From contig CP115966.1 in the NCBI GenBank assembly GCA_027941995.1, positions 1 to 64,000 on the forward strand: a DNA stretch of 64,000 nucleotides. Direction: 5' to 3'. This stretch comes from Erythrobacteraceae bacterium WH01K. Its GTDB lineage: Bacteria; Pseudomonadota; Alphaproteobacteria; Sphingomonadales; Sphingomonadaceae. Every line of letters starts with the position of its first letter. Position 1 is the first letter of the stretch. Shown piece after piece: positions 1 to 64,000 of this stretch. A model generated the notes under the pieces. It ran no database searches. It saw only the letters and a program-made list of their open reading frames with translations, and was not told the origin of the DNA. Made by a program: the position numbers and the translations under genes.

Positions 1-45
1 ATGCGCCGGATCATCGTGATTCCGGCGGCGGAAGAGGTGTGCGTA

Positions 46-1503
46 ATGGCGAACGGCAATGGCAACGGTGCAGCAAGGCGCAAGGGCGATGCGCCGGAAG
101 ACCAGGACGCGATCAATCTCGCTGCCGACTGGTCCGACATCAGCCAGGGCCTGCGCAAGGATCTGGGCCACCAGCTTTACAGCCAGTGGATCAAGCCGAT
201 CCAGCTTGGCGGCATCGATCCCGAAACCGGCGTTCTCGATCTTTATCTGCCGACCGAGTTCAGCGCGAACTGGGTTAACGACCGCTTTGCCGATCGCCTG
301 ACGCTGGCATGGAAAATCGCCCGCAGCGAGATTCGCAGCGTGAAGATCCAGGTTCACCCCGGACGCCAGAAGCTGGCCGACCTGCCGGTGGGCGACGGCC
401 GCCGCCCGGCCAATGACGGGCTCGACATCGGGTCCATGCTGGCAGGGGCCGGCACTATCGGCCAGTCGGGCTTCACCAGCTCCGTCGGTCTCGACCCTTC
501 GCTGACGCTGGCAGCCTTCGTGACGGGCGAGACCAACATTCTCGGCTATAATGCCGCGCAGCGTATGGCTGCGGTCGAAACGCCGCAATTCAGCCCGCTT
601 TACCTGAAAGCGGCGACCGGACAGGGCAAGACGCACCTGCTGCACGCCATCGGCCACCAGTACCTCGCCAGCCATCCGCGCGCCCGCATCTTCTATTGCA
701 GCGCCGAACGGTTCATGGTCGAATTCGTCCAGGCGCTGAAATCGAACCAGACGATCGAGTTCAAGGCCCGCCTGCGCAGCTTCGACCTGCTGCTGGTCGA
801 CGACATCCAGTTCATCATCGGCAAGGCCTCGGCGCAGGAAGAGCTGCTCTACACGATCGACGCCCTGCTGGCCGAGGGCAAGCGGCTGGTCTTCGCCGCC
901 GACCGCGCACCCCAGGCGCTGGACGGGGTGGAACCGCGTCTGCTCAGCCGCCTGTCGATGGGCCTCGTCGCCGACATTGCCCCCGCCGATATCGAGCTGC
1001 GCAAGAAGATCCTCGAAAGCAAGCTGACCCGCTTTGCCCCACTCAACGTGCCGGAAGACGTGATCGACTTCCTCGCCCGGACCATCACGCGCAATGTCCG
1101 CGAGCTGGTCGGCGGCCTCAACAAGCTGATCGCCTATGCGCAGCTGACGGGCCAGGTCGTCTCCCTGCAACTGGCCGAAGAGCAGCTGACCGATATCCTG
1201 TCCGCCAACCGCCGGCGGATCACGATCGACGAGATCCAGCGCACGGTCTGCCAGTTCTACCGCATCGACCGCAGCGAGATGTCGAGCAAGCGCCGCGCCC
1301 GCGCCGTCGTGCGGCCGCGTCAGGTGGCGATGTATCTTTCCAAGTGCCTGACCCCGCGCAGCTATCCCGAGATCGGCCGCAAGTTCGGCGGCCGTGACCA
1401 TTCCACGGTCATCCACGCCGTGCGCCTGATCGAGGACCTGCGCGAGCGCGATGCCGACATGGACGGCGACGTGCGCAGCCTGCTGCGCCAACTGGAAAGC
1501 TGA
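46..1503 (+). CDS. dnaA: Chromosomal replication initiator protein DnaA
   Basis: Binds DnaA boxes at oriC, oligomerises with ATP and opens the origin. The reading frame is also open from base 1, but ATG 46 has a purine-rich site (GAAGAGG, 31-37) at good spacing and gives the expected N-terminus, so I start there. Visible parts: N-terminal domain I with SQWIKPIQ; P-loop ATGQGKTHLLHA; Walker B LLLVDDIQF; C-terminal domain IV with the signature GGRDHSTVIHA that reads DnaA boxes. Length (485 aa) is normal. The first glycine of the usual GxxGxGKT loop is alanine here. The ThiF-like gene follows 41 bp downstream. Upstream sequence is outside the window, so the start is likely rather than certain. 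Confidence 0.96.
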   Translation: MANGNGNGAARRKGDAPEDQDAINLAADWSDISQGLRKDLGHQLYSQWIKPIQLGGIDPETGVLDLYLPTEFSANWVNDRFADRLTLAWKIARSEIRSVKIQVHPGRQKLADLPVGDGRRPANDGLDIGSMLAGAGTIGQSGFTSSVGLDPSLTLAAFVTGETNILGYNAAQRMAAVETPQFSPLYLKAATGQGKTHLLHAIGHQYLASHPRARIFYCSAERFMVEFVQALKSNQTIEFKARLRSFDLLLVDDIQFIIGKASAQEELLYTIDALLAEGKRLVFAADRAPQALDGVEPRLLSRLSMGLVADIAPADIELRKKILESKLTRFAPLNVPEDVIDFLARTITRNVRELVGGLNKLIAYAQLTGQVVSLQLAEEQLTDILSANRRRITIDEIQRTVCQFYRIDRSEMSSKRRARAVVRPRQVAMYLSKCLTPRSYPEIGRKFGGRDHSTVIHAVRLIEDLRERDADMDGDVRSLLRQLES

Positions 1504-1544
1504 GTTCTCGACAAGCTGCACACAGGCTGTCACCAGCCTTTGCC

Positions 1545-2357
1545 ATGAGCTTGTCACAGCCCCTATCACAGCCCTCGTCACAACCCTTGTCTCCGGCCCG
1601 AGCCGAGCGTTTCGCCCGCCATATCGTCCTGCCGGAAATCGGCGGAGCCGGTCAGGCGGCCCTGGCATCGGCGCATGTCGTGCTGGCCGGGCTCGGCGGG
1701 ATCGGCGCGCCGGTCCTGCAATATCTCGCCGGGGCCGGGATCGGGCGCTTCACCCTGCTGGACGACGGCGAGGTCGAGGCGAGCAATCTGCAACGCCAGA
1801 CGATCTATACGGAGCGCGATATCGGCCACGGAAAGGCCGTCTCCGCCCGGCGCTGGGCCGCCAATTTCGACCGCGAGTTGCAGGTGCGTATCGAGGACGT
1901 GCGGATCGATAGCGGCAATGCGCGCGAACTGGTGTCCGGCGCGGACCTCGTTATCGACGGTACAGACAATTTCGCCACGCGGCTGGCGATCTCCGATGCC
2001 TGCGTTGCGGTGGGCGTGCCGCTGCTGTCAGCCGCCGTAGGCCGCTTCCAGGGACAGGTTGGCGCCTTTGCCGGTCACTTGGCCGACCAGCCCTGCTACC
2101 GCTGCTTCGTCGGCGATGCCTTCGACGCCGAAGACTGCGACACCTGCGCCGAAGACGGTATCTTAGGCGCAATGGTCGGCTGGACCGGCAGCTTCGCCGC
2201 GATGCAGGCCGTGCGGGTGTTACTGGAGCGCAAGGCTGCGTTCGGAGACCCGCAATGGGGCAAGCTGCACCTGATGGACGGCATGAAACCGGGGATGCGG
2301 ACGCTGACAATCGCTAAAGATCCCGCTTGCAGAGGATGTAGCGGGAATAACAGCTAG
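1545..2357 (+). CDS. ThiF/MoeB/HesA-family adenylyltransferase
   Basis: E1-like enzyme that adenylates the C-terminal glycine of a small sulfur-carrier protein (MoaD or ThiS type) using ATP. Seen: Rossmann nucleotide-binding GLGGIGAPV near residue 50, LLDDGEVEASNLQRQ with the conserved Asp and Arg, the GTDNFATR motif, and two Cys pairs (CYRC/CDTC in the middle, CRGC at the C-terminus) that fit the structural zinc site. The first 15 residues are a Ser/Gln-rich repeat (SLSQPLSQPSSQPLS) not typical of the family, so the true start may be slightly later. MoeB versus ThiF cannot be decided without the partner gene. Confidence 0.88.
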   Translation: MSLSQPLSQPSSQPLSPARAERFARHIVLPEIGGAGQAALASAHVVLAGLGGIGAPVLQYLAGAGIGRFTLLDDGEVEASNLQRQTIYTERDIGHGKAVSARRWAANFDRELQVRIEDVRIDSGNARELVSGADLVIDGTDNFATRLAISDACVAVGVPLLSAAVGRFQGQVGAFAGHLADQPCYRCFVGDAFDAEDCDTCAEDGILGAMVGWTGSFAAMQAVRVLLERKAAFGDPQWGKLHLMDGMKPGMRTLTIAKDPACRGCSGNNS

Positions 2358-2626
2358 CGACGTGGTTGCGGACGTCCAGTCAGCAGACGCCTCTCGATGT
2401 CCGCTCGTAGATTCGTACAATCCCATCCGGCGCGAACGCCACCCGATGACCGGTCCAGCGTCAGCCAAAAACTGCGAAGGCCGGAACTTTGAATGCTAAA
2501 AGACGGTGCCTCAGGTGCAACGTAGCAACCTGTTACCGGCCCGGGATCGAAAGAGATCGGCTAATCAAATTCGGTGCATCCGCTCAGCATCAGGGCGCCG
2601 GATAAGAAGGCGGAGAGTTTGACCAT
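2354..2626 (-). pseudogene. Small lipoprotein gene interrupted by an in-frame TAG
   Basis: Reading the minus strand from ATG 2626 gives a textbook lipoprotein signal, MVKLSAFLSGALMLSGC (lipobox LSGC), then a TAG at 2563-2561 only five codons after the cysteine. The same frame then stays open for 69 codons to TAG 2356-2354, with two further cysteines and compact, protein-like sequence (for example GLRSFWLTLDRSSGGVRAGW). The signal plus open downstream frame suggest a recently inactivated lipoprotein of about 90 aa, or a sequencing error. The 3' end overlaps the convergent ThiF-like gene by 4 nt. Outside this frame I see nothing else in 2358-2691. Confidence 0.45.
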
Positions 2627-2691
2627 AACGCGCAATGGTGGGCGAGGACCGCTAATCGTCAATAGCATCTAACCACCTCATATCCCGCGAT

Positions 2692-3390
2692 TTACGCAGC
2701 AAGAATCTTCCCCACCCACTCCGGCACCAGTTCGCCCGCCTTGCCGTGGCGCGACTCATCGAACCAGTGCGAGCCCTCGCTCGGCTCGAGATTCAGCTCC
2801 AGCGTCTTCGCCCCGCCCATCTTCGCTTCCTGCACGAAGCCGGCGGCGGGGTAGACGGCGCCCGATGTGCCGATGCTGACGAACAGGTCGCATCCCGCAA
2901 GCGCGGCATAGATACGTTCCATCTGATAGGGCATTTCGCCGAACCACACGACATCGGGCCGCAGGGCCGGTGTCCCGCAGGCCGGACAGGCCGGACCATC
3001 GGCAAGGGGCCCGGTCCATGCATGGCGCGCCCCGCAAGCAGCGCACAGGGCGCTGAGCAGTTCGCCATGCATATACAGCGGAGAAGCGCCGGCACGCTCG
3101 TGCAGGTCGTCGACATTCTGGGTCACGAGGAGAAGCTTGCCAGGAAACTCCCGCTCCAGCTTCGCCAGGGCATAGTGCGCCGCGTTCGGCTCTACCTGCT
3201 GCACGGCGGCCCGGCGCATGTCGTAAAACCGCTGGACGAGAGCGGGATCACGCCCGAACCCTTCGGGGGTTGCCACGTCCTCCACGCGGTGCTGCTCCCA
3301 CAGGCCGCCCGCGTCCCGAAACGTATCGATGCCGCTCTCCGCGGAAATTCCTGCGCCTGTCAGGATGACGATGCTGCGAATGTCTGCCAT
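2692..3390 (-). CDS. cobB: Sir2-family NAD-dependent protein deacylase (CobB type)
   Basis: Removes acyl groups from lysines using NAD+, giving nicotinamide and O-acyl-ADP-ribose. Seen from MADIRS at 3390: NAD-binding GAGISAESGIDTFRD; TQNVDDLHERAG; catalytic His in YMHGE; a Zn finger of two Cys pairs (CAAC and CPAC); the WFGE motif of bacterial class III sirtuins; the GTSGAVYPAA cofactor-binding segment. 232 aa is normal. The long frame continues upstream, but that part overlaps dapB on the other strand and is not sirtuin-like. The start lies 34 bp from the divergent dapB start, so the two promoters must overlap. Confidence 0.92.
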   Translation of the reverse strand: MADIRSIVILTGAGISAESGIDTFRDAGGLWEQHRVEDVATPEGFGRDPALVQRFYDMRRAAVQQVEPNAAHYALAKLEREFPGKLLLVTQNVDDLHERAGASPLYMHGELLSALCAACGARHAWTGPLADGPACPACGTPALRPDVVWFGEMPYQMERIYAALAGCDLFVSIGTSGAVYPAAGFVQEAKMGGAKTLELNLEPSEGSHWFDESRHGKAGELVPEWVGKILAA

Positions 3391-3424
3391 GGCCCTATCA
3401 GACAGGTTAGCGGCGAGGGGCGCA

Positions 3425-4156
3425 ATGGCACGCATCGGCATTATCGGCAGCAAGGGACGCATGGGGGCGGCGATCGCCGACGTGCTGGAGGCATCGCCCG
3501 ACCTTACCGCCGCGGGCGGCATCGACCATGGCGACGATCCGGGTGCCCTCGCCGCCAAAAGCGATGCGCTGGTCGACTTTTCCGCCCCGGCCGCGCTGCA
3601 ACGCAATTTGCAGGCTGCGAAGGATGCGAGCATCCCCATCCTGATCGGCACGACGGGGCTGGAAGAGGCGCATCACCAGGCCATCGAGGACGCGGCGCGG
3701 GCCATTCCCGTGCTGCAGACGGGCAACACCTCGCTCGGCGTGACGCTGCTGGCGCATCTGGTGCAGGATGCCGCGCGCAGGCTGGGGCCGGAATGGGATA
3801 TCGAGATCGTGGAGATGCATCACCGGATGAAGGTCGATGCCCCGTCGGGCACGGCGCTTCTCCTGGGCGAAGCGGCTGCGCGGGGCCGCCGCATCGACCT
3901 CGCCGCCCACACCGAAAGCGGGCGCGACGGCCATACCGGTGCCCGGGGCGAAAGCGCCATCGGCTTTGCGGCCCTGCGCGGCGGCACGGTGGCAGGCGAT
4001 CATTCGGTGATCCTTGCAGGAGAGCAGGAGCGCATCACCCTGTCGCACATGGCAGAGGACCGCAGCATCTTCGCTCGCGGCGCGGTGCGCGGTGCGCAGT
4101 GGCTGATCGGGCGCGAGGCCGGGCGATATTCGATGAACGAAGTATTGGGGCTGTGA
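3425..4156 (+). CDS. dapB: 4-hydroxy-tetrahydrodipicolinate reductase
   Basis: Reduces HTPA to tetrahydrodipicolinate in lysine and meso-diaminopimelate synthesis. ATG 3425 follows the site GAGGGGC and starts directly with the nucleotide-binding motif GIIGSKGRMG. Also seen: the substrate/catalytic signature EMHHRMKVDAPSGTAL (catalytic His pair and Lys) and GTTGLEE. 243 aa fits the family. The stop overlaps the GTG of the next gene (GTGA), and nth is coupled after that, so the three are probably one transcript. dapE of the same pathway lies 3 kb away on the other strand. Confidence 0.96.
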   Translation: MARIGIIGSKGRMGAAIADVLEASPDLTAAGGIDHGDDPGALAAKSDALVDFSAPAALQRNLQAAKDASIPILIGTTGLEEAHHQAIEDAARAIPVLQTGNTSLGVTLLAHLVQDAARRLGPEWDIEIVEMHHRMKVDAPSGTALLLGEAAARGRRIDLAAHTESGRDGHTGARGESAIGFAALRGGTVAGDHSVILAGEQERITLSHMAEDRSIFARGAVRGAQWLIGREAGRYSMNEVLGL

Positions 4157-4524
4157 AGGGCTTTGCCGTCCTGTCCGGCCTGTTCCTCGTCATCCTGCTG
4201 ACCATCATCGGGTACGGCATGGCCATGCGGGACGACCCGCGCCCATTCATGCTCCCCATCCTTGTCGCCGCGGCGTCCCTGCTGCTCCTGCCGGTGGGAT
4301 ACTGGATGATCGCGAAGCGCCGGATGCGCCATGTCGGGGGCGGAATTGCGACGGGCGCGATGCTGGTGGCGCTGGCCGCGCTCTGGCTGTGGCTGCTGCG
4401 CGGTGCGGGAATGTGGACGACCCATGCCATGCCCCTCGTCATCTGGAGCGCGGTGTGGCTGGTCGCCAGCCTGCCGTTCCAGCGACTGGTCGTGAAGGAA
4501 TGGCGCAGGAGAAAACATCTGTGA
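4153..4524 (+). CDS. Small integral membrane protein, function unknown
   Basis: 123 aa, nearly all hydrophobic, with four predicted transmembrane segments (about residues 3-22, 33-51, 61-83 and 92-108) and a basic C-terminus (EWRRRKHL). GTG 4153 overlaps the dapB stop, and its own TGA overlaps the nth start, so it is translationally coupled on both sides. I recognise no family. Retention of the frame between two conserved housekeeping genes supports a real gene. Confidence 0.75.
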   Translation: MKGFAVLSGLFLVILLTIIGYGMAMRDDPRPFMLPILVAAASLLLLPVGYWMIAKRRMRHVGGGIATGAMLVALAALWLWLLRGAGMWTTHAMPLVIWSAVWLVASLPFQRLVVKEWRRRKHL

Positions 4525-5192
4525 CCAAGGATCAGATCTTCGAATTCTTCCGGCGGCTGGCGGAGGACAATCCCTCGCCCGAGACCGAGCTGGAATACGG
4601 CAATTGCTACCAGCTGGTCGTCGCTGTCGCCCTGTCGGCGCAGGCAACCGATGTCGGCGTGAACAAGGCGACGCGCGCCCTGTTCGCCGCTGTCGAAACG
4701 CCGCAGCAGATGCTGGATCTGGGCGAGGCTGGCCTCAAGGAGCACATCAAGACCATCGGCCTGTTCAATTCCAAGGCGACCAATGTCATCGCGATGAGCC
4801 GGATGCTGGTCGGCGAATATGGCGGCGAGGTTCCGGACACACGCGACGATCTCGTCCGCCTGCCCGGTGTGGGGCGCAAGACGGCGAATGTCGTCCTCAA
4901 TTGCTGGTTCAAACAGGAAACCTTTGCCGTCGACACCCACATACTGCGCGTCGGCAACCGCACGGGCCTCGCCAAGGGGAAGACGCCGGAACAGGTCGAG
5001 ACGAAGCTGGACAAGCGGGTTCCTCAGCCCTTTCGCCTGCACGCGCATCACTGGCTGATCCTGCATGGCCGCTATGTCTGCAAGGCGCGCACGCCCGAAT
5101 GCTGGCGCTGCCCGGTCATCGACCTGTGCAGCTTCCGCAAGAAGGTCATGGAACCGCCGGCCCGGGCGAAGGGTTCGAAGAAGGCAGGCTGA
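4521..5192 (+). CDS. nth: Endonuclease III
   Basis: DNA glycosylase/AP lyase that removes oxidised pyrimidines in base excision repair. GTG 4521 is preferred to ATG 4500: it has CAGGAG nine bases upstream and overlaps the preceding stop as GTGA. Seen: helix-hairpin-helix LPGVGRKTANVVLN with the catalytic Lys, then VDTHILRVGNRTGL with the catalytic Asp, and a 4Fe-4S cluster in the spacing C-x6-C-x2-C-x5-C (CKARTPECWRCPVIDLC). 223 aa matches the family. Confidence 0.96.
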   Translation: MTKDQIFEFFRRLAEDNPSPETELEYGNCYQLVVAVALSAQATDVGVNKATRALFAAVETPQQMLDLGEAGLKEHIKTIGLFNSKATNVIAMSRMLVGEYGGEVPDTRDDLVRLPGVGRKTANVVLNCWFKQETFAVDTHILRVGNRTGLAKGKTPEQVETKLDKRVPQPFRLHAHHWLILHGRYVCKARTPECWRCPVIDLCSFRKKVMEPPARAKGSKKAG

Positions 5193-5241
5193 AATGCCGC
5201 GCTGCGCTGCGCCGCGTATCCTGCACGACAGGAGCTCGCCC

Positions 5242-5679
5242 ATGCCCGTTCGCACCGTCCCCGCCCTCGCCCGACCCATGGCGCGCTTCGCCGCTTCGCT
5301 GTTTGCGGTGACGGGCCTTGCGGGCTGCAACGCCTACGCCGATACGGACAGCTTCGTCAGCGATGCCCCGGCTGCGCGCGTGGTGGGAGAGCCGGTCGGT
5401 TGCCTCAGCGCCAGCCGGATCCGTTCGACCGTGGTGCATGACGACCGGACGATCGACTTCGAGGTGACGGGCGGCGATATCTACCGCAACACGCTGCTTA
5501 ATCGCTGCCCGCGACTGGGGTTCGAACGCTCGATTTCCTACGACATTCGCGGCGGGCGGCTTTGCAGCCCGGAATTTATCTATCCGCTGGAAAGCATCGG
5601 CGGCGGCATCCAGCGCGGGGTCGGCTGCGGCCTCGGCGAGTTCGTACCGGTGGAACTCGTCCGGGACGACCCGGCCTGA
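5242..5679 (+). CDS. Predicted lipoprotein, function unknown
   Basis: 145 aa. ATG 5242 follows ACAGGAG. N-terminus: basic residues, a hydrophobic stretch and lipobox LAGC, so it is probably exported and lipidated. The mature part carries several cysteines (GCLSASR, NRCPRLG, RLCSPE, GCGLGEF) and repeated short beta-like stretches. Similar short proteins are common in Sphingomonadales, but I do not know a function. It ends 14 bp from the convergent symporter gene. Confidence 0.72.
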   Translation: MPVRTVPALARPMARFAASLFAVTGLAGCNAYADTDSFVSDAPAARVVGEPVGCLSASRIRSTVVHDDRTIDFEVTGGDIYRNTLLNRCPRLGFERSISYDIRGGRLCSPEFIYPLESIGGGIQRGVGCGLGEFVPVELVRDDPA

Positions 5680-5692
5680 CGCAGGCTGCCGC

Positions 5693-6931
5693 CTACACGT
5701 CGTCGGCGGAAATCATTTCCTCGCGGTCGATCTCGCCCGTCATAACGGCAACGGTCGTGGCGATGGCCGCATCCCCGCTGACATTCGTCGTAGTGCGCAT
5801 CATGTCCATGATCCGGTCGACGCCGGCTACGAAGGCGATGGTTTCCAGCGGCACGCCTACTGCGCCGAACACCAGCGCCATCATAATGAGGCCAGCGCCC
5901 GGAATACCGGCGGCGCCGATGGCGGCCAGAGTGGCGAGGATCGAGATCAGGAAATAATCGCCCCAGCTCAGGTCCACGCCGAAAATCTGCGCGCCGAACA
6001 GCGTGGCGAGGCCCAGATACATCGCGGTGCCGTTCATGTTGATCGTCGCACCCAGCGACACGACGAAGCTCGACACGGACGGGCTGACGCCCAGGTTGCG
6101 CTGGGTGCAGCGCAGCGTCACGGGCAGGGTCGCGTTGGAACTGGCGGTGGAATAGCTGACGGCCATTGCATCCACGATCCCGCGGAAAAAATCGCGCACC
6201 GGCAGGCGGGCGAGGAACTTGATCATCGCCGAATACATGACAAAGATGATGATCAGGCAGCCTGCGTAATTCAGCGCGACGAGCTGCGCCAGGGCGGCAA
6301 GTGCATCGAAGCCAAGCGTGCCTGCGACCCATGCCATCAGGGCGAATACGCCGAAGGGCGTCAGCTCCATCACGATCAGCGTGACCTTCTGCATGATGAT
6401 CGCGCCGCTGTCGAAGATGCGCTTGACCGGCTCCCCGTCCTTTTCCGCCATCAGGATGCCGATGCCGATCAGCAGGGCGAAGACGATCAGCGGCAGGACC
6501 TGTGCGTCCGCCATGACCTGAACCGGGCTTTCGGGGATGATCGACAGGACCATGTCGACCGCCGTCGTCTCGTTCGGTTCCGGCGTCGCGCCTTTCTCGA
6601 TCGCGCTGGTATCGACTCCCGCGCCGGGCGCAAGGACGGTTCCCATGCCGAGGCCCAGCCACACCGCGATCTGCCCCGTCACCACGAACAGCAGCATCGC
6701 CCGGCCCCCCACGGAGCCCAGTTTCCTGAGGTCGCCGATCGCCGCGACGCCCGCCACCAGGCTGAAGAAGATGAGCGGGACGACAAGCATCTTGATCGAC
6801 TTGATGAAGAAGTCGCCGATCCACTTGATGCTTTCCGCCTCCGGCCCCCACGCCCAGCCGGTCAGGATGCCCAGGATCAGGGCGGCGACGACGCGCTGCC
6901 ACAGCGGGATTGCAAACCAGGTACGAAGCAT
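5693..6931 (-). CDS. Dicarboxylate/amino acid:cation symporter (DAACS family)
   Basis: Secondary transporter of the GltP/DctA fold, coupling uptake of an anionic substrate to protons or sodium. 412 aa with about eight membrane helices and two re-entrant hairpins. Diagnostic motifs: serine-rich SYSTASSNATLPVT (HP1), NMNGTAMY (normally NMDGT, ion and substrate site), GIPGAGLI (HP2) and the C-terminal VDRIMDMMRTTTNVSGD with conserved Asp and Asn. Substrate (glutamate, aspartate, C4-dicarboxylate) cannot be fixed from sequence alone. It lies 24 bp after dapE on the same strand and is likely co-transcribed. Confidence 0.92.
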   Translation of the reverse strand: MLRTWFAIPLWQRVVAALILGILTGWAWGPEAESIKWIGDFFIKSIKMLVVPLIFFSLVAGVAAIGDLRKLGSVGGRAMLLFVVTGQIAVWLGLGMGTVLAPGAGVDTSAIEKGATPEPNETTAVDMVLSIIPESPVQVMADAQVLPLIVFALLIGIGILMAEKDGEPVKRIFDSGAIIMQKVTLIVMELTPFGVFALMAWVAGTLGFDALAALAQLVALNYAGCLIIIFVMYSAMIKFLARLPVRDFFRGIVDAMAVSYSTASSNATLPVTLRCTQRNLGVSPSVSSFVVSLGATINMNGTAMYLGLATLFGAQIFGVDLSWGDYFLISILATLAAIGAAGIPGAGLIMMALVFGAVGVPLETIAFVAGVDRIMDMMRTTTNVSGDAAIATTVAVMTGEIDREEMISADDV

Positions 6932-6955
6932 AGGTGGTGGCCCCCCTCGGACCGA

Positions 6956-8092
6956 TCAGTCGGTAAGAGCCGCCCTTGCGACCCGTGCATAGATGCGGCT
7001 TAGCGTATCGAGGTCCTGCAACGCCACCGCCTCGTCGGTCTTGTGCATGGTTGCATTGACCAGGCCGAATTCGATGACGGGGCAGACCGCGCGCAGGAAC
7101 CGGGCATCGGACGTGCCGCCCGTGGTCGACGCCTCCGGCACGAGGCCCGTTTCGGCTTCCACGGCAGCCGCGATGATGTCTGAAAATTCGCCCGGCGGCG
7201 TCAGGAAGGGCTCGCCCGAGATGATCGGTTTCGCCATGCCGCCATGCTTGCGGGCAATCGCCATGACCTTCTCGGAAAGGGATGCGCCCGAATGCCGGTC
7301 GTTGAAGCGGATGGAAATGCGGGCCTCGGCGCGGGCGGGGATGACATTGTGCGCGGCATTGCCGACTTCGAGGTCGGTAATCTCGAGATTGCTCGGCTGG
7401 AACCAGTCGGTCCCCTCGTCGAGCACGAACGCGTCCAGGTCCGCCAGCATGGCGACCAGCTTGGGAATGGGATTGTCGGCCAGGTGCGGATAGGCGACAT
7501 GGCCCTGGCTGCCCTCGACCTCGAGCCAGATATTGACCGATCCGCGCCGGCCGATCTTCATCATGTCGCCAAGCCGGTTGACGCTGGTGGGTTCGCCGAC
7601 GAGGCACAGGTCCGGTTTCTCCCCGGCCTGCTCCATATATTCGATGAGAGCGCGCGTCCCGTGGAGCGCGGGCCCTTCCTCGTCCCCGGTGATGATGAAG
7701 CTGATCGTGCCTGCGTCCGCCTCGACATCCGCGGCGGCTGCGACCATCGCGGCGATCGCGCCTTTCATGTCGACCGCGCCGCGCCCGTAAAGCAGGTCTC
7801 CGCGCACTTCCGGCTCGAATGCATCGCTGTGCCAGCCATTGCCCGGCGGGACGACATCAAGGTGCCCGGCAAAGGCGATATGCCTCGACCCATCGGGGCC
7901 GCGGCGGATGGCGAACAGGTTCTCGACCGGTGCTTCGGGCGTGCCCTCCTCGCCTTCTCCGCGCGTAAAGCGGTGAACCTCGAAGCCCAGCGGTTCGAGC
8001 ATGGCCTGCATCGCGTCGAATACCTCACCTGTGGCGGGTGTCACGCTGGGCGCGGCCATCAGCCGCTTCGCATAGTCCAGCGCATCGCTCAT
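6956..8092 (-). CDS. dapE: Succinyl-diaminopimelate desuccinylase
   Basis: M20-type di-zinc hydrolase that releases succinate from N-succinyl-LL-DAP in the lysine/peptidoglycan route. Seen: AFAGHLDVVPPG (metal His and Asp), YGRGAVDMKG (bridging Asp), ITGDEEGPA (catalytic Glu pair), GEPTS, the dimerisation domain with RRGSVNIWLEVEGSQGHVAYPH, and the C-terminal metal His in ATMHKTDE. 378 aa is normal. ATG 8092 overlaps the stop of the nuclease gene upstream (ATGA). Confidence 0.96.
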   Translation of the reverse strand: MSDALDYAKRLMAAPSVTPATGEVFDAMQAMLEPLGFEVHRFTRGEGEEGTPEAPVENLFAIRRGPDGSRHIAFAGHLDVVPPGNGWHSDAFEPEVRGDLLYGRGAVDMKGAIAAMVAAAADVEADAGTISFIITGDEEGPALHGTRALIEYMEQAGEKPDLCLVGEPTSVNRLGDMMKIGRRGSVNIWLEVEGSQGHVAYPHLADNPIPKLVAMLADLDAFVLDEGTDWFQPSNLEITDLEVGNAAHNVIPARAEARISIRFNDRHSGASLSEKVMAIARKHGGMAKPIISGEPFLTPPGEFSDIIAAAVEAETGLVPEASTTGGTSDARFLRAVCPVIEFGLVNATMHKTDEAVALQDLDTLSRIYARVARAALTD

Positions 8093-8964
8093 GCGCCGTC
8101 CTCCTGCGGCAAGGGGCCCGGGGCCATCGCGCTGTCGAGCAACTGTGCGATCCTGAGCCCTGCCTGCGTCACACGACGCTCAGCTACGGGAACCGCTTCG
8201 GCGATGGCTTCCTGCGACAAGGCCGTGCGCTCGGGAAAGCTGCCGTCGCACGGATTGCAGTCGTAAGCCTGGCGGTAGATGAAGCTGCGGCTGATCTGCC
8301 AGCTCTCGCGGCCCCAATCGGCCGGACCGCCGCCTGCCAGTTCGGCAAGCTCCGCCGCGCCATACCGACGCACCAGCGAGGGGCGGGCGCTGGTGATCGC
8401 GCGCTCGGCCAGCGGGCCGTCCCAGATCCAGTGCAGGTTGAGCTCCGGGACGATGCCGTAATCGACCACCCGGTCGTTGCCACCGCGATCGTCCCAATCG
8501 CCGGAATGCAGCGGCATGTGGATGTCGCCTGCGAAGTGGACCATAAAGGCGAGCGCTTCCAGCCGGACATTGTCGGGCAAGCTCTCGTCGGCGAGGATGC
8601 GGTGATTGCGGGTCACCTGCGCGCTGACGCAATTGCCGCCCGAGCAGTTCTTGCGCACATCATAGTCCTGCGTCACCGGCTCGGTCTGGTAATGCCAACC
8701 GGCTGTGTAGCCCCACCGCCAGCCCTCGCGCCGCACGCAATCGGGCCAGACGGTCGCTTCGGCCATCGTCGACAGCGGGCAGTCGGGCGTGCCGATCTGC
8801 GGCTCGGCGGCGTAGAGGCGGTCGATCGCAGCGCGCGTATCGGGGCGGATATTGGCGAGCGCGATGTCGCCGGTAACGGTGTGCGCGAAGAAGCCCCAGG
8901 CCATCGCCGGCGCTGCCTGAAACGCGAGCATGACGCTCGCCACAACAGTCAGAAAACGCATCAT
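8089..8964 (-). CDS. S1/P1-type secreted nuclease
   Basis: Zinc-dependent nuclease of the S1/P1 family, acting on single-stranded nucleic acid in the periplasm or outside. ATG 8964 overlaps the upstream stop. The signal peptide ends APAMA, leaving mature WGFFAH: the new N-terminal Trp and nearby His are trinuclear-zinc ligands in this family. Other ligands visible: D in YAAE-type helix, MVHFAGDIHMPLHSGDWDDRGGN (HxGD..HxPLH) and NLHWIWD. 291 aa. Translationally coupled to the GST gene before and dapE after. Confidence 0.9.
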   Translation of the reverse strand: MMRFLTVVASVMLAFQAAPAMAWGFFAHTVTGDIALANIRPDTRAAIDRLYAAEPQIGTPDCPLSTMAEATVWPDCVRREGWRWGYTAGWHYQTEPVTQDYDVRKNCSGGNCVSAQVTRNHRILADESLPDNVRLEALAFMVHFAGDIHMPLHSGDWDDRGGNDRVVDYGIVPELNLHWIWDGPLAERAITSARPSLVRRYGAAELAELAGGGPADWGRESWQISRSFIYRQAYDCNPCDGSFPERTALSQEAIAEAVPVAERRVTQAGLRIAQLLDSAMAPGPLPQEDGA

Positions 8965-9635
8965 TCCCCGCCCGCCGCGGTCCATTCCGATCTCTCGATG
9001 ACCCATTCCTCGTCCTCGGCTGCGGCGATCCAAGCCTGCAGCCATTCATGTTCCCACATCGCTTCCATGTAGCCTTGCGCGAAGCCGGGCAGCTTGAAGC
9101 CATAGGTCAGGAACCGGCTGACGACCGGCGCGAAATAGATGTCGGCAGCGCCGAACGTGCCGAAGAGATAGGGCCCGCCCTGCCCGAAACGCGCCCGCGC
9201 CTCTGCCCACAGGCCAAGGATGCGCACGACGTCCTGCCGCGTCTGCTCGGAAATCTGCACGCCTTCGAACCGCTTGCGGATATTCATCGGACATTCCGCC
9301 CTGAGCGAGGCATAGCCGGAATGCATTTCCGCGACCATGGCACGGGCCATGCCGCGCGCGGCGTCGTCCTTCGGCCAGAACCGGTCGCGCCCCACCTTGT
9401 CGGCGAGATATTCCAAAATGGCGAGACTGTCCCAGACAACCGCGTCATCGTCCCAGAGGATGGGCACCTTGCCATGGCTCGCGGCCAGCGCCTGGTCATC
9501 CGACTTTGCCTGTTCCCACTGCTCACCGAACATCGGGACCAGTATCTCTTCGAAGGAAAGGCCGGACTGCCTGGCGGCCAGCCAGGCCCGCAGGCTCCAG
9601 TTGGAATAATTCTTGTTGCCGATAATCAGCTTCAT
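8961..9635 (-). CDS. Glutathione S-transferase family protein
   Basis: 224 aa with an N-terminal thioredoxin-like domain (KLIIGNKNYSNWSLRAWLA, the likely catalytic Ser/Asn region; SHGKVPIL with cis-Pro; DSLAILEYLAD, the glutathione gamma-glutamyl site) and an all-helical C-terminal domain. The sequence style is that of GSTs related to maleylacetoacetate isomerase and YfcF. First gene of a run coupled to the nuclease and dapE genes. Substrate unknown. Confidence 0.88.
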   Translation of the reverse strand: MKLIIGNKNYSNWSLRAWLAARQSGLSFEEILVPMFGEQWEQAKSDDQALAASHGKVPILWDDDAVVWDSLAILEYLADKVGRDRFWPKDDAARGMARAMVAEMHSGYASLRAECPMNIRKRFEGVQISEQTRQDVVRILGLWAEARARFGQGGPYLFGTFGAADIYFAPVVSRFLTYGFKLPGFAQGYMEAMWEHEWLQAWIAAAEDEEWVIERSEWTAAGGE

Positions 9636-9708
9636 GTGCCGGTCCCACCAGATTGACGTGCAACAGGCGGGCTAGCTGTTCAGAATGCAAGTGTCGATAC
9701 TGAACGGA

Positions 9709-10575
9709 TCAAGGGCCGGCCGGGTCGACGAAGGCTGCGATATCCTCAAGCGCCGGAGAATTGCCGCGCAGCGGTTTTGCGATGGATGTGATAATGCCGA
9801 CATGGCCCACGTCCGGGTAGATTTTCACCTCTGCAGGGGTCCCGCCCGCGCGAAGTTTTTCGGCAAGCTGGCGGCTGTTGCGCGGCTCGACCGTGGTATC
9901 GTCTGCCCCTGTCAGCAGCAAGGTGCGCGGGTCGCCTGCGCCTGCCCAGGTGATGGGCTGTGTTTCCGCCGGTTCGGGCCAGTTGCCGAACGCAGCCTGC
10001 GTCACCTCGCCCTCGAAAGGCGCAAAGTCATAAGGTCCGGCAAGGCCCACCCAGCCATCGATAGCGGCGCGATCGGAGCCCAGCCACCGCTCGTCCAGCG
10101 CCAGCATCGCCGCGATATAGGCACCTGCGGAATGACCGATGAGAACGATCCGGTCGGGATCTCCGCCATATTGCGCGACATGCTCGCGCACCCACCGGAC
10201 AGAAGCGGCACCATCCTCCACGAATGCAGGATAGCGCACGTCGGGGACCAGCCGATAGTCGGGAACCAGCGTCACGAAACCGCGGGCGGCCAGGGCCCGG
10301 CCCAAGAAATCATAGCCGGTACGCGTCCCGCTGTTCCAGCTTCCGCCGTAGAAGAACACGACAACGGGGCGCGCTCCACCGGCTTCGGGCGCATCGGCAT
10401 CCGGCGTGAAGATATCGAGCTTCTGCCGTTCTTCGCTGCCATAGGATATGGCTTCGGCAACCTGCCGGGAAGCCCCGTCCTTCGGGATGACGGCATTGAA
10501 GGTCTTGAGCGGCGAACAAGCCGCCAGCGCGAGCATGCCCACCATCGCCAAAGCGGTCTGTCCTGCAATTTTCAT
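9709..10575 (-). CDS. Alpha/beta hydrolase lipoprotein (esterase-like)
   Basis: 288 aa from MKIAGQ at 10575. The N-terminus is a lipoprotein signal with lipobox LAAC. The rest has the alpha/beta-hydrolase layout: oxyanion-hole region VVFFYGGSW, nucleophile elbow GHSAGA with the catalytic Ser, Asp in LTGADDTTV and His in DVGHVG. Closest in style to the carboxylesterase/arylformamidase-like group. Predicted to be lipid-anchored in the envelope. Starts 10 bp after engB ends. Confidence 0.87.
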   Translation of the reverse strand: MKIAGQTALAMVGMLALAACSPLKTFNAVIPKDGASRQVAEAISYGSEERQKLDIFTPDADAPEAGGARPVVVFFYGGSWNSGTRTGYDFLGRALAARGFVTLVPDYRLVPDVRYPAFVEDGAASVRWVREHVAQYGGDPDRIVLIGHSAGAYIAAMLALDERWLGSDRAAIDGWVGLAGPYDFAPFEGEVTQAAFGNWPEPAETQPITWAGAGDPRTLLLTGADDTTVEPRNSRQLAEKLRAGGTPAEVKIYPDVGHVGIITSIAKPLRGNSPALEDIAAFVDPAGP

Positions 10576-10585
10576 TCGCGCCCGA

Positions 10586-11227
10586 TCACACCGCATCTGC
10601 CACCACGGCCGCTCTCAGGGCGGCGATCCCCATGCCTTTTTCGGCGCTGGTAATGTGCAGCTCGGGGAAGGCGGCGGGATGCTTCTTCGCTTCTTCGGCC
10701 ACCCTGGCCGCGGTTGCCTCCAGCGCGCTGGCCTTGATCTTGTCCGCCTTGGTCAGCACGACGCGGTAACCCACCGCCGCTTCGTCCAGCATCTTCATCA
10801 TGTCGCGGTCGACGTCTTTCAGCCCGTGGCGCGCATCGACCAGCACCAGCGTGCGCGCCAGCACGGCGCGGCCGCGAAGATAGGTGCGGACCAGCTTCTT
10901 CCACTTGTCGACCACCGCCACCGGCGCTTTTGCAAAACCGTATCCGGGCATGTCGACGAGGCGGAATTGCAGCGGCTCGCCGACTTCGAAGAAATTGAGT
11001 TCCTGCGTCCGGCCCGGCGTGACCGAGGCACGGGCAATCGCCTTGCGCCCGGTCAGCGCGTTCAGCAGCGACGATTTGCCGACATTGCTTCGTCCGCAAA
11101 ACGCGATTTCCGGCACGGTCGGATCGGGCAGGAATTTAAGCTGCGGGGCGGAAAGAAGGAAATCGACGCGCCCGGAAAACAGCCTCGCGGCGGCCTTTTC
11201 CTCCGGCGTTTCAGGGGAGCCGATCAC
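10586..11227 (-). CDS. engB: Ribosome biogenesis GTP-binding protein EngB (YihA/YsxC)
   Basis: GTPase needed for late 50S assembly. GTG 11227 overlaps the yidC stop as GTGA, with AGAAGG upstream. G motifs in order: GRSNVGKSSLLN (G1), TPGRTQELNFF (G2), DMPGYGFA (G3, unlike DxxG this is the EngB form), TKADKIK (G4), TSAEKGMG (G5). 213 aa is right for the family. It follows yidC, as in many alphaproteobacteria. Confidence 0.95.
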   Translation of the reverse strand: MIGSPETPEEKAAARLFSGRVDFLLSAPQLKFLPDPTVPEIAFCGRSNVGKSSLLNALTGRKAIARASVTPGRTQELNFFEVGEPLQFRLVDMPGYGFAKAPVAVVDKWKKLVRTYLRGRAVLARTLVLVDARHGLKDVDRDMMKMLDEAAVGYRVVLTKADKIKASALEATAARVAEEAKKHPAAFPELHITSAEKGMGIAALRAAVVADAV

Positions 11228-12972
11228 GCCTTCTCTTCTTTCGCCCTTGCCGCGTCGCGCTCTTTCTCGGCCCTCTCCTTTTCCACCGCGGCCCGCAGCT
11301 GCGGATGCTTGGAATAGAGATATTTCTGCTGCGCCAGCGTCAGGATGTTCGACGTGTTCCAGTACAGCAGCAGGCCGGCGGCGAACGGTGCCATCACGAA
11401 CATCAGCACCCACGGCATGATGTTGAAGATCTGGCGCTGAACGGGGTCGGTCACTGGGTTGAGCTGGAAGGTCAGCCACATGGTGAAGCCGAGCAGGACG
11501 GCCAGCACGCCGATGCCGAGGAAGCTGGGCGGCGTGAACGGCAGCAGGCCGAACAGGTTCAGGATCATCGCCGGGTCAGGCGCGGAAAGATCTTCGATCC
11601 ACAGGGCAAAGGGTTGATGTCGCATCTCGATCGCCAGGATCAGGACCTTGTAGAGCGCGAAGAAGACCGGGATCTGCAGCAGCATGGGCAGGCACCCGGC
11701 GAGCGGGTTGACGCCCTCGTCCTTGAACAGCTTGCTCATTTCCTGCTGCTGGCGCTGCTTGTCGTCCTTGTAGCGTTCCTGCAGCACCTTCATCTTCGGC
11801 TGGATGGCCTTCATCGCGGCCATGCTTGCAAAGCCCTTCTGCGCGATGGGGAACATCAGGCCGCGCACGATGACCGTCAGCAGGATGATCGCGACACCGA
11901 AATTGCCGACCGCCTCGAACAGGGTGCGCAGCAGCCATAGCAGCGGCTTCTCGAACCAGCGGAACCAGCCCCAGTCGATGGCAAGGCCGAACTTCTCGAT
12001 CCCGCCGTCTTCATAGGCGTCCAGGACCGCGCTTTCCTTTGCGCCTGCAAACAGCTGCGTGGTGCGGGTAACCTGGCGCCCTGCGCCGATCGTCGCGGGC
12101 TGGTAGATCACGTCTGCGCGGAAGGTCGTATCGTCCAGCGCACGGAAGGCGCCGTCGGGATTGGAGCCGCTTTGCGGGACGAGCGCGCTCAGCCAGTAGA
12201 TGTCGGAAAAGCCGATCCAGCGGGTCGTCCCGCCTTCCGGATTGACGACACCTTCTTCGGCCAGGTCTTCGTAGTCCGGGCCGTAATCGGCACTGTCGCC
12301 GAACACGCCCATCGGGCCCGAATGCGCCAGCCACGTATCGAGGCTGGCCAGGGCATCGGTCCGCGTGACGGTGGCGAAGGGACGGGCAACGATCGGCCCC
12401 GACCCCGTATTGGCAACCGTCTGCTGCGCCGTGATCATGTAGTTTTCGTCGATCGAGAGCGCGATGCGGAATTGCTGACCCTCGCCGTTGTCATAGGACA
12501 GGGTGACCGGGCTTCCGGCAGAAAGCGTGTCGCCGTCGGCCTGCCACACCGTATTCGCATCGGGCAGGCTGGCCCCTTCGCCGACCCAGCCGAACTGGGC
12601 AAAATGCTGGCCCGCCGTTCCCTGCGGCGCGAACAGCTGGACCGGGCCGCTGTCATCGTCGACGGTCGCGCGGTGATCCTTCAGCTCGATATCGTCGATG
12701 CGCGCGCCGACGAGATTGATCGATCCCTCGACGCGGGGCGCATCGATCCGGATGCGCTGGGGGCTGGCCAGCGCCTCTGCCAGGTCGACCGGCCCGGCCG
12801 GTGCGGCATTGCCGGTATCGATCGCCGCATTGCCGGCGGCCCGCTCTTTGTTCGCCACCGCTTCGACCGGGGTCTCGGGCTGCGGATAGAGGTAATTGAC
12901 CGCGGCATCCCAGCCGAAAAGGAGCAGGGCGCAGAGCAGAACGGCGAAGAACAGATTGCGATTATTGTCCAA
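11224..12972 (-). CDS. yidC: Membrane protein insertase YidC
   Basis: Inserts and folds inner-membrane proteins, alone or with Sec. I choose TTG 12972 because the product then begins (M)DNNRNLFFAVLL, the usual YidC N-terminus; an upstream TTG at 13002 would add ten residues. Layout: TM1, a large periplasmic beta domain (about residues 60-330), then the conserved C-terminal five-helix core beginning near FGVAIILLTVIVRGLMFPIAQK with the hydrophilic-groove Arg. The cytoplasmic tail is rich in Lys, Glu and Ala. 582 aa is typical for Gram-negatives. Confidence 0.95.
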   Translation of the reverse strand: MDNNRNLFFAVLLCALLLFGWDAAVNYLYPQPETPVEAVANKERAAGNAAIDTGNAAPAGPVDLAEALASPQRIRIDAPRVEGSINLVGARIDDIELKDHRATVDDDSGPVQLFAPQGTAGQHFAQFGWVGEGASLPDANTVWQADGDTLSAGSPVTLSYDNGEGQQFRIALSIDENYMITAQQTVANTGSGPIVARPFATVTRTDALASLDTWLAHSGPMGVFGDSADYGPDYEDLAEEGVVNPEGGTTRWIGFSDIYWLSALVPQSGSNPDGAFRALDDTTFRADVIYQPATIGAGRQVTRTTQLFAGAKESAVLDAYEDGGIEKFGLAIDWGWFRWFEKPLLWLLRTLFEAVGNFGVAIILLTVIVRGLMFPIAQKGFASMAAMKAIQPKMKVLQERYKDDKQRQQQEMSKLFKDEGVNPLAGCLPMLLQIPVFFALYKVLILAIEMRHQPFALWIEDLSAPDPAMILNLFGLLPFTPPSFLGIGVLAVLLGFTMWLTFQLNPVTDPVQRQIFNIMPWVLMFVMAPFAAGLLLYWNTSNILTLAQQKYLYSKHPQLRAAVEKERAEKERDAARAKEEKA

Positions 12973-13030
12973 GGGAACGATTATCCGTTGTGCTGGCCGC
13001 AATGGCGCGAAGTGTGATTGTCGGGAGCCG

Positions 13031-13240
13031 TCATGGCACGGGATCGTATCCGTGCCCGCCCCATGGGTGGCAGCGCATTATACGCTTGAAGGCCATCCAT
13101 CCACCCCTGATCGCCCCATGCTTTTCCAGCGCCTCTATGGCGTAGGCGGAACAGCTCGGCTGATACCGGCACGAAGGCGGCAGCACCCGGCTCGGGCCGA
13201 TCTGCCATGCGCGCGCTACAAGGATCAGAATGCGTTTCAT
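13031..13240 (-). CDS. yidD: Membrane protein insertion efficiency factor YidD
   Basis: 69 aa, the small partner always found between rnpA and yidC. Diagnostic core: [27 protein letters not shown], with the two conserved Cys, and [14 protein letters not shown] at the end. Its ATG overlaps the rnpA stop region (13237-13240). Thought to sit at the inner face of the membrane near the insertase. Confidence 0.95.
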
Positions 13241-13680
13241 TTGCGGGACTTGCCTGCCTGCGACGGCTTGTCGCCGCGCGCGCCCCTTTTCGGGCGGCGG
13301 CCTCGGCGTGGGTCGGACTTGCCTTCGCGTGCCCTTTCGAGAGCGGCGGAAAGCTCTGCCCGCAAGGCCGCGAAATCCCTTTCGATACCGGCATCACGGC
13401 CGATCAGGACATGGTCGTGATCGGGCAGCCCCTCCTGCGGAAGCGCATCGCGCAGCAATTCGCGGAACCGCCGCTTCATCCGGTTGCGGATGACGGCGTT
13501 GCCGACCTTCTTCGTGACGGTGATGCCGAACCTCTTGCCCTTCCCCCCGGCCGGGCCGCCATTGGGGTTTGCCAGCAGCACGAAGCCGGGGCGCGCAACG
13601 CGCAGCCCGCGATTCGCCGCGAGGAAATCGGATCGCTTGCGCATCGGAGCGAGGGATTCGGAGGAACTGGGCTGCTCCAT
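13237..13680 (-). CDS. rnpA: Ribonuclease P protein component
   Basis: Protein subunit of RNase P, helping the catalytic RNA bind and cleave pre-tRNA 5' leaders. Seen: an aromatic-bearing N-terminal segment ([11 protein letters not shown]), the signature [13 protein letters not shown] that contacts RNA, and a long basic C-terminal tail. 147 aa is slightly long because of that tail. It overlaps yidD by 4 nt and follows rpmH on the same strand. Confidence 0.94.
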
Positions 13681-13697
13681 GATGCTCCTATACGCGA

Positions 13698-13721
13698 ACG
13701 GGCCCCCGAAAGGGAGCCCGT
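13698..13721 (-). terminator. GC-rich hairpin between rpmH and rnpA
   Basis: Arms ACGGGC(CCC) and (GGG)A GCCCGT close on a GAAA tetraloop. No clear T-run follows on the minus strand, so it may be an attenuator or processing structure that sets the rpmH to rnpA ratio rather than a full terminator. Confidence 0.45.
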
Positions 13722-13780
13722 CACGACCTGCCGGTCAATCGCTGCGCAGGCCATCAGAGAGACCTGCACACGAGAATACC

Positions 13781-13799
13781 GCGCCCCTTCGCGGGGCGC
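13781..13799 (-). terminator. Strong short hairpin just after rpmH
   Basis: GCGCCCC and GGGGCGC pair perfectly around a five-base loop, starting ten bases after the rpmH stop on the minus strand. Only a weak T-run follows (GGTATTCTC). Likely a partial terminator or RNA-stabilising stem. Confidence 0.5.
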
Positions 13800-13808
13800 C
13801 GGCAAAGA

Positions 13809-13943
13809 TCAGGCGGTCAGCTTCTTGCGGCCGCGCTTGCGACGGGCGCGGAGGACCTTGCGGCCACCGACGGTCGCCTTGCGCGCGAAGAAGCCGTGGC
13901 GGCGGGCGCGAACGAGATTGCTGGGCTGGAAAGTCCGCTTCAT
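13809..13943 (-). CDS. rpmH: 50S ribosomal protein L34
   Basis: 44 aa, [18 protein letters not shown] at the start and a basic tail [11 protein letters not shown], the standard L34 sequence. GAGGA lies upstream of the ATG. First gene of the rpmH-rnpA-yidD-yidC-engB run; its upstream gap (13944-14042) should hold the promoter. Confidence 0.97.
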
Positions 13944-13994
13944 GGCGAAGTCCTCAAAATCAAGCTGTGATGATGCGCCGCAGATGCAGCGCGA

Positions 13995-14024
13995 ATAAAA
14001 AGGGCCGCCCGCAACCGGACGACC
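13995..14024 (-). terminator. Rho-independent terminator after the ClpP-like periplasmic gene
   Basis: On the minus strand, GGTCGTCC pairs with GGGCGGCC (two G-U pairs) around GGTTG, followed by CTTTTTATT. It lies 19 bp past the stop of the minus-strand gene at 14043 and before rpmH, so it separates the two units. Confidence 0.7.
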
Positions 14025-14042
14025 GCCGTATGGAGCGCGCGA

Positions 14043-14834
14043 TTAGAAGGTCGGCGCCCCCAAGTCAAGATAGGCAATCCGCGGAGCGGCAACATTCGGC
14101 ACCTGTACGGCGGCGTCCGCGCCGGCTGCTTCGTAGCCTTGACCGATCCAGCCGCGCATGTCCTGCGCCGTCAGCCAGCGGGCCGAATCGTGCGGGACGG
14201 AATTGGTCATGTCGTAAAAGGCGCGCGCATCCTCTGCCGAAAATCCCATTTCCTGGTAGAAGCCGACATATTCGGCATGGATCGGGGCATTGGCGGCATA
14301 GTCGTCTGCTTCCCGCCCCAGATCGTCCATCCAGCTGTGAACCGCAAATTCCGCACCGTCATCGATGCTGCGCGCAGCACCGGACAGGAACAGCTCGACC
14401 GCGCCCGAGCGCACCGAACCGCCGGCTGGAACGTGGGTCGCGATACCGGCACCGCGAATCATCCGGCCCAGTTCCAGGTTCGCGACGTCATCGTCCGTGC
14501 CCGGGCATTCCACGAGGCGCAGCGTTGAGAGGTGCGGATAATCTTCCAGCATGGCGGCGAAATTGGCCGGGCTGGCCGTGCCGGTCACACCCACCAGCGC
14601 AGCGGTCCGATCGTCCAGCACGCGGAACGCGCCATAGCTGGCGACCGCCTCCGGCATGGCAGGGGCCGCGTGGAAGGGGGTGGCGCGGCTGGCGCCGACT
14701 TCGACCCATTCCTCGACGACCCACTCCTCCACGATCGTCTCGATCACGACGTAGTTCTGCGCGGCCGCGGGCGCGGCGACGCACGCGAACATCGCGAGGA
14801 CGAGGGTCATGAGGGCAGACGAGAGGCGGGCCAT
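14043..14834 (-). CDS. Periplasmic ClpP/crotonase-fold-like protein, function unknown
   Basis: 263 aa with a signal peptide ending APAAAQ. The middle reads like the COG3904 group of exported proteins with a ClpP-like fold: LRLVECPGTDDDVANLELGRMIRG, then AGGSVRSGAVELFLSGAARS and AVHSW, where a serine after GGS/SGA would be the candidate nucleophile. The segment VIETIVEEWVVEEWVEVGA just after the signal is an odd repeated acidic-aromatic stretch. Enzymatic activity is uncertain. Its terminator is at 13995-14024. Confidence 0.68.
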   Translation of the reverse strand: MARLSSALMTLVLAMFACVAAPAAAQNYVVIETIVEEWVVEEWVEVGASRATPFHAAPAMPEAVASYGAFRVLDDRTAALVGVTGTASPANFAAMLEDYPHLSTLRLVECPGTDDDVANLELGRMIRGAGIATHVPAGGSVRSGAVELFLSGAARSIDDGAEFAVHSWMDDLGREADDYAANAPIHAEYVGFYQEMGFSAEDARAFYDMTNSVPHDSARWLTAQDMRGWIGQGYEAAGADAAVQVPNVAAPRIAYLDLGAPTF

Positions 14835-14929
14835 GCAAAGCGGGATGAAGGCCCCGTCTTGCGTAAAGGCGAACGATAATGGTTGCTTCGCGCGTAACCA
14901 TGCTGTTTCAAGGCGCTTCGATCGCCCAA

Positions 14930-14959
14930 CGGCCTGAAATCCGAGGGGGATTCAGGCCG
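14930..14959 (+). repeat. Inverted repeat upstream of comM
   Basis: CGGCCTGA and TCAGGCCG form a stem extended by ATCC/GGAT with one bulged A, loop GAGGG. It ends 10 bp before the chosen comM start. It could be an operator or a leader hairpin; no T-run follows, so it is not a terminator in the plus direction. Confidence 0.5.
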
Positions 14960-14968
14960 CCTATCTGT

Positions 14969-15655
14969 ATGGGGCAAGCAAACGTGGTCGCACTAGTAAG
15001 GACAGTCGCCTATCTCGGGCTGGAAGCGCGCGAGGTCGAGGTTCAGTGCCAGATCGCGTCCGGCCTCCCCCGCTTTTCCGTCGTCGGCCTACCGGACAAG
15101 GCCGTGGGCGAAAGCCGCGAACGGGTGCAGGCGGCGCTGGCGGCGATGGGCCTCGCCCTTCCGCCCAAGCGGATCACCATCAATCTCTCCCCAGCCGACC
15201 TGCCGAAGGAAGGCTCGCATTACGACCTCCCCATCGCGCTCGCCCTGCTATCGGCCATGGGCGTCACCGACAGGGAGCAGCTGGCCGATTTCGTCGTGGT
15301 CGGCGAACTGGCACTGGATGGCCGGGTGGTCGCCAGCCCCGGCGTGCTGCTGGCGGCGATCCACGCAAACCACGCGCAGCTCGGCCTCATCTGCCCTGCC
15401 GGACAGGGGACGGAAGCGCGCTGGGCCAGCGATGTTCCCGTTACGGCAGCCCCCGACCTGACCGCGCTGCTCAACCACCTGAAAGGCACGATGCAGCTGC
15501 CGGAGCCGGAGAAGGGCGTTGTGGCAGAGGCCGATCGCGGCCCGGACCTGAAGCGGGTGAAGGGGCAGGAAACGGCCAAGCGCGCGCTGGAGATTGCCGC
15601 AGCGGGCGGACACAACCTGCTGCATGTTGCACCTATTACAGAACACCCTGTATAG
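14969..15655 (+). pseudogene. comM: comM (yifB) 5' part, split by prophage
   Basis: ComM is an AAA+ branch-migration helicase used in natural transformation. This piece is the N-terminal domain: VVALVRTVAYLGLEAREVEVQ, then VVGLPDKAVGESRERVQ and NLSPADLPKEGSHYDLPIAL, up to AAGGHNLL. Bases 1-654 of the gene end at 15622. Ten phage-coded residues follow (HVAPITEHPV) and then TAG. The Walker A motif is on the other side of the prophage at 54854. Joining 14969-15622 to 54854-55723 restores an uninterrupted 507-residue ComM. ATG 14969 and GTG 14984 are both possible starts. The fragment cannot be a working helicase. Confidence 0.93.
15603..15645 (+). other. attL, left prophage junction in comM
   Basis: Host ...CACAACCT joins the four-base common core GCTG (15619-15622) and then the phage arm CATGTTGCACCTATTACAG. 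The core matches GCTG at 54850-54853. The phage arm here is the inverted repeat of the arm at attR, as expected for a serine-integrase attP cut at its centre. Confidence 0.88.
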
Positions 15656-15663
15656 GAGCACAT

Positions 15664-17334
15664 ATGTCCATACCGGCCACAATTTATTGCAGAATTTCAA
15701 CGCGAGAACAGACCAAAGGGTCAGGCATCCCGCGCCAACTTGAACTATGTCGCGCCATGTGCGCCAGACACGGCTGGGAACACTCACCGGACCGCGAAAT
15801 TCACGACGAGGGCAAGTCAGCATATCACGGCATGAACCGCGCCCAGGGCGGAATGCTTTGGCAGTTTGAGCAAGACGCGGAAGCTGGGCTGTATGACAAT
15901 GGCCATGTCCTCGTCGTTGAGCACTTGGACCGGATCAGCCGTGCGGGCTGGGACGAGGTTTATGACTTCCTCAAAACCATGACACAGCAAGGCGTGACGG
16001 TCGCTGTGGTCGATGGCGAGCGCACCTTTGCAGCGCATAAACGTGTCGAACTTTCTCAGGTCATGGAAGTCGTCATCAAGGGTGATGTCGCGCGCGAGGA
16101 AAGCGAGAAGAAAAGCGTCCGCATCGCGGAAGCTTGGCGCATCAAACGTGAAAAAGCCCAAGCGGGTGAACGGAAGGCGATGACTTCTAGGGTTCCAGCG
16201 TGGATTGACGTTGACCCGGAATCGAAGCTCATGTCCCTCAACCCATATCGCGCTTCCGTCCTCGAAGAGATGTTCCAGTGGTCGGCTGACGGACTCGGGG
16301 CAAATGCAACAGCGAAGCGGTTGAATGAACGAGACGAGGAATCTTGGAGCAGTGCAGGTAACGGATGGCAACCGAGCTACATCAAACGCCTCCTGCAAAA
16401 CCGCGCCGCGATAGGCGAGTATCAGCCGAAGAAACGCTCACGCGAGGATAGGGCTGGGAAGCCAGTGGGCGAAGCAATCCTAGACTATTACCCGCAAGCG
16501 ATCTCGGCTGACCTCTTCAATTCCGTCCAGAACGCTCGCAGCAAGCGAGTAAACGCAGGAGGCAGGCGAGGCCGAACGCAGGCGAACTTATTCAGCGGCA
16601 TCGCCAAATGCGCGCACTGCGGCAGCACCATGTCCTACATCATCAAAGCCAAGAAAGGCGCGTTGAAGAAAACGAATACGGGCAGCGGAAAACCAATGGA
16701 GTATCGGCTGCGCCAATCCGAAAGCTATCTCGTGTGCGACAACGCAAACCGTGGGCGGGGCTGCGAGAACAACACCAAGGTCCGATACGAATTCCTCGAA
16801 CCTCTCGTGCTAGACAACTTCCTCCACATGGCCACGCGCGGCAAATTGGATGACCGACAATCTGCCCTCGTCAAACTTCGGAAAGAAACCGCCGAAGCGC
16901 AGCGCGAATTCGACGACTATGATGCGCGCTTGACCAATCTCGTCGATAGCCTCAGCCGCACAGGGAGCGAAGCTGTCGAAGAGGCCATTTCGTCACTCGA
17001 AGTGAAAAGAAACAATTGCAAACAAAGGCTACAAGAGCTTACCGAACGACTAGCCCTTCAGTCCAGCGAGGCCACACCAAAAGAACACGCTCAGGCCGTA
17101 GCTGCGCTACGTTCCTCCATCGACGAATTTGAAACGCGGGTGAAGGTCAATTCAATCTTCCGCCAAACTATCACCTCGATGGCTTGCTTCGTAAATCGCG
17201 ATACTGCCATCCTTGGGTTCGGCGCGCTATTGACTATTCAGAGCGATGGCAGTGTCGGAGGCGAATATTTTGCCGAACTTGACGGCGGTGAGAACGCAAA
17301 GGATTGGGCAGCTCAGACATCCATCGACACGTAA
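15664..17334 (+). CDS. int: Large serine recombinase (phage integrase)
   Basis: 556 aa. ATG 15664 follows TAGGAGC. N-terminal resolvase domain with catalytic Ser12 in IYCRISTREQ and the helper motif EHLDRISRAGWDE; then the recombinase domain (LGANATAKRLNERDEESW ... PSYIKRLLQNRAAIGEYQP), a zinc ribbon (CAHCG ... CDNANRGRGC) and a long C-terminal coiled coil (KLRKETAEAQREFDDYDARL). This is the layout of phiC31/Bxb1-like integrases that recombine attP with attB directionally. It lies 41 bp from the attL core, the usual position. It has no TAARTA motif in front, unlike the lytic genes. Confidence 0.94.
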   Translation: MSIPATIYCRISTREQTKGSGIPRQLELCRAMCARHGWEHSPDREIHDEGKSAYHGMNRAQGGMLWQFEQDAEAGLYDNGHVLVVEHLDRISRAGWDEVYDFLKTMTQQGVTVAVVDGERTFAAHKRVELSQVMEVVIKGDVAREESEKKSVRIAEAWRIKREKAQAGERKAMTSRVPAWIDVDPESKLMSLNPYRASVLEEMFQWSADGLGANATAKRLNERDEESWSSAGNGWQPSYIKRLLQNRAAIGEYQPKKRSREDRAGKPVGEAILDYYPQAISADLFNSVQNARSKRVNAGGRRGRTQANLFSGIAKCAHCGSTMSYIIKAKKGALKKTNTGSGKPMEYRLRQSESYLVCDNANRGRGCENNTKVRYEFLEPLVLDNFLHMATRGKLDDRQSALVKLRKETAEAQREFDDYDARLTNLVDSLSRTGSEAVEEAISSLEVKRNNCKQRLQELTERLALQSSEATPKEHAQAVAALRSSIDEFETRVKVNSIFRQTITSMACFVNRDTAILGFGALLTIQSDGSVGGEYFAELDGGENAKDWAAQTSIDT

Positions 17335-17363
17335 CACTCCATTTCATGCAACAGGGACGAACC

Positions 17364-18566
17364 ATGAAAGCTAAACTGACACCACTAACATCCGTTCTCG
17401 CCTTGGCTTTAGCCGTCTCATCATCTCCCGCATTAGCTGGGCCCGATGAAGACTTGCGGGATGCAGCACGGTTCGAGGCGAAGGAATATAGGAATGCGGG
17501 CTGGCCAGTGGACCGATGCTATGTAGGTATTACATTCGGCGATGGCTTGGTCCTGACTGGCGCGGGTGACTTACAGCCGGGTGACCGCTTGACGTCCGTC
17601 AACAGCGTGGATGTGACTGACGCAGACATTCCTGCAATCACGAATGCTTTCGCTGAGGCTCAGGTCGGCGGCTACGTCCCGGTAACGTATGAGCGCGACG
17701 GCGTTCCAGCATCGACGCAGATGTTATGCGGCAATCTAGCCGATGAGCAGACCAGAATTCTCGACGCGTTGGACTACGCAGGAAAGAAGGACTGGTATGA
17801 CTGCATCGACGCGCTGGAAGGGCTAACAGACCGCTATGCGGTGAACTTGAAAATTCGCTGCGCCTCAGTCTCGAGAAAGCGGGACGATTATCCCATCCGT
17901 CAATGGACGGATGGTTTGGCAAGAGATGTGATAAGCTCAGCTGACATTGCAACATCATTGCGAGAAGAGGCAGCTAAGTCGCTCCGAAATGCTAGGTTCA
18001 ATCTCTCCGGTGCCGTCTACGCTGACCTTCTGTCCACGGTACAATCTTGGGATGACGGAGCAGTTTGGGATTCAGTGAAGCCTGACCATGCATTGCTCAG
18101 CGAGGCAGCGAGGCAGGCAATCCGCAACAGGCTAATCGACCCTAGCTCAGCCATCATCGAGATGCCCTACGGCTTCGTATTTGGTGAATGGAAATCTTGG
18201 ATTGCCGGAACACATACGGGCTTCATCACCTGCGGCTATGTCAACGCTAAGAACCGCATGGGAGGCTATGTGGGCCAAACGGCTTTCGTCGCCGTAGTGA
18301 CTGAGGCCGGCCTCCCTGTATTCGCGGACATGGACAAAGCAAATAGCTCGCTGGGTCTTGTGAATTCGCAGTGCAACAAGACCATTCCCATGCTCCCACC
18401 AGCCCCCTTTGAAGAACCAGCCGAAGCAGACCCAACGCCAGTCATCATCAAGGAAGGACCAAGCCTAGCGGACGAGCTTGCTGAGCTCGCTGACCTCCAT
18501 GCAGCAGGTGTTCTCACAGATGCCGAATATGCGGAAGCCAAAGCGAAGGTCATTGCTGGCGACTGA
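17364..18566 (+). CDS. Exported PDZ-like/SHOCT protein, probable lysogen-expressed cargo
   Basis: 400 aa. Signal peptide (LALALAVSSSPALAG), then a PDZ-like stretch around residues 45-110 (GLVLTGAGDLQPGDRLTSVNSVDV), a central part with paired cysteines, and a C-terminal SHOCT-type short helix pair (LADELAELADLHAAGVLTDAEYAEAKAKV). A secreted protein next to the integrase is typical of lysogenic-conversion genes. No enzymatic motif is visible. RBS GGGACGAACC is weak. Confidence 0.65.
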   Translation: MKAKLTPLTSVLALALAVSSSPALAGPDEDLRDAARFEAKEYRNAGWPVDRCYVGITFGDGLVLTGAGDLQPGDRLTSVNSVDVTDADIPAITNAFAEAQVGGYVPVTYERDGVPASTQMLCGNLADEQTRILDALDYAGKKDWYDCIDALEGLTDRYAVNLKIRCASVSRKRDDYPIRQWTDGLARDVISSADIATSLREEAAKSLRNARFNLSGAVYADLLSTVQSWDDGAVWDSVKPDHALLSEAARQAIRNRLIDPSSAIIEMPYGFVFGEWKSWIAGTHTGFITCGYVNAKNRMGGYVGQTAFVAVVTEAGLPVFADMDKANSSLGLVNSQCNKTIPMLPPAPFEEPAEADPTPVIIKEGPSLADELAELADLHAAGVLTDAEYAEAKAKVIAGD

Positions 18567-18586
18567 GTGACCAAGGGGGGTCAAGA

Positions 18587-18949
18587 ATGATACAATGTGC
18601 TGAATGCAAGGTTGTTGGAACGCCCGAAGAAATGCGTGAGCATCAATGCGTTAATATCGCTCCGTTCGTAGATGAGGCCGACGAGAGACCCACTGGTAAG
18701 GAGCCGCTCACAATCGGCAAATGGGGAATGGTCTCATCATTCCTAGTGATGGTGGTCGGCATCCTCGCAATGAATGGTGAGACAGGAACCTATGCCTCTT
18801 CGGGCAGCTATGCTGAACTCCAAAAACTCGAAGCTATCGCTTTTTGGTGGAATGTCGCGCTCACTGCTAGCGGCGCGTTCTCAGTGTGCTTCCTGCTTTG
18901 GTGTACAGGCTACATAGCAAGAGCAATTAGTTTCTTAGACGCCCGCTGA
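18587..18949 (+). CDS. Small membrane protein with N-terminal Cys/His cluster
   Basis: 120 aa. The first 20 residues hold C-x2-C and H-x-C (CAECK, HQC), a possible metal site on the cytoplasmic side. Two transmembrane segments follow (about residues 47-62 and 84-108). RBS AAGGGGGG is strong. It lies 20 bp after the exported protein gene and is probably co-transcribed with it. No family recognised. Confidence 0.6.
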   Translation: MIQCAECKVVGTPEEMREHQCVNIAPFVDEADERPTGKEPLTIGKWGMVSSFLVMVVGILAMNGETGTYASSGSYAELQKLEAIAFWWNVALTASGAFSVCFLLWCTGYIARAISFLDAR

Positions 18950-18990
18950 GGGCTCACAAAGGGCCGACAAAGCCTATTGGCTACCAGTGT

Positions 18991-19019
18991 GCACAAAGGC
19001 AAACCTGTTGCCTTTGTGC
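18991..19019 (+). repeat. Perfect 12-bp inverted repeat
   Basis: GCACAAAGGCAA and TTGCCTTTGTGC around ACCTG. It sits after the membrane-protein gene and 90 bp before the HNH gene, at the border between integrase-linked genes and the first TAARTA-driven gene. Either a terminator (only a weak T-run inside the arm) or an operator. Confidence 0.6.
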
Positions 19020-19108
19020 GTTGGTGAACAGGCATATCATATAGATTCAAATAGGGTGGCTTCGACCCCTTAATGTCGCGGTATTACCTACTTTGAATAA
19101 GTATGTAT

Positions 19109-19771
19109 ATGGTAACATATACATCAAAGAATTCGAGAAGCGAGTGGAACAGTTGGAACGCGATGCGTCACAGGTGCCACAATCCTAACAACCCCGGATT
19201 CGAATGGTACGGAAAAAGAGGCATCACAGTCTGCGAACGCTGGCGAAAGAGCTTTCAGCATTTCGTAGAGGATATGGGCACCAAGCCCGGCCCCGATTAT
19301 AGCTTAGATAGAATTGACAATGACGGTCCATACACACCGGAAAACTGCCGCTGGGCGACGAGAGCAGTCCAAGCAAAAAACCGCAGTAAGAAAAACAGAA
19401 CCTACGTAAGGCGAAATTACACATTCGACGGAAGAACCGAAAGCGCTCAGGCATGGGCAAAAGAACTCAATTGCAGCGTAGGCGGGTTTAGGTACAGGGC
19501 GAATAAGGGATGGAATTACCTTCAACTCATAGGAGCAGCCCCTCCCCCTTCCCGCTCAGGTTGGAGCATGGCGTTCAACCAGTACCCAAGAAACTCCATT
19601 CCTGTAACGATTGGCACGAGAACGATGTTGCCTAAGGAATGGGCCATCCAAGCCGCGATACCACTTGATACACTGAACGCTCGTATCGCTAAGCTACAAA
19701 GAATGGGCATAACCAAGATACCGACAGACGTACTACGTCCGCCAAGAACCTACACCCGCAGGAAAAGGTAA
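19109..19771 (+). CDS. HNH-type phage endonuclease-like protein
   Basis: 220 aa. N-terminal part matches the free-standing phage HNH style: WNSWNAMRHRCHNPNNPG, YGKRGITVCERW and SLDRIDNDGPYTPENCRWAT, which carries the H/D/N residues. Two helix-turn-helix-like modules follow (FDGRTESAQAWAKELNCSVGG; MLPKEWAIQAAIPLDTLNARI), like the DNA-binding tails of homing enzymes. TAAGTA at 19098-19103 lies exactly 5 nt before ATG 19109, so I prefer this to ATG 19103. There is no usable RBS, which fits a leaderless message. Confidence 0.7.
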   Translation: MVTYTSKNSRSEWNSWNAMRHRCHNPNNPGFEWYGKRGITVCERWRKSFQHFVEDMGTKPGPDYSLDRIDNDGPYTPENCRWATRAVQAKNRSKKNRTYVRRNYTFDGRTESAQAWAKELNCSVGGFRYRANKGWNYLQLIGAAPPPSRSGWSMAFNQYPRNSIPVTIGTRTMLPKEWAIQAAIPLDTLNARIAKLQRMGITKIPTDVLRPPRTYTRRKR

Positions 19772-19834
19772 GTCTTCGGTCGTAACCTAGGAAGCAGACG
19801 CTACCGTACTTCTAGCAAACAGGAGTAGATAGCA

Positions 19835-20011
19835 ATGCAGACCGTAGAAGATATCTTGGAACAGTTTTCCGCCCACGCTGATACTGACCCCCAGCACTGG
19901 AATACCAAAAGCGGTAACATTCCCTTCGGTGACACCAATGTTGAATACCAACGCTTCGACGACCACTTCATCGTTACAGTACGCGGTGAGCAATACACCC
20001 TAAAGCGTTAA
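19835..20011 (+). CDS. Small acidic protein, unknown
   Basis: 58 aa: starts MQTVEDILEQFSAHADTDPQ and ends HFIVTVRGEQYTLKR. AGGAG is eleven bases before the ATG, and the frame runs cleanly to TAA. Rich in Asp, Gln and aromatic residues, with no Cys and no membrane part. It is a candidate small regulator, including a recombination directionality factor, but nothing in the sequence proves this. Confidence 0.6.
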   Translation: MQTVEDILEQFSAHADTDPQHWNTKSGNIPFGDTNVEYQRFDDHFIVTVRGEQYTLKR

Positions 20012-20075
20012 TCCAACGCAAGCGGAAAGGCAGGGCATTGCTCTGCCTTCTCCATGAGTGAAAACCGCAGGGCTG

Positions 20076-20336
20076 CTATCTTAGATAGGCTTCTATCATC
20101 CAACGGAATCCACGGAAGATTAGTTGCATTAGCACGAAACCAACCGTTGCGAAAATTGCAGTCGAACGGAATGAGTGCGAATAGTAGGGAATGTTGGCAC
20201 TGATAAACAGCGCAACCCAAATCACGATATAGGCCCACCACTCCGGCATGGGCCACATGACCGTGTAATAGCTGAAGAGGGCGGCGGTCACTAGACAGAG
20301 ATTGTCTATCCACTTCTTGCTTGATTTAATATCCAT
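20076..20336 (-). CDS. Small three-helix membrane protein
   Basis: 86 aa from MDIKSSKKW at 20336, with three hydrophobic segments (LCLVTAALFSYYTVMW, WAYIVIWVALFISANI, AIFATVGFVLMQLIF) and charged ends. Divergent from the gene at 20380 and close to the spanins, so a holin role is possible but unproven. The RBS is poor. No TAARTA motif was seen. Confidence 0.5.
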   Translation of the reverse strand: MDIKSSKKWIDNLCLVTAALFSYYTVMWPMPEWWAYIVIWVALFISANIPYYSHSFRSTAIFATVGFVLMQLIFRGFRWMIEAYLR

Positions 20337-20379
20337 CCGGCGCTCGATGTTCTGGCTCCCAAAGCGAGGAGCATACCAG

Positions 20380-20772
20380 ATGAACTTGGAAATACGACAT
20401 CTAAAGCAGTTCAACGCAGACCTGAACCGAGACATACTCTCTGATGCCCGGAGAAGCCCTGTACGAGTACCCGACCAATCCTTGCTTATGCGGGTAGTCG
20501 AATACGGCAACCGCTACTTAGAGACCCATAAAAAGACAGCCGAGGACGATAACGCGGTCATATGGTTTGACGTACACTTCGGGGAACCAGCGCAAGTAGG
20601 TATGACCTACGCATACCATCCCCTAGCGCCGCTTGACGACCTATACGGCGAACCTCATTTTTGGCGAATGTGGTCGGAGATAGCCAACATTGCGGATGGA
20701 AAGACCATTTACACGTTAGAGCAGTGCCAGCGAGATTTCGCGGCCTACACGATGCAAGCCATCACAGGCTAA
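20380..20772 (+). CDS. Conserved-looking phage protein, unknown
   Basis: 130 aa from ATG 20380, chosen because GAGGAG lies nine bases upstream; the open frame begins earlier. Contains VIWFDVHFGEPAQVGMTYAY and WRMWSEIANIADG. No signal or membrane part. It precedes the spanin pair, the spot where an endolysin is often found, but it shows no lysozyme, amidase or peptidase motif I recognise. Confidence 0.5.
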   Translation: MNLEIRHLKQFNADLNRDILSDARRSPVRVPDQSLLMRVVEYGNRYLETHKKTAEDDNAVIWFDVHFGEPAQVGMTYAYHPLAPLDDLYGEPHFWRMWSEIANIADGKTIYTLEQCQRDFAAYTMQAITG

Positions 20773-20850
20773 CTAGTCAGGGGCGGAGGACGTTTCCCTA
20801 TCTAGGGGCGACTGCTCAACCTCCGTTCCAACTCAGCACTAAGTAGGTAC

Positions 20851-21201
20851 ATGCCTACTATCCCTCACAAGTTCGCCGCAGCCCTAATTGCTACCGCCTT
20901 CGCCCTAGCTGCCATCTTCATGGGTTGGTCCCGTTATGATGCAGCACAGGAACGTGCAACAGAGCTTGAAGCGCAACTCAAGACAGCCAACGAGGAATTA
21001 GACCATGTTCAAACGGTCCTCGATGCGGTTGACGATAACGCAGAGACCACGAGGGAGATAGATGAACGAACACGAAGGATTAAGGATGAAGTCGATGCCC
21101 TACAGGAAACTCAGGAATGCGTTAATAGTGACTCTGTGCGGTTGGTCATTGACCGCTTGCAGTCATACCAGCAATCCATCGAGGATAACGTATCCCAGTG
21201 A
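20851..21201 (+). CDS. Rz-like inner-membrane spanin
   Basis: 116 aa: short basic start, one transmembrane helix (FAAALIATAFALAAIFMGW), then a long coiled coil (AQERATELEAQLKTANEELDHVQ). This is the i-spanin form that, with its lipoprotein partner, fuses inner and outer membranes at lysis. TAAGTA at 20840-20845 is 5 nt before the ATG and no RBS is present. Its 3' third encodes the o-spanin start in another frame. Confidence 0.75.
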   Translation: MPTIPHKFAAALIATAFALAAIFMGWSRYDAAQERATELEAQLKTANEELDHVQTVLDAVDDNAETTREIDERTRRIKDEVDALQETQECVNSDSVRLVIDRLQSYQQSIEDNVSQ

Positions 21202-21352
21202 CATGTTCATCTGCAAGGATGCACCGGACGCTGCCAAGGTGGGGACAGACAATGACCTCTCGGTGTTCGTCGCTGAATTGTTTGGCGCTCACGAGGACTG
21301 CAAGAGCAAGCTCAACAAGGCAGGCGAAGTGGTGAACGGACCAGATAAATAG
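21086..21352 (+). CDS. Rz1-like outer-membrane lipoprotein spanin
   Basis: 88 aa from MKSMPYRKL at 21086 (AAGGA nearby), a lipoprotein signal with lipobox SLTAC, then a short mature part. It overlaps the Rz-like gene by 116 bp in a different frame, the classic embedded Rz/Rz1 arrangement. Mature Rz1 proteins are usually Pro-rich; this one is not, and it has two cysteines (ICKDAPDAAK, HEDCKSK). Confidence 0.7.
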   Translation: MKSMPYRKLRNALIVTLCGWSLTACSHTSNPSRITYPSDMFICKDAPDAAKVGTDNDLSVFVAELFGAHEDCKSKLNKAGEVVNGPDK

Positions 21353-21387
21353 GAGTACCAAGGGGTTTTCAGTCTCCCTTGGCTCCT
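21351..21387 (+). terminator. Hairpin after the spanin genes
   Basis: CCAAGGG (21358-21364) pairs with CCCTTGG (21376-21382), extended outside by AGGAG/CTCCT with a two-base bulge. It overlaps the Rz1 stop. A short T-run is lacking, so strength is uncertain; position suggests an end of the transcript. Confidence 0.5.
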
Positions 21388-21453
21388 TAGACGACACAAT
21401 GGGGGCGGCTCGTTTTCATAGCGCGGGTCGCCCCTTTCTCATGACAAGGAAAG

Positions 21454-21482
21454 GCCCGCCCTGCAAATGCTGCAAGACGGGC
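21454..21482 (-). terminator. Terminator of the minus-strand gene at 21507
   Basis: On the minus strand GCCCGTCTTGCA pairs with TGCAGGGCGGGC (two G-U pairs) around GCATT, followed by CTTTCCTTGT. Lies 24 bp past the stop of the minus-strand gene. Confidence 0.65.
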
Positions 21483-21506
21483 CATAGAGCGTCTGTGAGG
21501 GTAGGC

Positions 21507-22046
21507 TTACTCCTTGGACAGCGCCTTATAGTCAGCAAGCACTTTCGCCTTATCCCAGCCCTTCTTCTCGACGTTGGTTTCGAGCAATTCCATTGCGCGC
21601 TCCTCACCATATCGAGTGACGTTGCGACGGTGGACCTTCGCAGGGTCAATGGCGCGAGTAGCAGTTGAGCTTTCGGTTTTCCCACTGCCATCCAACGCCT
21701 TGCGGATATCATCATCCATCTTGCCGGCCTGAATTGCCTCCTTGGCTTCCGAGAAGAACTCGAACACATCGCGTCTGAGGATTCTATCATTGCCCGTTCG
21801 CCCCGTCGTGTTGCCCACTACGGACTTGGTGCCGATGTTGAGGCCCACGGATGCACCATCCTTGCCTTTTTGGGTTTTGTACCAGCGGGTGATGTTCTTT
21901 TTCGGCTCCCGCTTGATAGAAGCAACGACCTCATCCAACTGCTTGAGCAGCTTCTCCTTAGCAGCTGGCAGTGGGTCAACCTCGACGGGTTTGTCCCATG
22001 CAGCCACAATTTCTGGGTCCGACTTGAGAAAGTCCAGATTAGCCAT
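21507..22046 (-). CDS. Phage protein of unknown function, single-gene unit
   Basis: 179 aa, highly charged, no membrane part. The start ATG 22046 follows AGGAGA. Contains a helical N-terminal half (LPAAKEKLLKQLDEVVASIKRE), a middle Gly/Thr-rich stretch (GASVGLNIGTKSVVGNTTGRTG) and a basic C-terminus (DPAKVHRRNVTRYGEERAMELL). It is the only minus-strand gene in the left half with its own terminator, so it might be expressed in the lysogen or act as a DNA-binding regulator; that is inference from position and charge only. Confidence 0.6.
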   Translation of the reverse strand: MANLDFLKSDPEIVAAWDKPVEVDPLPAAKEKLLKQLDEVVASIKREPKKNITRWYKTQKGKDGASVGLNIGTKSVVGNTTGRTGNDRILRRDVFEFFSEAKEAIQAGKMDDDIRKALDGSGKTESSTATRAIDPAKVHRRNVTRYGEERAMELLETNVEKKGWDKAKVLADYKALSKE

Positions 22047-22157
22047 TTTGTATCTCCTGTGTGTGCTCTGGTTTAGTAACCTGAACCCGCGATTGCACTT
22101 ACCTACCTGCTAGTCAACTCTATAGGGCAAACGACTGGTCTGATAAGTAAGCTTGCG

Positions 22158-22355
22158 ATGAAGGTTTACAAAGTCCGCATACAGATTCCCAAAGGCACTC
22201 CCATCATGGAAATAACCATGACGATGCTCAGAGCACAGGCATGGATAAGAGAGTTTGCACCAACGACATATGTGGCCTCCTACCAAAACCCAAACAACCT
22301 TACGTTCGTCCTAAGTGACGCAAACGCAGCAATGAGAATGAGGCTTAGCTTATGA
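22158..22355 (+). CDS. Small phage protein, unknown
   Basis: 65 aa, starting MKVYKVRIQIPKG, a beta-strand-like N-terminus. TAAGTA at 22144-22149 is 8 nt before the ATG. First of three coupled small genes (ATGA overlap with the next). Mixed basic/hydrophobic, no motif recognised. Confidence 0.55.
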   Translation: MKVYKVRIQIPKGTPIMEITMTMLRAQAWIREFAPTTYVASYQNPNNLTFVLSDANAAMRMRLSL

Positions 22356-22735
22356 AGAACTTCCCGAAGAGAATGGTCCGATTGTATGGCTTCATAGGCA
22401 AGGAGGAGAACCTAGATATTCTGGATTATGTCCGCGCATTGAGGAACAGCGAAATCTTCCGCCAGACAATCCTACCAAGAGAACTCGCCGAGATATTCCT
22501 AGACGACACTGACGTTATGATGGACCAAGTGGAATGGCTGGCAGACCATTGTGAGGCGGATGAGTACAGACTGATAGACCTAGCGACTCCCATGCATGTC
22601 CTGACAGCTGACGATATGGAAGCTTACAAGACAGCACGGATGAATGGAGCGGAACCCACTGACCTCGTCTACCAGCTCATAGTGGGTTTTGACTGCGAGG
22701 ATGCGTACGAGCGATTTACGGAGAAATCATGGTAG
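22352..22735 (+). CDS. Acidic phage protein, unknown
   Basis: 127 aa, strongly acidic in the middle (DDTDVMMDQVEWLADHCEADEYRLID). Overlaps the genes on both sides (ATGA at the start, 7 nt at the end), so the three are translated from one message. No known motif. Confidence 0.6.
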   Translation: MKNFPKRMVRLYGFIGKEENLDILDYVRALRNSEIFRQTILPRELAEIFLDDTDVMMDQVEWLADHCEADEYRLIDLATPMHVLTADDMEAYKTARMNGAEPTDLVYQLIVGFDCEDAYERFTEKSW

Positions 22736-22986
22736 GACGAGCGGACGTTATATTGCTAGAAATGCACCTCAGACAATTGGCGAGAGGTCAGGGTATCAGT
22801 ATCACATTGCTGAATGGCAAGCATAACACGGATTATGAAAACCCCGTCCAGTTCAAGATTGGTTCCAATGGCTTTTTCCTAGAAAGAGACAACCTAGCAG
22901 ACCTCATGCCACTGCTCGACCCCGAACTGGATAGCTATTGGCTTGATGAGTACCTGCGGCCCTTTCTAGAACAGTACGCGGGCTGA
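22729..22986 (+). CDS. Small acidic phage protein, unknown
   Basis: 85 aa, predicted mainly helical with a beta-like middle (YENPVQFKIGSNGFFLERDN) and an acidic end (LLDPELDSYWLDEYL). Third gene of the coupled set. No motif recognised. Confidence 0.55.
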   Translation: MVGRADVILLEMHLRQLARGQGISITLLNGKHNTDYENPVQFKIGSNGFFLERDNLADLMPLLDPELDSYWLDEYLRPFLEQYAG

Positions 22987-23037
22987 AGGATAGACTTGCT
23001 TTCGACCCCTTATGGGGAGAACATTCCAAACATCCGA

Positions 23038-23066
23038 TAAGTAGAAGTGTCGAGAAAGGAGACACT
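23038..23066 (+). promoter_or_regulatory. TAAGTA motif followed by an RBS-in-loop hairpin
   Basis: TAAGTA (23038-23043) is followed by AGTGTC (23046-23051) and GACACT (23061-23066), a perfect 6-bp stem with the Shine-Dalgarno AGGAG near the end of its loop. The ATG of the next gene begins on the base after the stem. Presents or hides the RBS depending on folding. Confidence 0.6.
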
Positions 23067-23180
23067 ATGCTGATATTAACTGCCGTATGGCTAATTGGTT
23101 CGGGCATCGCCCTCACGAGCTGCTTCAACACAATACATGACCAGATGGAAAAGACCTCCAAGCAACGAGGTGACGAATGA
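23067..23180 (+). CDS. Tiny membrane or lipoprotein-like peptide
   Basis: 37 aa: MLILTAVWLIGSGIALTSC, a hydrophobic stretch ending in a lipobox-like TSC, then a polar tail NTIHDQMEKTSKQRGDE. Strong RBS in the loop of the preceding hairpin. It overlaps the next tiny frame as ATGA. Role unknown. Confidence 0.55.
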   Translation: MLILTAVWLIGSGIALTSCFNTIHDQMEKTSKQRGDE

Positions 23181-23248
23181 GCACTTGGGTAGACGAGAGA
23201 TATGAACCTGTTTTCCATCTTGGAATGAGTGAAAGTTTCGAGGAATAA
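23177..23248 (+). CDS. Possible 23-residue coupled peptide
   Basis: ATG 23177 overlaps the stop of the preceding gene (ATGA) and the frame encodes MSTWVDERYEPVFHLGMSES and a few more residues before TAA. Coupling is the only support; it may not be functional. Confidence 0.3.
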   Translation: MSTWVDERYEPVFHLGMSESFEE

Positions 23249-23358
23249 GGCTAGAAAAGCACCTGTTTTCCACGATAAGTTGGTATGGAATTGAAGGTGG
23301 TTTGGTACCAAGAACCACGTAAGACCGCGCTCTGACATTGTTGGTGGTAAATATGTGC

Positions 23359-23898
23359 ATGGCAAAGAGAAACACAACCACCCCAAAAACTGATAATCTG
23401 CCCAAGAAATCGGACATTTCTCAGGTTTCCACGCGGCAAAAACAGCTCACCCCCAAGGTGAGTAACAAGATAAAGGAAGCAATCCGCCCTAAGCGATGCC
23501 AACCCACTGCTAAAACGGATAAACTGCTTCTAAAGATAATTGACCGCATTGCCTGTGGGGAGTCACTACTCCACATATGCCAAGACGACGATATGCCAGC
23601 GTATCGAACGATGATGCGATGGCAGAGGGAAGACCCATCCCTAGTGGAACAGCTGGACCTAGCATATGAACTTCACGCTAGAGCGATGGATGATTATGCG
23701 GACGATATCCTGAGTGGTGGCATTATGAGTACGGGCAATATCCTACGGGATAAGGAGCGCGTTGCTCACTTGCGTTGGCGCCTAGGTAAACTCAACCGTA
23801 AGAGGTATGGAGACAAGCAGCAGGTAGACGTTGTGAACCATGAACCATTCATCCTTGATGCAAAGATAATCAAAGGTCCCGGTGGGGATGGAGTATAA
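23359..23898 (+). CDS. Terminase small subunit
   Basis: 179 aa. ATG 23359 is chosen because TAAATA (23348-23353) lies exactly 5 nt before it; the longer frame has no RBS. N-terminal Lys/Thr-rich tail, then a DNA-binding helical part (LLLKIIDRIACGESLLHICQDDDMPAYRTMMRW) and the C-terminal segment typical of small terminases (DILSGGIMSTGNILRDKERV ... LRWRLGKLNRKRYGDKQQVDV). Recognises phage DNA for packaging. Separated from TerL by a recombinase gene. Confidence 0.85.
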   Translation: MAKRNTTTPKTDNLPKKSDISQVSTRQKQLTPKVSNKIKEAIRPKRCQPTAKTDKLLLKIIDRIACGESLLHICQDDDMPAYRTMMRWQREDPSLVEQLDLAYELHARAMDDYADDILSGGIMSTGNILRDKERVAHLRWRLGKLNRKRYGDKQQVDVVNHEPFILDAKIIKGPGGDGV

Positions 23899-24011
23899 GG
23901 GCCATAGAACCCCGACCACACCGTAATGGCACCCAGATAGCTAGACAATCATACCGGCCCTTAGAGAGCGTCTATGGCGCTCATTGGTGTAACGCAGGTT
24001 CACTTCACGTT

Positions 24012-24045
24012 AGCGTAACAATCATCAATTCCGCCAAGCGTAACA
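24012..24045 (+). repeat. Direct repeats AGCGTAACA, candidate recombinase site
   Basis: AGCGTAACA occurs at 24012-24020 and 24037-24045, 25 bp apart. Just upstream TAACG and CGTTA (about 23990-24011) face each other. The cluster is 60-110 bp before the small serine recombinase gene, where resolvases usually have their res site. TTGACA at 24051 could be a -35 box. Confidence 0.4.
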
Positions 24046-24102
24046 TTCGGTTGACAGGTAGTTCATGTGACAACATCGCTCCATGTCTAAAGGAGATGTT
24101 AC

Positions 24103-24639
24103 ATGAAGATAGGATACGCTCGCGTAAGCAGCAATGAACAGGACCTTACCATCCAGCTTGATGCCCTGAGTGAATGTGAAAAGGTCTTTAGTGAAAAGGT
24201 TAGCGGCACTTCGACAAGCAAACGAGAACAACTCCTCCTCTGTATGGAGTTCATACGAGAAGGTGATGTTCTGGTTGTAACCCGCATCGACCGACTGGCC
24301 CGTAGTGTGAAGGACTTGGAAGGCATAGTGGAGACGTTGAAGGCCAAGGGTGCGGGTCTGCAAGCAACTGAACAATCCATCGACACCACTACACCAGCAG
24401 GGATGGCATTCTTCCAGATGCTAGGCGTGTTCGCGCAGTTTGAAACCGCTATACGGCGAGAACGACAGATGGAAGGGATTGCGAAGGCAAAGGCTCGCGG
24501 GGTTTATGCCAATCGTAAGCGGACCATAGATAGGGATAAGGTCAAGCAACTGCTCGCAGAGGGCAACACTCCATCCAGTGTGGCAAAGCAGCTTGGAATC
24601 AGCCGTATGTCTATATGGCGTACTCAACAGGAAGCATAG
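24103..24639 (+). CDS. Small serine recombinase (resolvase/invertase family)
   Basis: 178 aa. Catalytic Ser in IGYARVSSNEQDL, then VVTRIDRLARSVKDLEGIVETL with the active-site arginines, the long E helix (AGMAFFQMLGVFAQFETAIRRERQMEGIAKAKARG), and a C-terminal helix-turn-helix (DKVKQLLAEGNTPSSVAKQLGISRMSIWRT). AAGGAG precedes the ATG. An inverted repeat (CATGT..AACATC 24067-24080, and GATGTTACATG ending in the start codon) overlaps the RBS and could allow autoregulation. Its position between TerS and TerL is unusual. It lacks a TAARTA motif. Confidence 0.92.
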   Translation: MKIGYARVSSNEQDLTIQLDALSECEKVFSEKVSGTSTSKREQLLLCMEFIREGDVLVVTRIDRLARSVKDLEGIVETLKAKGAGLQATEQSIDTTTPAGMAFFQMLGVFAQFETAIRRERQMEGIAKAKARGVYANRKRTIDRDKVKQLLAEGNTPSSVAKQLGISRMSIWRTQQEA

Positions 24640-24652
24640 GGAGGATGAAAGG

Positions 24653-24686
24653 GGTAAGGAATAGGTGAAGGGTATACCCTACCCCC
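24653..24686 (+). repeat. Palindromic region before TerL
   Basis: AGGGTATACCCT (24669-24680) is a perfect 12-bp palindrome, flanked by GGGGTA and TACCCC, which also face each other. It follows the resolvase stop by about 15 bp. It may be a terminator, a recombinase-binding site or a packaging-related site. Confidence 0.45.
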
Positions 24687-24797
24687 TTGGCTGGTTGAAA
24701 CAGATGCCACTCAGACAGATTGTCATCTTCAAAACCTGACCCGTAGACCAGATTCTATTTTCACCATTCCAAAAAAGTGATTAGAACCCATACCCGC

Positions 24798-24803
24798 TAA
24801 GTA
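24798..24803 (+). promoter_or_regulatory. TAAGTA motif, example of the leaderless class
   Basis: TAAGTA, five bases (GTGGT), then the TerL ATG at 24809. No Shine-Dalgarno is possible in that space. If TAARTA acts as a -10 box the message would start at or next to the AUG. See the finding on this motif for all positions. Confidence 0.55.
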
Positions 24804-24808
24804 GTGGT

Positions 24809-26197
24809 ATGGCCGTACCAAAGATTGAACTTAACTCAGACCAAGAAGAAGCATTCAAACTAGCCACTAACGCTAAAAACGCTTACCTCTTGTTCTATGG
24901 ACCGTCCCGCTCGGGTAAGTCCTTCCTAATTCTCTATCTGATTATCAGTCGCGCCATGCGGGCGCCTGAGTCCCGACATATATGTTTCCGTGGAGCGCGT
25001 AACGCATGTGAGGCTTCATTATTCAAACTCACACTGCGTCAGGTAATGTCCAGTTGTTTTCCGGGCCTAATCGACCAGTGTGAAGTTCGCCTCTCCGATA
25101 TGCAGCTCGTTCTGCCCAACAAGTCAGTCATCATGTTTGATGGTTTGGATGCAGACCGCTTGGATAAAGTCCTAGGACAGGAGTACAACACCGTTTGGAT
25201 TAACGAGTGCAACGACCCTGAGATAACCTACGAAACAGTCAGTCAGTTAATGACTCGTATGTCCAGTGTCACAAAGACGCTTGATGGCAGCACTCTTGCG
25301 AACAAGATGTTCTTTGACTGTAACCCTAAATGGTACTCCGATTGGGAATACAAAGCCTTCATCCTTGGTGTCAATCCCAGTGACGGTAATGCGATGCCAG
25401 ATGCTCACGAGTGGGTATCCTGCAAACTCAACACCAAAGCTAACTTGGCAAATATCAGCAAGGACTACATGAAGCGTCTTGCCGCAGGTTCAGCTGCATC
25501 ACGCAAGCGTTTCATCGAAGGGGAATGGTCTAGCGACAACTCAGATGCCTTGTTCAATGTTGATTGGATTAATGAACATCGCATTCCAAAGCCGCTCAGT
25601 GTTATCACGCCTCTGGATACGCTTTCCCTTCTAGCCGACCAAGGGATTAACCTCAGTCGTATAACGGTTGCTGTTGACCCTGCCAAAACGAATGACAAAA
25701 AATCGGACCTTCATGGACTTACGGTTCAAGGTCTGGCGCATGACCACGAGGGTAATGCTCATGTCTACGTTCTCGCCGATTATTCTAAGAAGTGTTCCAC
25801 GGATGCAATCTGTATCGCAATGGTAGAAGCCATGAATGCTTGGTCAGCTGACCGTATCGTCTTCGAGGACAATGCGACGGGTGGATGGCTCACGAGTACG
25901 CTAAGGCAGTACACGCACCATATCCCAAAGAACCTAAACGCTAATTCCCGAACGGGTGGTAAGTCTACTCGTGCGGAACCTGTCTCCGCTCAATATGAAC
26001 GCGGGTTCGTCCACCACGTAGGAGCATTCGATGAGCTAGAAGCACAGATGTTGGATTGGGGGAGTCCAGCAAGTCGGAAGAAATCACCGGATAGGATGGA
26101 TGCCGTCGTCTGGGGCATCACTGAGCTACTGGACTTACAGCATGAGAAGAAAGTTCTACCCGGCGCTCATGTAGTTCGTTCAGGCTACCGCCTCTAA
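24809..26197 (+). CDS. Terminase large subunit
   Basis: 462 aa packaging motor. ATPase domain: Walker A YGPSRSGKSFLI (residues about 30-41), Walker B VWINECND near 130, a coupling motif FFDCNPKW. Nuclease domain: AVDPAKTNDKKSDLHG, then VFEDNATGGWLTS, and PDRMDAVVWGITELL with the metal-binding acids. Cuts concatemers and threads DNA into the prohead through the portal encoded next. Read from a probable leaderless message. Confidence 0.94.
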   Translation: MAVPKIELNSDQEEAFKLATNAKNAYLLFYGPSRSGKSFLILYLIISRAMRAPESRHICFRGARNACEASLFKLTLRQVMSSCFPGLIDQCEVRLSDMQLVLPNKSVIMFDGLDADRLDKVLGQEYNTVWINECNDPEITYETVSQLMTRMSSVTKTLDGSTLANKMFFDCNPKWYSDWEYKAFILGVNPSDGNAMPDAHEWVSCKLNTKANLANISKDYMKRLAAGSAASRKRFIEGEWSSDNSDALFNVDWINEHRIPKPLSVITPLDTLSLLADQGINLSRITVAVDPAKTNDKKSDLHGLTVQGLAHDHEGNAHVYVLADYSKKCSTDAICIAMVEAMNAWSADRIVFEDNATGGWLTSTLRQYTHHIPKNLNANSRTGGKSTRAEPVSAQYERGFVHHVGAFDELEAQMLDWGSPASRKKSPDRMDAVVWGITELLDLQHEKKVLPGAHVVRSGYRL

Positions 26198-26267
26198 CCG
26201 AGCGTCCTCGCATAAGTAAACGGTCAGGGGAAAATCCCTGCTACCAATTTACTAGCGAGGGTTAATC

Positions 26268-27659
26268 TTGGCAATCAATACACCTACTCCAGAGATAGCA
26301 GTATGGCACGAGCAGTGGACGAGGAACAGAGACTACGTTTCTGGTGAAGCAGCCGTTAAAGCTAAGGGCGAAACCTATCTACCTAAGATTCGTGCCCAGG
26401 ATAGTGCGGCCGAGTACCAGGCTCACAAAACTAGGACGGGTTTCTTTCCAGCAGCATTCAAAATTGCACAAGGCTGGAATGGCCTCATATTCAGCAAAGA
26501 CCCTAAGCTACAGAGCAGTGAGCGCACTAGGCTTCTTGCCAATCTCGCTACACGGGATGGCCTTACACTTAATGAGCTATCCAAGTGGGCCGTGCATGAA
26601 GTCCTGATTACCAATTTTGGTGGTATCCTTGCAGACCATCCCGATCGGGCAAGCTTTCCAGACAACATGAGCCAAGCGGACGAACTGCGCCTTGGCTTCC
26701 GTCCATATCTAAATGCTTATACGGCAGAGAACATCCTTGAAGTCACTCGTGGGTTCGTTGGCCTTCGCGTCATGCTCACTAGGGTTAGGCTGCTTGAAGA
26801 TGATGGTAAGATGGTGCGCGAACTGACCATCAACAGCAATGGTGTCTACGAAGTCATTCTCCATAAGGAGAACGAAGGACAGTGGTATGAGGATATGCGC
26901 TTCATCCCAACCAATAATGGCGCTCCGCTAACCGAGATACCTTTCACGCTTCTCAACACGGACAACAGCGTCAAGCCCACACCAAGCTTGATGGAAAATG
27001 TCGTTGGATTGAACCACCAGCATTACATCTTGGAAGGTGCGCTCGCGGCTGCAATCAACCTAACGGCAGCACCCATTGCAGTGACAACGGGATATGTCCC
27101 TGAACAGGATTCAAACGGCAACGATATTCATATTGATTTCCCCATTGAGCCAGGTGCCCACTGGAAGTTCAAAAGCACAGAAGCCAGCACGGAGTGGCAG
27201 ATATACGAGCCTAAGGGCCAAGAGCTTGTGATTAACAAGATGCGCGATCTCAAGGACGCCCTATCTGCCGTTGGACATTCCATCCTTGCTCCTGAGAAGC
27301 CTGCACCAGAAGCCGCCGAAGCAGCGGTAATCCGCCGCAATGCAGAGAACGCAATGCTTACGAGTTTCAGCAAGCGCGTCTCCACCCGTTTAGAGCGAGC
27401 CTACCAGATGTGGGGCGCATGGATTGACGGACAGGAATTGTCCTACTCCCTCAATGACGACTTGGTGGCACAGATTATTCCCGCACAGACGGCAACCATG
27501 TTGGCGCAGATGCAGCTTAATGGACAGCTGAGCCTCCGCACCCTGCATGAAACGCTCAAAGAGGGTGAAATCATGCCGCTCAATTTCGACCCTGAGTTGG
27601 AATCACAGCGTATTGATGATGAACAGATTGACCTGCCACCAACTGACACAGGTTTCTAA
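26268..27659 (+). CDS. Portal protein (DUF4055-type)
   Basis: 463 aa, starting with TTG 26268 after GCGAGGG. The N-terminal WHEQWTRNRDYVSGEAAVKAKGETYLP and the middle VGLNHQHYILEGALAAAINL ... WKFKSTEAS fit the DUF4055 portal family; it forms the dodecameric vertex for DNA entry and tail attachment. TAAGTA at 26213-26218 is followed by a small hairpin (CAGGG/CCCTG, 26225-26240) in a 50-nt leader. Its stop overlaps the next start. Confidence 0.85.
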   Translation: MAINTPTPEIAVWHEQWTRNRDYVSGEAAVKAKGETYLPKIRAQDSAAEYQAHKTRTGFFPAAFKIAQGWNGLIFSKDPKLQSSERTRLLANLATRDGLTLNELSKWAVHEVLITNFGGILADHPDRASFPDNMSQADELRLGFRPYLNAYTAENILEVTRGFVGLRVMLTRVRLLEDDGKMVRELTINSNGVYEVILHKENEGQWYEDMRFIPTNNGAPLTEIPFTLLNTDNSVKPTPSLMENVVGLNHQHYILEGALAAAINLTAAPIAVTTGYVPEQDSNGNDIHIDFPIEPGAHWKFKSTEASTEWQIYEPKGQELVINKMRDLKDALSAVGHSILAPEKPAPEAAEAAVIRRNAENAMLTSFSKRVSTRLERAYQMWGAWIDGQELSYSLNDDLVAQIIPAQTATMLAQMQLNGQLSLRTLHETLKEGEIMPLNFDPELESQRIDDEQIDLPPTDTGF

Positions 27660-28726
27660 TGTCAGTGAACGAGGACCTGCAAGACAGGGCTATACGACAC
27701 GCCCTTGCGCTACAGCGTTACAGCAAGGGGCTGAGTGACAGGATTGTTCGCCTCCTGAACAGTGCGGACAAAGAGCTGATTGAAAAGCTGGCAGCACGAC
27801 TAGCAGCCATTGATGAGCGTGGAATTGATAACGGTCCAAAGACCACCAAACGTATCAAGGAAATGCTGAGCGAGATCTCGGCCATCAACAGCGCAATCTT
27901 CGCTTCTATTCACGATACGCTTGAGGGTGAACTCACAGACTTTGCAGATGCAGAAGCACGGGGCCAGCAGAAGGCGTTGGAGAAGGCCATAGTGGTCAAC
28001 GTGGCAACCAAGCTGCCCAGTCCTCGCCGCATCGCTGCAATCGCTTCTCAGACGCCCATACAGGGCATTCTGCTCAAGCCTTGGGTCGAGGGCATGGGCA
28101 AGGCTCGCATCGAGCGCATCGAGCAGCAAGTTCGGCTTGGTTTGCTTGAGGGTGAAGGCACAGACGCGATTGTTCGCCGCATTAGGGGAACGCGAGCAGC
28201 CAAATACCGCGATGGCATTTTGGACAAAAGCAGGCGTTCCACTCAGGCGCTTGTCCGCACTGCGACGACACAGGTTAGCAATGTCGCGATGCAGGAAACA
28301 TGGAAGGCCAATTCCAACCTCATCAAAGGGTGGGAGTTCATGGCAACTCTGGATAGCAGGACGACTGTAACCTGTGCTGGATTGTCGGGACAGGTTTTTC
28401 CGATTGGTGAAGGCCCTATGCCTCCCCGTCATGTCAACTGCCGCTCCATCAGCGTACCAGTAACTAAGTCGTTCCGTGAACTTGGTCTGGACAGGGACGA
28501 ACTCACCCCTGCTCAACGGGCAAGCATGGATGGACAGGTACCCGGCGATACCACGTTCAAGGATTGGTTAGAGCGCAAGGGTGAAGCTACGCAGAACGAG
28601 GTACTTGGACCAGAGCGAGCAGCTATCTTCCGTTCTGGAAAACTCAACCTAGACCAATTCATCAAGAATGACGGCTCAGTGCTTACATTGGACGAGTTAA
28701 AACGCCTCTACCCTTCCCTCGGCTAA
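27659..28726 (+). CDS. Phage head morphogenesis protein (SPP1 gp7 / Mu F type)
   Basis: 355 aa. The first half is helical; the C-terminal half carries the family core: QALVRTATTQVSNVAMQETW, then WEFMATLDSRTTVTCAGLSG and MPPRHVNCRSISVPV with conserved Cys, Pro and His. Such proteins enter the prohead with the portal. Start overlaps the portal stop (AATG). Confidence 0.88.
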   Translation: MSVNEDLQDRAIRHALALQRYSKGLSDRIVRLLNSADKELIEKLAARLAAIDERGIDNGPKTTKRIKEMLSEISAINSAIFASIHDTLEGELTDFADAEARGQQKALEKAIVVNVATKLPSPRRIAAIASQTPIQGILLKPWVEGMGKARIERIEQQVRLGLLEGEGTDAIVRRIRGTRAAKYRDGILDKSRRSTQALVRTATTQVSNVAMQETWKANSNLIKGWEFMATLDSRTTVTCAGLSGQVFPIGEGPMPPRHVNCRSISVPVTKSFRELGLDRDELTPAQRASMDGQVPGDTTFKDWLERKGEATQNEVLGPERAAIFRSGKLNLDQFIKNDGSVLTLDELKRLYPSLG

Positions 28727-28802
28727 ATACGATTGAGGACTACGTTCTCATCAACCGCGGTTACGCCGCACCCCTAGAAGGTTACGCCGGAAGGAATACA
28801 AT

Positions 28803-29450
28803 ATGGCAGAAGATACCAAGCCAACTCTTGAAGAGGTCATGGCAGAACTAGAGGCTTACAAGGAATCCATTTCCAAGCTTCAATCCAAAAACAGTGAGCT
28901 AATCGGTAAAGCGAAAGATGCGAAGGCGGAGGCCATTGCAGCTAAGGAAGAACGCGACAGCAAGGCAGAGGAAGCCGAGCGCAATGCAGGTGATATCACG
29001 GCATTGGAAAAGCGTCTTACCGAGAAATACGAAAAGCAGATTGCAGAGAAGGACGAGGCTCTTTCAACGCTAAACAATGAACTCCGTACCATCCGTGTAG
29101 ATAACGAGATTGGCAAAGTCCTAGACAGTCAATCCCTACTGCCCGGTATGAAGGAAATCCTTTCATCACATTACAAGGCACAAGCCAAGTACGAAGATGG
29201 AGCAGGTAGCATTGATGGTAAGCCGTTGGAACAGTTCATCACAGAACACCTAAACAGCGAAGCAGGCGCACATTACAAGAAAGCCAGTGATAGCAGCGGT
29301 GCAAACGCAAGCGGTAACACCTCAACGACCGCTCCCGAAAAGGAGTACACCAGAGAGAACGTCAATCTAACTGAGTTGTCACAGTTAGCAAAGACAGACC
29401 CAGCTAAAGCAAATGCCATTGCAGCCAAGGCTGGCCTACCCCCACTATAA
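28803..29450 (+). CDS. Capsid scaffolding protein
   Basis: 215 aa, almost entirely helical and charged: a long coiled coil (AELEAYKESISKLQSKNSELI ... EKYEKQIAEKDEALSTLNN) followed by a low-complexity Ser/Asn/Ala linker (ASDSSGANASGNTSTTAPEK) and a short C-terminal helix that would bind the coat. Position directly before the capsid gene fits. GGAAGGA precedes the ATG; TAAATA at 28724-28729 overlaps the previous stop. Confidence 0.82.
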   Translation: MAEDTKPTLEEVMAELEAYKESISKLQSKNSELIGKAKDAKAEAIAAKEERDSKAEEAERNAGDITALEKRLTEKYEKQIAEKDEALSTLNNELRTIRVDNEIGKVLDSQSLLPGMKEILSSHYKAQAKYEDGAGSIDGKPLEQFITEHLNSEAGAHYKKASDSSGANASGNTSTTAPEKEYTRENVNLTELSQLAKTDPAKANAIAAKAGLPPL

Positions 29451-29481
29451 CGAAGAACACCAGCGTATGAGTGTCGCCGCA

Positions 29482-29513
29482 TAAATAACGGGCCGGAGCA
29501 AAAACTCCGGCCC
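29482..29513 (+). promoter_or_regulatory. TAAATA motif followed by a 9-bp perfect hairpin before the capsid gene
   Basis: TAAATA (29482-29487), then GGGCCGGAG (29490-29498) pairing with CTCCGGCCC (29505-29513) around CAAAAA. The capsid ATG is 57 bp further. There is no T-run, so the stem more likely protects the 5' end of a highly expressed message than ends transcription. Confidence 0.6.
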
Positions 29514-29569
29514 GACAGCATTCGAGGTTGTCGGAATTTGACAACTCACAATGCTGGAGAATACACTCA

Positions 29570-30583
29570 ATGGCAAATACCAGACTATCGGACATTATCG
29601 TCCCTAGCTACTTCACTTCTTACTTGAATGAAGCAGTCACAAAGAAGAGCGCACTAGTTTCCTCAGGTGCTATCGTTCGCTCATCCATGCTGGACCAGTA
29701 CGCTAACGGCCCCGGCGCTATTACCAACGTACCTAACTTCTCAGAGTTTGATTACACGAACCCTGACGTTGCAACCGACGATGATACCGTTGGTGATGTA
29801 AACGCTATCGGTACTGCCCAGCAGATTGCACAGAAGGACTTCCTTGCTAAGGCGTGGGGAACGGCTGCAATCACTAACTCAGTTTCAGGCGAAGATATCC
29901 TGCGCCATGCTGCTCAGAATGTTGCTGCACCTTATTGGGCACAGACAATCCAGACTTATGCTCTTGCTAAGTTGAGCGGTGTTATCAAGGATAACGAAGC
30001 TAACGATGGCGGCGACATGGTTCTTGATGTTTCCGACGCAGACGGTGACAACGCTACCGCTGATAACAAGGCAAACATCGACACCATTATCGAAGCACGC
30101 CAGTCACTTGGTGATGCAGCTGATAAGCTCTCGGTAATCATCATGCCTTCTCGTGTTTACAGCAACCTTCTAAAGCTTGAGCCACATAACTGTGCGCCTG
30201 CTTCCGAAACTCGTCTGTTCAACACCTACCTAGGTCACACTGTTATCGTTGATGATGGCATGCCAACCGTAGATGGTGGAACCAGTGGTAAGGTATTCAC
30301 TTCCTACCTGCTAGGTGCTGGCGCCCTTCTGCTTGGTGAAGGTACTCCTGAGTTTGGCTCTGTCGTCGTAGAGCGCGAGGAAGACCAAGGTAACAACTAC
30401 GGACTTGAGAAGCTAATCACTCGTAAGAAGATGATTCTGCATCCTCAGGGCTTTGCTTCAAGCGCAACCGTTTCAGCTAACAGGGTTTCCCCTTCGCTTG
30501 CTTCTTACGATGCAGCTTCCGCGTGGGACCGCGTTATGAACCGTAAGAACGTTCCTATCGTCGCACTTCGCACAAACGGATAA
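29570..30583 (+). CDS. Major capsid protein (HK97-like fold)
   Basis: 337 aa. ATG 29570 follows CTGGAGA. MANTRLSDIIVPSYFTSYL and AQKDFLAKAWGTAAITNSVSGEDILRHAAQNVAAPYW match coat proteins of the P22/HK97-type group that attach directly after a scaffold; LSVIIMPSRVYSNLLKLE and GHTVIVDDGMP form the later domain. No protease gene lies upstream, so maturation by cleavage is not obvious. Codons here are enriched in GCT, CGT and AAG, as expected for very high expression. Confidence 0.88.
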   Translation: MANTRLSDIIVPSYFTSYLNEAVTKKSALVSSGAIVRSSMLDQYANGPGAITNVPNFSEFDYTNPDVATDDDTVGDVNAIGTAQQIAQKDFLAKAWGTAAITNSVSGEDILRHAAQNVAAPYWAQTIQTYALAKLSGVIKDNEANDGGDMVLDVSDADGDNATADNKANIDTIIEARQSLGDAADKLSVIIMPSRVYSNLLKLEPHNCAPASETRLFNTYLGHTVIVDDGMPTVDGGTSGKVFTSYLLGAGALLLGEGTPEFGSVVVEREEDQGNNYGLEKLITRKKMILHPQGFASSATVSANRVSPSLASYDAASAWDRVMNRKNVPIVALRTNG

Positions 30584-30603
30584 GCAAGGCTTAGACAAGA
30601 TTG

Positions 30604-30635
30604 AAAGCCGCTTCACCGCAAGGTGAGGCGGCTTT
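30604..30635 (+). terminator. Strong hairpin after the capsid gene
   Basis: AAAGCCGC-TTCACC pairs with GGTGAG-GCGGCTTT around GCAA, followed by CGTCATT. It lies 20 bp after the stop and before a new TAAATA, so it closes the capsid unit. Confidence 0.8.
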
Positions 30636-30656
30636 CGTCATTCGGTAAATATAGAC

Positions 30657-31049
30657 ATGAACGTACTCGAATCTAGAACATACGCATCGGACAGGGGTTA
30701 TACCACTTGGACGGATGAAACGGACGACTCCTTGGCGAAGCATCTACTGCTCGCACAGGACTACATCGACTTCAATTACAACTTGAAGGATGAGTTCAGC
30801 GAGGCAGAACAGGAAAAGGCAGACGTTGCTCAGTTCACCATTGCTTTGGATATCCTCAGAAATGGCGAACCGACCACTAGGAAGGAACGAGTAGCAACCC
30901 AAGAGAGCAAAGAGCTTGCTGGATTGAAGATTAGCAAGACGTATGCAGATACCAATGCTGACCCCTACCCTAGTGTTACGAAGCTTCTAGCACCGCTTGC
31001 AAGAACGAGCGGACAGGGAAGCGTAAGCTTTGGAAGGTTGGTCAGATGA
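30657..31049 (+). CDS. Head-tail connector (gp6-like)
   Basis: 130 aa, helical, starting after TAAATA (30646-30651) plus 5 nt with no RBS. Contains KHLLLAQDYIDFNYNLKDEFSEAEQ, typical of small adaptor proteins that bind the portal. Overlaps the next gene (ATGA). Confidence 0.7.
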   Translation: MNVLESRTYASDRGYTTWTDETDDSLAKHLLLAQDYIDFNYNLKDEFSEAEQEKADVAQFTIALDILRNGEPTTRKERVATQESKELAGLKISKTYADTNADPYPSVTKLLAPLARTSGQGSVSFGRLVR

Positions 31050-31387
31050 GCATCTATGAGGAGTTTGCAGAGTTCGCACAAGAAATGCTTGTCGAGTTTG
31101 GAACGCAGGCTTCCATGACTGTTACAACGGCTGGTGAGTTTGACCCTGTGAAGAACCGGCCATCGGCATCCACGGTTGAAACGACTTCCTGCCTAGCAGT
31201 TATTATCACCCCTACCCCTTTTGAGAATAACAACGCTCGCGTCGTGAAAACGACAACAGGGGTGTTCAATAAGGAACCAATTCAGGGCGCAACGCTCAAC
31301 ATGGGCGACCGCTCTTGGACAATTGGAACGGTAACAACGGTGCAGCCTACCAACCTACCAATCATCTGGTTTGCGGAGGTTGAATAA
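31046..31387 (+). CDS. Head closure / stopper protein, probable
   Basis: 113 aa, beta-rich (MTVTTAGEFDPVKNRPS, RVVKTTTGVFNKEP, MGDRSWTIGTVTTVQP), in the position and style of head-closure proteins that seal the connector. Start and stop overlap both neighbours. Confidence 0.6.
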   Translation: MSIYEEFAEFAQEMLVEFGTQASMTVTTAGEFDPVKNRPSASTVETTSCLAVIITPTPFENNNARVVKTTTGVFNKEPIQGATLNMGDRSWTIGTVTTVQPTNLPIIWFAEVE

Positions 31388-31683
31388 TGAAAATTGATAT
31401 ATCTGACTTGCAGGATGGCGAAGTAGAAAAGTTGGTTGACGAGACCGTCCACGAGGTAACGACGAAAGTCACTTTGGATGCAGGCCGCAATCTAATTGCA
31501 GGTAGCCCAGTGGATACCGGAGGCTTCCGTGGGAATTGGGACATTGAAACCCCAAACGCGCCTTATGAAGATGGCAACATAGAAAATAACAAAGAATACG
31601 CGGGCGCACTAGCAGCTGGACATTCCGACCAAGCCCCTCGCGGGTGGGTGGAAAACGCCTGTGAAGCAGCCGCTAAACTCTAA
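31387..31683 (+). CDS. HK97 gp10-like tail-completion protein
   Basis: 98 aa. The pattern AGRNLIAGSPVDTGGFRGNW is the common SPVDTG..R..W signature of HK97 gp10/Mu I-type neck proteins, and EYAGALAAGHSDQAPRGWVENA is the matching C-terminal part. Sits between closure and terminator genes as expected. Confidence 0.78.
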   Translation: MKIDISDLQDGEVEKLVDETVHEVTTKVTLDAGRNLIAGSPVDTGGFRGNWDIETPNAPYEDGNIENNKEYAGALAAGHSDQAPRGWVENACEAAAKL

Positions 31684-31692
31684 GGGGGCGAT

Positions 31693-32133
31693 ATGAAGAC
31701 CTACATGGACGTAAATGCGCTCAACACAAAGTTTTGGGCTACTGACCTGACCTACACGGATTATCAGGACAACGAACTATCCGTTCCATCATCACAGATT
31801 GTTACCGAGAACGGCCCTCCCCGTGATGTTGACGAAAGCAAACCATGGGTCAGATGGATTGTCAGCCCCGGTGGAAGCAAGCGAACAACCTCTGGTAATG
31901 TCACCCTATACAAGAACCTAGGCACTGCCTTCCTAGAGGTCCATCTACCGATAGGATACGGGACCGGACAAGCAGAGGAAATACGCGATGCGTTCATTCA
32001 TGCGTTCGCGGATTGGCAAGACCCTGCGAAGAAACTGCGCGTCTACAAACATGATTCCACCAAAGGTGCTGGCACTGAGTCAAGCTATCAGCTTGACGCT
32101 ATCATCTACTATCAATCCTACCGAGAGCAATAA
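31693..32133 (+). CDS. Tail terminator protein, probable
   Basis: 146 aa preceded by GGGGGCG. Beta/alpha pattern with WVRWIVSPGGSKRTTSGNVTLYKNLG and EVHLPIGYGTGQAEEIRDAF fits small terminators that cap the tail tube. Placed directly before the tube gene. Confidence 0.62.
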   Translation: MKTYMDVNALNTKFWATDLTYTDYQDNELSVPSSQIVTENGPPRDVDESKPWVRWIVSPGGSKRTTSGNVTLYKNLGTAFLEVHLPIGYGTGQAEEIRDAFIHAFADWQDPAKKLRVYKHDSTKGAGTESSYQLDAIIYYQSYREQ

Positions 32134-32202
32134 GGGGTAGCGCAATAAATAGCGAGTGCATCCACAAGGGCTGCATCACTTACTAATAAACAGGAGACGA
32201 AA

Positions 32203-33111
32203 ATGTCCTTAGTGAACGCATCAGATTTATCACATAGTATCGTCAAGGAAGAAACCTTTGGCGTTACACCAACGGCTGCTGCCGACCGCTACGAACTACC
32301 ACTTGCTGCTGACGCAGAGCCTCTACAGGCAAGCGTTACTCAGATTCAAAGCAATACCAAGCGCCCTAACCGTTCAAGCAATGGCTCACGCCGTGGCGCG
32401 CAGATGGTCGAGGGTTCAATTGAAACTCGCTTCGTTCGTGCAGACTTCATGGACTTGCTGTTCCAGAATGCACTTTGCGGCACCTACAATACCGACGTCC
32501 TCAAAGCAGCTGAAGAAGACCAGTATTTCTCGGTTATCACCAAGCTTGCTGACGACATGTACAAAACCTATTCTGGATGTTGCGTCAGCGGTTTCTCGCT
32601 AGATGCAAAGGGTAATGAAGAAGTTTCAATCAACTTTGACATTATGGGTGCAGGACAGACGCTTGCCGCTACTGAGAACGCTCTTTCGGTTACAAGTCAG
32701 TCCGGCCTAACTGAGTTCGTAGGTACCGAAGTTGCAACGATTACCGTTGCTGGTCAGAACCTCGCTGTCGCTGAACTAAGCTTCTCAACCAGCTTGGAAA
32801 AGACCAAGCGTTACACCCTCGGTAGCGACACCTCGCTTGAGTATGGTGTTGCTGGTACTCGTGAGTGCAACCTAATGGTTAAGGCTTACCGCGAGAGCTT
32901 CGCAGTTGATAGTGCGATTACAGGTGAAGCGCAGGAATGCAGTTTCCAGATTGGTGGTGCGGGAACGGGTTACGAGTTCAAGCTACCAGCTGCTTATGGT
33001 GACATTCCAAAGGATACGCTGAGCGATGGTTCAGCATTCGTAGAAATCAACTTTAGCTGTGGTTATGACGAAACCGAGGACACCAACCTCATCATTACCA
33101 GACTAACATAA
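32203..33111 (+). CDS. Major tail tube protein
   Basis: 302 aa. N-terminal SIVKEETFGVTPTAA and the two beta domains (QSNTKRPNRSSNGSRRGAQMVEGSIE; VSGFSLDAKGNEEVSINFDIMGAGQ) are typical of tube proteins of long-tailed siphophages. ACAGGAGA precedes the ATG. TAAATA at 32146-32151 gives a leader with a TGCA(T)CC/GG(C)TGCA stem. Confidence 0.82.
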   Translation: MSLVNASDLSHSIVKEETFGVTPTAAADRYELPLAADAEPLQASVTQIQSNTKRPNRSSNGSRRGAQMVEGSIETRFVRADFMDLLFQNALCGTYNTDVLKAAEEDQYFSVITKLADDMYKTYSGCCVSGFSLDAKGNEEVSINFDIMGAGQTLAATENALSVTSQSGLTEFVGTEVATITVAGQNLAVAELSFSTSLEKTKRYTLGSDTSLEYGVAGTRECNLMVKAYRESFAVDSAITGEAQECSFQIGGAGTGYEFKLPAAYGDIPKDTLSDGSAFVEINFSCGYDETEDTNLIITRLT

Positions 33112-33155
33112 GTTACAAGAACAGGGCGAAAGGCCTTTCTCCTTACCGCTTTGGG

Positions 33156-33181
33156 TGGCTCGGCGCGCAAGTGCCGGGCCA
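33156..33181 (+). terminator. Hairpin after the tail tube gene
   Basis: TGGC(T)CGGC faces GCCG(G)GCCA with an 8-nt loop, 45 bp after the stop. No good T-run. The next TAAATA follows at 33199. Confidence 0.4.
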
Positions 33182-33231
33182 CTTCTACGTCATATGGCTA
33201 AATAGTCGGCCTAGAATAAGGAGAAAGACAC

Positions 33232-33687
33232 ATGGCAAAGACCACTTTTGATATCCCCCAGCGTTATGACCCTAAGCAAGCCCAAGACGGTGTTTGGTTT
33301 GAAGTTCGTGATGAATACGAACAGCTATGGGGGACATTCAAACTAGCGTACCTCGACCTCACAGACCCTGCATGGAAGAAGGAGCGTGAGAAGCTAAAGG
33401 CCCGCTACGCAAAGGACTTCCGTTTGAAGAAGAAGGATGAAGATTTCCTTCTACTAGAAGCCTTTCTACAGTTCAGCCTCTTAGATTGGAAGGATGTAAA
33501 GGCCAATGGAAAAGAGGTTTCATACACTGAAGCCAGAGCGCGTGAGTTTTTTGGCACAGACGAGATTTACAACTTCGCCTTCCCCACCCTAGCCATGTAT
33601 GCACTTGATGTAAGAAATTACAACGACAAGGCTATTGAGCAGGGTGTTGAAACAGTTGAAGACAAGGACGAAGAACTGGGAAACTAA
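33232..33687 (+). CDS. Tail assembly chaperone, G-type product
   Basis: 151 aa, acidic and helical, MAKTTFDIPQRYDP at the start and EQGVETVEDKDEELGN at the end. AAGGAG upstream; TAAATA at 33199-33204. Some ribosomes slip at 33678-33684 and continue into the downstream frame, giving the longer GT-type protein needed to assemble tube proteins on the tape measure. Confidence 0.82.
   Translation: MAKTTFDIPQRYDPKQAQDGVWFEVRDEYEQLWGTFKLAYLDLTDPAWKKEREKLKARYAKDFRLKKKDEDFLLLEAFLQFSLLDWKDVKANGKEVSYTEARAREFFGTDEIYNFAFPTLAMYALDVRNYNDKAIEQGVETVEDKDEELGN
33678..33684 (+). promoter_or_regulatory. -1 ribosomal frameshift heptamer GGGAAAC
   Basis: The zero frame reads CTG GGA AAC TAA, so the heptamer G GGA AAC is in the correct register and sits directly before the stop. 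Slipping back one base continues with CTA ATC GAA into the open -1 frame. The same type of slippery site is used in lambda G/GT. Confidence 0.88.
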
Positions 33688-34019
33688 TCGAAGTCCTTGA
33701 ATGGAGTAACACCAAGGACTTAGGCCTTCTATATGCTCAAGCCGCAGCAGGTGTGGAATTCGCGATAGAAGCAGTTTCCAAGGCCCCAACTGAATACAAT
33801 GAGTTCTACTGGTGGGCGTTCAATGAATTAATCACTGAACGCCCCATTGGTATGTCAGCTGGACCTATCCCCTATAGCTCTATCGTTATGTTTTGTAACG
33901 AGTATAACATCACCGGATATCAAAAGGTGGTGTTCTCTTATGTAATCCGTGGACTGGATAACAAGCACCTAGAGTTCCTAGGCAAACAGTTGGAGCAGGC
34001 AAACAAGCCCAAGCGGTAA
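33684..34019 (+). CDS. Tail assembly chaperone, T extension (frameshift product)
   Basis: 111 codons in the -1 frame from CTA 33684 to TAA 34017-34019. It begins LIEVLEWSNTKDLGLLYAQA and ends FLGKQLEQANKPKR. There is no good start of its own (GTG 33753 has no RBS), so it is translated as the fusion 33232-34019, 262 aa in total. Its stop codon is the first half of TAAATA at 34017-34022. Confidence 0.82.
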   Translation, partial: LIEVLEWSNTKDLGLLYAQAAAGVEFAIEAVSKAPTEYNEFYWWAFNELITERPIGMSAGPIPYSSIVMFCNEYNITGYQKVVFSYVIRGLDNKHLEFLGKQLEQANKPKR

Positions 34020-34045
34020 ATACGGGTACCATAAATGAGGTACCC
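34017..34045 (+). promoter_or_regulatory. TAAATA plus hairpin that masks the tape-measure RBS
   Basis: TAAATA (34017-34022) then GGGTACC (34024-34030) pairing perfectly with GGTACCC (34039-34045), loop ATAAATGA. The likely Shine-Dalgarno GAGGT overlaps the 3' arm and the ATG is at 34047, so folding would limit translation of the very long tape-measure gene. Confidence 0.65.
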
Positions 34046-34046
34046 A

Positions 34047-37000
34047 ATGTCAGACGTAACCAAAATCATAAAAGTAAAGATAGACGCGTCTGGCGCGCGA
34101 AGGGGAGCGCGTGAAGTAGATGATGCCCTCTCCGGCGTAGGCAAAAGCGCAAAGGGGATGCAGCGCGAAGGCGTAAAGGCCTCGGATGCAATCGACTCTA
34201 TGACTGGCAAGATGAAGGGTGCCAGTTCGCAGGGCCGTAAACTGGGCGGCGTGTTCGACCGCATCAAGAGCGAAGTCAAAGGCGCTACTCCAGCTATCTC
34301 AGGCTTCTCATCCAAACTCATGGGGATTGGTGCAGCCGTTGGCGTCATAGGTGGTGTTGGCGCAGCCTTCGCAAAGATGGCTGGCGATATGTCCTCCGAG
34401 GCAAGAGAAATGGCCAACAGTGCCAGAATCTCGGGTGAGTCATTTGAGGAGTTTCAGCGACAAGCAGCTGGTGCGAAGACCGTTGGCATCGACTTTGAAA
34501 AACTAGGCGATATCTTCAAGGATACCAGAGACAAAATTGGTGACTTTAGCGCGACAGGCGCGGGTCCAATGAAAGACTTCTTTGAGCAGATTGCTCCGAA
34601 GGTTGGTCTTACGAAAGACGCCTTCAAAAACCTGTCTGGTAAGGATGGCTTACAGCTTTATTACGATAGCTTGAAAAAGGCAGGCGTGTCTCAGGACGAA
34701 ATGGTCTTCTATATGGAGGCAATCGCCAGTGATGCTACCAACCTTATTCCGCTTCTTGAAAATGGAGGCAAGGCGTTTGAAGAGTTTGGTAGCAAGGCAG
34801 CAATCATATCTGATGAGGATGCGGCTGGGCTAAAGAAGTACGCAGAAGCACAGGTTAGGATGGAAGCTGCAACTCGCAAGCTCTCCATTGCTTTTGTGAG
34901 TAGCGGCTTGCTCGACCACCTAACAACCTTTGTCGAGAAAGCAGCAGGCATTGTTGACTCGATATCCAATGCCAACCCGACGCTAGTAAAGTTTGGTGCA
35001 GGCTTTGCCGCGCTGGCAGTCTCAGCTGGTGCCATTGGACTGGTAGTGCCGACAATCGCCACTGGATTTAACCTCATGGGCGGCGCTTTGAAGCTCGCTC
35101 TACCGCTTCTTACAGGGGTCGGTAAAGCCCTTGTGTTCATGGCTGCTAATCCAGTCATTCTTGCCCTAGCAGGGGTCATAGCGGGCATCTATCTCGCATG
35201 GGAAAACTGGGACAAGATTAAGCCAATCATAGATGGTGTGGGCAACGCAATATCGGATTGGTGGAATGGGAATGTAGAGCCAATCCTGACCTCTGTGATG
35301 GACAAGGTTCGTTCAGTCGCTGACTTCTTCAAAGATTACTTTGGTGCTCAGATATCAGGCGGCATCAATGTCATTAGCTCGCTCTTAAAGGGCGACTTCT
35401 CCGGTGCATGGGAAGCGGCAAAAACTACTGTCTTGAATATGATGAAGGCAGTTACAAACCTAGCTTCTAATTTTGCACCGAACATCACCCAATATATGCG
35501 CTCTATGTATGTAGGCGTTAAAACATGGCTACAGGATAAGCTAGGTAGCGTTTTCAACTGGGTAAGCGACAAGATTAAGGCTGTCGAACGTAGCTTTTAT
35601 TGGCTTGCCGACCAAGTTGTTCTCAACTCACACATTCCAGACATGGTAGACCTCATTGGGATGCACATGAAGCGGTTGGACGAAAACATGGTTCGTCCTG
35701 CTCAAGCCGCTTCTAGTGCTGTTGAAGGTGCTTTTGCGAAGCTACCAAAGGCGATTGAACTGCCCAAGATTGGTAAGGGTACAATGAGCAAGGAGGCACA
35801 AAGCTTCCTAGAAGGTGCTGCCAATGATGTGAACCGCACTGCCTTGGACCTAGCAGTGGATGAGGAACTTACAAGACTGCGCTTGCTTGGTTTGACCGAG
35901 GACCAGTTAGAAGTAGAGCGTGCCATTCTCGACTACCGCAATGATGCGCTTTCCGAAGGCGTGAACATCAATGGCGAATTGTCCAAACAGGTAGAAGAAC
36001 AAATTCGCCAGAACGAACGCCAGCGTATCGCACTCGCCGGCATCAATGATGAGCGCGACGAAGCCTTACGCAAGGAGGAACAGCTAAGAGTAGAGCGCGA
36101 AAGAGCTGCGTCTGACCTAGTGAGAAGAGGCTCGCAGATTGGTGGGCAACTAAGCAGCACCTTCCGTGACAGAGATTTAGCCGCGCAAATTGCAAGGGAC
36201 AAACAAGCTGCCGCCGCTGCTTATGCAAGCGGAGCATATGGAACAGGTGAAATAGCGGACAAAATCTACCGTGAAGTGTTGGACGGATTGAACGGTGTTT
36301 CCGGTGATGCAGCAAAGCAGATGCAAGCTGACTTTGGACACAGCATTTCAGAACTCGGGGACCTAATTGGTGGTTCTTGGGGACGGGCGATATCCGGTAT
36401 CGGGAATATCCTCAACAGGATGGTTGCAGCGGCAGATGGCGACCTAGGTGCAGCTGGTCCAATTGGACAAATTAGCGGAATCATAGGCGGCCTAATAGGT
36501 GACAGAGAGGGATTATCGGCTGCCTTCGCGGAAAGCAGCGACGACTTCCTAAACAAAGTCTTTAAGGGAGAAACCTTCACCAAACCAATCCAAGAAATGA
36601 CCGATAGCTTTGCTGATTTCAAGGGCGACATAGGCAAGATATTCGGCAAGAATGGTGAATTAACCAAGGAACTTGGAAACATCTTGGGTCGTGCAGGCGC
36701 AGGTGCACAGATTGGCTCTGCCGTAGCTGGCGTGGGCAACATGATATGGGACAAGTTCTCCGATACAGGCTCACAGATTGGTGGGGCGCTAGGAAGTGTC
36801 TTTGGTCCGTTGGGTTCCTTGGCAGGTTCAGTCCTAGGGGGAACGATTGGCGGCTTGTTCAAGAAGACCAAGCAGGGATACGCGGTGGTATCCAACAACA
36901 GGATTACCACAGGCGGTAACAGTGACGCTCGTATCGACTCAGCGGTACAGTCCGGTAACTCAATCCAGAACACCTTGGGTAGGATTGCTGACCAGCTAGG

Positions 37001-37898
37001 CGGTAGTGTCGGTTCCTTTGGCAACATCGTAATTGGTACACGCAAGGACAACTGGAAAGTCCAGCTTAACGGCACGAGCCTCAAGAACAAGCACGGAGCA
37101 AAGGACTTCGGCGAGGACGGACAGGCGGAAGCTATCCGCTATGCCCTAGGCGTTGCTATTGACCGTGGAGCCATTACGGGCATCCGCGCTTCAACCAATG
37201 CACTGCTTAAGAAGGGCGACGACATTGAGGCGCAGCTTGAGAAGGCATTGCGCTTTGAAGGTGTGTTCAGGAACCTCGAAAACCTCAGGGACCCCTTACA
37301 GGCAACGATTACCGCGTTCACAGATGAGTTCGAGAGCTTGATTGGGCTGTTCAAGGAAGCAGGAGCAACCACAAGCGAATGGGCTGAACTTGAAGAATAT
37401 CGTTCGCTCAAGATGCAGGCCCTCATTAAGCAGGAAACCGCCACCTTCCGAGACATTCTCAAGGAATTGAATGGCGAAGCGGGCGGAACAAGCCTTGCTT
37501 CTATGTTGAAGCGGGACCTGAACGAGTTCGCGACTTTCAAAGCTGACATTGCGGCTGGTAAGTCCGTTGACCAAGGCGACTATTCGGACTTGGTTGGAAG
37601 CATACTGGATAACGCTTCAATCTACGGTATGAACTCCATCGAGTATCAAGATATCATTGGACAGCTTCGCGGTGCCACACAGGGCGCAATAGGAAACGTA
37701 GAGCGTTCCTTTGCAAACGACCCTACCGCAAAAGCGATCGCGGCGCAGACCAATGCGTTACTGCCAGGACAGAACCTAACTAATGACCTATTGGCTAGAC
37801 TGCTCGCGGAGGCTCAGTCAACAGCTTCCAAGAGAGGTGTGGCACCATCCAAGAGTAGCTTCTACGGCTACAACGGCAAGTTGCTCAAAGCGTTCTAA
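34047..37898 (+). CDS. Tail tape measure protein
   Basis: 1283 aa, the length ruler for the tail and later a channel component. Start 34047 is chosen over ATG 34035, which lies in the hairpin loop. Predicted: basic N-terminus with IKVKIDASGARRGAREV, long helical stretches, hydrophobic segments around residues 95-115, 325-350 and 360-385 (IGLVVPTIATGFNLMGGALK, VFMAANPVILALAGVIAG), coiled coil near 600-690, glycine-rich GSVFGPLGSLAGSVLGGTIG near 920, and a helical C-terminus. At about 3 residues per nm this would suit a tail near 190 nm (rule of thumb only). Confidence 0.9.
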   Translation: MSDVTKIIKVKIDASGARRGAREVDDALSGVGKSAKGMQREGVKASDAIDSMTGKMKGASSQGRKLGGVFDRIKSEVKGATPAISGFSSKLMGIGAAVGVIGGVGAAFAKMAGDMSSEAREMANSARISGESFEEFQRQAAGAKTVGIDFEKLGDIFKDTRDKIGDFSATGAGPMKDFFEQIAPKVGLTKDAFKNLSGKDGLQLYYDSLKKAGVSQDEMVFYMEAIASDATNLIPLLENGGKAFEEFGSKAAIISDEDAAGLKKYAEAQVRMEAATRKLSIAFVSSGLLDHLTTFVEKAAGIVDSISNANPTLVKFGAGFAALAVSAGAIGLVVPTIATGFNLMGGALKLALPLLTGVGKALVFMAANPVILALAGVIAGIYLAWENWDKIKPIIDGVGNAISDWWNGNVEPILTSVMDKVRSVADFFKDYFGAQISGGINVISSLLKGDFSGAWEAAKTTVLNMMKAVTNLASNFAPNITQYMRSMYVGVKTWLQDKLGSVFNWVSDKIKAVERSFYWLADQVVLNSHIPDMVDLIGMHMKRLDENMVRPAQAASSAVEGAFAKLPKAIELPKIGKGTMSKEAQSFLEGAANDVNRTALDLAVDEELTRLRLLGLTEDQLEVERAILDYRNDALSEGVNINGELSKQVEEQIRQNERQRIALAGINDERDEALRKEEQLRVERERAASDLVRRGSQIGGQLSSTFRDRDLAAQIARDKQAAAAAYASGAYGTGEIADKIYREVLDGLNGVSGDAAKQMQADFGHSISELGDLIGGSWGRAISGIGNILNRMVAAADGDLGAAGPIGQISGIIGGLIGDREGLSAAFAESSDDFLNKVFKGETFTKPIQEMTDSFADFKGDIGKIFGKNGELTKELGNILGRAGAGAQIGSAVAGVGNMIWDKFSDTGSQIGGALGSVFGPLGSLAGSVLGGTIGGLFKKTKQGYAVVSNNRITTGGNSDARIDSAVQSGNSIQNTLGRIADQLGGSVGSFGNIVIGTRKDNWKVQLNGTSLKNKHGAKDFGEDGQAEAIRYALGVAIDRGAITGIRASTNALLKKGDDIEAQLEKALRFEGVFRNLENLRDPLQATITAFTDEFESLIGLFKEAGATTSEWAELEEYRSLKMQALIKQETATFRDILKELNGEAGGTSLASMLKRDLNEFATFKADIAAGKSVDQGDYSDLVGSILDNASIYGMNSIEYQDIIGQLRGATQGAIGNVERSFANDPTAKAIAAQTNALLPGQNLTNDLLARLLAEAQSTASKRGVAPSKSSFYGYNGKLLKAF

Positions 37899-37912
37899 CG
37901 GTAAATAGAGGT

Positions 37913-38266
37913 ATGGCTATATCCGCAGAACGAGCAGCATTCATCAAACGTGAATACCGCTACGCAACCGAGAAGAATGCAGCGTTGCGTGGTCAGCATA
38001 GCAATGCACAGAGCATCACGGTTGACGCTAACGTGGATGAGGCAACTGCCTCTGCATTAGCTTCACTAATTCAGTCGCGCAGTGAAAACGGGAAAATGTA
38101 CGAGGTCGAGATACAAGGGCTTCTTACGTTGGACGACTTCCAAGGCGGTATGTTGAAATACATTCCTCAGCTTGCGGACTTAAACACAGACGGAAGAACC
38201 TGCCTGCTTGAATCCTTCGAGTGTGACCTTGAAACAGGCGTTACCACAGTGAGGGTCTTTGGATAA
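37913..38266 (+). CDS. Tail tip-associated protein, unknown
   Basis: 117 aa. TAAATA (37902-37907) is 5 nt before the ATG. C-terminal part is beta-like (MYEVEIQGLLTLDDFQGGMLKYIP). Position after the tape measure suggests a distal tail or tip component. Stop overlaps the next start. Confidence 0.6.
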   Translation: MAISAERAAFIKREYRYATEKNAALRGQHSNAQSITVDANVDEATASALASLIQSRSENGKMYEVEIQGLLTLDDFQGGMLKYIPQLADLNTDGRTCLLESFECDLETGVTTVRVFG

Positions 38267-39027
38267 TGGCAACATACCTAATCAATACGCTTCCCTTCGA
38301 TATCTCAGAATCGGATGAACAAGCCACCAATCCAGCATCAAACCTGAACAATGACTTTCCTAACATGGTTTGGAAGAGCAATGGTAGGACAGGCGCCCAT
38401 GTGAATGTTCGCGTTGACGTTGATGCAGAGTGGGACACGGTTGCTCTATATGACTGTAACCTACAGGCAGGCGATACCGTGAGGCTTAGGGCTGCTAACT
38501 CACCTGCTACCACAGTCAGCGACCCATTAATCGACCAAACACTTACAGTTGATGGCGAAACAGGAGAAAGCGGAAACTTGGTGTTCTATCACGGAGGAGC
38601 AATCCGTGGTTTGAACAATGTCAGATTGGATATCACTTTTGCTGCTGGCAACCCTGCGACAGAGGTTCAAGCATCGAGGCTCATCGTAGGCATCAGGCTT
38701 GAAGCAGATGGTATCGACGTTGGTTCGGATTTCAACTTCGAGGACCCTAGCAGGATAGAAAACTACCGAGGTATCCAGATTGTTGACGCTTACGATATGA
38801 AACAGTCATGGAAGTTCAGTATCAGCAATGTCGATTCAGTTGACTTTGTGAAGAACTGGCGGTCCTTCCTACGGGCGAACAATGGCAAGACTATCTTGTT
38901 CATTCCAGACACCGTTAATGGGCTTCACCATCAAGAGTCCATTCTAGGGCGCATACAAGGCCAGACCAATGCCGGACTAGTTTCCAGCGATACCTATAGA
39001 ATCAATCTATATATCCGAGAAGCCTAA
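38266..39027 (+). CDS. Distal tail / tail tip protein, probable
   Basis: 253 aa, beta-rich: MATYLINTLPFDISESDEQ, a lectin-like middle (RVDVDAEWDTVALYDCNLQAGD ... LVFYHGGAIRGLNNVRLDITF) and a C-terminal SWKFSISNVDSVDFVKNWRSFL. Comparable proteins lie between tape measure and central fibre in many siphophages. Confidence 0.62.
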   Translation: MATYLINTLPFDISESDEQATNPASNLNNDFPNMVWKSNGRTGAHVNVRVDVDAEWDTVALYDCNLQAGDTVRLRAANSPATTVSDPLIDQTLTVDGETGESGNLVFYHGGAIRGLNNVRLDITFAAGNPATEVQASRLIVGIRLEADGIDVGSDFNFEDPSRIENYRGIQIVDAYDMKQSWKFSISNVDSVDFVKNWRSFLRANNGKTILFIPDTVNGLHHQESILGRIQGQTNAGLVSSDTYRINLYIREA

Positions 39028-39049
39028 CCCCTTTAGGTAAATATGGAGT

Positions 39050-42000
39050 ATGAGTACTCCATTTAATATCCTTGTCGAAGTAAGCCCACTTAGCGGCTCT
39101 ACCCCCGTAACCTTGCGCCTTGCTAGTCGTGATGCAGATGAGGTAGCCGTAACAGCGAACGGCGAACAATGGCTACCTTGCATAAATGGACTGCCAAAGC
39201 TTTCCGCTGCTTTCGCTGACAATGGCCTCTTAGGAGAGACCGCCGTAAGCCGTGGTGAAGTTGGCTTTATCATTAACAAAAAGCATGGAACAGAGGATTT
39301 CAACCTATACGATTGGAGCGGAGCGTTCTGCCAAATATGGGTTGGTCCTAAGGGTGGAGATTGGTCAACCTACGCGAAGTATTTTGAAGGACAGGTAAGC
39401 CCTCTTGAGCAAGAAGGTATCAATGCCAATTTCAAACTGTTTGGACCCGAAGCTGAATTAACCAACACCATCTTGACCCTTGAATATGCGGGTACAGGAG
39501 GCGCAGAAGGTCCAGCTGAGTTAAAAGGTACACCAAAGCCTCGCTGCTATGGCTCGCCGCGTTCTGTTGAGCCTGTCGAGATTGACCCAATCAACCTAAT
39601 TTATCAGGTTCATGCCTACGGGGCAGTTCAGAGCATCACGCCCTATGAATATGGCTCTCCATTGCTTCCTTCACAAAACGTAGGAGACCAAGCCACCTAT
39701 AATGCGCTTGCGGCACTCGACCTAACACCTGGGCAATATGCTACGTGTCTAGCCAAGGGTTTGATGCGGTTTGGTGGAACCCCTACCCCAAAGATATCCG
39801 CCGATGTAGTTATGGCAAGTGGTAACTCCGTTGCAGAGATTGCGGAAGCAGTCATGCTTGATGCTGGTATTGCGGCCCAAAGCATTGGCGATTTCTCGGA
39901 CTTTGATAGTGTGGAGACCGACCTGTTCCTGACGGAAGAAACACCTGCGCTAGATGTACTGCTCAAGATGTTCAAGGACGCGGGTGGTTATCTCGTCGCA
40001 GACAGCAACGCGGTTTGGCAAGCTGGCCTCTACTATGAAAGCACTAGAACGGCATCTACGCTCAACAGTGACCAATCCAGCTTTCCCTTGGTTCTTGAAT
40101 GGAAGCAAGACCCCACCACAGCGCCCCTATGGCGCGTCAAATACGGGTATGAGCGTTGCTGGGGTGTCCATAGTGACAGTGACGCTTCACCGCTCATCAA
40201 TGAGCTTGCAGGAGGCCTCTTAGCGGCAACTGATGCGGCTAATAATGCACAGAACACCGCCGATGCTGCCCAAGCCTCTGCGAACAACGCCAACACTGCA
40301 ATCCAAAGCTTCACAGCTGATAACAAATTGGACTCAAGCGAGAAGAAACGCATTGTCACAATCATGGCTGAGTACGCGGCGCGCAAGCCTTTGGATGAAG
40401 CACAAGCTGACCAGTTTGGTATCACGACCGAGAAAACTACCTACCAGAACAAGTACAATGCACTCGTATCGTACCTGAATGGTTTATCACCTGCTTATAC
40501 GGACTTCACCCAATCAACCAGCATTGTGAGGGCCACTTTCAATACTAGGTTTTCAGAATACACAGATGCACAGGTAAAGCTACTCAATAAGATAGCTGAA
40601 CGCGCTAGGATTGTATGGCGTGGAGCATACGATGCTGGAACCACCTATACCAAGAATGACGGTGTGACCTACAATGGCCGCTCCTTCGTTAGCTTAGTGA
40701 ATTCCAACACAGGCAACACTCCACCTAATAGTGCGACGAATAACACCTTCTGGCAGCTAGTAGCAGACAAGGGTGATACAGGTGCGGATGGTGCGCCCGG
40801 TCAGGACGGTAAGACCGCACTAGGTTGGACACCTGTTCTAACTACTGGAACTGTTCAGACTACCGATGGATTTGTGGTCCAGACCAGTCAGGGCGTATGG
40901 GCCGATAGCGTTCACAGTCAAGAGAAGTTCTATCAGGCTCGGGTTAGCTTTGAATTGACGGACCTGACCCCGCAGATGATTGGTCTCAACACTGACCCAG
41001 CGCTTGATGCGGACTTTAACAGCATTGACTTTGCGGTTTACCTTCATCCCGATGGAGTGGTGCGAGCGCGCCGAAACGGGAAAGGCGTTGCGGTCAATGA
41101 CGGAAATGAGACCGCCGCCGTAGGTGATGTGTTTGCCGTGGCGCATGAAGGCAACGATGTTGTCATCTATAAAAATGGCACAGAGATACATCGCTGGGTC
41201 GATGAACTCTCCAAGACTGTGCCGATGGCGCTGGACACCAGCTTCCACCCCGATGTGGAAATCAAGAACGTCAACTTTACCCAGAACGGTGTGGCAGGTG
41301 ACGATGCGATAGTAGGCTACCTGACCAACGAGGCTCATATCGTGCCTGCATCTTCGGAAGGTGTAGTGTCAGACTTTAGCGGGGCCACAGGGGACTTTGT
41401 GGTGTTTTCAGGTGTGCATGATGTGAGCAGCCTGTTCACACTGTCCACGTTGACTAACCCTAAAAACGTGACTGTCACCTACACTGACCAGACTTATGCG
41501 GTTAGCGGAGGTATGTCAGGTGACGACACCGCGACGCTGACCATTCGGGCCACTGGTTCCGGTGTGTTTGGTGGGGTGGTCGTCGATAAAAAGTTTACGA
41601 TTTCCAAGAGCAAGGCAGGTAAGGCAGGCCTTAAAGGAGACCAAGGGGATACTGGAGCCACGGGTGACGCAGGGCCACAAGGCCCAGCAGGGGAAGATGG
41701 ACAGACCCTATACACTTGGATTGCTTACGCCAACAACGCTTTAGGAACATCTGGCTTCACTACAGGTCAGAATACTGGTCAAACCTACATTGGCATCGCG
41801 AACAATAAGACGACTGCCACCGAAAGCACAAATCCTGCTGATTACACTTGGAGCCTGATTAAGGGTAATGACGGTGTTCCAGGAACACCGGGAGCCAATG
41901 GTCAACCGACCTATACTTGGTTTGCCTATGCCTCCAATGCAGATGGCTCGGAAAACTTCACCACTGGAACTCCAGTTGAAGGAACGCACACCTATATCGG

Positions 42001-44761
42001 TATTGCCGCCAACAAGGATACTGCTACCGAGAGTAATAACCCTGCTGATTATACATGGAGCCTAATCAAAGGTGCGGATGCGCCGCTGCTGACTCTGTCT
42101 AGCACTCACTACGTATTCCCGTATAACGAGAATGACAATCCGAAGACCCAAGAAGCCACCATCAGTGTTCAGCGGCAGAACCTTTCCGATACTCCGGTTT
42201 GGAAACTCTACACCGAAGATGGGACCGAACGTGCCTTCTCGGAAACACAGCACATTGCCATCACGGCTGACCAGCTTTCCGCTAACGTGTCTAACTTCCG
42301 CTTCCGTAACTTTATTGACGAGTTTGGTGGCGAGTCCATGCGGATTGAAGTCACGGCAGGTGGACTCACCGACTCCCTGACCCTGACCAAGGTCCGCGAC
42401 GGTGCAACGGGTCAAGATGGCGTTGACGGTATAAATGGCGAGGATGGCATCTACCGAGAGTTCGTTTGGAAGCGAGCATCAACTCAACCCGCAACACCAG
42501 TAGGCGACGGAATACCATCAGGTTGGACGGACGAACCATTGGCAGGCAGCGACCCTCTTTGGATGAGTGTTGCAAAGCAAGAACTAGATGGAACCCTACT
42601 ATCCGGTGAAGTTTGGTCCACTCCAATCAGGCATGACGGGCCTAAGGGTGAAGACGGTCAAGACGGTCAAGAAGGGGAAGAAGGTGCTAAAACGGCTGCG
42701 GTGCTCATATACGCTCGCTCATTCAACCAGCCCTCTACACCGTCCACGACTGCTACGTTTACCTTTGCAACAGGTGTACTCACCAACGCGAACAATGGAT
42801 GGTCAACGCAATTTCCGTCAACTAGCGGCGACCTATCCTCAATCTGGGTATCTCGGGCTAACGCGCAGAGTAAGGGAAGTACGGACACCATAGCGCCAGC
42901 GGATTGGTCAACACCAACCCGTGCCTTTGGCGGACTATCCAACCTAGACCAGTTGGACTTTGGTAATGATGATATCTTCATCAACCGAACCTTTGACCGC
43001 TTGGGTGGTACAATCTCCACGGCACAGGCCAACAGTTCAGGGCTTATGCGCTACAATGGCGGTGGCCTTTTCCAAGGCGACCTCACCGCTACAGCGGGTG
43101 CCACATGGGGCACAAACATTGCAGGCCGACCTAACAATCTAGCAGCTCTTAACGGGTATGAACCCCTCGACCTCAGTAATCTGAGAATCAATACGAAGGG
43201 TCAGATTAACACTGGCCAAGGCGTCTCGGCTTACATGACAGTGGGCGAGAATCTCAACATCAATCCCAAATTATTGGGCGATGGCGACGTGCCTGATGAA
43301 TATCGTTTTCATCACACTGCAATCCATGATTTCGTCAAAAGTGGCGATCTCAACTTTATTCGATTAAAAGATCACACTTTTGTTTTGCCAGCAGCTTTCG
43401 ATGATGAAGAAAAAAGAATCCCCGTTGTCGAAGGCCAGAGGATTTATCTCTCAGCTTTGGCTCGCGCCGCGACCTCCAACAACACGCGATGCTTTTTTCA
43501 GTTGCGAGTGTTCAAGGGAGATGGGAGCTTTGAGAATCAAAATTTCTTCATGTATCCCAGCGTCAGCTCGAATTTTCAGAGGTTTAGTGGATTTTCGCTC
43601 GCGCCCTGCGATGGCCAACTAGCCGTCATCTTCCGCTCAGTCGCAGCGACTGAGACGGATTATATCGATATGACCGATATCACTTTCTCTTACGTCGAAG
43701 TCGGTGCAAGCGATGGCGCAAGGGCAGGACAGAATGTCTATCGCTCGGATGGAACCATCGCAGTTGACGATGACTTGCGCGCCCCTTCCCTTAGTCAAAA
43801 CGGCCAACTGACCATTGGCGCAATCAATTACGGCGCAGTAACGGCAAGAGGTATTGGTGTTGGTGAACTGGGTTTCCTCAACGCTATCAATTTCGGTGAT
43901 GAGAGAATAACCAATAAAACCGCGCAGCACATTGAGCCCTACGGGACCCGCCGATGGGCGGCTGAAGATGGTGCAGACGTTACGGCCAAGGTGGATGGTC
44001 CGATTTCTGCAAGGTTCAACCACAGCGCCTCGGGAACGGCTGAGAACGGTCAGTTTCCCCGCAATCTTAGCTATCGTTTGCTCTACCAGAATGGCTTCGT
44101 GCAGAGCACAGGGGTAACATGGACTTACCGCGTGGTTGGCGGCGTTGTTAATGGCCACAGCCCATCAGCAACCTATCGCTCGATGAGTGGTACGGGCACG
44201 GGAACTCTGGCCATTTCTAGCCTTGGGGCAGATACCTCAAGTGTTATTGTCCGCGCAGTCATTGGGGGGAAGACACAAGAGCAAACCGTCACACTGAGCA
44301 AGACCTATGCAGCACCTGAGACGGGTGGCGGTTCAGGTGGCGGCAGTAATGGTAGTTCAAGAGCTAGTCAGACTAGTGGCTTTGGGTCATTCAACTCATC
44401 CGCGTGGACTGTCGTGGCAGGGCCATTGGCGGTGACTGCTGGTAGCACGACGCTGACCAACACGGTCAATCTTAGCGCAGAAATGCCTTTTGGAACAAAC
44501 GGTGCGCGCCAGATTCTGGCCAAGGTTCAGCGCAAGATTAACGGCACTTGGACCGATGAAGGACAGAGCGCAAGCGCGACGACATTTGGCGAAACCGACC
44601 CAGAGATTGGTTACATCTCGTCGCCTGCTAATTTCCAGTTTGAACGAACGACGACTGTCAGTGCTGGCTCTGAGCAGGAATGCCGGGTTCTTATGCGTAT
44701 AGGCAACGGGGGCAATGTCACCATGACTATCGGCGGCAACTCGTATCAGCTCAGTTCTTAA
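39050..44761 (+). CDS. Large central tail fibre / host-recognition protein
   Basis: 1903 aa, the largest gene. TAAATA (39038-39043) is 6 nt before the ATG. Residues 1-380: tail-tip domain. Near 380-430: coiled coil (AADAAQASANNANTAIQ type). About 525-570: carbohydrate-binding 5/12-like module (WRGAYDAGTTYTKNDGVTYN). Several collagen-like G-x-y runs follow (GDTGADGAPGQDGK, GDQGDTGATGDAGPQGPAG, GPKGEDGQDGQEGEEG). A duplicated module of about 58 residues (TWxAYAxNA ... NPADYTWSLIKG) occurs at 41705-41872 and 41909-42073. The C-terminal 550 residues include probable receptor-binding domains, with a Gly/Ser linker at GGGSGGGSNGSS. Confidence 0.85.
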   Translation: MSTPFNILVEVSPLSGSTPVTLRLASRDADEVAVTANGEQWLPCINGLPKLSAAFADNGLLGETAVSRGEVGFIINKKHGTEDFNLYDWSGAFCQIWVGPKGGDWSTYAKYFEGQVSPLEQEGINANFKLFGPEAELTNTILTLEYAGTGGAEGPAELKGTPKPRCYGSPRSVEPVEIDPINLIYQVHAYGAVQSITPYEYGSPLLPSQNVGDQATYNALAALDLTPGQYATCLAKGLMRFGGTPTPKISADVVMASGNSVAEIAEAVMLDAGIAAQSIGDFSDFDSVETDLFLTEETPALDVLLKMFKDAGGYLVADSNAVWQAGLYYESTRTASTLNSDQSSFPLVLEWKQDPTTAPLWRVKYGYERCWGVHSDSDASPLINELAGGLLAATDAANNAQNTADAAQASANNANTAIQSFTADNKLDSSEKKRIVTIMAEYAARKPLDEAQADQFGITTEKTTYQNKYNALVSYLNGLSPAYTDFTQSTSIVRATFNTRFSEYTDAQVKLLNKIAERARIVWRGAYDAGTTYTKNDGVTYNGRSFVSLVNSNTGNTPPNSATNNTFWQLVADKGDTGADGAPGQDGKTALGWTPVLTTGTVQTTDGFVVQTSQGVWADSVHSQEKFYQARVSFELTDLTPQMIGLNTDPALDADFNSIDFAVYLHPDGVVRARRNGKGVAVNDGNETAAVGDVFAVAHEGNDVVIYKNGTEIHRWVDELSKTVPMALDTSFHPDVEIKNVNFTQNGVAGDDAIVGYLTNEAHIVPASSEGVVSDFSGATGDFVVFSGVHDVSSLFTLSTLTNPKNVTVTYTDQTYAVSGGMSGDDTATLTIRATGSGVFGGVVVDKKFTISKSKAGKAGLKGDQGDTGATGDAGPQGPAGEDGQTLYTWIAYANNALGTSGFTTGQNTGQTYIGIANNKTTATESTNPADYTWSLIKGNDGVPGTPGANGQPTYTWFAYASNADGSENFTTGTPVEGTHTYIGIAANKDTATESNNPADYTWSLIKGADAPLLTLSSTHYVFPYNENDNPKTQEATISVQRQNLSDTPVWKLYTEDGTERAFSETQHIAITADQLSANVSNFRFRNFIDEFGGESMRIEVTAGGLTDSLTLTKVRDGATGQDGVDGINGEDGIYREFVWKRASTQPATPVGDGIPSGWTDEPLAGSDPLWMSVAKQELDGTLLSGEVWSTPIRHDGPKGEDGQDGQEGEEGAKTAAVLIYARSFNQPSTPSTTATFTFATGVLTNANNGWSTQFPSTSGDLSSIWVSRANAQSKGSTDTIAPADWSTPTRAFGGLSNLDQLDFGNDDIFINRTFDRLGGTISTAQANSSGLMRYNGGGLFQGDLTATAGATWGTNIAGRPNNLAALNGYEPLDLSNLRINTKGQINTGQGVSAYMTVGENLNINPKLLGDGDVPDEYRFHHTAIHDFVKSGDLNFIRLKDHTFVLPAAFDDEEKRIPVVEGQRIYLSALARAATSNNTRCFFQLRVFKGDGSFENQNFFMYPSVSSNFQRFSGFSLAPCDGQLAVIFRSVAATETDYIDMTDITFSYVEVGASDGARAGQNVYRSDGTIAVDDDLRAPSLSQNGQLTIGAINYGAVTARGIGVGELGFLNAINFGDERITNKTAQHIEPYGTRRWAAEDGADVTAKVDGPISARFNHSASGTAENGQFPRNLSYRLLYQNGFVQSTGVTWTYRVVGGVVNGHSPSATYRSMSGTGTGTLAISSLGADTSSVIVRAVIGGKTQEQTVTLSKTYAAPETGGGSGGGSNGSSRASQTSGFGSFNSSAWTVVAGPLAVTAGSTTLTNTVNLSAEMPFGTNGARQILAKVQRKINGTWTDEGQSASATTFGETDPEIGYISSPANFQFERTTTVSAGSEQECRVLMRIGNGGNVTMTIGGNSYQLSS

Positions 44762-44781
44762 GCAGAGGCATAAGTATTGAT

Positions 44782-45345
44782 ATGAGTTACCTTGCCATAA
44801 TCACAGATACCAACACCTTAGACAGTTATGTCATGGAGGTAGGAGACCTACCAGAAGGTTGGACTAGTGTTGAACTGCCATCTGATTTCAATCCCGAATG
44901 TCAGCATTGGGATATACAAGGTTCAGAGGTAGTATCCTGCTATGCGGACAGTGAGCAGTTATTGGCACAGAGTGTAGCTATCGAACGTCAAACTCTGTCC
45001 AGCGAATACACTACGAGCGGAGAAAACAAGTCCCTCGTCTATGCTTACAAGGCGAATGAGGTCAGGTCGTATAGGAGATTGACACAGACTGCAATTAACA
45101 CTCTTTCCGTGGAAACCCTCAAAGAAGATTACCCATTCCTATATTGGGATGCCCAAGCGCATGGTGATAGCATTGCGGACTCCTTGGCACGATTCGAGGC
45201 TGGAATAACTGCGACGATTTCTAATCTGGCTATGATTGAAGCAGCTTATCAAAAGGCAAAGCTTGATATCAGTCACGCGGAAACACTTGAAGAGAAGAGA
45301 GCGGTTGCAACACTGCCGACGGACTATCCACCCCCTTCTTGGTAA
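44782..45345 (+). CDS. Tail fibre-associated protein, possible assembly chaperone
   Basis: 187 aa. TAAGTA (44771-44776) is 5 nt before ATG 44782, which I prefer to the upstream start overlapping the fibre gene. N-terminus MSYLAIITDTNTLDSYVMEV, helical C-terminal half ending TLPTDYPPPSW. Position right after the fibre suggests a fibre chaperone or small tip protein; no diagnostic motif. Confidence 0.6.
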   Translation: MSYLAIITDTNTLDSYVMEVGDLPEGWTSVELPSDFNPECQHWDIQGSEVVSCYADSEQLLAQSVAIERQTLSSEYTTSGENKSLVYAYKANEVRSYRRLTQTAINTLSVETLKEDYPFLYWDAQAHGDSIADSLARFEAGITATISNLAMIEAAYQKAKLDISHAETLEEKRAVATLPTDYPPPSW

Positions 45346-45383
45346 ATATGGAGAAGGCGGTATATCCGCGGAGGCGGTGACGT

Positions 45384-46097
45384 ATGATAAAGGAAGCAGT
45401 AGAAGGGATTACCTCACTCGCAACCGCACTGCGAAACCGCCCCGTATCTACCATCATAGCAGCATTGATTATTGCGTTCGCGTTCATACTTTACACCAAG
45501 ATTGATTTCTTGGTCAAAGACACCAGTCCTAGTGCAGAAGTCGAGACTGCTCGATTCAATGCTAGCCGAAAAGCCGATAAGCTCATCAATCTGGAATTAG
45601 AGCGATTGCGCGTTGAAGCCAACGCTGACCGTGCCTTGGTGCGTACCTTCCATAACAACGAGAAGGATATGTCTAGAACCGTCCACTTCCGCAGCGTCAA
45701 GACGGAGTGGTACGTGACTCGTGATGGCATCATCCTGTCGCCCACCGCGTTGCAGCCCTTCCCGCTTGGACCCTTGCAGGATATCACCGAAACGATGTTT
45801 GGTTCACAAGTAACCACGCCTTCCTGCATATTGGGAGACGTTAGCGAAGTTGATATGCCCGCTGCTTACAGGCGCTATCTGGAAGCCAATGGGGTTGAGG
45901 CGTTCGCGCAATGCCCCTTGGTGAGCGAAGAAGGGGCGCCTATTGGATTTGTCGGCGTGGGCTTCGTTCGGCAGCAGACCATCACACTCAAGGAACCCTT
46001 AGAGACCATCGTGCGGCGCAGGACCAGCAAAATCGAGAATGTACTTCACAAACTGCATGACGAGACCAAAGTAAAAGCTTGGTACGATATATTCTGA
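45384..46097 (+). CDS. Membrane-anchored GAF-like phage protein
   Basis: 237 aa. One transmembrane helix (TIIAALIIAFAFILYTKI), a helical linker, then a domain with a GAF-like pattern: ALVRTFHNNEKDMSRTVHFRSVK near the start and CPLVSEEGAPIGFVGVGFV as the later strand pair. Similar membrane-plus-sensor proteins with an 'FHN' motif are found near lysis genes of various phages. TAAATA (45343-45348) overlaps the previous stop and is followed by a GCGG/CCGC stem. Ligand and role unknown. Confidence 0.58.
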   Translation: MIKEAVEGITSLATALRNRPVSTIIAALIIAFAFILYTKIDFLVKDTSPSAEVETARFNASRKADKLINLELERLRVEANADRALVRTFHNNEKDMSRTVHFRSVKTEWYVTRDGIILSPTALQPFPLGPLQDITETMFGSQVTTPSCILGDVSEVDMPAAYRRYLEANGVEAFAQCPLVSEEGAPIGFVGVGFVRQQTITLKEPLETIVRRRTSKIENVLHKLHDETKVKAWYDIF

Positions 46098-46111
46098 AAT
46101 CTGGTGAGCCG

Positions 46112-46396
46112 TCAGAGGTCGTCCATTTCTTTGGGTGCGACCTTCACCGCCTTAATAGCATCGCCTAGTTCGCGTATCCCCTTCTCGGCTGCAAGGCCGA
46201 TGATGAGCGCGGTGATGATATAGGCGAGCCAATCTGGCGTGGTACCGACCATCACGAGCCATGTAGTCGCAGCACTGGGGAACCAGTACCCCATGACGAA
46301 GAACAGGGTCAGCAGAGCAAACGTGATAGGACGGAACCACCGCATGAAAAGGGTAGCTAGGTCAGCTGCTCGCTCTGTGAAGGTTTGGAACGTCAT
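46112..46396 (-). CDS. Probable holin
   Basis: 94 aa from MTFQTFTERAADL at 46396. Two hydrophobic helices (PITFALLTLFFVMGYWF; WLVMVGTTPDWLAYIITALIIGLAA) and a charged tail (IKAVKVAPKEMDDL), the size and shape of phage holins. TAAATA on the minus strand (46406-46401) ends 4 nt before the ATG, which fixes the start and rules out the longer frame. Convergent with the GAF-like gene, 14 bp apart. Confidence 0.62.
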   Translation of the reverse strand: MTFQTFTERAADLATLFMRWFRPITFALLTLFFVMGYWFPSAATTWLVMVGTTPDWLAYIITALIIGLAAEKGIRELGDAIKAVKVAPKEMDDL

Positions 46397-46457
46397 ACCG
46401 TATTTACCGGCAGGATATGCAAAAGGGGCGACTTTCGCCGCCCCTTCTGTGTGAGCG

Positions 46458-47018
46458 TTAGGACGGATATTTGGCCATGAACGCTTCATGGTCTGACGTA
46501 TCGTAGAACTCTAGGTAAATGTCTAAGTCATCCATAGAGCGATTTACCTCCGACCACATAGAATATGGCCCCTTCAAATTAGCCGCACACCAACCGAATA
46601 TTCTGGAGATGTAGTCGGAAGCATCCTCCTGACCCCGCTTATAGAGGAGCACATAACAGCTTTCGGAAAACCCAACATACTCCTTCGCAACAGGCTTGGG
46701 TAGGTTTAGCTTCACTTCCTCCTCTGCAAAAATATGGCGGTCGGTTTCAGTTAGGTCGATAACCTCTGGCAAAGCCGACGGGGATTCCGTCCACATGCTT
46801 AACAGGGCCGCGACTTCTTCGTTGTTCTTGCATCCATGAATAGCGCGCAGGTACGCAAGGTAGCCGGGTGGGTACTCCGATAGGTCGTACTCGAAGGTCT
46901 GACCATCTAACTCAGGGTCGTCATACTCGTGCGGCAGTGTATAGCGCACCACTGGTGCGGGTAATACGGTAAGCTCGCGCTTGTGAGTCGTGGAGGTAGC
47001 GGGTAATGGGTTAGTCAT
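46458..47018 (-). CDS. Phage protein, unknown
   Basis: 186 aa from MTNPLPATSTT at 47018 (AAAGGAG upstream). Two regions: a Pro-rich N-terminus with YDLSEYPPGYLAYLRAIHGC, and a C-terminal half with WCAANLKGPYSMWSEVNRSMDDLDIYLEFYD. The N-terminal YLAYLRAIHGCKNNEEVAALL resembles a tail-chaperone or regulator helix, but I cannot name it. The leader contains a perfect 7-bp stem AGCCTGC/GCAGGCT (47069-47045 on this strand). Confidence 0.58.
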   Translation of the reverse strand: MTNPLPATSTTHKRELTVLPAPVVRYTLPHEYDDPELDGQTFEYDLSEYPPGYLAYLRAIHGCKNNEEVAALLSMWTESPSALPEVIDLTETDRHIFAEEEVKLNLPKPVAKEYVGFSESCYVLLYKRGQEDASDYISRIFGWCAANLKGPYSMWSEVNRSMDDLDIYLEFYDTSDHEAFMAKYPS

Positions 47019-47078
47019 ATTGGCTCCTTTGCCGTCATAGAAGAAGCCTGCCGCGATGAGCAGCAGGCTAGTTTTCAA

Positions 47079-47413
47079 GTGACGGGCAAGGAGTTCGGCC
47101 CGTTGAATCCCTTATAGGTCAGCTGGCCTTCTGGCGCAATATATTTCTGAAAAGGGTTGGCCCGCCCCAGAGATGGTAAGAGCGGGCCTGTAGGCGGAGA
47201 CCGACTTAACGGGCCTACGCAGGGTCGGCTACTGCTACACTGCGCTACCTGTCGCGCCGCCCAAGGCTAACCCGCCATGTGGGTTAAAAGCACATAGCGG
47301 GTCAGACTCTTTGAAAGCGTAAGCAGATACCCTCGGAGACTTGCTGCTTACGTGGACCATTATACGCAGGACCACCCAGCGTGTCATTATTCGTGTCATT
47401 TGCCCTGCGCTGC
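47079..47413 (-). other. Hairpin-rich noncoding block between the helicase and the gene at 46458
   Basis: No gene. Four well-paired stems: GGCCCGC/GCGGGCC (47159-47165 and 47182-47188), GTAGGC/GCCTAC (47190-47195 and 47213-47218), a 12-bp stem with one mismatch (47270-47281 and 47291-47302, ACCCGCCATGTG and partner) and CGTAAGCAG/CTGCTTACG (47318-47326 and 47344-47352). No TpsiC loop is present, so these are not tRNAs. In minus-strand direction it would be the spacer RNA between two phage genes. Confidence 0.55.
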
Positions 47414-47497
47414 TAGGGTTCGTGGACAAACCTTGCATACCAGCAATCTGTCGGTAAGTGCGGAGAGTGATCAATTAACTTTCGTGGAGATAATCGA

Positions 47498-47989
47498 GTG
47501 CGTGCAACCTATTTCCTCATAGCTTCCTCCATATTGTTGGCAGCCTGTGGGCAATCAACCGATTCAACGGCATCGCGAAATGGCACGGAGCAAGTTCAGA
47601 GCCAATCGGTGCCCACTGCGAGCGAGAACGATGGGAATTGGTCCTTACTTAGCGAGTATGTCGGTCAGCATCCCTTGGATAGCAGGCTCTATGACAAAAG
47701 CCCGATAGCGCCCGCGCTCAGGAACCTTCTCGACGACAAGCTGAACGTGCTGATGCAGAACAGCGAGACAGCCGCTCCCTTGCAACGCGATGGCGAAGTT
47801 TTCTTCACGTCGGGCAACAAGGATAATGAGGGGGGTAGCGACGCATTCTATCTGCTTGTCGATCCGTCAGCCAAGGCAGTCGAGGTCGGCCTTTGGGAAA
47901 ACGGAGAGTTGACCGTTTATAAGACCCCAGGTTCCGACATTCTGAAACCAACGGATATCCAGACGACAATATCGAACGCGGAGATGTAA
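47498..47989 (+). CDS. Lipoprotein passenger gene inside the IS
   Basis: 163 aa, GTG start after GTGGAGA. Signal [18 protein letters not shown] with lipobox LAAC, then a Ser/Thr/Gln-rich linker and a compact domain ([20 protein letters not shown] ... [33 protein letters not shown]). The last part resembles small periplasmic proteins of Sphingomonadales chromosomes. Higher GC than the phage. It lies between the left inverted repeat and the transposase, so it moves with the element. Confidence 0.75.
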
Positions 47990-48014
47990 ACGTCGCTGTG
48001 GCCCGGCAGGGACG

Positions 48015-48064
48015 GCCAGCAATCCTTGACGCGTTACCGATCCACTGATTCAAGGCTGGCTTTT
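48015..48064 (+). terminator. Terminator between passenger gene and transposase
   Basis: GCCAG and CTGGC plus inner CCTTGA and TCAAGG form a long stem, followed by TTTT (48061-48064). It would insulate the transposase from passenger transcription. Confidence 0.6.
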
Positions 48065-48074
48065 GGAGGCGGCC

Positions 48075-48859
48075 TTGGGCGAACGGATTGACGTTACGGA
48101 TGAAGAATGGGAAGTGATCGGGCCGCTGCTGCCGTCTGAGCGTGGTCGCGTATGCCGCCCGGCGCTAGATAATCGTCCCTATTTCGAAGGCATGATTTGG
48201 ATCGCGCGGACCGGCGCGCAGTGGCGACACTTGCCGGACGAATATGGCAAGTGGAACAGCGTGTTCCGACGTTATCGACGATGGGTCACGACCGGTGTGT
48301 TCGATGCCATGCTCGAGACACTGGCCGAACTGGCGGGGCGGCATACAGCCGCCGACATGATCGACAGCACGGTGGTCCGGGCACATCATTGTGCTGTCGG
48401 TATAAAAAAGGGACTCAGAAAACCGAGGCGCTTGGCCGATCGCGAGGCGGCTTCACGACAAAGCTCCATGCCATATGCGATGCCAGAGGTCTCCCGCTAG
48501 GGTTCGTTCTGACACCTGGACAGGCGCACGATGTGCAGGGCTTTGCTCCACTGTTCCGCATGATAACCGACCGGATCGAGGCCTTCCTGGCTGATCGGGG
48601 CTACGATGCCGATGCGATCCACAAAGAGAGCGAGGCAGCCGGTGCGGAAGCGGTGATCCCGGCTAAGGTCAACCGGCGCAATCCCGCCCCGCACGACCGC
48701 ACCAAATACAAATGGGGCAACCTCATCGAGCGTTTGTTCAACAAACTCAAGAACTGGCGCAGAGTGGCAACCCGCTACGACAAAACCAAGGAGTCCTACC
48801 TCGGCTTCGTCGCGCTCGCTTCAGTCAAACTGTGGATACCCTTTGTCCACGAGGCCTAG
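48075..48859 (+). CDS. IS5-family transposase, two frames joined by -1 frameshift
   Basis: orfA runs 48075-48500 (TTG start, GGAGG upstream): VTDEEWEVIGPLLP, GMIWIARTGAQWRHLPDEYG, first catalytic Asp in MIDSTVVRAHH. orfB continues in the -1 frame: GRSRGGFTTKLHAICDARG, LADRGYDADA with the second Asp, and the C-terminal YKWGNLIERLFNKLKNWRR with the catalytic Glu. The slippery heptamer A AAA AAG at 48404-48410 is in the right register. The stop TAG (48857-48859) is supplied by the CTAG target, outside the element proper. Confidence 0.88.
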
Positions 48860-50251
48860 TTTCTCGGCCTTCCTCTTTGCATAGTTTCGGGCGTTCCGTT
48901 CTTTCTGGCTCATCGGTGCCTTGCCGATAGAAGGTCTGCCACTCTTCGAAGGTTCAGGCAGCGAGTGCTTCATTTTTTCGATGGTACATCCTTCAAACTT
49001 CTCGGCCAGCCATTCAGCAGTAGCCCTATCTGGGACTATTGCTTCTACGGGACGGTCAACAAGTGGGTCACGTAGTGAACAGCGCATCATTGCCTGATAG
49101 GCATTTTGATGATTCAAAGTTTCAGCAATTTCATTGTCGCTCATCCCAATGTTTTTTAGAAAGCCCCAAGCTGGCGTCCCTTGGTTTCTTACGCTCAAGA
49201 GAACCACATTATCGACCGTTTTCCAATTCGCTTTGTCCAGGCCATGTGAGATGCCGGGTAGTCGGTTAATTGGGCTAAAGTTTTCAGGATATCGGTCAGC
49301 TGGCACCTGCCAGATGAAAGGCTTGCCATTCAAATGGCCAACTACCGTATTCCAAACCGCATCGAACATCTCGGTGCCATCGTCTTCTTCAATTCTGTAG
49401 AACTGCTTACTGGCCTTGCGCTCGAACAAGTAGGTCAGTTTCAACCGCTCGCCATTATGGTGCTCAGTGTAGCGAAGCGTTGATGCCAATTCACCATGGG
49501 GTTGCCACGACACTTTGAACAGCCTGCTCCATACGTGATAGAGTTCTGTTTGGAAGAAGTTTGCACCAAGGAAGGTTGTGGTCTTCCATCCTTTCGCGAA
49601 ATCCTCCTTCTTGATACCAAAGAAGTTGATGGATGCGCGCTTGGTACTAGGGTCTATCAAGTCGGCATAATGTTCTGGATTGGTTACGACGAGCACATCA
49701 TCCCGCAGCACCAAATTAGCCAAGTCCTTGAACGACTCTAAGTTTTGGTCGCCATGCCTTCCGCTTGCTAGGTCTTCTAGCGCCGTCTTGTTTCTAGGCT
49801 CAACTAACGAAATTCCATCCACAAGAACGTTATCGACCTTGATATGGTCTGTGATGCCTCGATGGGTGATTGGTATCTTCAGTTCGATACTATTGAACAC
49901 TGACGGGATTTCATCACATACCAGATGCCAGAACTTCCTGTAAGCCTTAGGCAAGCGGTCCAATGCCTTGTGAGTGATGAGGAGGACTTCTCCGTGATGT
50001 GGTACCGCTGCTTGCATATGCGCTACGATGGAATCAACCACGTTCTTCCTGTTCGAAGAACTAACAATGGTTCGAATCTTGATGTTCGGGTCCATCTGCT
50101 TGATGTTTCGTACCGTCTCTCTGATTAGGTCTTTTGATGGTTGTGCGATTAGAACCTTCTCTTCAGCTCGAACGCGCTCTACGGTCCATTTTGAAATGCC
50201 GTAGGTCTTACCTGACCCCGCAGGTCCGTCTTGATATTGAAATGTGGTCAC
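48821..50251 (-). CDS. Phage P-loop/DEAD-like helicase, C-terminus altered by the IS
   Basis: 476 aa as read. GTG 50251 follows AAGAGG. Walker A DGPAGSGKTYGISKW at residues 8-20, Walker B HLVCDEIPS near 110, and later superfamily-2-like motifs (ITHKALDRLP; TTTFLGANFF). The C-terminal GRPSIGKAPMSQKERNARNY is a basic motif seen in replication-associated proteins. Probably acts in phage DNA replication. The last 11 residues (GLVDKGYPQFD) come from IS DNA; before insertion the protein ended KLAAQGK. The only replication-type gene I recognise in the prophage. Confidence 0.72.
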   Translation of the reverse strand: MTTFQYQDGPAGSGKTYGISKWTVERVRAEEKVLIAQPSKDLIRETVRNIKQMDPNIKIRTIVSSSNRKNVVDSIVAHMQAAVPHHGEVLLITHKALDRLPKAYRKFWHLVCDEIPSVFNSIELKIPITHRGITDHIKVDNVLVDGISLVEPRNKTALEDLASGRHGDQNLESFKDLANLVLRDDVLVVTNPEHYADLIDPSTKRASINFFGIKKEDFAKGWKTTTFLGANFFQTELYHVWSRLFKVSWQPHGELASTLRYTEHHNGERLKLTYLFERKASKQFYRIEEDDGTEMFDAVWNTVVGHLNGKPFIWQVPADRYPENFSPINRLPGISHGLDKANWKTVDNVVLLSVRNQGTPAWGFLKNIGMSDNEIAETLNHQNAYQAMMRCSLRDPLVDRPVEAIVPDRATAEWLAEKFEGCTIEKMKHSLPEPSKSGRPSIGKAPMSQKERNARNYAKRKAEKLGLVDKGYPQFD

Positions 50252-50396
50252 GTGTATTACCTCTTAATGAAACAAAAATCCCACCAACTGGGACCTTCAA
50301 AGTCAGCTGGTGGGATTTAAGTTTGTTTCATAAAGAGCGATACTTGGTCCCGCCGTACTACTGGCGTTGAAGGTCCAAGTAGCTTACTTCTATTTA
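50252..50396 (-). promoter_or_regulatory. Structured leader of the helicase gene, possible RNA switch
   Basis: TAAATA on the minus strand (50396-50391) starts a leader of about 140 nt. Element A: ACTTGG...CCAAGT with inner CGCC/GGCG (50382-50341). Element B: a long hairpin, arms 50331-50304 and 50290-50267, ending just before the RBS AAGAGG. The loop of B contains TTGAAGGTCC, perfectly complementary over 10 nt to GGACCTTCAA inside element A. A and the A-B loop pairing are mutually exclusive, like the pseudoknot control of some plasmid rep genes. Confidence 0.6.
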
Positions 50397-50959
50397 TCCA
50401 ATATACGACACATGGGGTCCGAAAAGCGATATTTTTCTGAAGTTTTTCATTCAACTGGCGCGCTGCTCAAAAATTCAACGAAAGTCTTTAATAAAAGATA
50501 ATGTTGAAAATACCTCTCCCAAGGAAGTGACTGAAAACCAAATCAAGGAAGTACACATCTACTCAGTGGATGGAGCGAACGAGCGACATATCCACGAGTT
50601 GATGTTACCCGCATGGCGTGAGTGAAGCGAATGCCATGTGCGCTATCATAAGGAACCGATATAGGTGGAACTGCTATCGCACTTCGCACCTACACATGCC
50701 ATCTGGATGGCTTCGTAAACTCAGCAATCCAATTGATGACATGTGACTACTTCTTGGTCTGATTGATTTCATCTGGATTGACCGAAATTAGGCATCACCA
50801 AGAAGGAATTTCTTTCCCTAATTAGGATGATGATAGGAGCAGCGCGCCTTCATCGCTCTTTCTTTCTACCAATGGTACCGCGCAGTTCTTCGCGTCATTA
50901 TTCATGTTCTCGCTTTCCTGAATACTGACGGCCTGAACCCTTAGGCAGTAGAATGGCTT
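50397..50959. other. 563-bp noncoding region with hairpins and an A/T-rich part
   Basis: No gene of convincing quality on either strand. The left third is A/T-rich (around 50455-50510). Perfect short stems include GTGGAT/ATCCAC (about 50567-50596), GCATGGC/GCCATG (about 50611-50640), AGGTG/CACCT (about 50665-50692) and GCCATC/GATGGC (about 50698-50711). Location next to the helicase suits a replication origin, but I see no iterons. Confidence 0.4.
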
Positions 50960-51193
50960 ATGACCGAATTACTTACCTACTATAACGTTCGTTGCCAATT
51001 CTGCGGTACTGACCAGCGCGTCTTAACCCAGAAGAAAGCTTGCGCTACCTGTAACAGCTACAACCTTAGAGCCGAGAAGAACGGCATTCCACTTCTCAAA
51101 CCCATCGAGCTATCTAGGATAATGACTGTTCCAGAATTGCTCCAAGACGAGGAGTACCTCGCTCACAGGGCTGCATGGAGAGCGGCCAACTAA
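50960..51193 (+). CDS. Small zinc-ribbon phage protein
   Basis: 77 aa with two CxxC pairs (CQFCGTDQRV and CATCNSYNL), a likely zinc ribbon, followed by a helical end (TVPELLQDEEYLAHRAAWRA). No RBS and no clear TAARTA motif precede it. Its stop codon TAA is part of the TAAGTA in front of the next gene. Confidence 0.6.
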   Translation: MTELLTYYNVRCQFCGTDQRVLTQKKACATCNSYNLRAEKNGIPLLKPIELSRIMTVPELLQDEEYLAHRAAWRAAN

Positions 51194-51200
51194 GTAGTGG

Positions 51201-51656
51201 GTGAACTGGAACGTACCTCCCGACTTTGACCCCTCCCCTTACGAGGGCTTCGTCTATTCTATCACGAGCAAGTCCACGGGCCGCTTCTATATCGGGAAGA
51301 AATCCTTCTGGGCACGGCGTGGCAAAGGCAAGAAGCAGGTGGTCAAGCATTCCAATTGGAAGACCTACAAATCATCCTGCAAGGAACTCAAAGAAGCTAT
51401 CGCAGCCGACCCCACGGATTGGGAATACGAAATCCTCCACTATGCGCGGGACAAGCGAAGCCTCACCTATCTAGAGGTGAAGGAGCAGATGATTCACGAG
51501 GTGCTTGAGCGCACCCTCCCCGATGGAACGCGGCTCGCATATAACGGAAACATCGCGGGGAAGTTTTACAGTGGCCGTACCTCTAGCGATTCGATTGATT
51601 CAAAGACCAAGGCGCGGTCTTTTCCCGCGAAATATCTTTACAGGTTTTCATTTTAG
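51201..51656 (+). CDS. Seg-like GIY-YIG family protein
   Basis: 151 aa, GTG start 4 nt after TAAGTA (51191-51196). The N-terminal GFVYSITSKSTGRFYIGKKSFW has the GIY-YIG layout (FVY ... YIG spacing as in phage Seg/homing enzymes), followed by KHSNWKTYKSSCKELKEAI, DWEYEILHYARDKRSLTYLEVKEQM with the Glu that would bind metal, and LAYNGNIAGKF. Free-standing phage homing-endonuclease-like protein. Confidence 0.75.
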   Translation: MNWNVPPDFDPSPYEGFVYSITSKSTGRFYIGKKSFWARRGKGKKQVVKHSNWKTYKSSCKELKEAIAADPTDWEYEILHYARDKRSLTYLEVKEQMIHEVLERTLPDGTRLAYNGNIAGKFYSGRTSSDSIDSKTKARSFPAKYLYRFSF

Positions 51657-51987
51657 GGGTTGCGACCCCGAGAACCCTACGATTCTCTAGGCGGCCCTGG
51701 CGCCATCCCCCGCTCCATCCCCAACTATAGGCACGAATGGCGTATAGGTGCTTGCGACTCAAGCAGTCCTGATTCAGTATCTAGGAGTTCGCAGCACTTG
51801 GGAGGCCCGTCCGACTTCCCAAACAGTGTGGAGCGGGAAGCTTTTAGGACTGGCAGGGGAGCTGTCTTGGCCGACACCCCTAAACCAACTTCCCGCTCCA
51901 GCGAACACATTAAGCTTTTGGGAATCTCTCGGTCAACAATCATGTGGTTCGGCTCAACGCAAAGAGCTTCTAGCTAAGGATACAGTC
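51657..51987 (+). other. Hairpin-rich noncoding block, possible structured RNA
   Basis: At least six stems in 330 bases: GGGGT/ACCCC with a TGCG loop (51656-51669), GAGAA/TTCTC (51670-51687), TGCTTG/CAAGCA (51749-51765), TTGGGA/TCCCAA (51798-51822), and a nested 70-nt structure: GGAGCGGGAAG/CTTCCCGCTCC (51830-51899), TTTAGG/CCTAAA (51843-51884), TGTC/GACA (51863-51876). A frame through it (from 51748) looks like noise. Could be an independent ncRNA or the leader of the lipoprotein gene. Confidence 0.5.
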
Positions 51988-52695
51988 TTGAAGAAAGGTC
52001 TAATCGCGCTCCTATTCCTTGCGGGATGTGATGCAAACCAGCAGGAACCCGAAAGACTAAGTTCATCATCTGGAATAGAAGATGGCTATAAAGCGGCGAT
52101 TATTAAAGGTTCTGCCGCTGACATTCATAGAGGAAATATTCCAGAGGAAGAACCTCAAATTGTTGAGAAGCCGCTTGTTTTAGAGAATGTCCGCGCGGCT
52201 TTACTATCGAGTTACCCTGCGGATGATTTTAATCGTATAAAATTAGCAACCTTAGCTGTCTTTGATGGATTCTCTCTACGACAGCCTTGGTTGACTGCGG
52301 ATAGTATGGAGAAGCCCGAGGGAGTCGTCGTGTGTGTGGACGACATAACTGACCCTCATTTCTTCTCGAGTGCAGAAGCCGATATGGTCTACGTCAAAAG
52401 TCATAATGGTATCTATGATTTTCGGCTGACTCCTGTTGGGAGCGACCCCCGAACGCTAACCGTAGACCTTGACGAGCAGGGAGAACACGAGGTCGCCTAT
52501 AGATTAAAAAAACACAATCGCGTGTACTCTCTATTTTTACCCGCAAGTGAATCGCACCTAGCTAGCTTTCCTGATAAGCTTATCGTCGAAATTAGCACTC
52601 CGCACTGTAAGCGCGTTGTATCGGAAAACCCCTCCTCTATTGACAAGACTTGGGAGGAGTTCTGGCAGAGCTTAGGTGAGGATGTAGTATATTGA
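51988..52695 (+). CDS. Prophage lipoprotein, unknown
   Basis: 235 aa. TTG 51988 with AAGGA upstream gives MKKGLIALLFLAGCDANQQE, a lipoprotein signal with lipobox LAGC. The mature part is acidic with beta-like stretches and two spaced cysteines. AT-rich compared with the structural genes and without TAARTA, so probably a lysogen-expressed cargo gene. A 14-base direct repeat GGCTCARCGCAAAG flanks it (about 51950 and 52702). Confidence 0.65.
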   Translation: MKKGLIALLFLAGCDANQQEPERLSSSSGIEDGYKAAIIKGSAADIHRGNIPEEEPQIVEKPLVLENVRAALLSSYPADDFNRIKLATLAVFDGFSLRQPWLTADSMEKPEGVVVCVDDITDPHFFSSAEADMVYVKSHNGIYDFRLTPVGSDPRTLTVDLDEQGEHEVAYRLKKHNRVYSLFLPASESHLASFPDKLIVEISTPHCKRVVSENPSSIDKTWEEFWQSLGEDVVY

Positions 52696-52853
52696 TTATC
52701 TAGGCTCAGCGCAAAGCTGACTGGTAAACGGTCTTGCGCCAGCGATTCTTGGTAGCAGTGAGAACCAGCTTGCGCTGTCTTGGTCCGTGTGCGCTCCAAA
52801 TCTGTAAGTTTTTTAGACAAAGCACTGCATTCGTAGAGCAGTCGACTCAGGAA

Positions 52854-53741
52854 TTACGCGTCCGCTGCACCAATGAGCAGGAGTATCGCGGCAGCGGTCT
52901 GGTGTAGTTGAAAGGCTGCAATATGCCGTGGGACTTCGCGCTTTTTCTCGCCTGCACCATGTCCCGCAGATTTATTGCGAACAGTACCCACCCCGCTTTC
53001 AAGGATGGTTTTCAACCCGGCGAACTCAGTTTGCATATATGAGGGAATGAGGTCGTTATCGAAGACAGCACCGACCAATTTCTTTAGCGGCCAATTCGGG
53101 TCCAAACCCCAACCTTTTTCAGAACCGATAACTTTTATGACGCTTTCAAGGGACTTACAGGCTTCGACCAAGGTCGTCTCGTAATCCCCCTCACGAAACG
53201 CGTCGAAAGCATCGAGAAATTCATGCTCTGCTGCTTCATATTTCTTAGCTGCCAGAAAACCAAGCGCAGGCACAACCACCTCTTTATGCTCGAATTTCGA
53301 ATCTATCTGAAGCAACCTTCCAGCCTCAAACTGATAACCGACGGACGCCTCAAGGAAGCGCGCATTCAGTTCCTCTATCTTTTGCAGGATTTCATAACGA
53401 CTCGAGCGACGATGACGAGCTTCTAGCTCCAAGATGAGACGGCATATAGCTTCTACAGCATCTAGATGAAAATCAGAAAGCTGTTCGTGGCAAAACCAAC
53501 GATAAAATTCGGATGGAGGATAAGGTTCCTGCGAAAGCATTGTTGTACCAATTTCTTTGCGCATGAATTTGTTTAACTGCGTATAAATCCTAGAGCGGTC
53601 CTGAGAAGCTAAATCAATTACCTCATCAAAAATCTGAATTACCTGATTTCTAAGGGGGTTTGGTAAAATGTCATATACCAGAGGGTCATACTTGTTTTGG
53701 GTCGCGCGTTTACGACGCGAAAAAGTGTCGGGAAGAGTCAT
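52854..53741 (-). CDS. AbiJ/HEPN-like protein (STM4504/CBY_0614 type), candidate defence gene
   Basis: 295 aa from MTLPDTFSRRKRATQ at 53741. N-terminal part FSRRKRATQNKYDPLVYDILPNPLR matches the AbiJ N-terminal domain style found in abortive-infection proteins. The C-terminal helical domain contains VRNKSAGHGAG, an R-x5-H motif of the HEPN RNase kind, within FAGLKTILESGVG ... FQLHQTAAAILLLIGA. Likely an RNase that blocks other phages in the lysogen; inference from family, not shown here. It is at the right end, the usual cargo spot. Confidence 0.65.
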   Translation of the reverse strand: MTLPDTFSRRKRATQNKYDPLVYDILPNPLRNQVIQIFDEVIDLASQDRSRIYTQLNKFMRKEIGTTMLSQEPYPPSEFYRWFCHEQLSDFHLDAVEAICRLILELEARHRRSSRYEILQKIEELNARFLEASVGYQFEAGRLLQIDSKFEHKEVVVPALGFLAAKKYEAAEHEFLDAFDAFREGDYETTLVEACKSLESVIKVIGSEKGWGLDPNWPLKKLVGAVFDNDLIPSYMQTEFAGLKTILESGVGTVRNKSAGHGAGEKKREVPRHIAAFQLHQTAAAILLLIGAADA

Positions 53742-53874
53742 CGCTTGAAGATGTACATTCTGAGGAAATTGGCAACTGCATCCGATAATTTGTACCGGTT
53801 TTGTTTTTTCGCCATGAGTCGGCATACTTCTGGGATAGCGTCGTAATCTCACCATTGCCGCCAGCAGAGCCAAG

Positions 53875-53905
53875 ATTTGGCCTTGTAATAGGTGCAGCAC
53901 GGCTG
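53875..53905 (+). repeat. Second copy of the attR phage arm
   Basis: 27 of 31 bases match the phage arm and core of attR (54823-54853), including TTGTAATA, GTGCA and CACGGCTG. After the core the sequence is CGAGGCTCTCC, not comM. It lies between the AbiJ-like gene and the last prophage gene, 948 bp from attR. Confidence 0.8.
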
Positions 53906-53954
53906 CGAGGCTCTCCACCAGTGTCGAATCTGATGAATGGCAGTGTTTGAGACC

Positions 53955-54662
53955 TTACCCTTTGGTCCGAGATAGACGATTTTGTCGCCCTCGAATGCGG
54001 AAAACCCATTCATCGGCAACCTCCTGATTAGCACATTTTATTTTAAAGTATGGGTGGTCTTCGCGGTTAGTGCCAATGATAAGCTGCGGGTCCCCCAAGC
54101 CATCATACTCCTTATTGACTGTTTCGGACTTAACGCTTGTTGTAATCTGCGAATTCAATCCAGACGCCACGCCGACAACTAAGCCTGCTGGCCCTAAAAG
54201 TGCACCCCCAATTAGTCCTCGAGCGACAGGGCTTCTGCGCTGGGTTTCAGTAATCGGAAAAGAGATTTTTTCTTGGCGTGACCTTCGAACACTTGGTCTT
54301 GCCACGTTAAGTGAAATTATTTCGCGCAAGTTAATATAAATGGGTTCGGCATGGCTGAATTCATCTTGGACGTCGATTTGGTTAACCCTAAGCAGCGGTG
54401 AGGTGTTGGAAAGCGCAATTATGCAGTGGGGCTGTTCCTCTAGGTGCATCAAGCGGCCACGTGAAATTAACGACCAACCTTCGCGTTGAATCTTCGTCAT
54501 CCAAACGACTAAATCCTTGTCAATTTCAGCCTGCTTCTTTTCTTTTAAGGCCTTCCGCTCTGCCTTCGCCGCTTCGAATTCTAATGCCCTATTTTCATCA
54601 TAGGCTTTAGACCAAAATGCCAAACCCGTAAGAATTATACAGATTAAAAGAATCCATTCCAT
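53955..54662 (-). CDS. Membrane-anchored protein between two att arms, unknown
   Basis: 235 aa. N-terminal transmembrane helix (WILLICIILTGLAFW), a coiled coil (ALEFEAAKAERKALKEKKQAEI), a beta-like middle (GWSLISRGRLMHLEEQPHCIIALSN), then a glycine-zipper hydrophobic stretch (ARGLIGGALLGPAGLVVGVA) and a C-terminal PH-like part (PYFKIKCANQEVADEWVFRI). No family recognised. It is the only gene between the duplicated att arm and attR, so it may be an acquired cassette. Confidence 0.6.
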   Translation of the reverse strand: MEWILLICIILTGLAFWSKAYDENRALEFEAAKAERKALKEKKQAEIDKDLVVWMTKIQREGWSLISRGRLMHLEEQPHCIIALSNTSPLLRVNQIDVQDEFSHAEPIYINLREIISLNVARPSVRRSRQEKISFPITETQRRSPVARGLIGGALLGPAGLVVGVASGLNSQITTSVKSETVNKEYDGLGDPQLIIGTNREDHPYFKIKCANQEVADEWVFRIRGRQNRLSRTKG

Positions 54663-54822
54663 TTATACCCCCAATATAAAATATGTGCCGAATAAGTTAA
54701 GCGAAGATTGCGCTTATACCAACTGTCCTCTCAAATGAAATCTTCAAATTTACAGGTGCCACAAAAAGAATCTTGGCTGACAATCCGTTTGTAGCACGCA
54801 GTTTCAATTCTCACCGATGCCT

Positions 54823-54860
54823 ATTTGTGCTTGTAATATGTGCAACACGGCTGATGAACG
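54823..54860 (+). other. attR, right prophage junction in comM
   Basis: Phage arm CTTGTAATATGTGCAACACG, core GCTG (54850-54853), then host ATGAACGGCC of comM. Joined to the left phage arm it gives an attP whose arms match at 16 of 18 positions as an inverted repeat. The region 54663-54822 upstream is A/T-rich, holds no gene and should contain the promoter of the minus-strand gene at 54662. Confidence 0.88.
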
Positions 54861-55723
54861 GCCCCCCGGGGGCGGGCAAATCGCTGCTGGCCTCCTGTCT
54901 TCCCGGCATCCTGCCGCCGCTCTCCGCTGCCGAGGCGCTGGAAGTCAGCATGGTCCAGTCGGTCGCGGGAATGCTGGACGACGGGACGATCAGCCGCGCG
55001 CGCCCCTTCCGCGCCCCGCACCATTCCGCCAGCATGGCGGCGCTGACCGGCGGCGGGCTGAAGGTCCGCCCGGGCGAAGTCAGCCTGGCGCATCTGGGTG
55101 TCCTGTTCCTCGACGAATTGCCGGAGTTCCAGCGCTCGGTCCTCGATTCGCTGCGCCAGCCGCTGGAGACGGGCCGGGTCGATGTCGCGCGGGCCAACGC
55201 CCATGTCAGCTTTCCCGCGCGTGTCCAGCTGGTCGCCGCCATGAACCCCTGCCGCTGCGGACATCTGGGCGATGCCTCCATGGCATGCAGCCGTGCGCCG
55301 CGATGTGCGCTCGATTACCAGGCGAAGATCAGCGGCCCGATGCTCGACCGGATCGACCTGCATGTCGACGTCGATCCCGTCAGCGCCGCCGACCTCGCCC
55401 TGCCCCCGCCGTCAGAAGGCAGCGCCGAAGTCGCCGCCCGGGTGGCGGAAGCGAGAGCGGTTCAATCGGCCCGCGCCGAGGCGTCGGGCGCCCGGACCAA
55501 TGCCGAACTGGACGGAGACGCGCTGGAGGAATTCGCGTCGCCGGACGATGCGGGACGCACGCTCCTGATGCAGGCAGCGGAAAGCATGAAGCTGTCTGCA
55601 CGGGGCTATACCAGGATGCTGCGCGTCGCCCGGACGATCGCGGACCTTGCCGGTGCGCGGCAAGTCGGGCGCATCCACGTGGCCGAAGCGCTGAGTTATC
55701 GCCGCATGGGGGTGCGGGGATGA
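54854..55723 (+). pseudogene. comM: comM (yifB) 3' part
   Basis: Begins exactly at the codon after the junction with MNGPPGAGKSLLASCLPG (Walker A). Then Walker B LGVLFLDELPEFQRS, sensor region AAMNPCRCGHLGD, a Cys-rich insert, arginine finger GPMLDRIDLHVDV, and the C-terminal lid with YTRMLRVARTIADLAG. Lacks the N-terminal domain. The frame is open back to TTG 54773 in phage DNA, so a 316-aa hybrid could be made; activity is unlikely. Confidence 0.92.
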
Positions 55724-55754
55724 CGGCGCTTCGTTCTGTAAGGATACGAAAAAA

Positions 55755-55788
55755 GGAAAGGGAGGCAGCAGTCGCCACCCCCCTTTCC
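55755..55788. terminator. Inverted repeat after comM
   Basis: GGAAAGGG (55755-55762) faces CCCTTTCC (55781-55788), with AAAAAA to its left. In the plus direction it can end comM transcripts; the A-run would make a T-run for the minus strand. Confidence 0.5.
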
Positions 55789-55924
55789 AGTAGAAGGACT
55801 GCAAGAGCCTTCGGGTCGCGGCACTGCATCTAGGTCGGGGCGCTTTCGCTGCCATCACCCCCTTGGGGTATTTCTTGAAAGAATTGCGTTTTTCGGTACG
55901 AATTACGCCGACAGGGGGCGCGGA

Positions 55925-57013
55925 ATGCCATTCGATCCGGCACTGACCGGCATCATCGACGACATTTACGAGGGATCGCTCGACGAAAATCGGTGGCGGT
56001 CTGCCATGCGCGGATTCCTGGGTGTGACCGGCGCACGCGCGGCGTTTCTCGCCATCGTCGACAATAACAGGCAGTCCGTCGTGGCAAGCACGGTGGTCGG
56101 TCCGGAGGAATCCCGCCTGGACGATGCCCTTTCCCTCTACCGCGAGGAACTGGTCGAACTCGACCCGGGCTTCAACATAGAGCGGCACGATGGCGGCCGC
56201 TTCCGGTTCGGCGACACCAGCAATCTCAACACGTCCGATCCGGACGCATGGCGCGCTTTCATCCGGCACGATTTCGGCAGTGGCGATTATCACAGCCTGA
56301 TCAGTTCGACGAGCGGCAGCCTGAGCGTCTCTCTCGCGCTGCACACACACCCCGAACAGACCGCCATCACGCCCGAACAGGAACGCGTTCACGATATCGT
56401 CTTCAGCCATCTGAGCCGGGCAGCGCGCCTGCTGGTGAGCCGCCCGGAGCTGGCGCGGAGCGAGGAAGCGCTGATCCTGGTCGACGAGAACGCCCATGTC
56501 CTCGACGCAAGCCCGGGTGCGGAGGCGATCCTGTCTGCAGGCTGTGCGCTGGGCGTCGGCGAGGGCAAGCTGCGAGTCCAGCGCGGGGCGCAGGACGACG
56601 CGCTTAAACAGCACATACGCCGCGCCTGTCAGCCTTCCTCCGCCGAGGGCGCGGGTAGCTGGATGACATTGCCATCTTCCCGCAGGCTGACCCCCTGGCT
56701 GGTTTATTTCGAGCCTGTCCCCCTGCTGCCGCTGGGTAGCGAGCAGAAGGTCTTCGGATGCATGATCCGGCTGACAGGCGGCGCTCCGCGGTCGGGGCCG
56801 GAGGAATCAATGATTGCCGAGATATTCGGCCTGACCCGGCGGGAGGCAGAGGTTGCAGCGCGAATGGTCCGGTCGGCCGACGACCTGAAGACCATCGCAA
56901 GCGAGCTCGGCATGGCCTACGAAACGGCGCGCACCCATGCCCGGTCATTGATGGCAAAGATCGGTGTCGGAAACCGGATCGAACTGATTATGGAACTGTC
57001 GCGATATCGCTAG
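55925..57013 (+). CDS. LuxR-type helix-turn-helix regulator
   Basis: 362 aa. The C-terminal HTH is clear: FGLTRREAEVAARMVRSADD, then IASELGMAYETARTHARSLMAKIGVGNRIELI. The N-terminal 280 residues resemble PAS/GAF-style sensor regions (LILVDENAHVLDASPGAEAIL). No receiver Asp pattern and no autoinducer-binding signature. Such proteins are numerous in Sphingomonadales. Signal and targets unknown. Confidence 0.85.
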   Translation: MPFDPALTGIIDDIYEGSLDENRWRSAMRGFLGVTGARAAFLAIVDNNRQSVVASTVVGPEESRLDDALSLYREELVELDPGFNIERHDGGRFRFGDTSNLNTSDPDAWRAFIRHDFGSGDYHSLISSTSGSLSVSLALHTHPEQTAITPEQERVHDIVFSHLSRAARLLVSRPELARSEEALILVDENAHVLDASPGAEAILSAGCALGVGEGKLRVQRGAQDDALKQHIRRACQPSSAEGAGSWMTLPSSRRLTPWLVYFEPVPLLPLGSEQKVFGCMIRLTGGAPRSGPEESMIAEIFGLTRREAEVAARMVRSADDLKTIASELGMAYETARTHARSLMAKIGVGNRIELIMELSRYR

Positions 57014-57024
57014 GGCGATTGCGG

Positions 57025-57372
57025 TCAGTCGGCGTAGCTGGAATTCTTCACCAGCTTGCGGTTTTCGTCCGGTGCTCCGTCCGTCCACCAGACAGGGCCG
57101 CGCTCGCCCAGCGCAACCTTCGCTTCCTGAACCTGCGCGCGCGCTTGCTTCAACTCGGCCGGATCGCCGGAGGACTTTGCCGCCTTCACGGCGCGCCGCG
57201 CATCCATCAACGCGTGGGTCCAGCGCTTCCGCTCGGCCTCAGGCAGGTCGGGATTGGTGGCCCTCCATAACCGCCCACGCACGATGATGTACCGGCCATC
57301 ATGTGTGCGCTCAGGCTGATCGGATGCAGGCTGGGCGTCTCCGGCGGCGTCGTTATTGTCGCTCGCTTCCAA
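57025..57372 (-). CDS. Small conserved hypothetical protein
   Basis: 115 aa. N-terminal low-complexity Asp/Ala, then RYIIVRGRLWRATNPDLPEAERKRWTHALMDARRAVKAA and a charged helix (AELKQARAQVQEAKVAL). This type is frequent in Sphingomonadales genomes; no known role. It begins 2 bp after the HxlR gene and is likely co-transcribed with it. Confidence 0.7.
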   Translation of the reverse strand: MEASDNNDAAGDAQPASDQPERTHDGRYIIVRGRLWRATNPDLPEAERKRWTHALMDARRAVKAAKSSGDPAELKQARAQVQEAKVALGERGPVWWTDGAPDENRKLVKNSSYAD

Positions 57373-57374
57373 GG

Positions 57375-57929
57375 TTATTCGGCTGCAACGGTGGCCGGCT
57401 CGTCATCGGCGGTCCAGCCGCGCGTGCCGGGGGCAAGTTCGCCTTCGGCCCGGTCCCTGCCCGCCTCCGGCAGATCCTTGCGAGCGATCATGTTGAGGTC
57501 GCCCGGGCCCAGGATACGGCCATCATGCGCCAGAATGGCCACGGGGCCGACCGGCATGTGATCCTGGCCGTCCACCAGCACCGGGTCGGTATCGACGAAA
57601 TCCTCGCCGTATTTCTGGCCCCATTGCCGCAGCGCCAGCATGGCCGGCAGCAGGTCGAACCCCCGCTCGGTCAACCGGTATTCGATGCGGCGGCGATCGT
57701 CGGGGCACGGTTCGCGGTCGAGGATACCGTGATCGACCAGGCGGCCAAGACGGTTCGACAGGATGTTCCGCGCGATGCCCAGTTCGCTCAGGAACTCCTC
57801 GAAATGGTGAAGCCCGTTGAAACTGGCCCGCAGGATCATGAAGCTCCAGCGCTCACCCATCGCCTCCAGCGCGTCGGGCAGGCCGCAGGCGCTCAATTCC
57901 TTCAGCGGCTCACGAACGTCTCCGGCCAT
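57375..57929 (-). CDS. HxlR-family transcriptional regulator
   Basis: 184 aa. Winged helix of HxlR type: DALEAMGERWSFMILRASFNGLHHFEEFLSELGIARNILSNRLGRLVDHGILDREPC, then RIEYRLTERGFDLLPAMLAL. The extra C-terminal 60 residues (VGPVAILAHDGRIL ...) are common in a subset of the family. Probably autoregulated from the divergent region shared with the gene at 58104. Confidence 0.9.
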   Translation of the reverse strand: MAGDVREPLKELSACGLPDALEAMGERWSFMILRASFNGLHHFEEFLSELGIARNILSNRLGRLVDHGILDREPCPDDRRRIEYRLTERGFDLLPAMLALRQWGQKYGEDFVDTDPVLVDGQDHMPVGPVAILAHDGRILGPGDLNMIARKDLPEAGRDRAEGELAPGTRGWTADDEPATVAAE

Positions 57930-58103
57930 AACAGGCGTGCCCTTTCATGCGGTTTTCCAGCCTTGTAACCGCAAAACCCCCGGTCTCAAAATTCAAACTG
58001 GGCTTCAGGTTGCAACTCGATACCTATCTGGGTAGGTGGCGATCCGTAACCGATCTTCCCTCGTTTCTCGTCGGTTGGAAAGAACTTCAAAGGACCCTCT
58101 CCC

Positions 58104-58439
58104 ATGACCCTCTCCTTTTCCAAGGCCGGCGCGATCTCCGTCGCTGCCACCTTCACTGCCCTTACCCTCGGTTCGGCCCTGACGCCTGCCGCTGCAGACG
58201 CTCGCAACAGCGGTCCGCACTACCGTGCCGAACTGGTCCAGCCGACCGACAAGACCGTCGAGATCGTGCGCGGTACGCCGTGGCAGTGCAGCGGCACGGT
58301 TTGCGTCGCGCCCAAGGCCGGATCGCGCCCCGTCAATGTCTGCAAAGCCTTCGCCCGCAAAGTCGGCGAAGTGGCCAGCTTCACCGTGGCAGGTGAACCG
58401 CTCGCTGCCGACAAGATGGCGAAGTGCCAGGGCGACTGA
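58104..58439 (+). CDS. CC_3452-family exported protein
   Basis: 111 aa. Signal peptide (TFTALTLGSALTPAAADA), then HYRAELVQPTDKTVEIVRGTPWQC, CVAPKAGSRPVNVCKAFARKVGEV and a final Cys, the pattern of the CC_3452 family of alphaproteobacterial periplasmic proteins. Function unknown. Confidence 0.82.
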   Translation: MTLSFSKAGAISVAATFTALTLGSALTPAAADARNSGPHYRAELVQPTDKTVEIVRGTPWQCSGTVCVAPKAGSRPVNVCKAFARKVGEVASFTVAGEPLAADKMAKCQGD

Positions 58440-58505
58440 TCCGCCCAACGCATTTCGACAAGAGTTTCCCCCCGCCTGTCTTCTCCGTCAGGGTGGGTCG
58501 ACTGA

Positions 58506-58543
58506 GCCACCGGTAGCAGGAACGCTGCCGGTGGCGTTTTCTT
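58506..58543 (+). terminator. Rho-independent terminator after the CC_3452-type gene
   Basis: GCCACCGGTAGC pairs with GCTGCCGGTGGC (one G-U pair) around AGGAAC, followed by GTTTTCTT. Confidence 0.88.
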
Positions 58544-58577
58544 GGCTGCCGCATACGCAGACGCCGCTCAGACGCGT

Positions 58578-59228
58578 TCAGCGCGGCAATAGCCCCCTTG
58601 CGGCCAGATCGGTTTCCAGCGCTTCGGCGTCGTGGAAGTGATGCGTCTGCCAGCCTTCGGCCGCCGCACCGGCGATATTGTCGGCATTGTCGTCGATGAA
58701 CAGCATGTCCTGCGGCGCGTGCCCGAATCTCTTGGCCGCGCGGCGGAAAATGGCCGGATCGGGTTTCACCAGCTTTTCCCGTCCCGACACCACGATATCG
58801 CGGAACAGGCCGAGCACCGGCTCCGTCGGGGCGAAGCGGTCCCAGAACTCGGCCCCGAAATTGGTGATCGCGAATAGCGGAACGCCCGCATCCGACAGGC
58901 GCTCTATCAGTTCCGCCGTGCCGGGCACGCGGCCCGGAATGGTCTCGTTGAAGCGGGTCGCATAGGCCTGGATCGCATCGGTATGGGCAGGGAACAGCGC
59001 GGCGCGCTCTGCCACCATCTCTTCGATCCGGCGCCCGGCATCGTGCTGGAAATGCCATGCCGGCGTGACCACGTGGGCCAGCACCCAGTCCCGCTCGGCG
59101 GGATCATGGACCACCTTCTCGATCAGGCAGCGAAGGTCCCACTGGACGATGACCCGGCCGACATCGAAGACGACCGCCTTCACCGATCCCGCTTTCTTCG
59201 CTTCGGTATCGGGTCCTTGCTTGGTCAT
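58578..59228 (-). CDS. HAD-family hydrolase
   Basis: 216 aa. Motif I VVFDVGRVIVQWD with the nucleophile Asp (second Asp replaced by Gly, as in haloacid dehalogenase-like members), helical cap, motif II FAITNFG, motif III KPDPAIFRRAAKRFG, motif IV FIDDNADNIAGA. Substrate unknown. Confidence 0.9.
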   Translation of the reverse strand: MTKQGPDTEAKKAGSVKAVVFDVGRVIVQWDLRCLIEKVVHDPAERDWVLAHVVTPAWHFQHDAGRRIEEMVAERAALFPAHTDAIQAYATRFNETIPGRVPGTAELIERLSDAGVPLFAITNFGAEFWDRFAPTEPVLGLFRDIVVSGREKLVKPDPAIFRRAAKRFGHAPQDMLFIDDNADNIAGAAAEGWQTHHFHDAEALETDLAARGLLPR

Positions 59229-59371
59229 GCTGCTCCTTCCCCAAACGCCAACGGCCCGCGTCCCGGCCCCCTGCCTCGCGTCGCTGGACGCTTAGGACAG
59301 AAGGGACGGGAAGCGGGCCGGTACCGCACTGTGCAGACGCGCCGGGGACAGCGTGCCCCCGAAGGCTGGAA

Positions 59372-59497
59372 TCAGCCCTGGCGTGCCTTGAAGCGGCGGT
59401 TGGTCTTGTTGATCACGTAGGTACGGCCGCGGCGACGAATCACGCGGCAATCGCGATGGCGATTTTTCAGCGACTTGAGGCTGTTACGAACTTTCAT
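59372..59497 (-). CDS. rpmJ: 50S ribosomal protein L36 (YkgO-like, zinc-free form)
   Basis: 41 aa: [20 protein letters not shown] and [21 protein letters not shown]. It is the 41-residue form with an insert and without the full CCHC zinc site. Ordinary chromosomal gene. The gap 59229-59371 shows no gene. Confidence 0.95.
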
Positions 59498-59587
59498 TGG
59501 TTTTTCCCGAAAATAAAATCGGCACGGCAAATGGAGATGCAATGCCCGAAATTCAAGGCGCGCGCCTAAGCGGCGAATCGCACTTCG

Positions 59588-60619
59588 TCAAGAAGAAGCG
59601 TCCTGAATCTCGCCCAGCCTGCGTTCCCATTGCAGGGCGTGCGCCACGATCCGGTCGAGATCGTCATGCTGCGGCTGCCAGGGCAGCGTGCTGCGAATCA
59701 GGGCCGGATCGGAAACCAGCGCTGCCGGGTCCCCCGCCCGCCGAGGTTCCATTACCCGCTCTATCCGGCCGCCCGTCACCCGGTCCACCGCGTCCAGCAC
59801 CTCGAGGACGGAAAAGCCGCGGCCATACCCGCAATTCATGGTGAGGGAGCGTCCGGGCTGCGCCTCCAGTGCCTCAAGCGCATGGACATGGGCCGCGGCA
59901 AGGTCGCTCACATGGATGTAATCCCGCACCCCGGTTCCGTCCGGCGTATCGTAATCCGTGCCATAGACGCCGACACTCTCCCTCTTGCCCAGAGCAGCTT
60001 CGACCGCGACCTTGATCAGATGGGTTGCGCCCTTCGTCGACTGGCCGGTGCGCCCTTCCGGATCGGCACCCGCAACGTTGAAATAGCGCAGCGCGCAATA
60101 GTTCATCGGGTGCGCCGCCACGACATCGGCCAGCATCCGCTCCGTAAACAGCTTCGACCAGCCATAGGGGTTGATCGGCTGTTGCGGCGTCCGCTCCGTC
60201 ACCGGAGAGGTTTCGGGCACGCCATAGGTCGCGGCGGTCGAGCTGAAGATAAAATGCGGCACGCCGCCGCGAACCGCCGATGCCAGCAGGGCGCGGGTGC
60301 GACCGGTATTGTTGTCGTAATATTTTAGCGGATTTTCGACCGATTCCGGGACCACCACGCTGCCCGCAAAATGCATGATCGCGCCGACATCGTGCTCCGC
60401 CAGAATATGGGCGACCAGTTCGTCATCCGCGATGTCGCCTTCGAAGAAAGGCACGTCGTCCGGGACGGCGAAGCGGAAGCCCGTGACCAGATTGTCGATG
60501 ACCGCGACCTTGCGGCCTGCATCGCGCAAAGCGAGCACTGCATGGCTGCCGATATAGCCGGCCCCGCCCGTCACCAGCACCGTCTTCCCGGAAGAGGCGG
60601 TGGTCGGCATATCGTTCAT
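59588..60619 (-). CDS. galE: UDP-glucose 4-epimerase
   Basis: 343 aa from MNDMPTTAS at 60619 (GGACGAG upstream). NAD-binding TGGAGYIGSH, catalytic SSTAATYG with Ser/Thr and the YGWSK pair, ALRYFNVAGADPEGRTG, VRDYIHVSDLAAAH. Interconverts UDP-glucose and UDP-galactose for surface polysaccharide synthesis. Confidence 0.95.
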   Translation of the reverse strand: MNDMPTTASSGKTVLVTGGAGYIGSHAVLALRDAGRKVAVIDNLVTGFRFAVPDDVPFFEGDIADDELVAHILAEHDVGAIMHFAGSVVVPESVENPLKYYDNNTGRTRALLASAVRGGVPHFIFSSTAATYGVPETSPVTERTPQQPINPYGWSKLFTERMLADVVAAHPMNYCALRYFNVAGADPEGRTGQSTKGATHLIKVAVEAALGKRESVGVYGTDYDTPDGTGVRDYIHVSDLAAAHVHALEALEAQPGRSLTMNCGYGRGFSVLEVLDAVDRVTGGRIERVMEPRRAGDPAALVSDPALIRSTLPWQPQHDDLDRIVAHALQWERRLGEIQDASS

Positions 60620-60718
60620 TGTTCTCGTCCTGCTGTTTTTGCGCCGCGCGGCAGGCACTCTCGGGCCGGTCTGCGCGTTGGGAGGGCAATAGCGCGCCAA
60701 GATGAAAGAATTGCAATC

Positions 60719-61330
60719 ATGAAACCAGCCCGTTTTCCCAGCCTCGCCGCTGCCCTTGCAGCGCCCATTCTCCTGGGGGCGTGTACCACTGCATCCGCAC
60801 CGGGCCCGGTCCAGGTGACCCGATTCGTCGCCGGGGACGCGGCGCTTGGCGGCACGACCCTGTTCGTCGAAAGCGCGCCGGGCAGCGAAGCGGACAGCCT
60901 CCAGCTTGCCCCCTACAAGGCCGTCGTTGCCGAGCAGCTGTCCCGCCTCGGCTACACCGAGCAGGGCCGCAGCGGCGCGCGGCGCGTGGCGCAGGTTTCG
61001 GTGGAACGGTTCGTGCGGACCGACACCGGACGCAGGTCGCCTGTCAGCGTCGGCGTGGGCGGCGGGACCGGTGGTTACGGGTCAGGCGTGGGTGTCGGCG
61101 TCGGCATCAATCTGGGCGGCGGCGCGCGCGACGAAGTGACCACGCGCATGGCTGTGATCCTGCGCGATGTGGCCAGCGGCGACGTTTTGTGGGAAGGGCG
61201 CGCCGAATTCGACGCACCGGAAGGGAGCGAGGCCGCAGGGGCCGCCGGCAACGCCGCGATTATCGCAGCCGCCCTGTTCCGCGACTTTCCCGGCGTCAGC
61301 GGCGAAACAATTCTGGTGGAGACCAATTGA
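60719..61330 (+). CDS. DUF4136-like lipoprotein
   Basis: 203 aa. Lipoprotein signal with lipobox LGAC. The mature part has the DUF4136 pattern: early strand VTRFVAGD, then [22 protein letters not shown], a glycine-rich stretch ([20 protein letters not shown]) and [21 protein letters not shown]. Envelope protein of unknown role. Divergent from galE. Its stop overlaps the next ATG (TGATG). Confidence 0.78.
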
Positions 61331-62463
61331 TGACCGACATCGGTATCGATACCCAGTTCGACAGCGGCAATATCGAGGTGCTGTCCATTTCCGGCGCCAG
61401 CGCCAGGCTGGCCCTGCACAAGGACAACCAGTCCGATTTCGCGCAGTGGTTCCATTTCCGCGTTCATGGCGCGGCCGACCGGGAACTGGAGCTGAAGATC
61501 ACCGGTCTGGAAAACAGCGCCTATCCCGCCGGCTGGCCGGACTATGATGCCTGCGTCAGCGAAGACCGGGATTTCTGGGGCCGAGCGGCGTCGAGCTATG
61601 ACAAGGACGAGGACGGCGGCACGCTGACCATCCGCTACACGCCCGGCACCGACATCGCCTGGTTCGCCTATTTCGCGCCCTACTCCATGGAACGCCATCA
61701 CGACCTCGTCGCCGAAAGCGCCGCTTCGGAAGGCGTGGAGTATCGCCGCCTCGGCCAGACGCTGGACGGCCAGCCGCTCGATTGCCTGGAAATGGGAGAC
61801 GGCGCGCGGCAGGTCTGGCTGTATGCGCGCCAGCACCCGGGCGAAAGCATGGCCGAATGGTGGATGGAAGGCGCACTGGAAGTCCTGTGCGATCCGACCG
61901 ACACGGTCGGCCGTGCCCTGCGCAAACATTGCCGCCTGCATGTCGTGCCCAATTGCAATCCCGACGGCTCGCGCCGGGGCCACCTGCGCACCAATGCGGT
62001 CGGGACCAATCTCAACCGCGAATGGGCGGAACCGAGCGCCGAGGCATCGCCCGAAGTGCTCGCCATTCGTGCGGCGATGGACGAAAGCGGTGTCGACTTC
62101 GCCATGGATGTCCACGGCGACGAGGCGATTGCCGCCGTCTTCCTTGCCGGGTTCGAGGGTATCCCGTCCTGGACCGACGATCTTGGCGACAGGTTCTATC
62201 GCTACCAGTCCATTCTGGAGCGGCGCACGCCGGACTTCCAGACGGCGAAGGGGTATCCTAAATCCGCCCCGGGCACGGCAAACCTCGCCATCAGCACCAA
62301 CCAGGTGGCGGAGCGATACAAGGCCTGCGCGATGACGCTGGAAATGCCTTTCAAGGATAATGCGGACTGGCCCTACGAGGCCCAGGGATGGAGCCCGGAA
62401 CGCAGCAAGTTGCTGGCGCGTGACTGCCTGGCCGCCCTGCTGGAATGGATCGAAAGCGAATGA
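61330..62463 (+). CDS. M14-family zinc carboxypeptidase (cytosolic type)
   Basis: 377 aa without signal peptide. N-terminal beta domain ([21 protein letters not shown]), then the catalytic M14 domain: [17 protein letters not shown] (zinc His and Glu), [23 protein letters not shown] (substrate Arg region), DVHGDEAI (zinc His), and the catalytic Glu in [11 protein letters not shown]. This layout matches bacterial relatives of the cytosolic carboxypeptidase (AGBL/CCP) group. Confidence 0.93.
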
Positions 62464-63004
62464 GTCCGAAGAAAGCCGGCACGTTCGCGCGCCGGGTTCA
62501 CGGTCGCCGCGGTTTTTGCAGTCGTCGTCGCCATCCAGCTTGTCCGGCTTAATCCCTATCTGCCGTTCGCGCCGGAAAGGGCTGCCCTGTCGGATGACGA
62601 CGACAATGGCTCGTGCTTCACCGCCCTGTCGCTCAATGTGAAGCAGGTGAACACGCAGCATTACCGGGTCGCCGCCCTGATCGAGCGGGAGGACCCCGAT
62701 CTCCTGCTGTTGATGGAGACCAATGGCCGCTTACCGCGATCCGCGCGCGGGCCGCGGGACTTATCCGACATTTCCCGCCAGCATGGCCTTCATCGGCTGG
62801 CCGCTCGACCAGATCATGGTGAAGAACGCCCTGCGCGTGCAGTCCTTCGCCGTGCTCGAAGATGTCGGCGCGGACCACCTGCCGGTGAAGGGCCGTTTCT
62901 GCCTGCGTGACGGCGAAGGCGAGGTGCTGGAGAGTTTCGAACCGGCCCCTGACAGTCCCGTCGAGGGCTCGGAAAGCGCCACGACAGGCGGCACGACCGG
63001 CTAG
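62460..63004 (+). pseudogene. Decayed endonuclease/exonuclease/phosphatase (EEP) family gene
   Basis: Two matching ends of one EEP protein remain in different frames. The first part, in frame with the M14 gene, reads VVVAIQLVRLNPYLPFAPER then ALSLNVKQVNTQHYRVAALI and EREDPDLLLLMETNG. The second, from about 62726 in another frame, reads YRDPRAGRGTYPTFPASMAF and IGWPLDQIMV ... VLEDVGADHLPVKGRFCL. The catalytic middle (about 150 residues) is gone. The start region is also shifted: ATG 62460 leads into a different frame that stops early. Confidence 0.8.
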
Positions 63005-63007
63005 AGG

Positions 63008-63436
63008 TCAGTCGAGACTGGCCGGACCGAAAGCGTGCGGGAGCAGCGCGCTCAGCCGGATGCGCCGTGTCTCGGTGTCGCCCACGCAGAGCACCAGCGG
63101 ATCGGTTCCGCCAAGCTGTGCGAGTTCGTTCAGCACCTGCCGGCAACGCCCGCACGGGGTGATCGGCGCGCCCCCGCCCTTGTCCGCAGGGCCCGTGACC
63201 GCCACGATTTCCAGGCCTCCGCGCACGCCGTCTGCCATCGCCTTCGCGGCCGCCACCGTTTCCGCGCACAGAGCTAGGCCGTAGCTCGCATTCTCGATAT
63301 TCGTGCCGGTCACGACCGACCCGTCGGCGAACCCCAGCGCGGAGCCGACGCTGTATTCGGAATAGGGGCTGTAGGACCGGGTCGCAGCATCCCGAGCCGC
63401 TGCAATCAGGGCATCTTCGCGCTGCGTGTCCGTCAT
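63008..63436 (-). CDS. cdd: Cytidine deaminase
   Basis: 142 aa. Zinc and catalytic motifs LCAETVAAAKAM (Cys, Glu) and TPCGRCRQVL (two Cys), with the substrate-binding SYSPYSEYSVGSAL and TGTNIENASYGL. Pyrimidine salvage. ATG overlaps the upstream stop. Confidence 0.94.
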   Translation of the reverse strand: MTDTQREDALIAAARDAATRSYSPYSEYSVGSALGFADGSVVTGTNIENASYGLALCAETVAAAKAMADGVRGGLEIVAVTGPADKGGGAPITPCGRCRQVLNELAQLGGTDPLVLCVGDTETRRIRLSALLPHAFGPASLD

Positions 63437-64000
63437 GATCGCACCACCAGCCAGCGAAGCGGGGTTTCGGTTGCTTCCACGCGCAATTCCTCGTTTGCCG
63501 TCCAGATAAGCCATGGCCGCCCGCCATAGTCGGGCAGGAACCGTGTCCGGACGAGCCATAACTGGCGCTCTATCCGGCCGGCAATGCCGTATTCCGCCTC
63601 GAACTCCGGGGTGATTTTCAGGATCACCGGCTTGGCCTCGTGATTCTCGATCTGGTTGGCAAGCGTCATGAGCTCGCTTTCGACCGCGGCCTCGTTCACG
63701 CGCACGGCGCACTCGCCGGTCCCCCGGGTGAGGGCGATGACCGGCGGCAGCAGGTCGTTGTCGCGCGGGACCATGCGCGTGAAATTGGCGGATTGCCGGT
63801 CGGCAGGGCGGCACGGATCGAAGCGGTGGATCGCGCCCACCTGCAGCCCTGCCTCTCGCGCGCTGCGCAGATTGGCGACGAAGGCCGGATCCTGCGCCGT
63901 CTCTCCGTCGCTCGCATGGAGATAGGCGAATTTCGCCCCCAATGCCCGCAGGGTGCGGAAATTGACGGTCCCGTCGCGGGCGGAGATCTCGACGCCCTGG
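63433..64000 (-). CDS. GH25-family lysozyme-like protein, N-terminus beyond the window
   Basis: At least 189 residues. The visible start QGVEISARDGTVNFRTLRAL followed by GAKFAYLHASDGE is the GH25 N-terminal pattern (GxDxS...Y.KA.EG), with VGAIHRFDPC and FEAEYGIAGRIERQLWLVRT later. In place of the usual catalytic DxE pair I see GVEIS at the start and no clear DVE strand, so activity is uncertain. Coupled to cdd by ATGA overlap. Confidence 0.75.
   Translation of the reverse strand, partial: QGVEISARDGTVNFRTLRALGAKFAYLHASDGETAQDPAFVANLRSAREAGLQVGAIHRFDPCRPADRQSANFTRMVPRDNDLLPPVIALTRGTGECAVRVNEAAVESELMTLANQIENHEAKPVILKITPEFEAEYGIAGRIERQLWLVRTRFLPDYGGRPWLIWTANEELRVEATETPLRWLVVRS

Follow-up and report, generated by a model that had tools for sequence, protein, structure and literature searches.

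The hexamer TAAATA, or sometimes TAAGTA, probably serves by itself as the core of a dedicated class of late promoters, each a lone -10-like sequence, in temperate sphingomonad phages of several different builds; judged from sequence, this reading, the proposed mechanism included, has a probability of roughly three in four. An early phage product would alter the specificity of the host RNA polymerase core, which would then recognise TAAATA without a -35 element and begin the RNA 4-6 nt downstream of it, and a separate copy would serve each of many late genes or small clusters of genes. At about half of the sites the start codon would lie exactly at the presumed RNA start, so that the mRNA would be leaderless or carry a 1-nt leader, and at many others an ordinary Shine-Dalgarno (SD) leader would follow, often with a hairpin beginning right after the motif.

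If true, this reading would provide sphingomonad siphophages and other temperate phages with T4-like late promoters for individual genes, which work without a recognisable T4 sigma factor and are leaderless at about half of the sites. The motif makes start codons predictable to one base, offers a means of finding such prophages, and points to a handful of early genes among which the transcription factor may be sought. Among the papers listed in a literature search, none describes a TAAATA-type motif for sphingomonad phages.

Placement of the motif in the window

The window, which is the whole stretch of 64,000 nucleotides that was analysed, contains 24 TAARTA sites, all given below and none of them outside 15.6-55 kb. 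This total is within chance (18.4, sd 4.0, in shuffles, with at least 24 in 11 of 100 shuffles) and was dropped as evidence. The position of the sites is not within chance, in agreement with the original prediction that the hexamers are common by chance and unusual in their placement. In the gene list compiled for this analysis, TAARTA lies 4-6 nt before an in-frame start in 10 of 40 prophage genes, compared with 0-1 genes in each of five other spacing ranges and with a mean of 0.68 (maximum 5) for 59 permuted degenerate hexamers at 4-6 nt. A check of all 24 sites confirms the motif coordinates and spacings cited earlier, and an open reading frame (ORF) follows 20 of them, which fits the earlier estimate of about 20 genes; the sites at 21346 (+), 20520 (-), 47651 (-) and 50975 (-) are not followed by any obvious gene start. 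As also predicted, the motif is absent just upstream of the integrase, PDZ cargo, resolvase, lipoprotein and AbiJ-like genes.

Ten sites have a spacing of 4-6 nt. On the plus strand, TAAGTA precedes an ATG by 5 nt at 19098-19103 (ATG 19109, HNH endonuclease), 20840-20845 (ATG 20851, Rz-like spanin by a weak match), 24798-24803 (ATG 24809, terminase large subunit) and 44771-44776 (ATG 44782), and TAAATA does so at 23348-23353 (ATG 23359, terminase small subunit, with a similar spacing in relatives), 30646-30651 (ATG 30657, head-tail adaptor), where it stands directly behind a terminator-like hairpin, and 37902-37907 (ATG 37913). TAAATA at 39038-39043 lies 6 nt before ATG 39050 of the gene for a 1903-aa protein, and TAAGTA at 51191-51196 lies 4 nt before GTG 51201 of a GIY-YIG nuclease gene. 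On the minus strand, TAAATA at 46401-46406 lies 4 nt before ATG 46396, with a hairpin and T run ahead of it by eye. TAAGTA at 22144-22149 is 8 nt from ATG 22158, and the weakly similar counterpart of this gene in genome G003 shows a 5-nt spacing.

The remaining sites open longer leaders. TAAGTA at 23038-23043 precedes an SD leader to a small ORF at 23067, which falls below the 60-aa lower limit of the first ORF list of the window, and TAAGTA at 26213-26218 precedes a leader to the portal gene (ORF from 26268). TAAATA stands before leaders to the head scaffold gene (28724-28729; gene at 28803), the major head protein gene (29482-29487), a tail protein gene (32146-32151; gene at 32203), the tail chaperone gene (33199-33204, behind a terminator-like hairpin and with an SD leader; gene at 33226), the tape measure gene (34017-34022, with a hairpin over the SD; gene at 34041), the gene at 45384 (45343-45348) and, on the minus strand, a helicase-like gene at 50251 (50391-50396). 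The claim that such leaders often contain a hairpin holds for the major head protein (z -5.0 against shuffles), the tape measure protein (z -3.7) and the 23038 site (z -2.8), but fails for the 45343 leader, which folds no better than shuffles (z -0.8). The head protein leader has a 10-bp hairpin from nt 2 after the motif, and relatives have comparable hairpins in this position; in the 23038 leader the SD region pairs with the region just after the motif. The folding energy of the tape measure leader is -13.1 kcal/mol from nt 1 and -1.7 if the RNA starts at nt 6, whereas the head protein hairpin is still folded from nt 6 (-22.0 kcal/mol). A hairpin over the ribosome site that is removable by late initiation fits at 34017 and 23038; over 43 sites, two of which lacked a value when the RNA was started at nt 5, a special role of nt 1-4 in the hairpins is not significant (p = 0.22).

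Where an inverted repeat follows the motif, it begins at nt 1-2 in 16 of 32 sites, against 36 of 269 in shuffles. Such repeats would suit an RNA end lying closer to the motif than nt 4-6, a point against the main reading.

Conservation, spacing and strictness across prophages

A terminase search yielded 17 loci, and in the 12 close ones TAARTA is split 81:3 in favour of the late strand, while the other five contain zero sites. These relatives are not all independent (L018 and L034 represent a single prophage, and L009 and L010 are close). The ATG of the terminase large subunit is preceded by TAARTA at 4-5 nt in 11 of the 12, so the motif is conserved in close relatives, as the prediction demanded. 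The window portal found no relatives as a query. The motif is common to sphingomonad prophages with three different portal families, Sphingomonas sp. Leaf242 carries two such prophages, and the same hexamer occurs in HK97-type (phrog_9/12/10) and phrog_38/156-type prophages; the presence of three head-gene sets contradicts the earlier view of a class specific to this phage. Two of the carriers are prophages of genome G015, which was chosen as standing out in a motif scan of 118 genomes; genome G066, also motif-rich in that scan, has no motif cluster.

The distance from the motif to the next start is sharply confined. Among 331 conserved genes of 21 elements it is 4 nt in 26 and 5 nt in 30, compared with 7 genes at 0-2 nt, 1 each at 3 and 6 nt and none at 7-11 nt. 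Twelve permuted hexamers give 0-2 of these genes at spacings 3-6, and two that overlap TAAATA give 14 and 18. When the first ATG or GTG after the motif is taken in 20 pooled elements without gene calls, 52 sites have spacing 4 and 53 have spacing 5, against 2.1 and 2.9 per permuted hexamer; spacings 0-3 give 18, 17, 8 and 13 sites, and spacings 6-12 give 2-8 each. The hexamer itself is strict: TAAATA accounts for 53 starts at 4-5 nt and TAAGTA for 5, whereas the other 17 one-base variants account for 2 together (TGAATA 1, TCAATA 1), with TAATTA, TAACTA, TAAACA, TAAAGA and TAAATG all at 0. In 12 of these 58 cases the same ORF has an earlier start. ORFs in the elements were called by length and overlaps discarded; the motif-free loci G251, G157 and G238 are included in the 331-gene count and omitted from the one-base-variant, spacer-base and pooled counts. 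Positional enrichment over controls, which the prediction had set as a test, is thus found in the window genes, the conserved genes, the pooled elements and the one-base variants.

The spacer bases are likewise constrained. The last base of the 4-nt spacers is G in 24 of 28 (p = 6e-16 against 127 SD-preceded starts) and that of the 5-nt spacers is C or T in 27 of 30 (p = 3e-5 against the same starts), and this pattern, like the spacing, fits an mRNA that would be leaderless at about half of the sites.

Upstream of the motif, no position from -40 to -6 exceeds 0.08 bits in 195 sites, which argues against a -35 element, and the host sigma70 pattern (TTGACA/TATAAT, 16-18 nt spacing) is not found at the motif sites. 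The -10 element of sigma70 follows a TANNNT rule, and by it 6 sigma70-type sites are present at 15.6-35 kb against 16.6 expected, with one TTGACA/TACACT pair at 29538-29567.

A possible recognising factor and alternative readings

The earlier statement that no sigma or RNA polymerase gene is visible agrees with the searches performed. Neither sigma70 region 2 nor region 4 (7 genomes or records each) is found inside the prophage stretches taken; the nearest sigma70 domain, G007:C78:111855, lies about 4 kb beyond the stretch examined and may or may not belong to the prophage. The gp55 family phrog_234, found from T4 gp55, has no match at E<=1 in any of 10 genomes or records, though a much diverged gp55 could escape such a search, and PHROGs reveal no phage RNA polymerase among 30 window proteins. 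Small proteins of the 22158-22352 kind, compared by eye, were rejected as not universal. Family C6, which presumably resembles DUF2958, is absent from the window.

The leading candidate for a specificity factor or helper, though a tentative one, is a small early protein, F1, whose gene (21510-22046, minus strand) lies antisense to the late genes and has an SD upstream and no TAARTA. The motif is present at 10 of 13 further F1 loci, three of them weakly, and absent from 3. F1 is not found in the two motif-bearing G015 prophages (best E 2), and since these prophages have the motif without F1 and 3 of 13 F1 loci are motif-free, F1 was rejected as a universal partner of the motif; the same two findings count against the promoter reading. 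Window F1 matches nothing in Pfam or PHROGs (other copies give weak matches only), PDB sequences return just a designed protein (E 0.48), and tblastn with two copies as queries gives no hit among 50,697 phage records. The F1 model has a pLDDT of 83. Pur-alpha, WHY1, PBF-2 and MRP1/2, which belong to the PC4/PUR/Whirly single-stranded DNA-binding fold (a four-stranded sheet and a helix), match at Z 2.8-4.8, not above the other matches, with rmsd 3.4-9.6 over 53-73 residues; these matches come from another F1 model than that of the window. PC4 itself is absent among the fold matches listed, and Foldseek with the F1 model gives no match at E<=0.001. Outside the order, loci that weakly resemble F1 (11 stretches; 7 genomes in addition to that of the window) show no clear spacing signal: the G735 stretch has 12 TAARTA on one strand against 3.7, none of them 4-5 nt before a start, and five others have 1-2 sites each at 4-5 nt. 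More doubtful still is the fuller proposal that F1, perhaps PUR/PC4-like, is a new promoter-specificity factor that directs host RNA polymerase to begin at TAAATA, giving leaderless late mRNAs, and that has moved between differently built phages along with its promoters.

A host-encoded sigma factor or regulator may recognise TAAATA in place of a phage product, which is unlikely but the best of the alternatives: the five named motif carriers are all sphingomonads, no phage protein is known that all carriers share, and the hosts encode several sigma factors. However, the motif is little used in host genome G000, where TAAATAN4-5ATG has 8 matches, of which some belong to the prophage itself, and the reversed control has 3. 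Additionally, 20 terminase loci that lack F1, from other elements in the order, include none with a clear enrichment of the motif; the highest are L100, with 11 against 8.3 per permuted hexamer, and L098, where an ATG is close to 2 of the 3 sites. Of these control loci, 17 come from 21 matched genomes and 3 from another search, several match a terminase weakly, belong to different families or are rich in GC, and one lies elsewhere in G015. CtrA also misfits, as the CtrA-regulated phage genes described in PMC9437464 have TTAA-N7-TTAA sites and a T precedes the motif in 9% of sites here. The readings overlap, since a host factor would still make the motif a promoter, and their odds do not sum to one.

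The motifs sit between late genes and might mark places where a long late transcript is cut by an endonuclease or otherwise processed; cutting near UAAAUA would generate leaderless or hairpin-capped mRNAs; the repeats from nt 1-2 look as if they cap a cut end. This is improbable in view of the terminator-like hairpins found in 25 of 227 80-nt upstream stretches, compared with 35 of 1080 random places (3.4-fold), because RNA would not reach a motif behind such a hairpin. The motif also serves opposite-strand genes (46406 and 50396, minus strand), and the spacer bases suit a transcription start. These three observations make a promoter more likely than a signal for RNA processing or for the ribosome.

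Slightly weaker is the idea that the motif is an operator to which F1 binds as a repressor or packaging protein; it would suit an F1 gene that lacks the motif yet is associated with it, but a fixed distance to the start codon would be unexpected, and the G015 prophages have the motif without F1. A translation signal replacing the SD is very improbable: the motif does occupy the usual SD place at the 4-5 nt sites, but 114 of 227 late-strand sites have no ATG or GTG at 3-6 nt, 44 have their own SD and start downstream, and terminator-like hairpins lie upstream. Chance, or an artefact of TAA stops beside short intergenic gaps, would fit the total count and the copies that use a TAA stop, and is practically negligible given the zero counts of other TAA-containing hexamers at 4-5 nt and the conservation of the motif across diverged phages.

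Comparison with known systems

The late promoter reading is closest to the T4 late promoters, which depend on gp55/gp33/gp45; some of them have hairpins over the ribosome site (PMC2988020, PMC3014915). As in T4, an AT-rich lone -10-like element, here TAAATA, stands without a -35 element before late genes. The likeness claimed in the original prediction stands for this architecture and breaks down elsewhere: the 195 sites do not match the 8-bp TATAAATA consensus of T4-type late promoters, its TA is not conserved (frequencies of T 0.11 and A 0.39 at the two positions that precede TAAATA), and the search for gp55 homologues found none in 10 genomes or records. Unlike T4, TAAATA here stands alone, the start codon is 4-5 nt away at about half of the sites, gp55 is undetectable, and the carriers are sphingomonad prophages of siphophage and other types.

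The late promoters of the phiKZ non-virion RNA polymerase (TATG) share a very short phage late element (PMC4666361), although the phiKZ motif overlaps the start, whereas the present motif lies upstream; no phage RNA polymerase, on which promoters of the T7 and phiKZ types depend, occurs among the 30 window proteins scanned. In comparison with N4 late transcription, which employs N4SSB and host sigma70 RNA polymerase, the fold match of F1 is weak and its DNA binding putative. The leaderless promoters of Deinococcus-Thermus, as presented in PMC12340547, likewise place a -10 element directly before the start codon; there it is a general mode of a whole phylum, whereas here it is a strict TAAATA in sphingomonad prophages.

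Placement of the TAARTA motif and its carriers

The genome measures 2.9 Mb, and the window opens its contig 1. Within the window, a siphophage-type prophage of lower GC, with inferred limits of about 15.6-55 kb, encodes the terminase, portal and tape measure as well as head and tail proteins. All 24 copies of TAARTA (TAAATA or TAAGTA) in the window fall within these limits, and 20 precede ORFs, in agreement with the original prediction of a motif ahead of about 20 prophage genes. As also predicted, the placement rather than the abundance of the hexamer is unusual: the raw count does not exceed chance, whereas TAARTA stands 4-6 nt ahead of an in-frame start in 10 of 40 prophage genes of the window, and five other spacing ranges give 0 or 1 each. 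Among 331 conserved genes of 21 elements, 26 motifs lie at 4 nt and 30 at 5 nt, compared with 2, 4 and 1 at 0, 1 and 2 nt, one each at 3 and 6 nt, and none at 7-11 nt. When 20 elements are counted independently of gene calls, spacings 4 and 5 occur 52 and 53 times versus 2-3 for permuted hexamers, which bears out the expected positional enrichment over controls. One-base variants except TAAGTA nearly vanish at this position (2 in total), which indicates that the TAA stop codon does not explain the placement.

Conservation in close relatives is likewise observed. Among the IMG/VR loci that the terminase retrieved, the 12 close relatives have a late-strand bias of 81:3 for TAARTA (17:6 in a longer contig of G009, a window-type genome), and the terminase ATG is preceded by the motif at 4-5 nt in 11, 9 of which have no alternative start ahead of the matched part. 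The five terminase relatives with names lie in sphingomonads (Croceicoccus, Sphingobium, Sphingomonas). Nine distant-terminase loci, mostly GC-rich, contain no TAARTA sites.

The motif is present in three prophage sets whose head genes have no mutual BLAST match: the window type (terminase best family phrog_979, with a distant phrog_38 match for the window terminase; portal phrog_145), an HK97-type siphophage of Sphingomonas sp. Leaf242 and relatives (portal phrog_12; late-strand sites 22 vs 7 in Leaf242), and two prophages of genome G015 (terminase phrog_38, portal phrog_156; 10 and 9 matches to TAAATAN4-5ATG). A mosaic of the window and HK97 sets occurs in G375. In another genome of the order, G081, 124 TAAATAN4-5ATG and 65 reversed-pattern matches are counted, which may lie in phage or host genes; a number of AT-richer members of the order are noted alongside it.

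The prophage also carries an inserted IS4/IS5-type transposase (DUF4096; 48063-48856) and probable cargo, namely a PDZ/SHOCT protein encoded behind the serine integrase gene (17304-18566) and, towards the opposite end, an AbiJ-like protein (52854-53918). In the window, the genes of the two terminase subunits flank a DNA-invertase-like resolvase gene (24103-24639); window-type relatives have it there too, in either orientation. A further terminase-like gene occupies one place in each of the three genomes searched of the genus (contig 1, 255603-256088, in the window's own genome), with 42-44% identity over ~160 residues, and perhaps represents an old shared element.

Candidate promoter function

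Four observations favour TAARTA as a promoter. The last base is G in 24 of 28 4-nt spacers and C or T in 27 of 30 5-nt spacers, which would fit RNA whose first base is a purine, about nt 4-6 after the motif. Terminator-like hairpins lie ahead of 25 of 227 sites, compared with 35 of 1080 randomly chosen places; both the window type (window, G003, G004, G009) and the HK97 type (G006:C9, G258) have one before the motif at the junction that follows the major head protein gene. At 44 sites that have no start at 3-6 nt, a Shine-Dalgarno (SD) sequence and start follow within 44 nt. Additionally, sigma70-type promoters are rare in 15.6-35 kb of the window. A logo of 195 sites gives no signal far upstream.

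Inverted repeats often begin directly behind the motif, at nt 1-2 in 16 of the 32 sites with such repeats versus 36 of 269 in shuffles. Those at 34017 and 23038 span the SD and, by folding prediction, would collapse if RNA began at nt 6; the leader hairpin of the major head protein is predicted to stay folded in such RNA. A comparable behaviour of a hairpin over the SD is described for T4 gene e (PMC3014915). A special effect of the RNA start on hairpins is not significant over 43 sites, and the RNA end may lie nearer the motif than nt 4-6.

F1 as a candidate factor

The original prediction noted no sigma or RNA polymerase gene, and this holds: no sigma domain is found in the prophage stretches taken, and the 30 window proteins scanned include no RNA polymerase. 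The family most widely common to the window and HK97 types is F1, a small early protein (21510-22046, minus strand), in 10/11 and 5/5 elements, of which four of each type had been found through F1 itself; the unbiased part gives 6/7 and 1/1, G009 having the related F2 kind only. The serine integrase ranks second.

F1 searches matched 14 of 396 sphingomonad genomes. Ten of the 13 F1 loci besides the window are motif-enriched (G324, G393 and G235 weakly; G359, 12:8, chiefly by spacing) and three are not, and no clear enrichment appears at 20 terminase loci lacking F1. Against F1 as the factor, both G015 prophages bear the motif with no F1 found, and weak F1-like matches in other Alphaproteobacteria show no clear motif signal. 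An equally possible role for F1 is that of a replication protein carried along with the system. The model of one copy (pLDDT 83; 77 for the less sure window copy) comprises a helix, four strands and a helix; its weak fold matches repeatedly include Pur-alpha, Whirly and MRP proteins (Z 2.8-4.8, level with other rows), and Foldseek returns nothing significant.

F1 runs opposite to the late genes in the window and in most other carriers, and shares their strand in G369 and G235. The window copy is preceded by an SD and by no TAARTA; a TTGACA-like box is seen by eye upstream of several copies, and the promoter scan reports none for the window copy. F2 adjoins F1 in several prophages (relatives at L046 5163-5582, L050 8741-9139, L040 17312-17737, L049 16534-16935 and L055 963-1379) and is not found in the window. 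In locus L063 of G235 (~1372-1950, minus strand), an F1-like domain is in frame with a DNA methyltransferase-like part in a 472-aa ORF, and similar methyltransferase-like ORFs also accompany F1 in the stretches from G258, G359 and G393. Motif carriers repeatedly encode small proteins whose C-terminal stretches are alike, with acidic residues followed by F/M-K/R-L/M-R (window 22158-22352; G015:C1 70620-70919 and 75382-75669; G006:C9 202679-202978).

Comparison with known systems

Among the literature matches listed, which are mainly open-access, with subscription papers mostly outside coverage, no description of this motif system is found. The proposed likeness to T4 late promoters stands in architecture and fails in two features: the TA of TATAAATA is missing at the sphingomonad motif, and no homologue of gp55 is detectable in the 10 genomes or records searched. 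The motif is therefore not assigned to the T4 late promoters, which are by architecture the closest known system.
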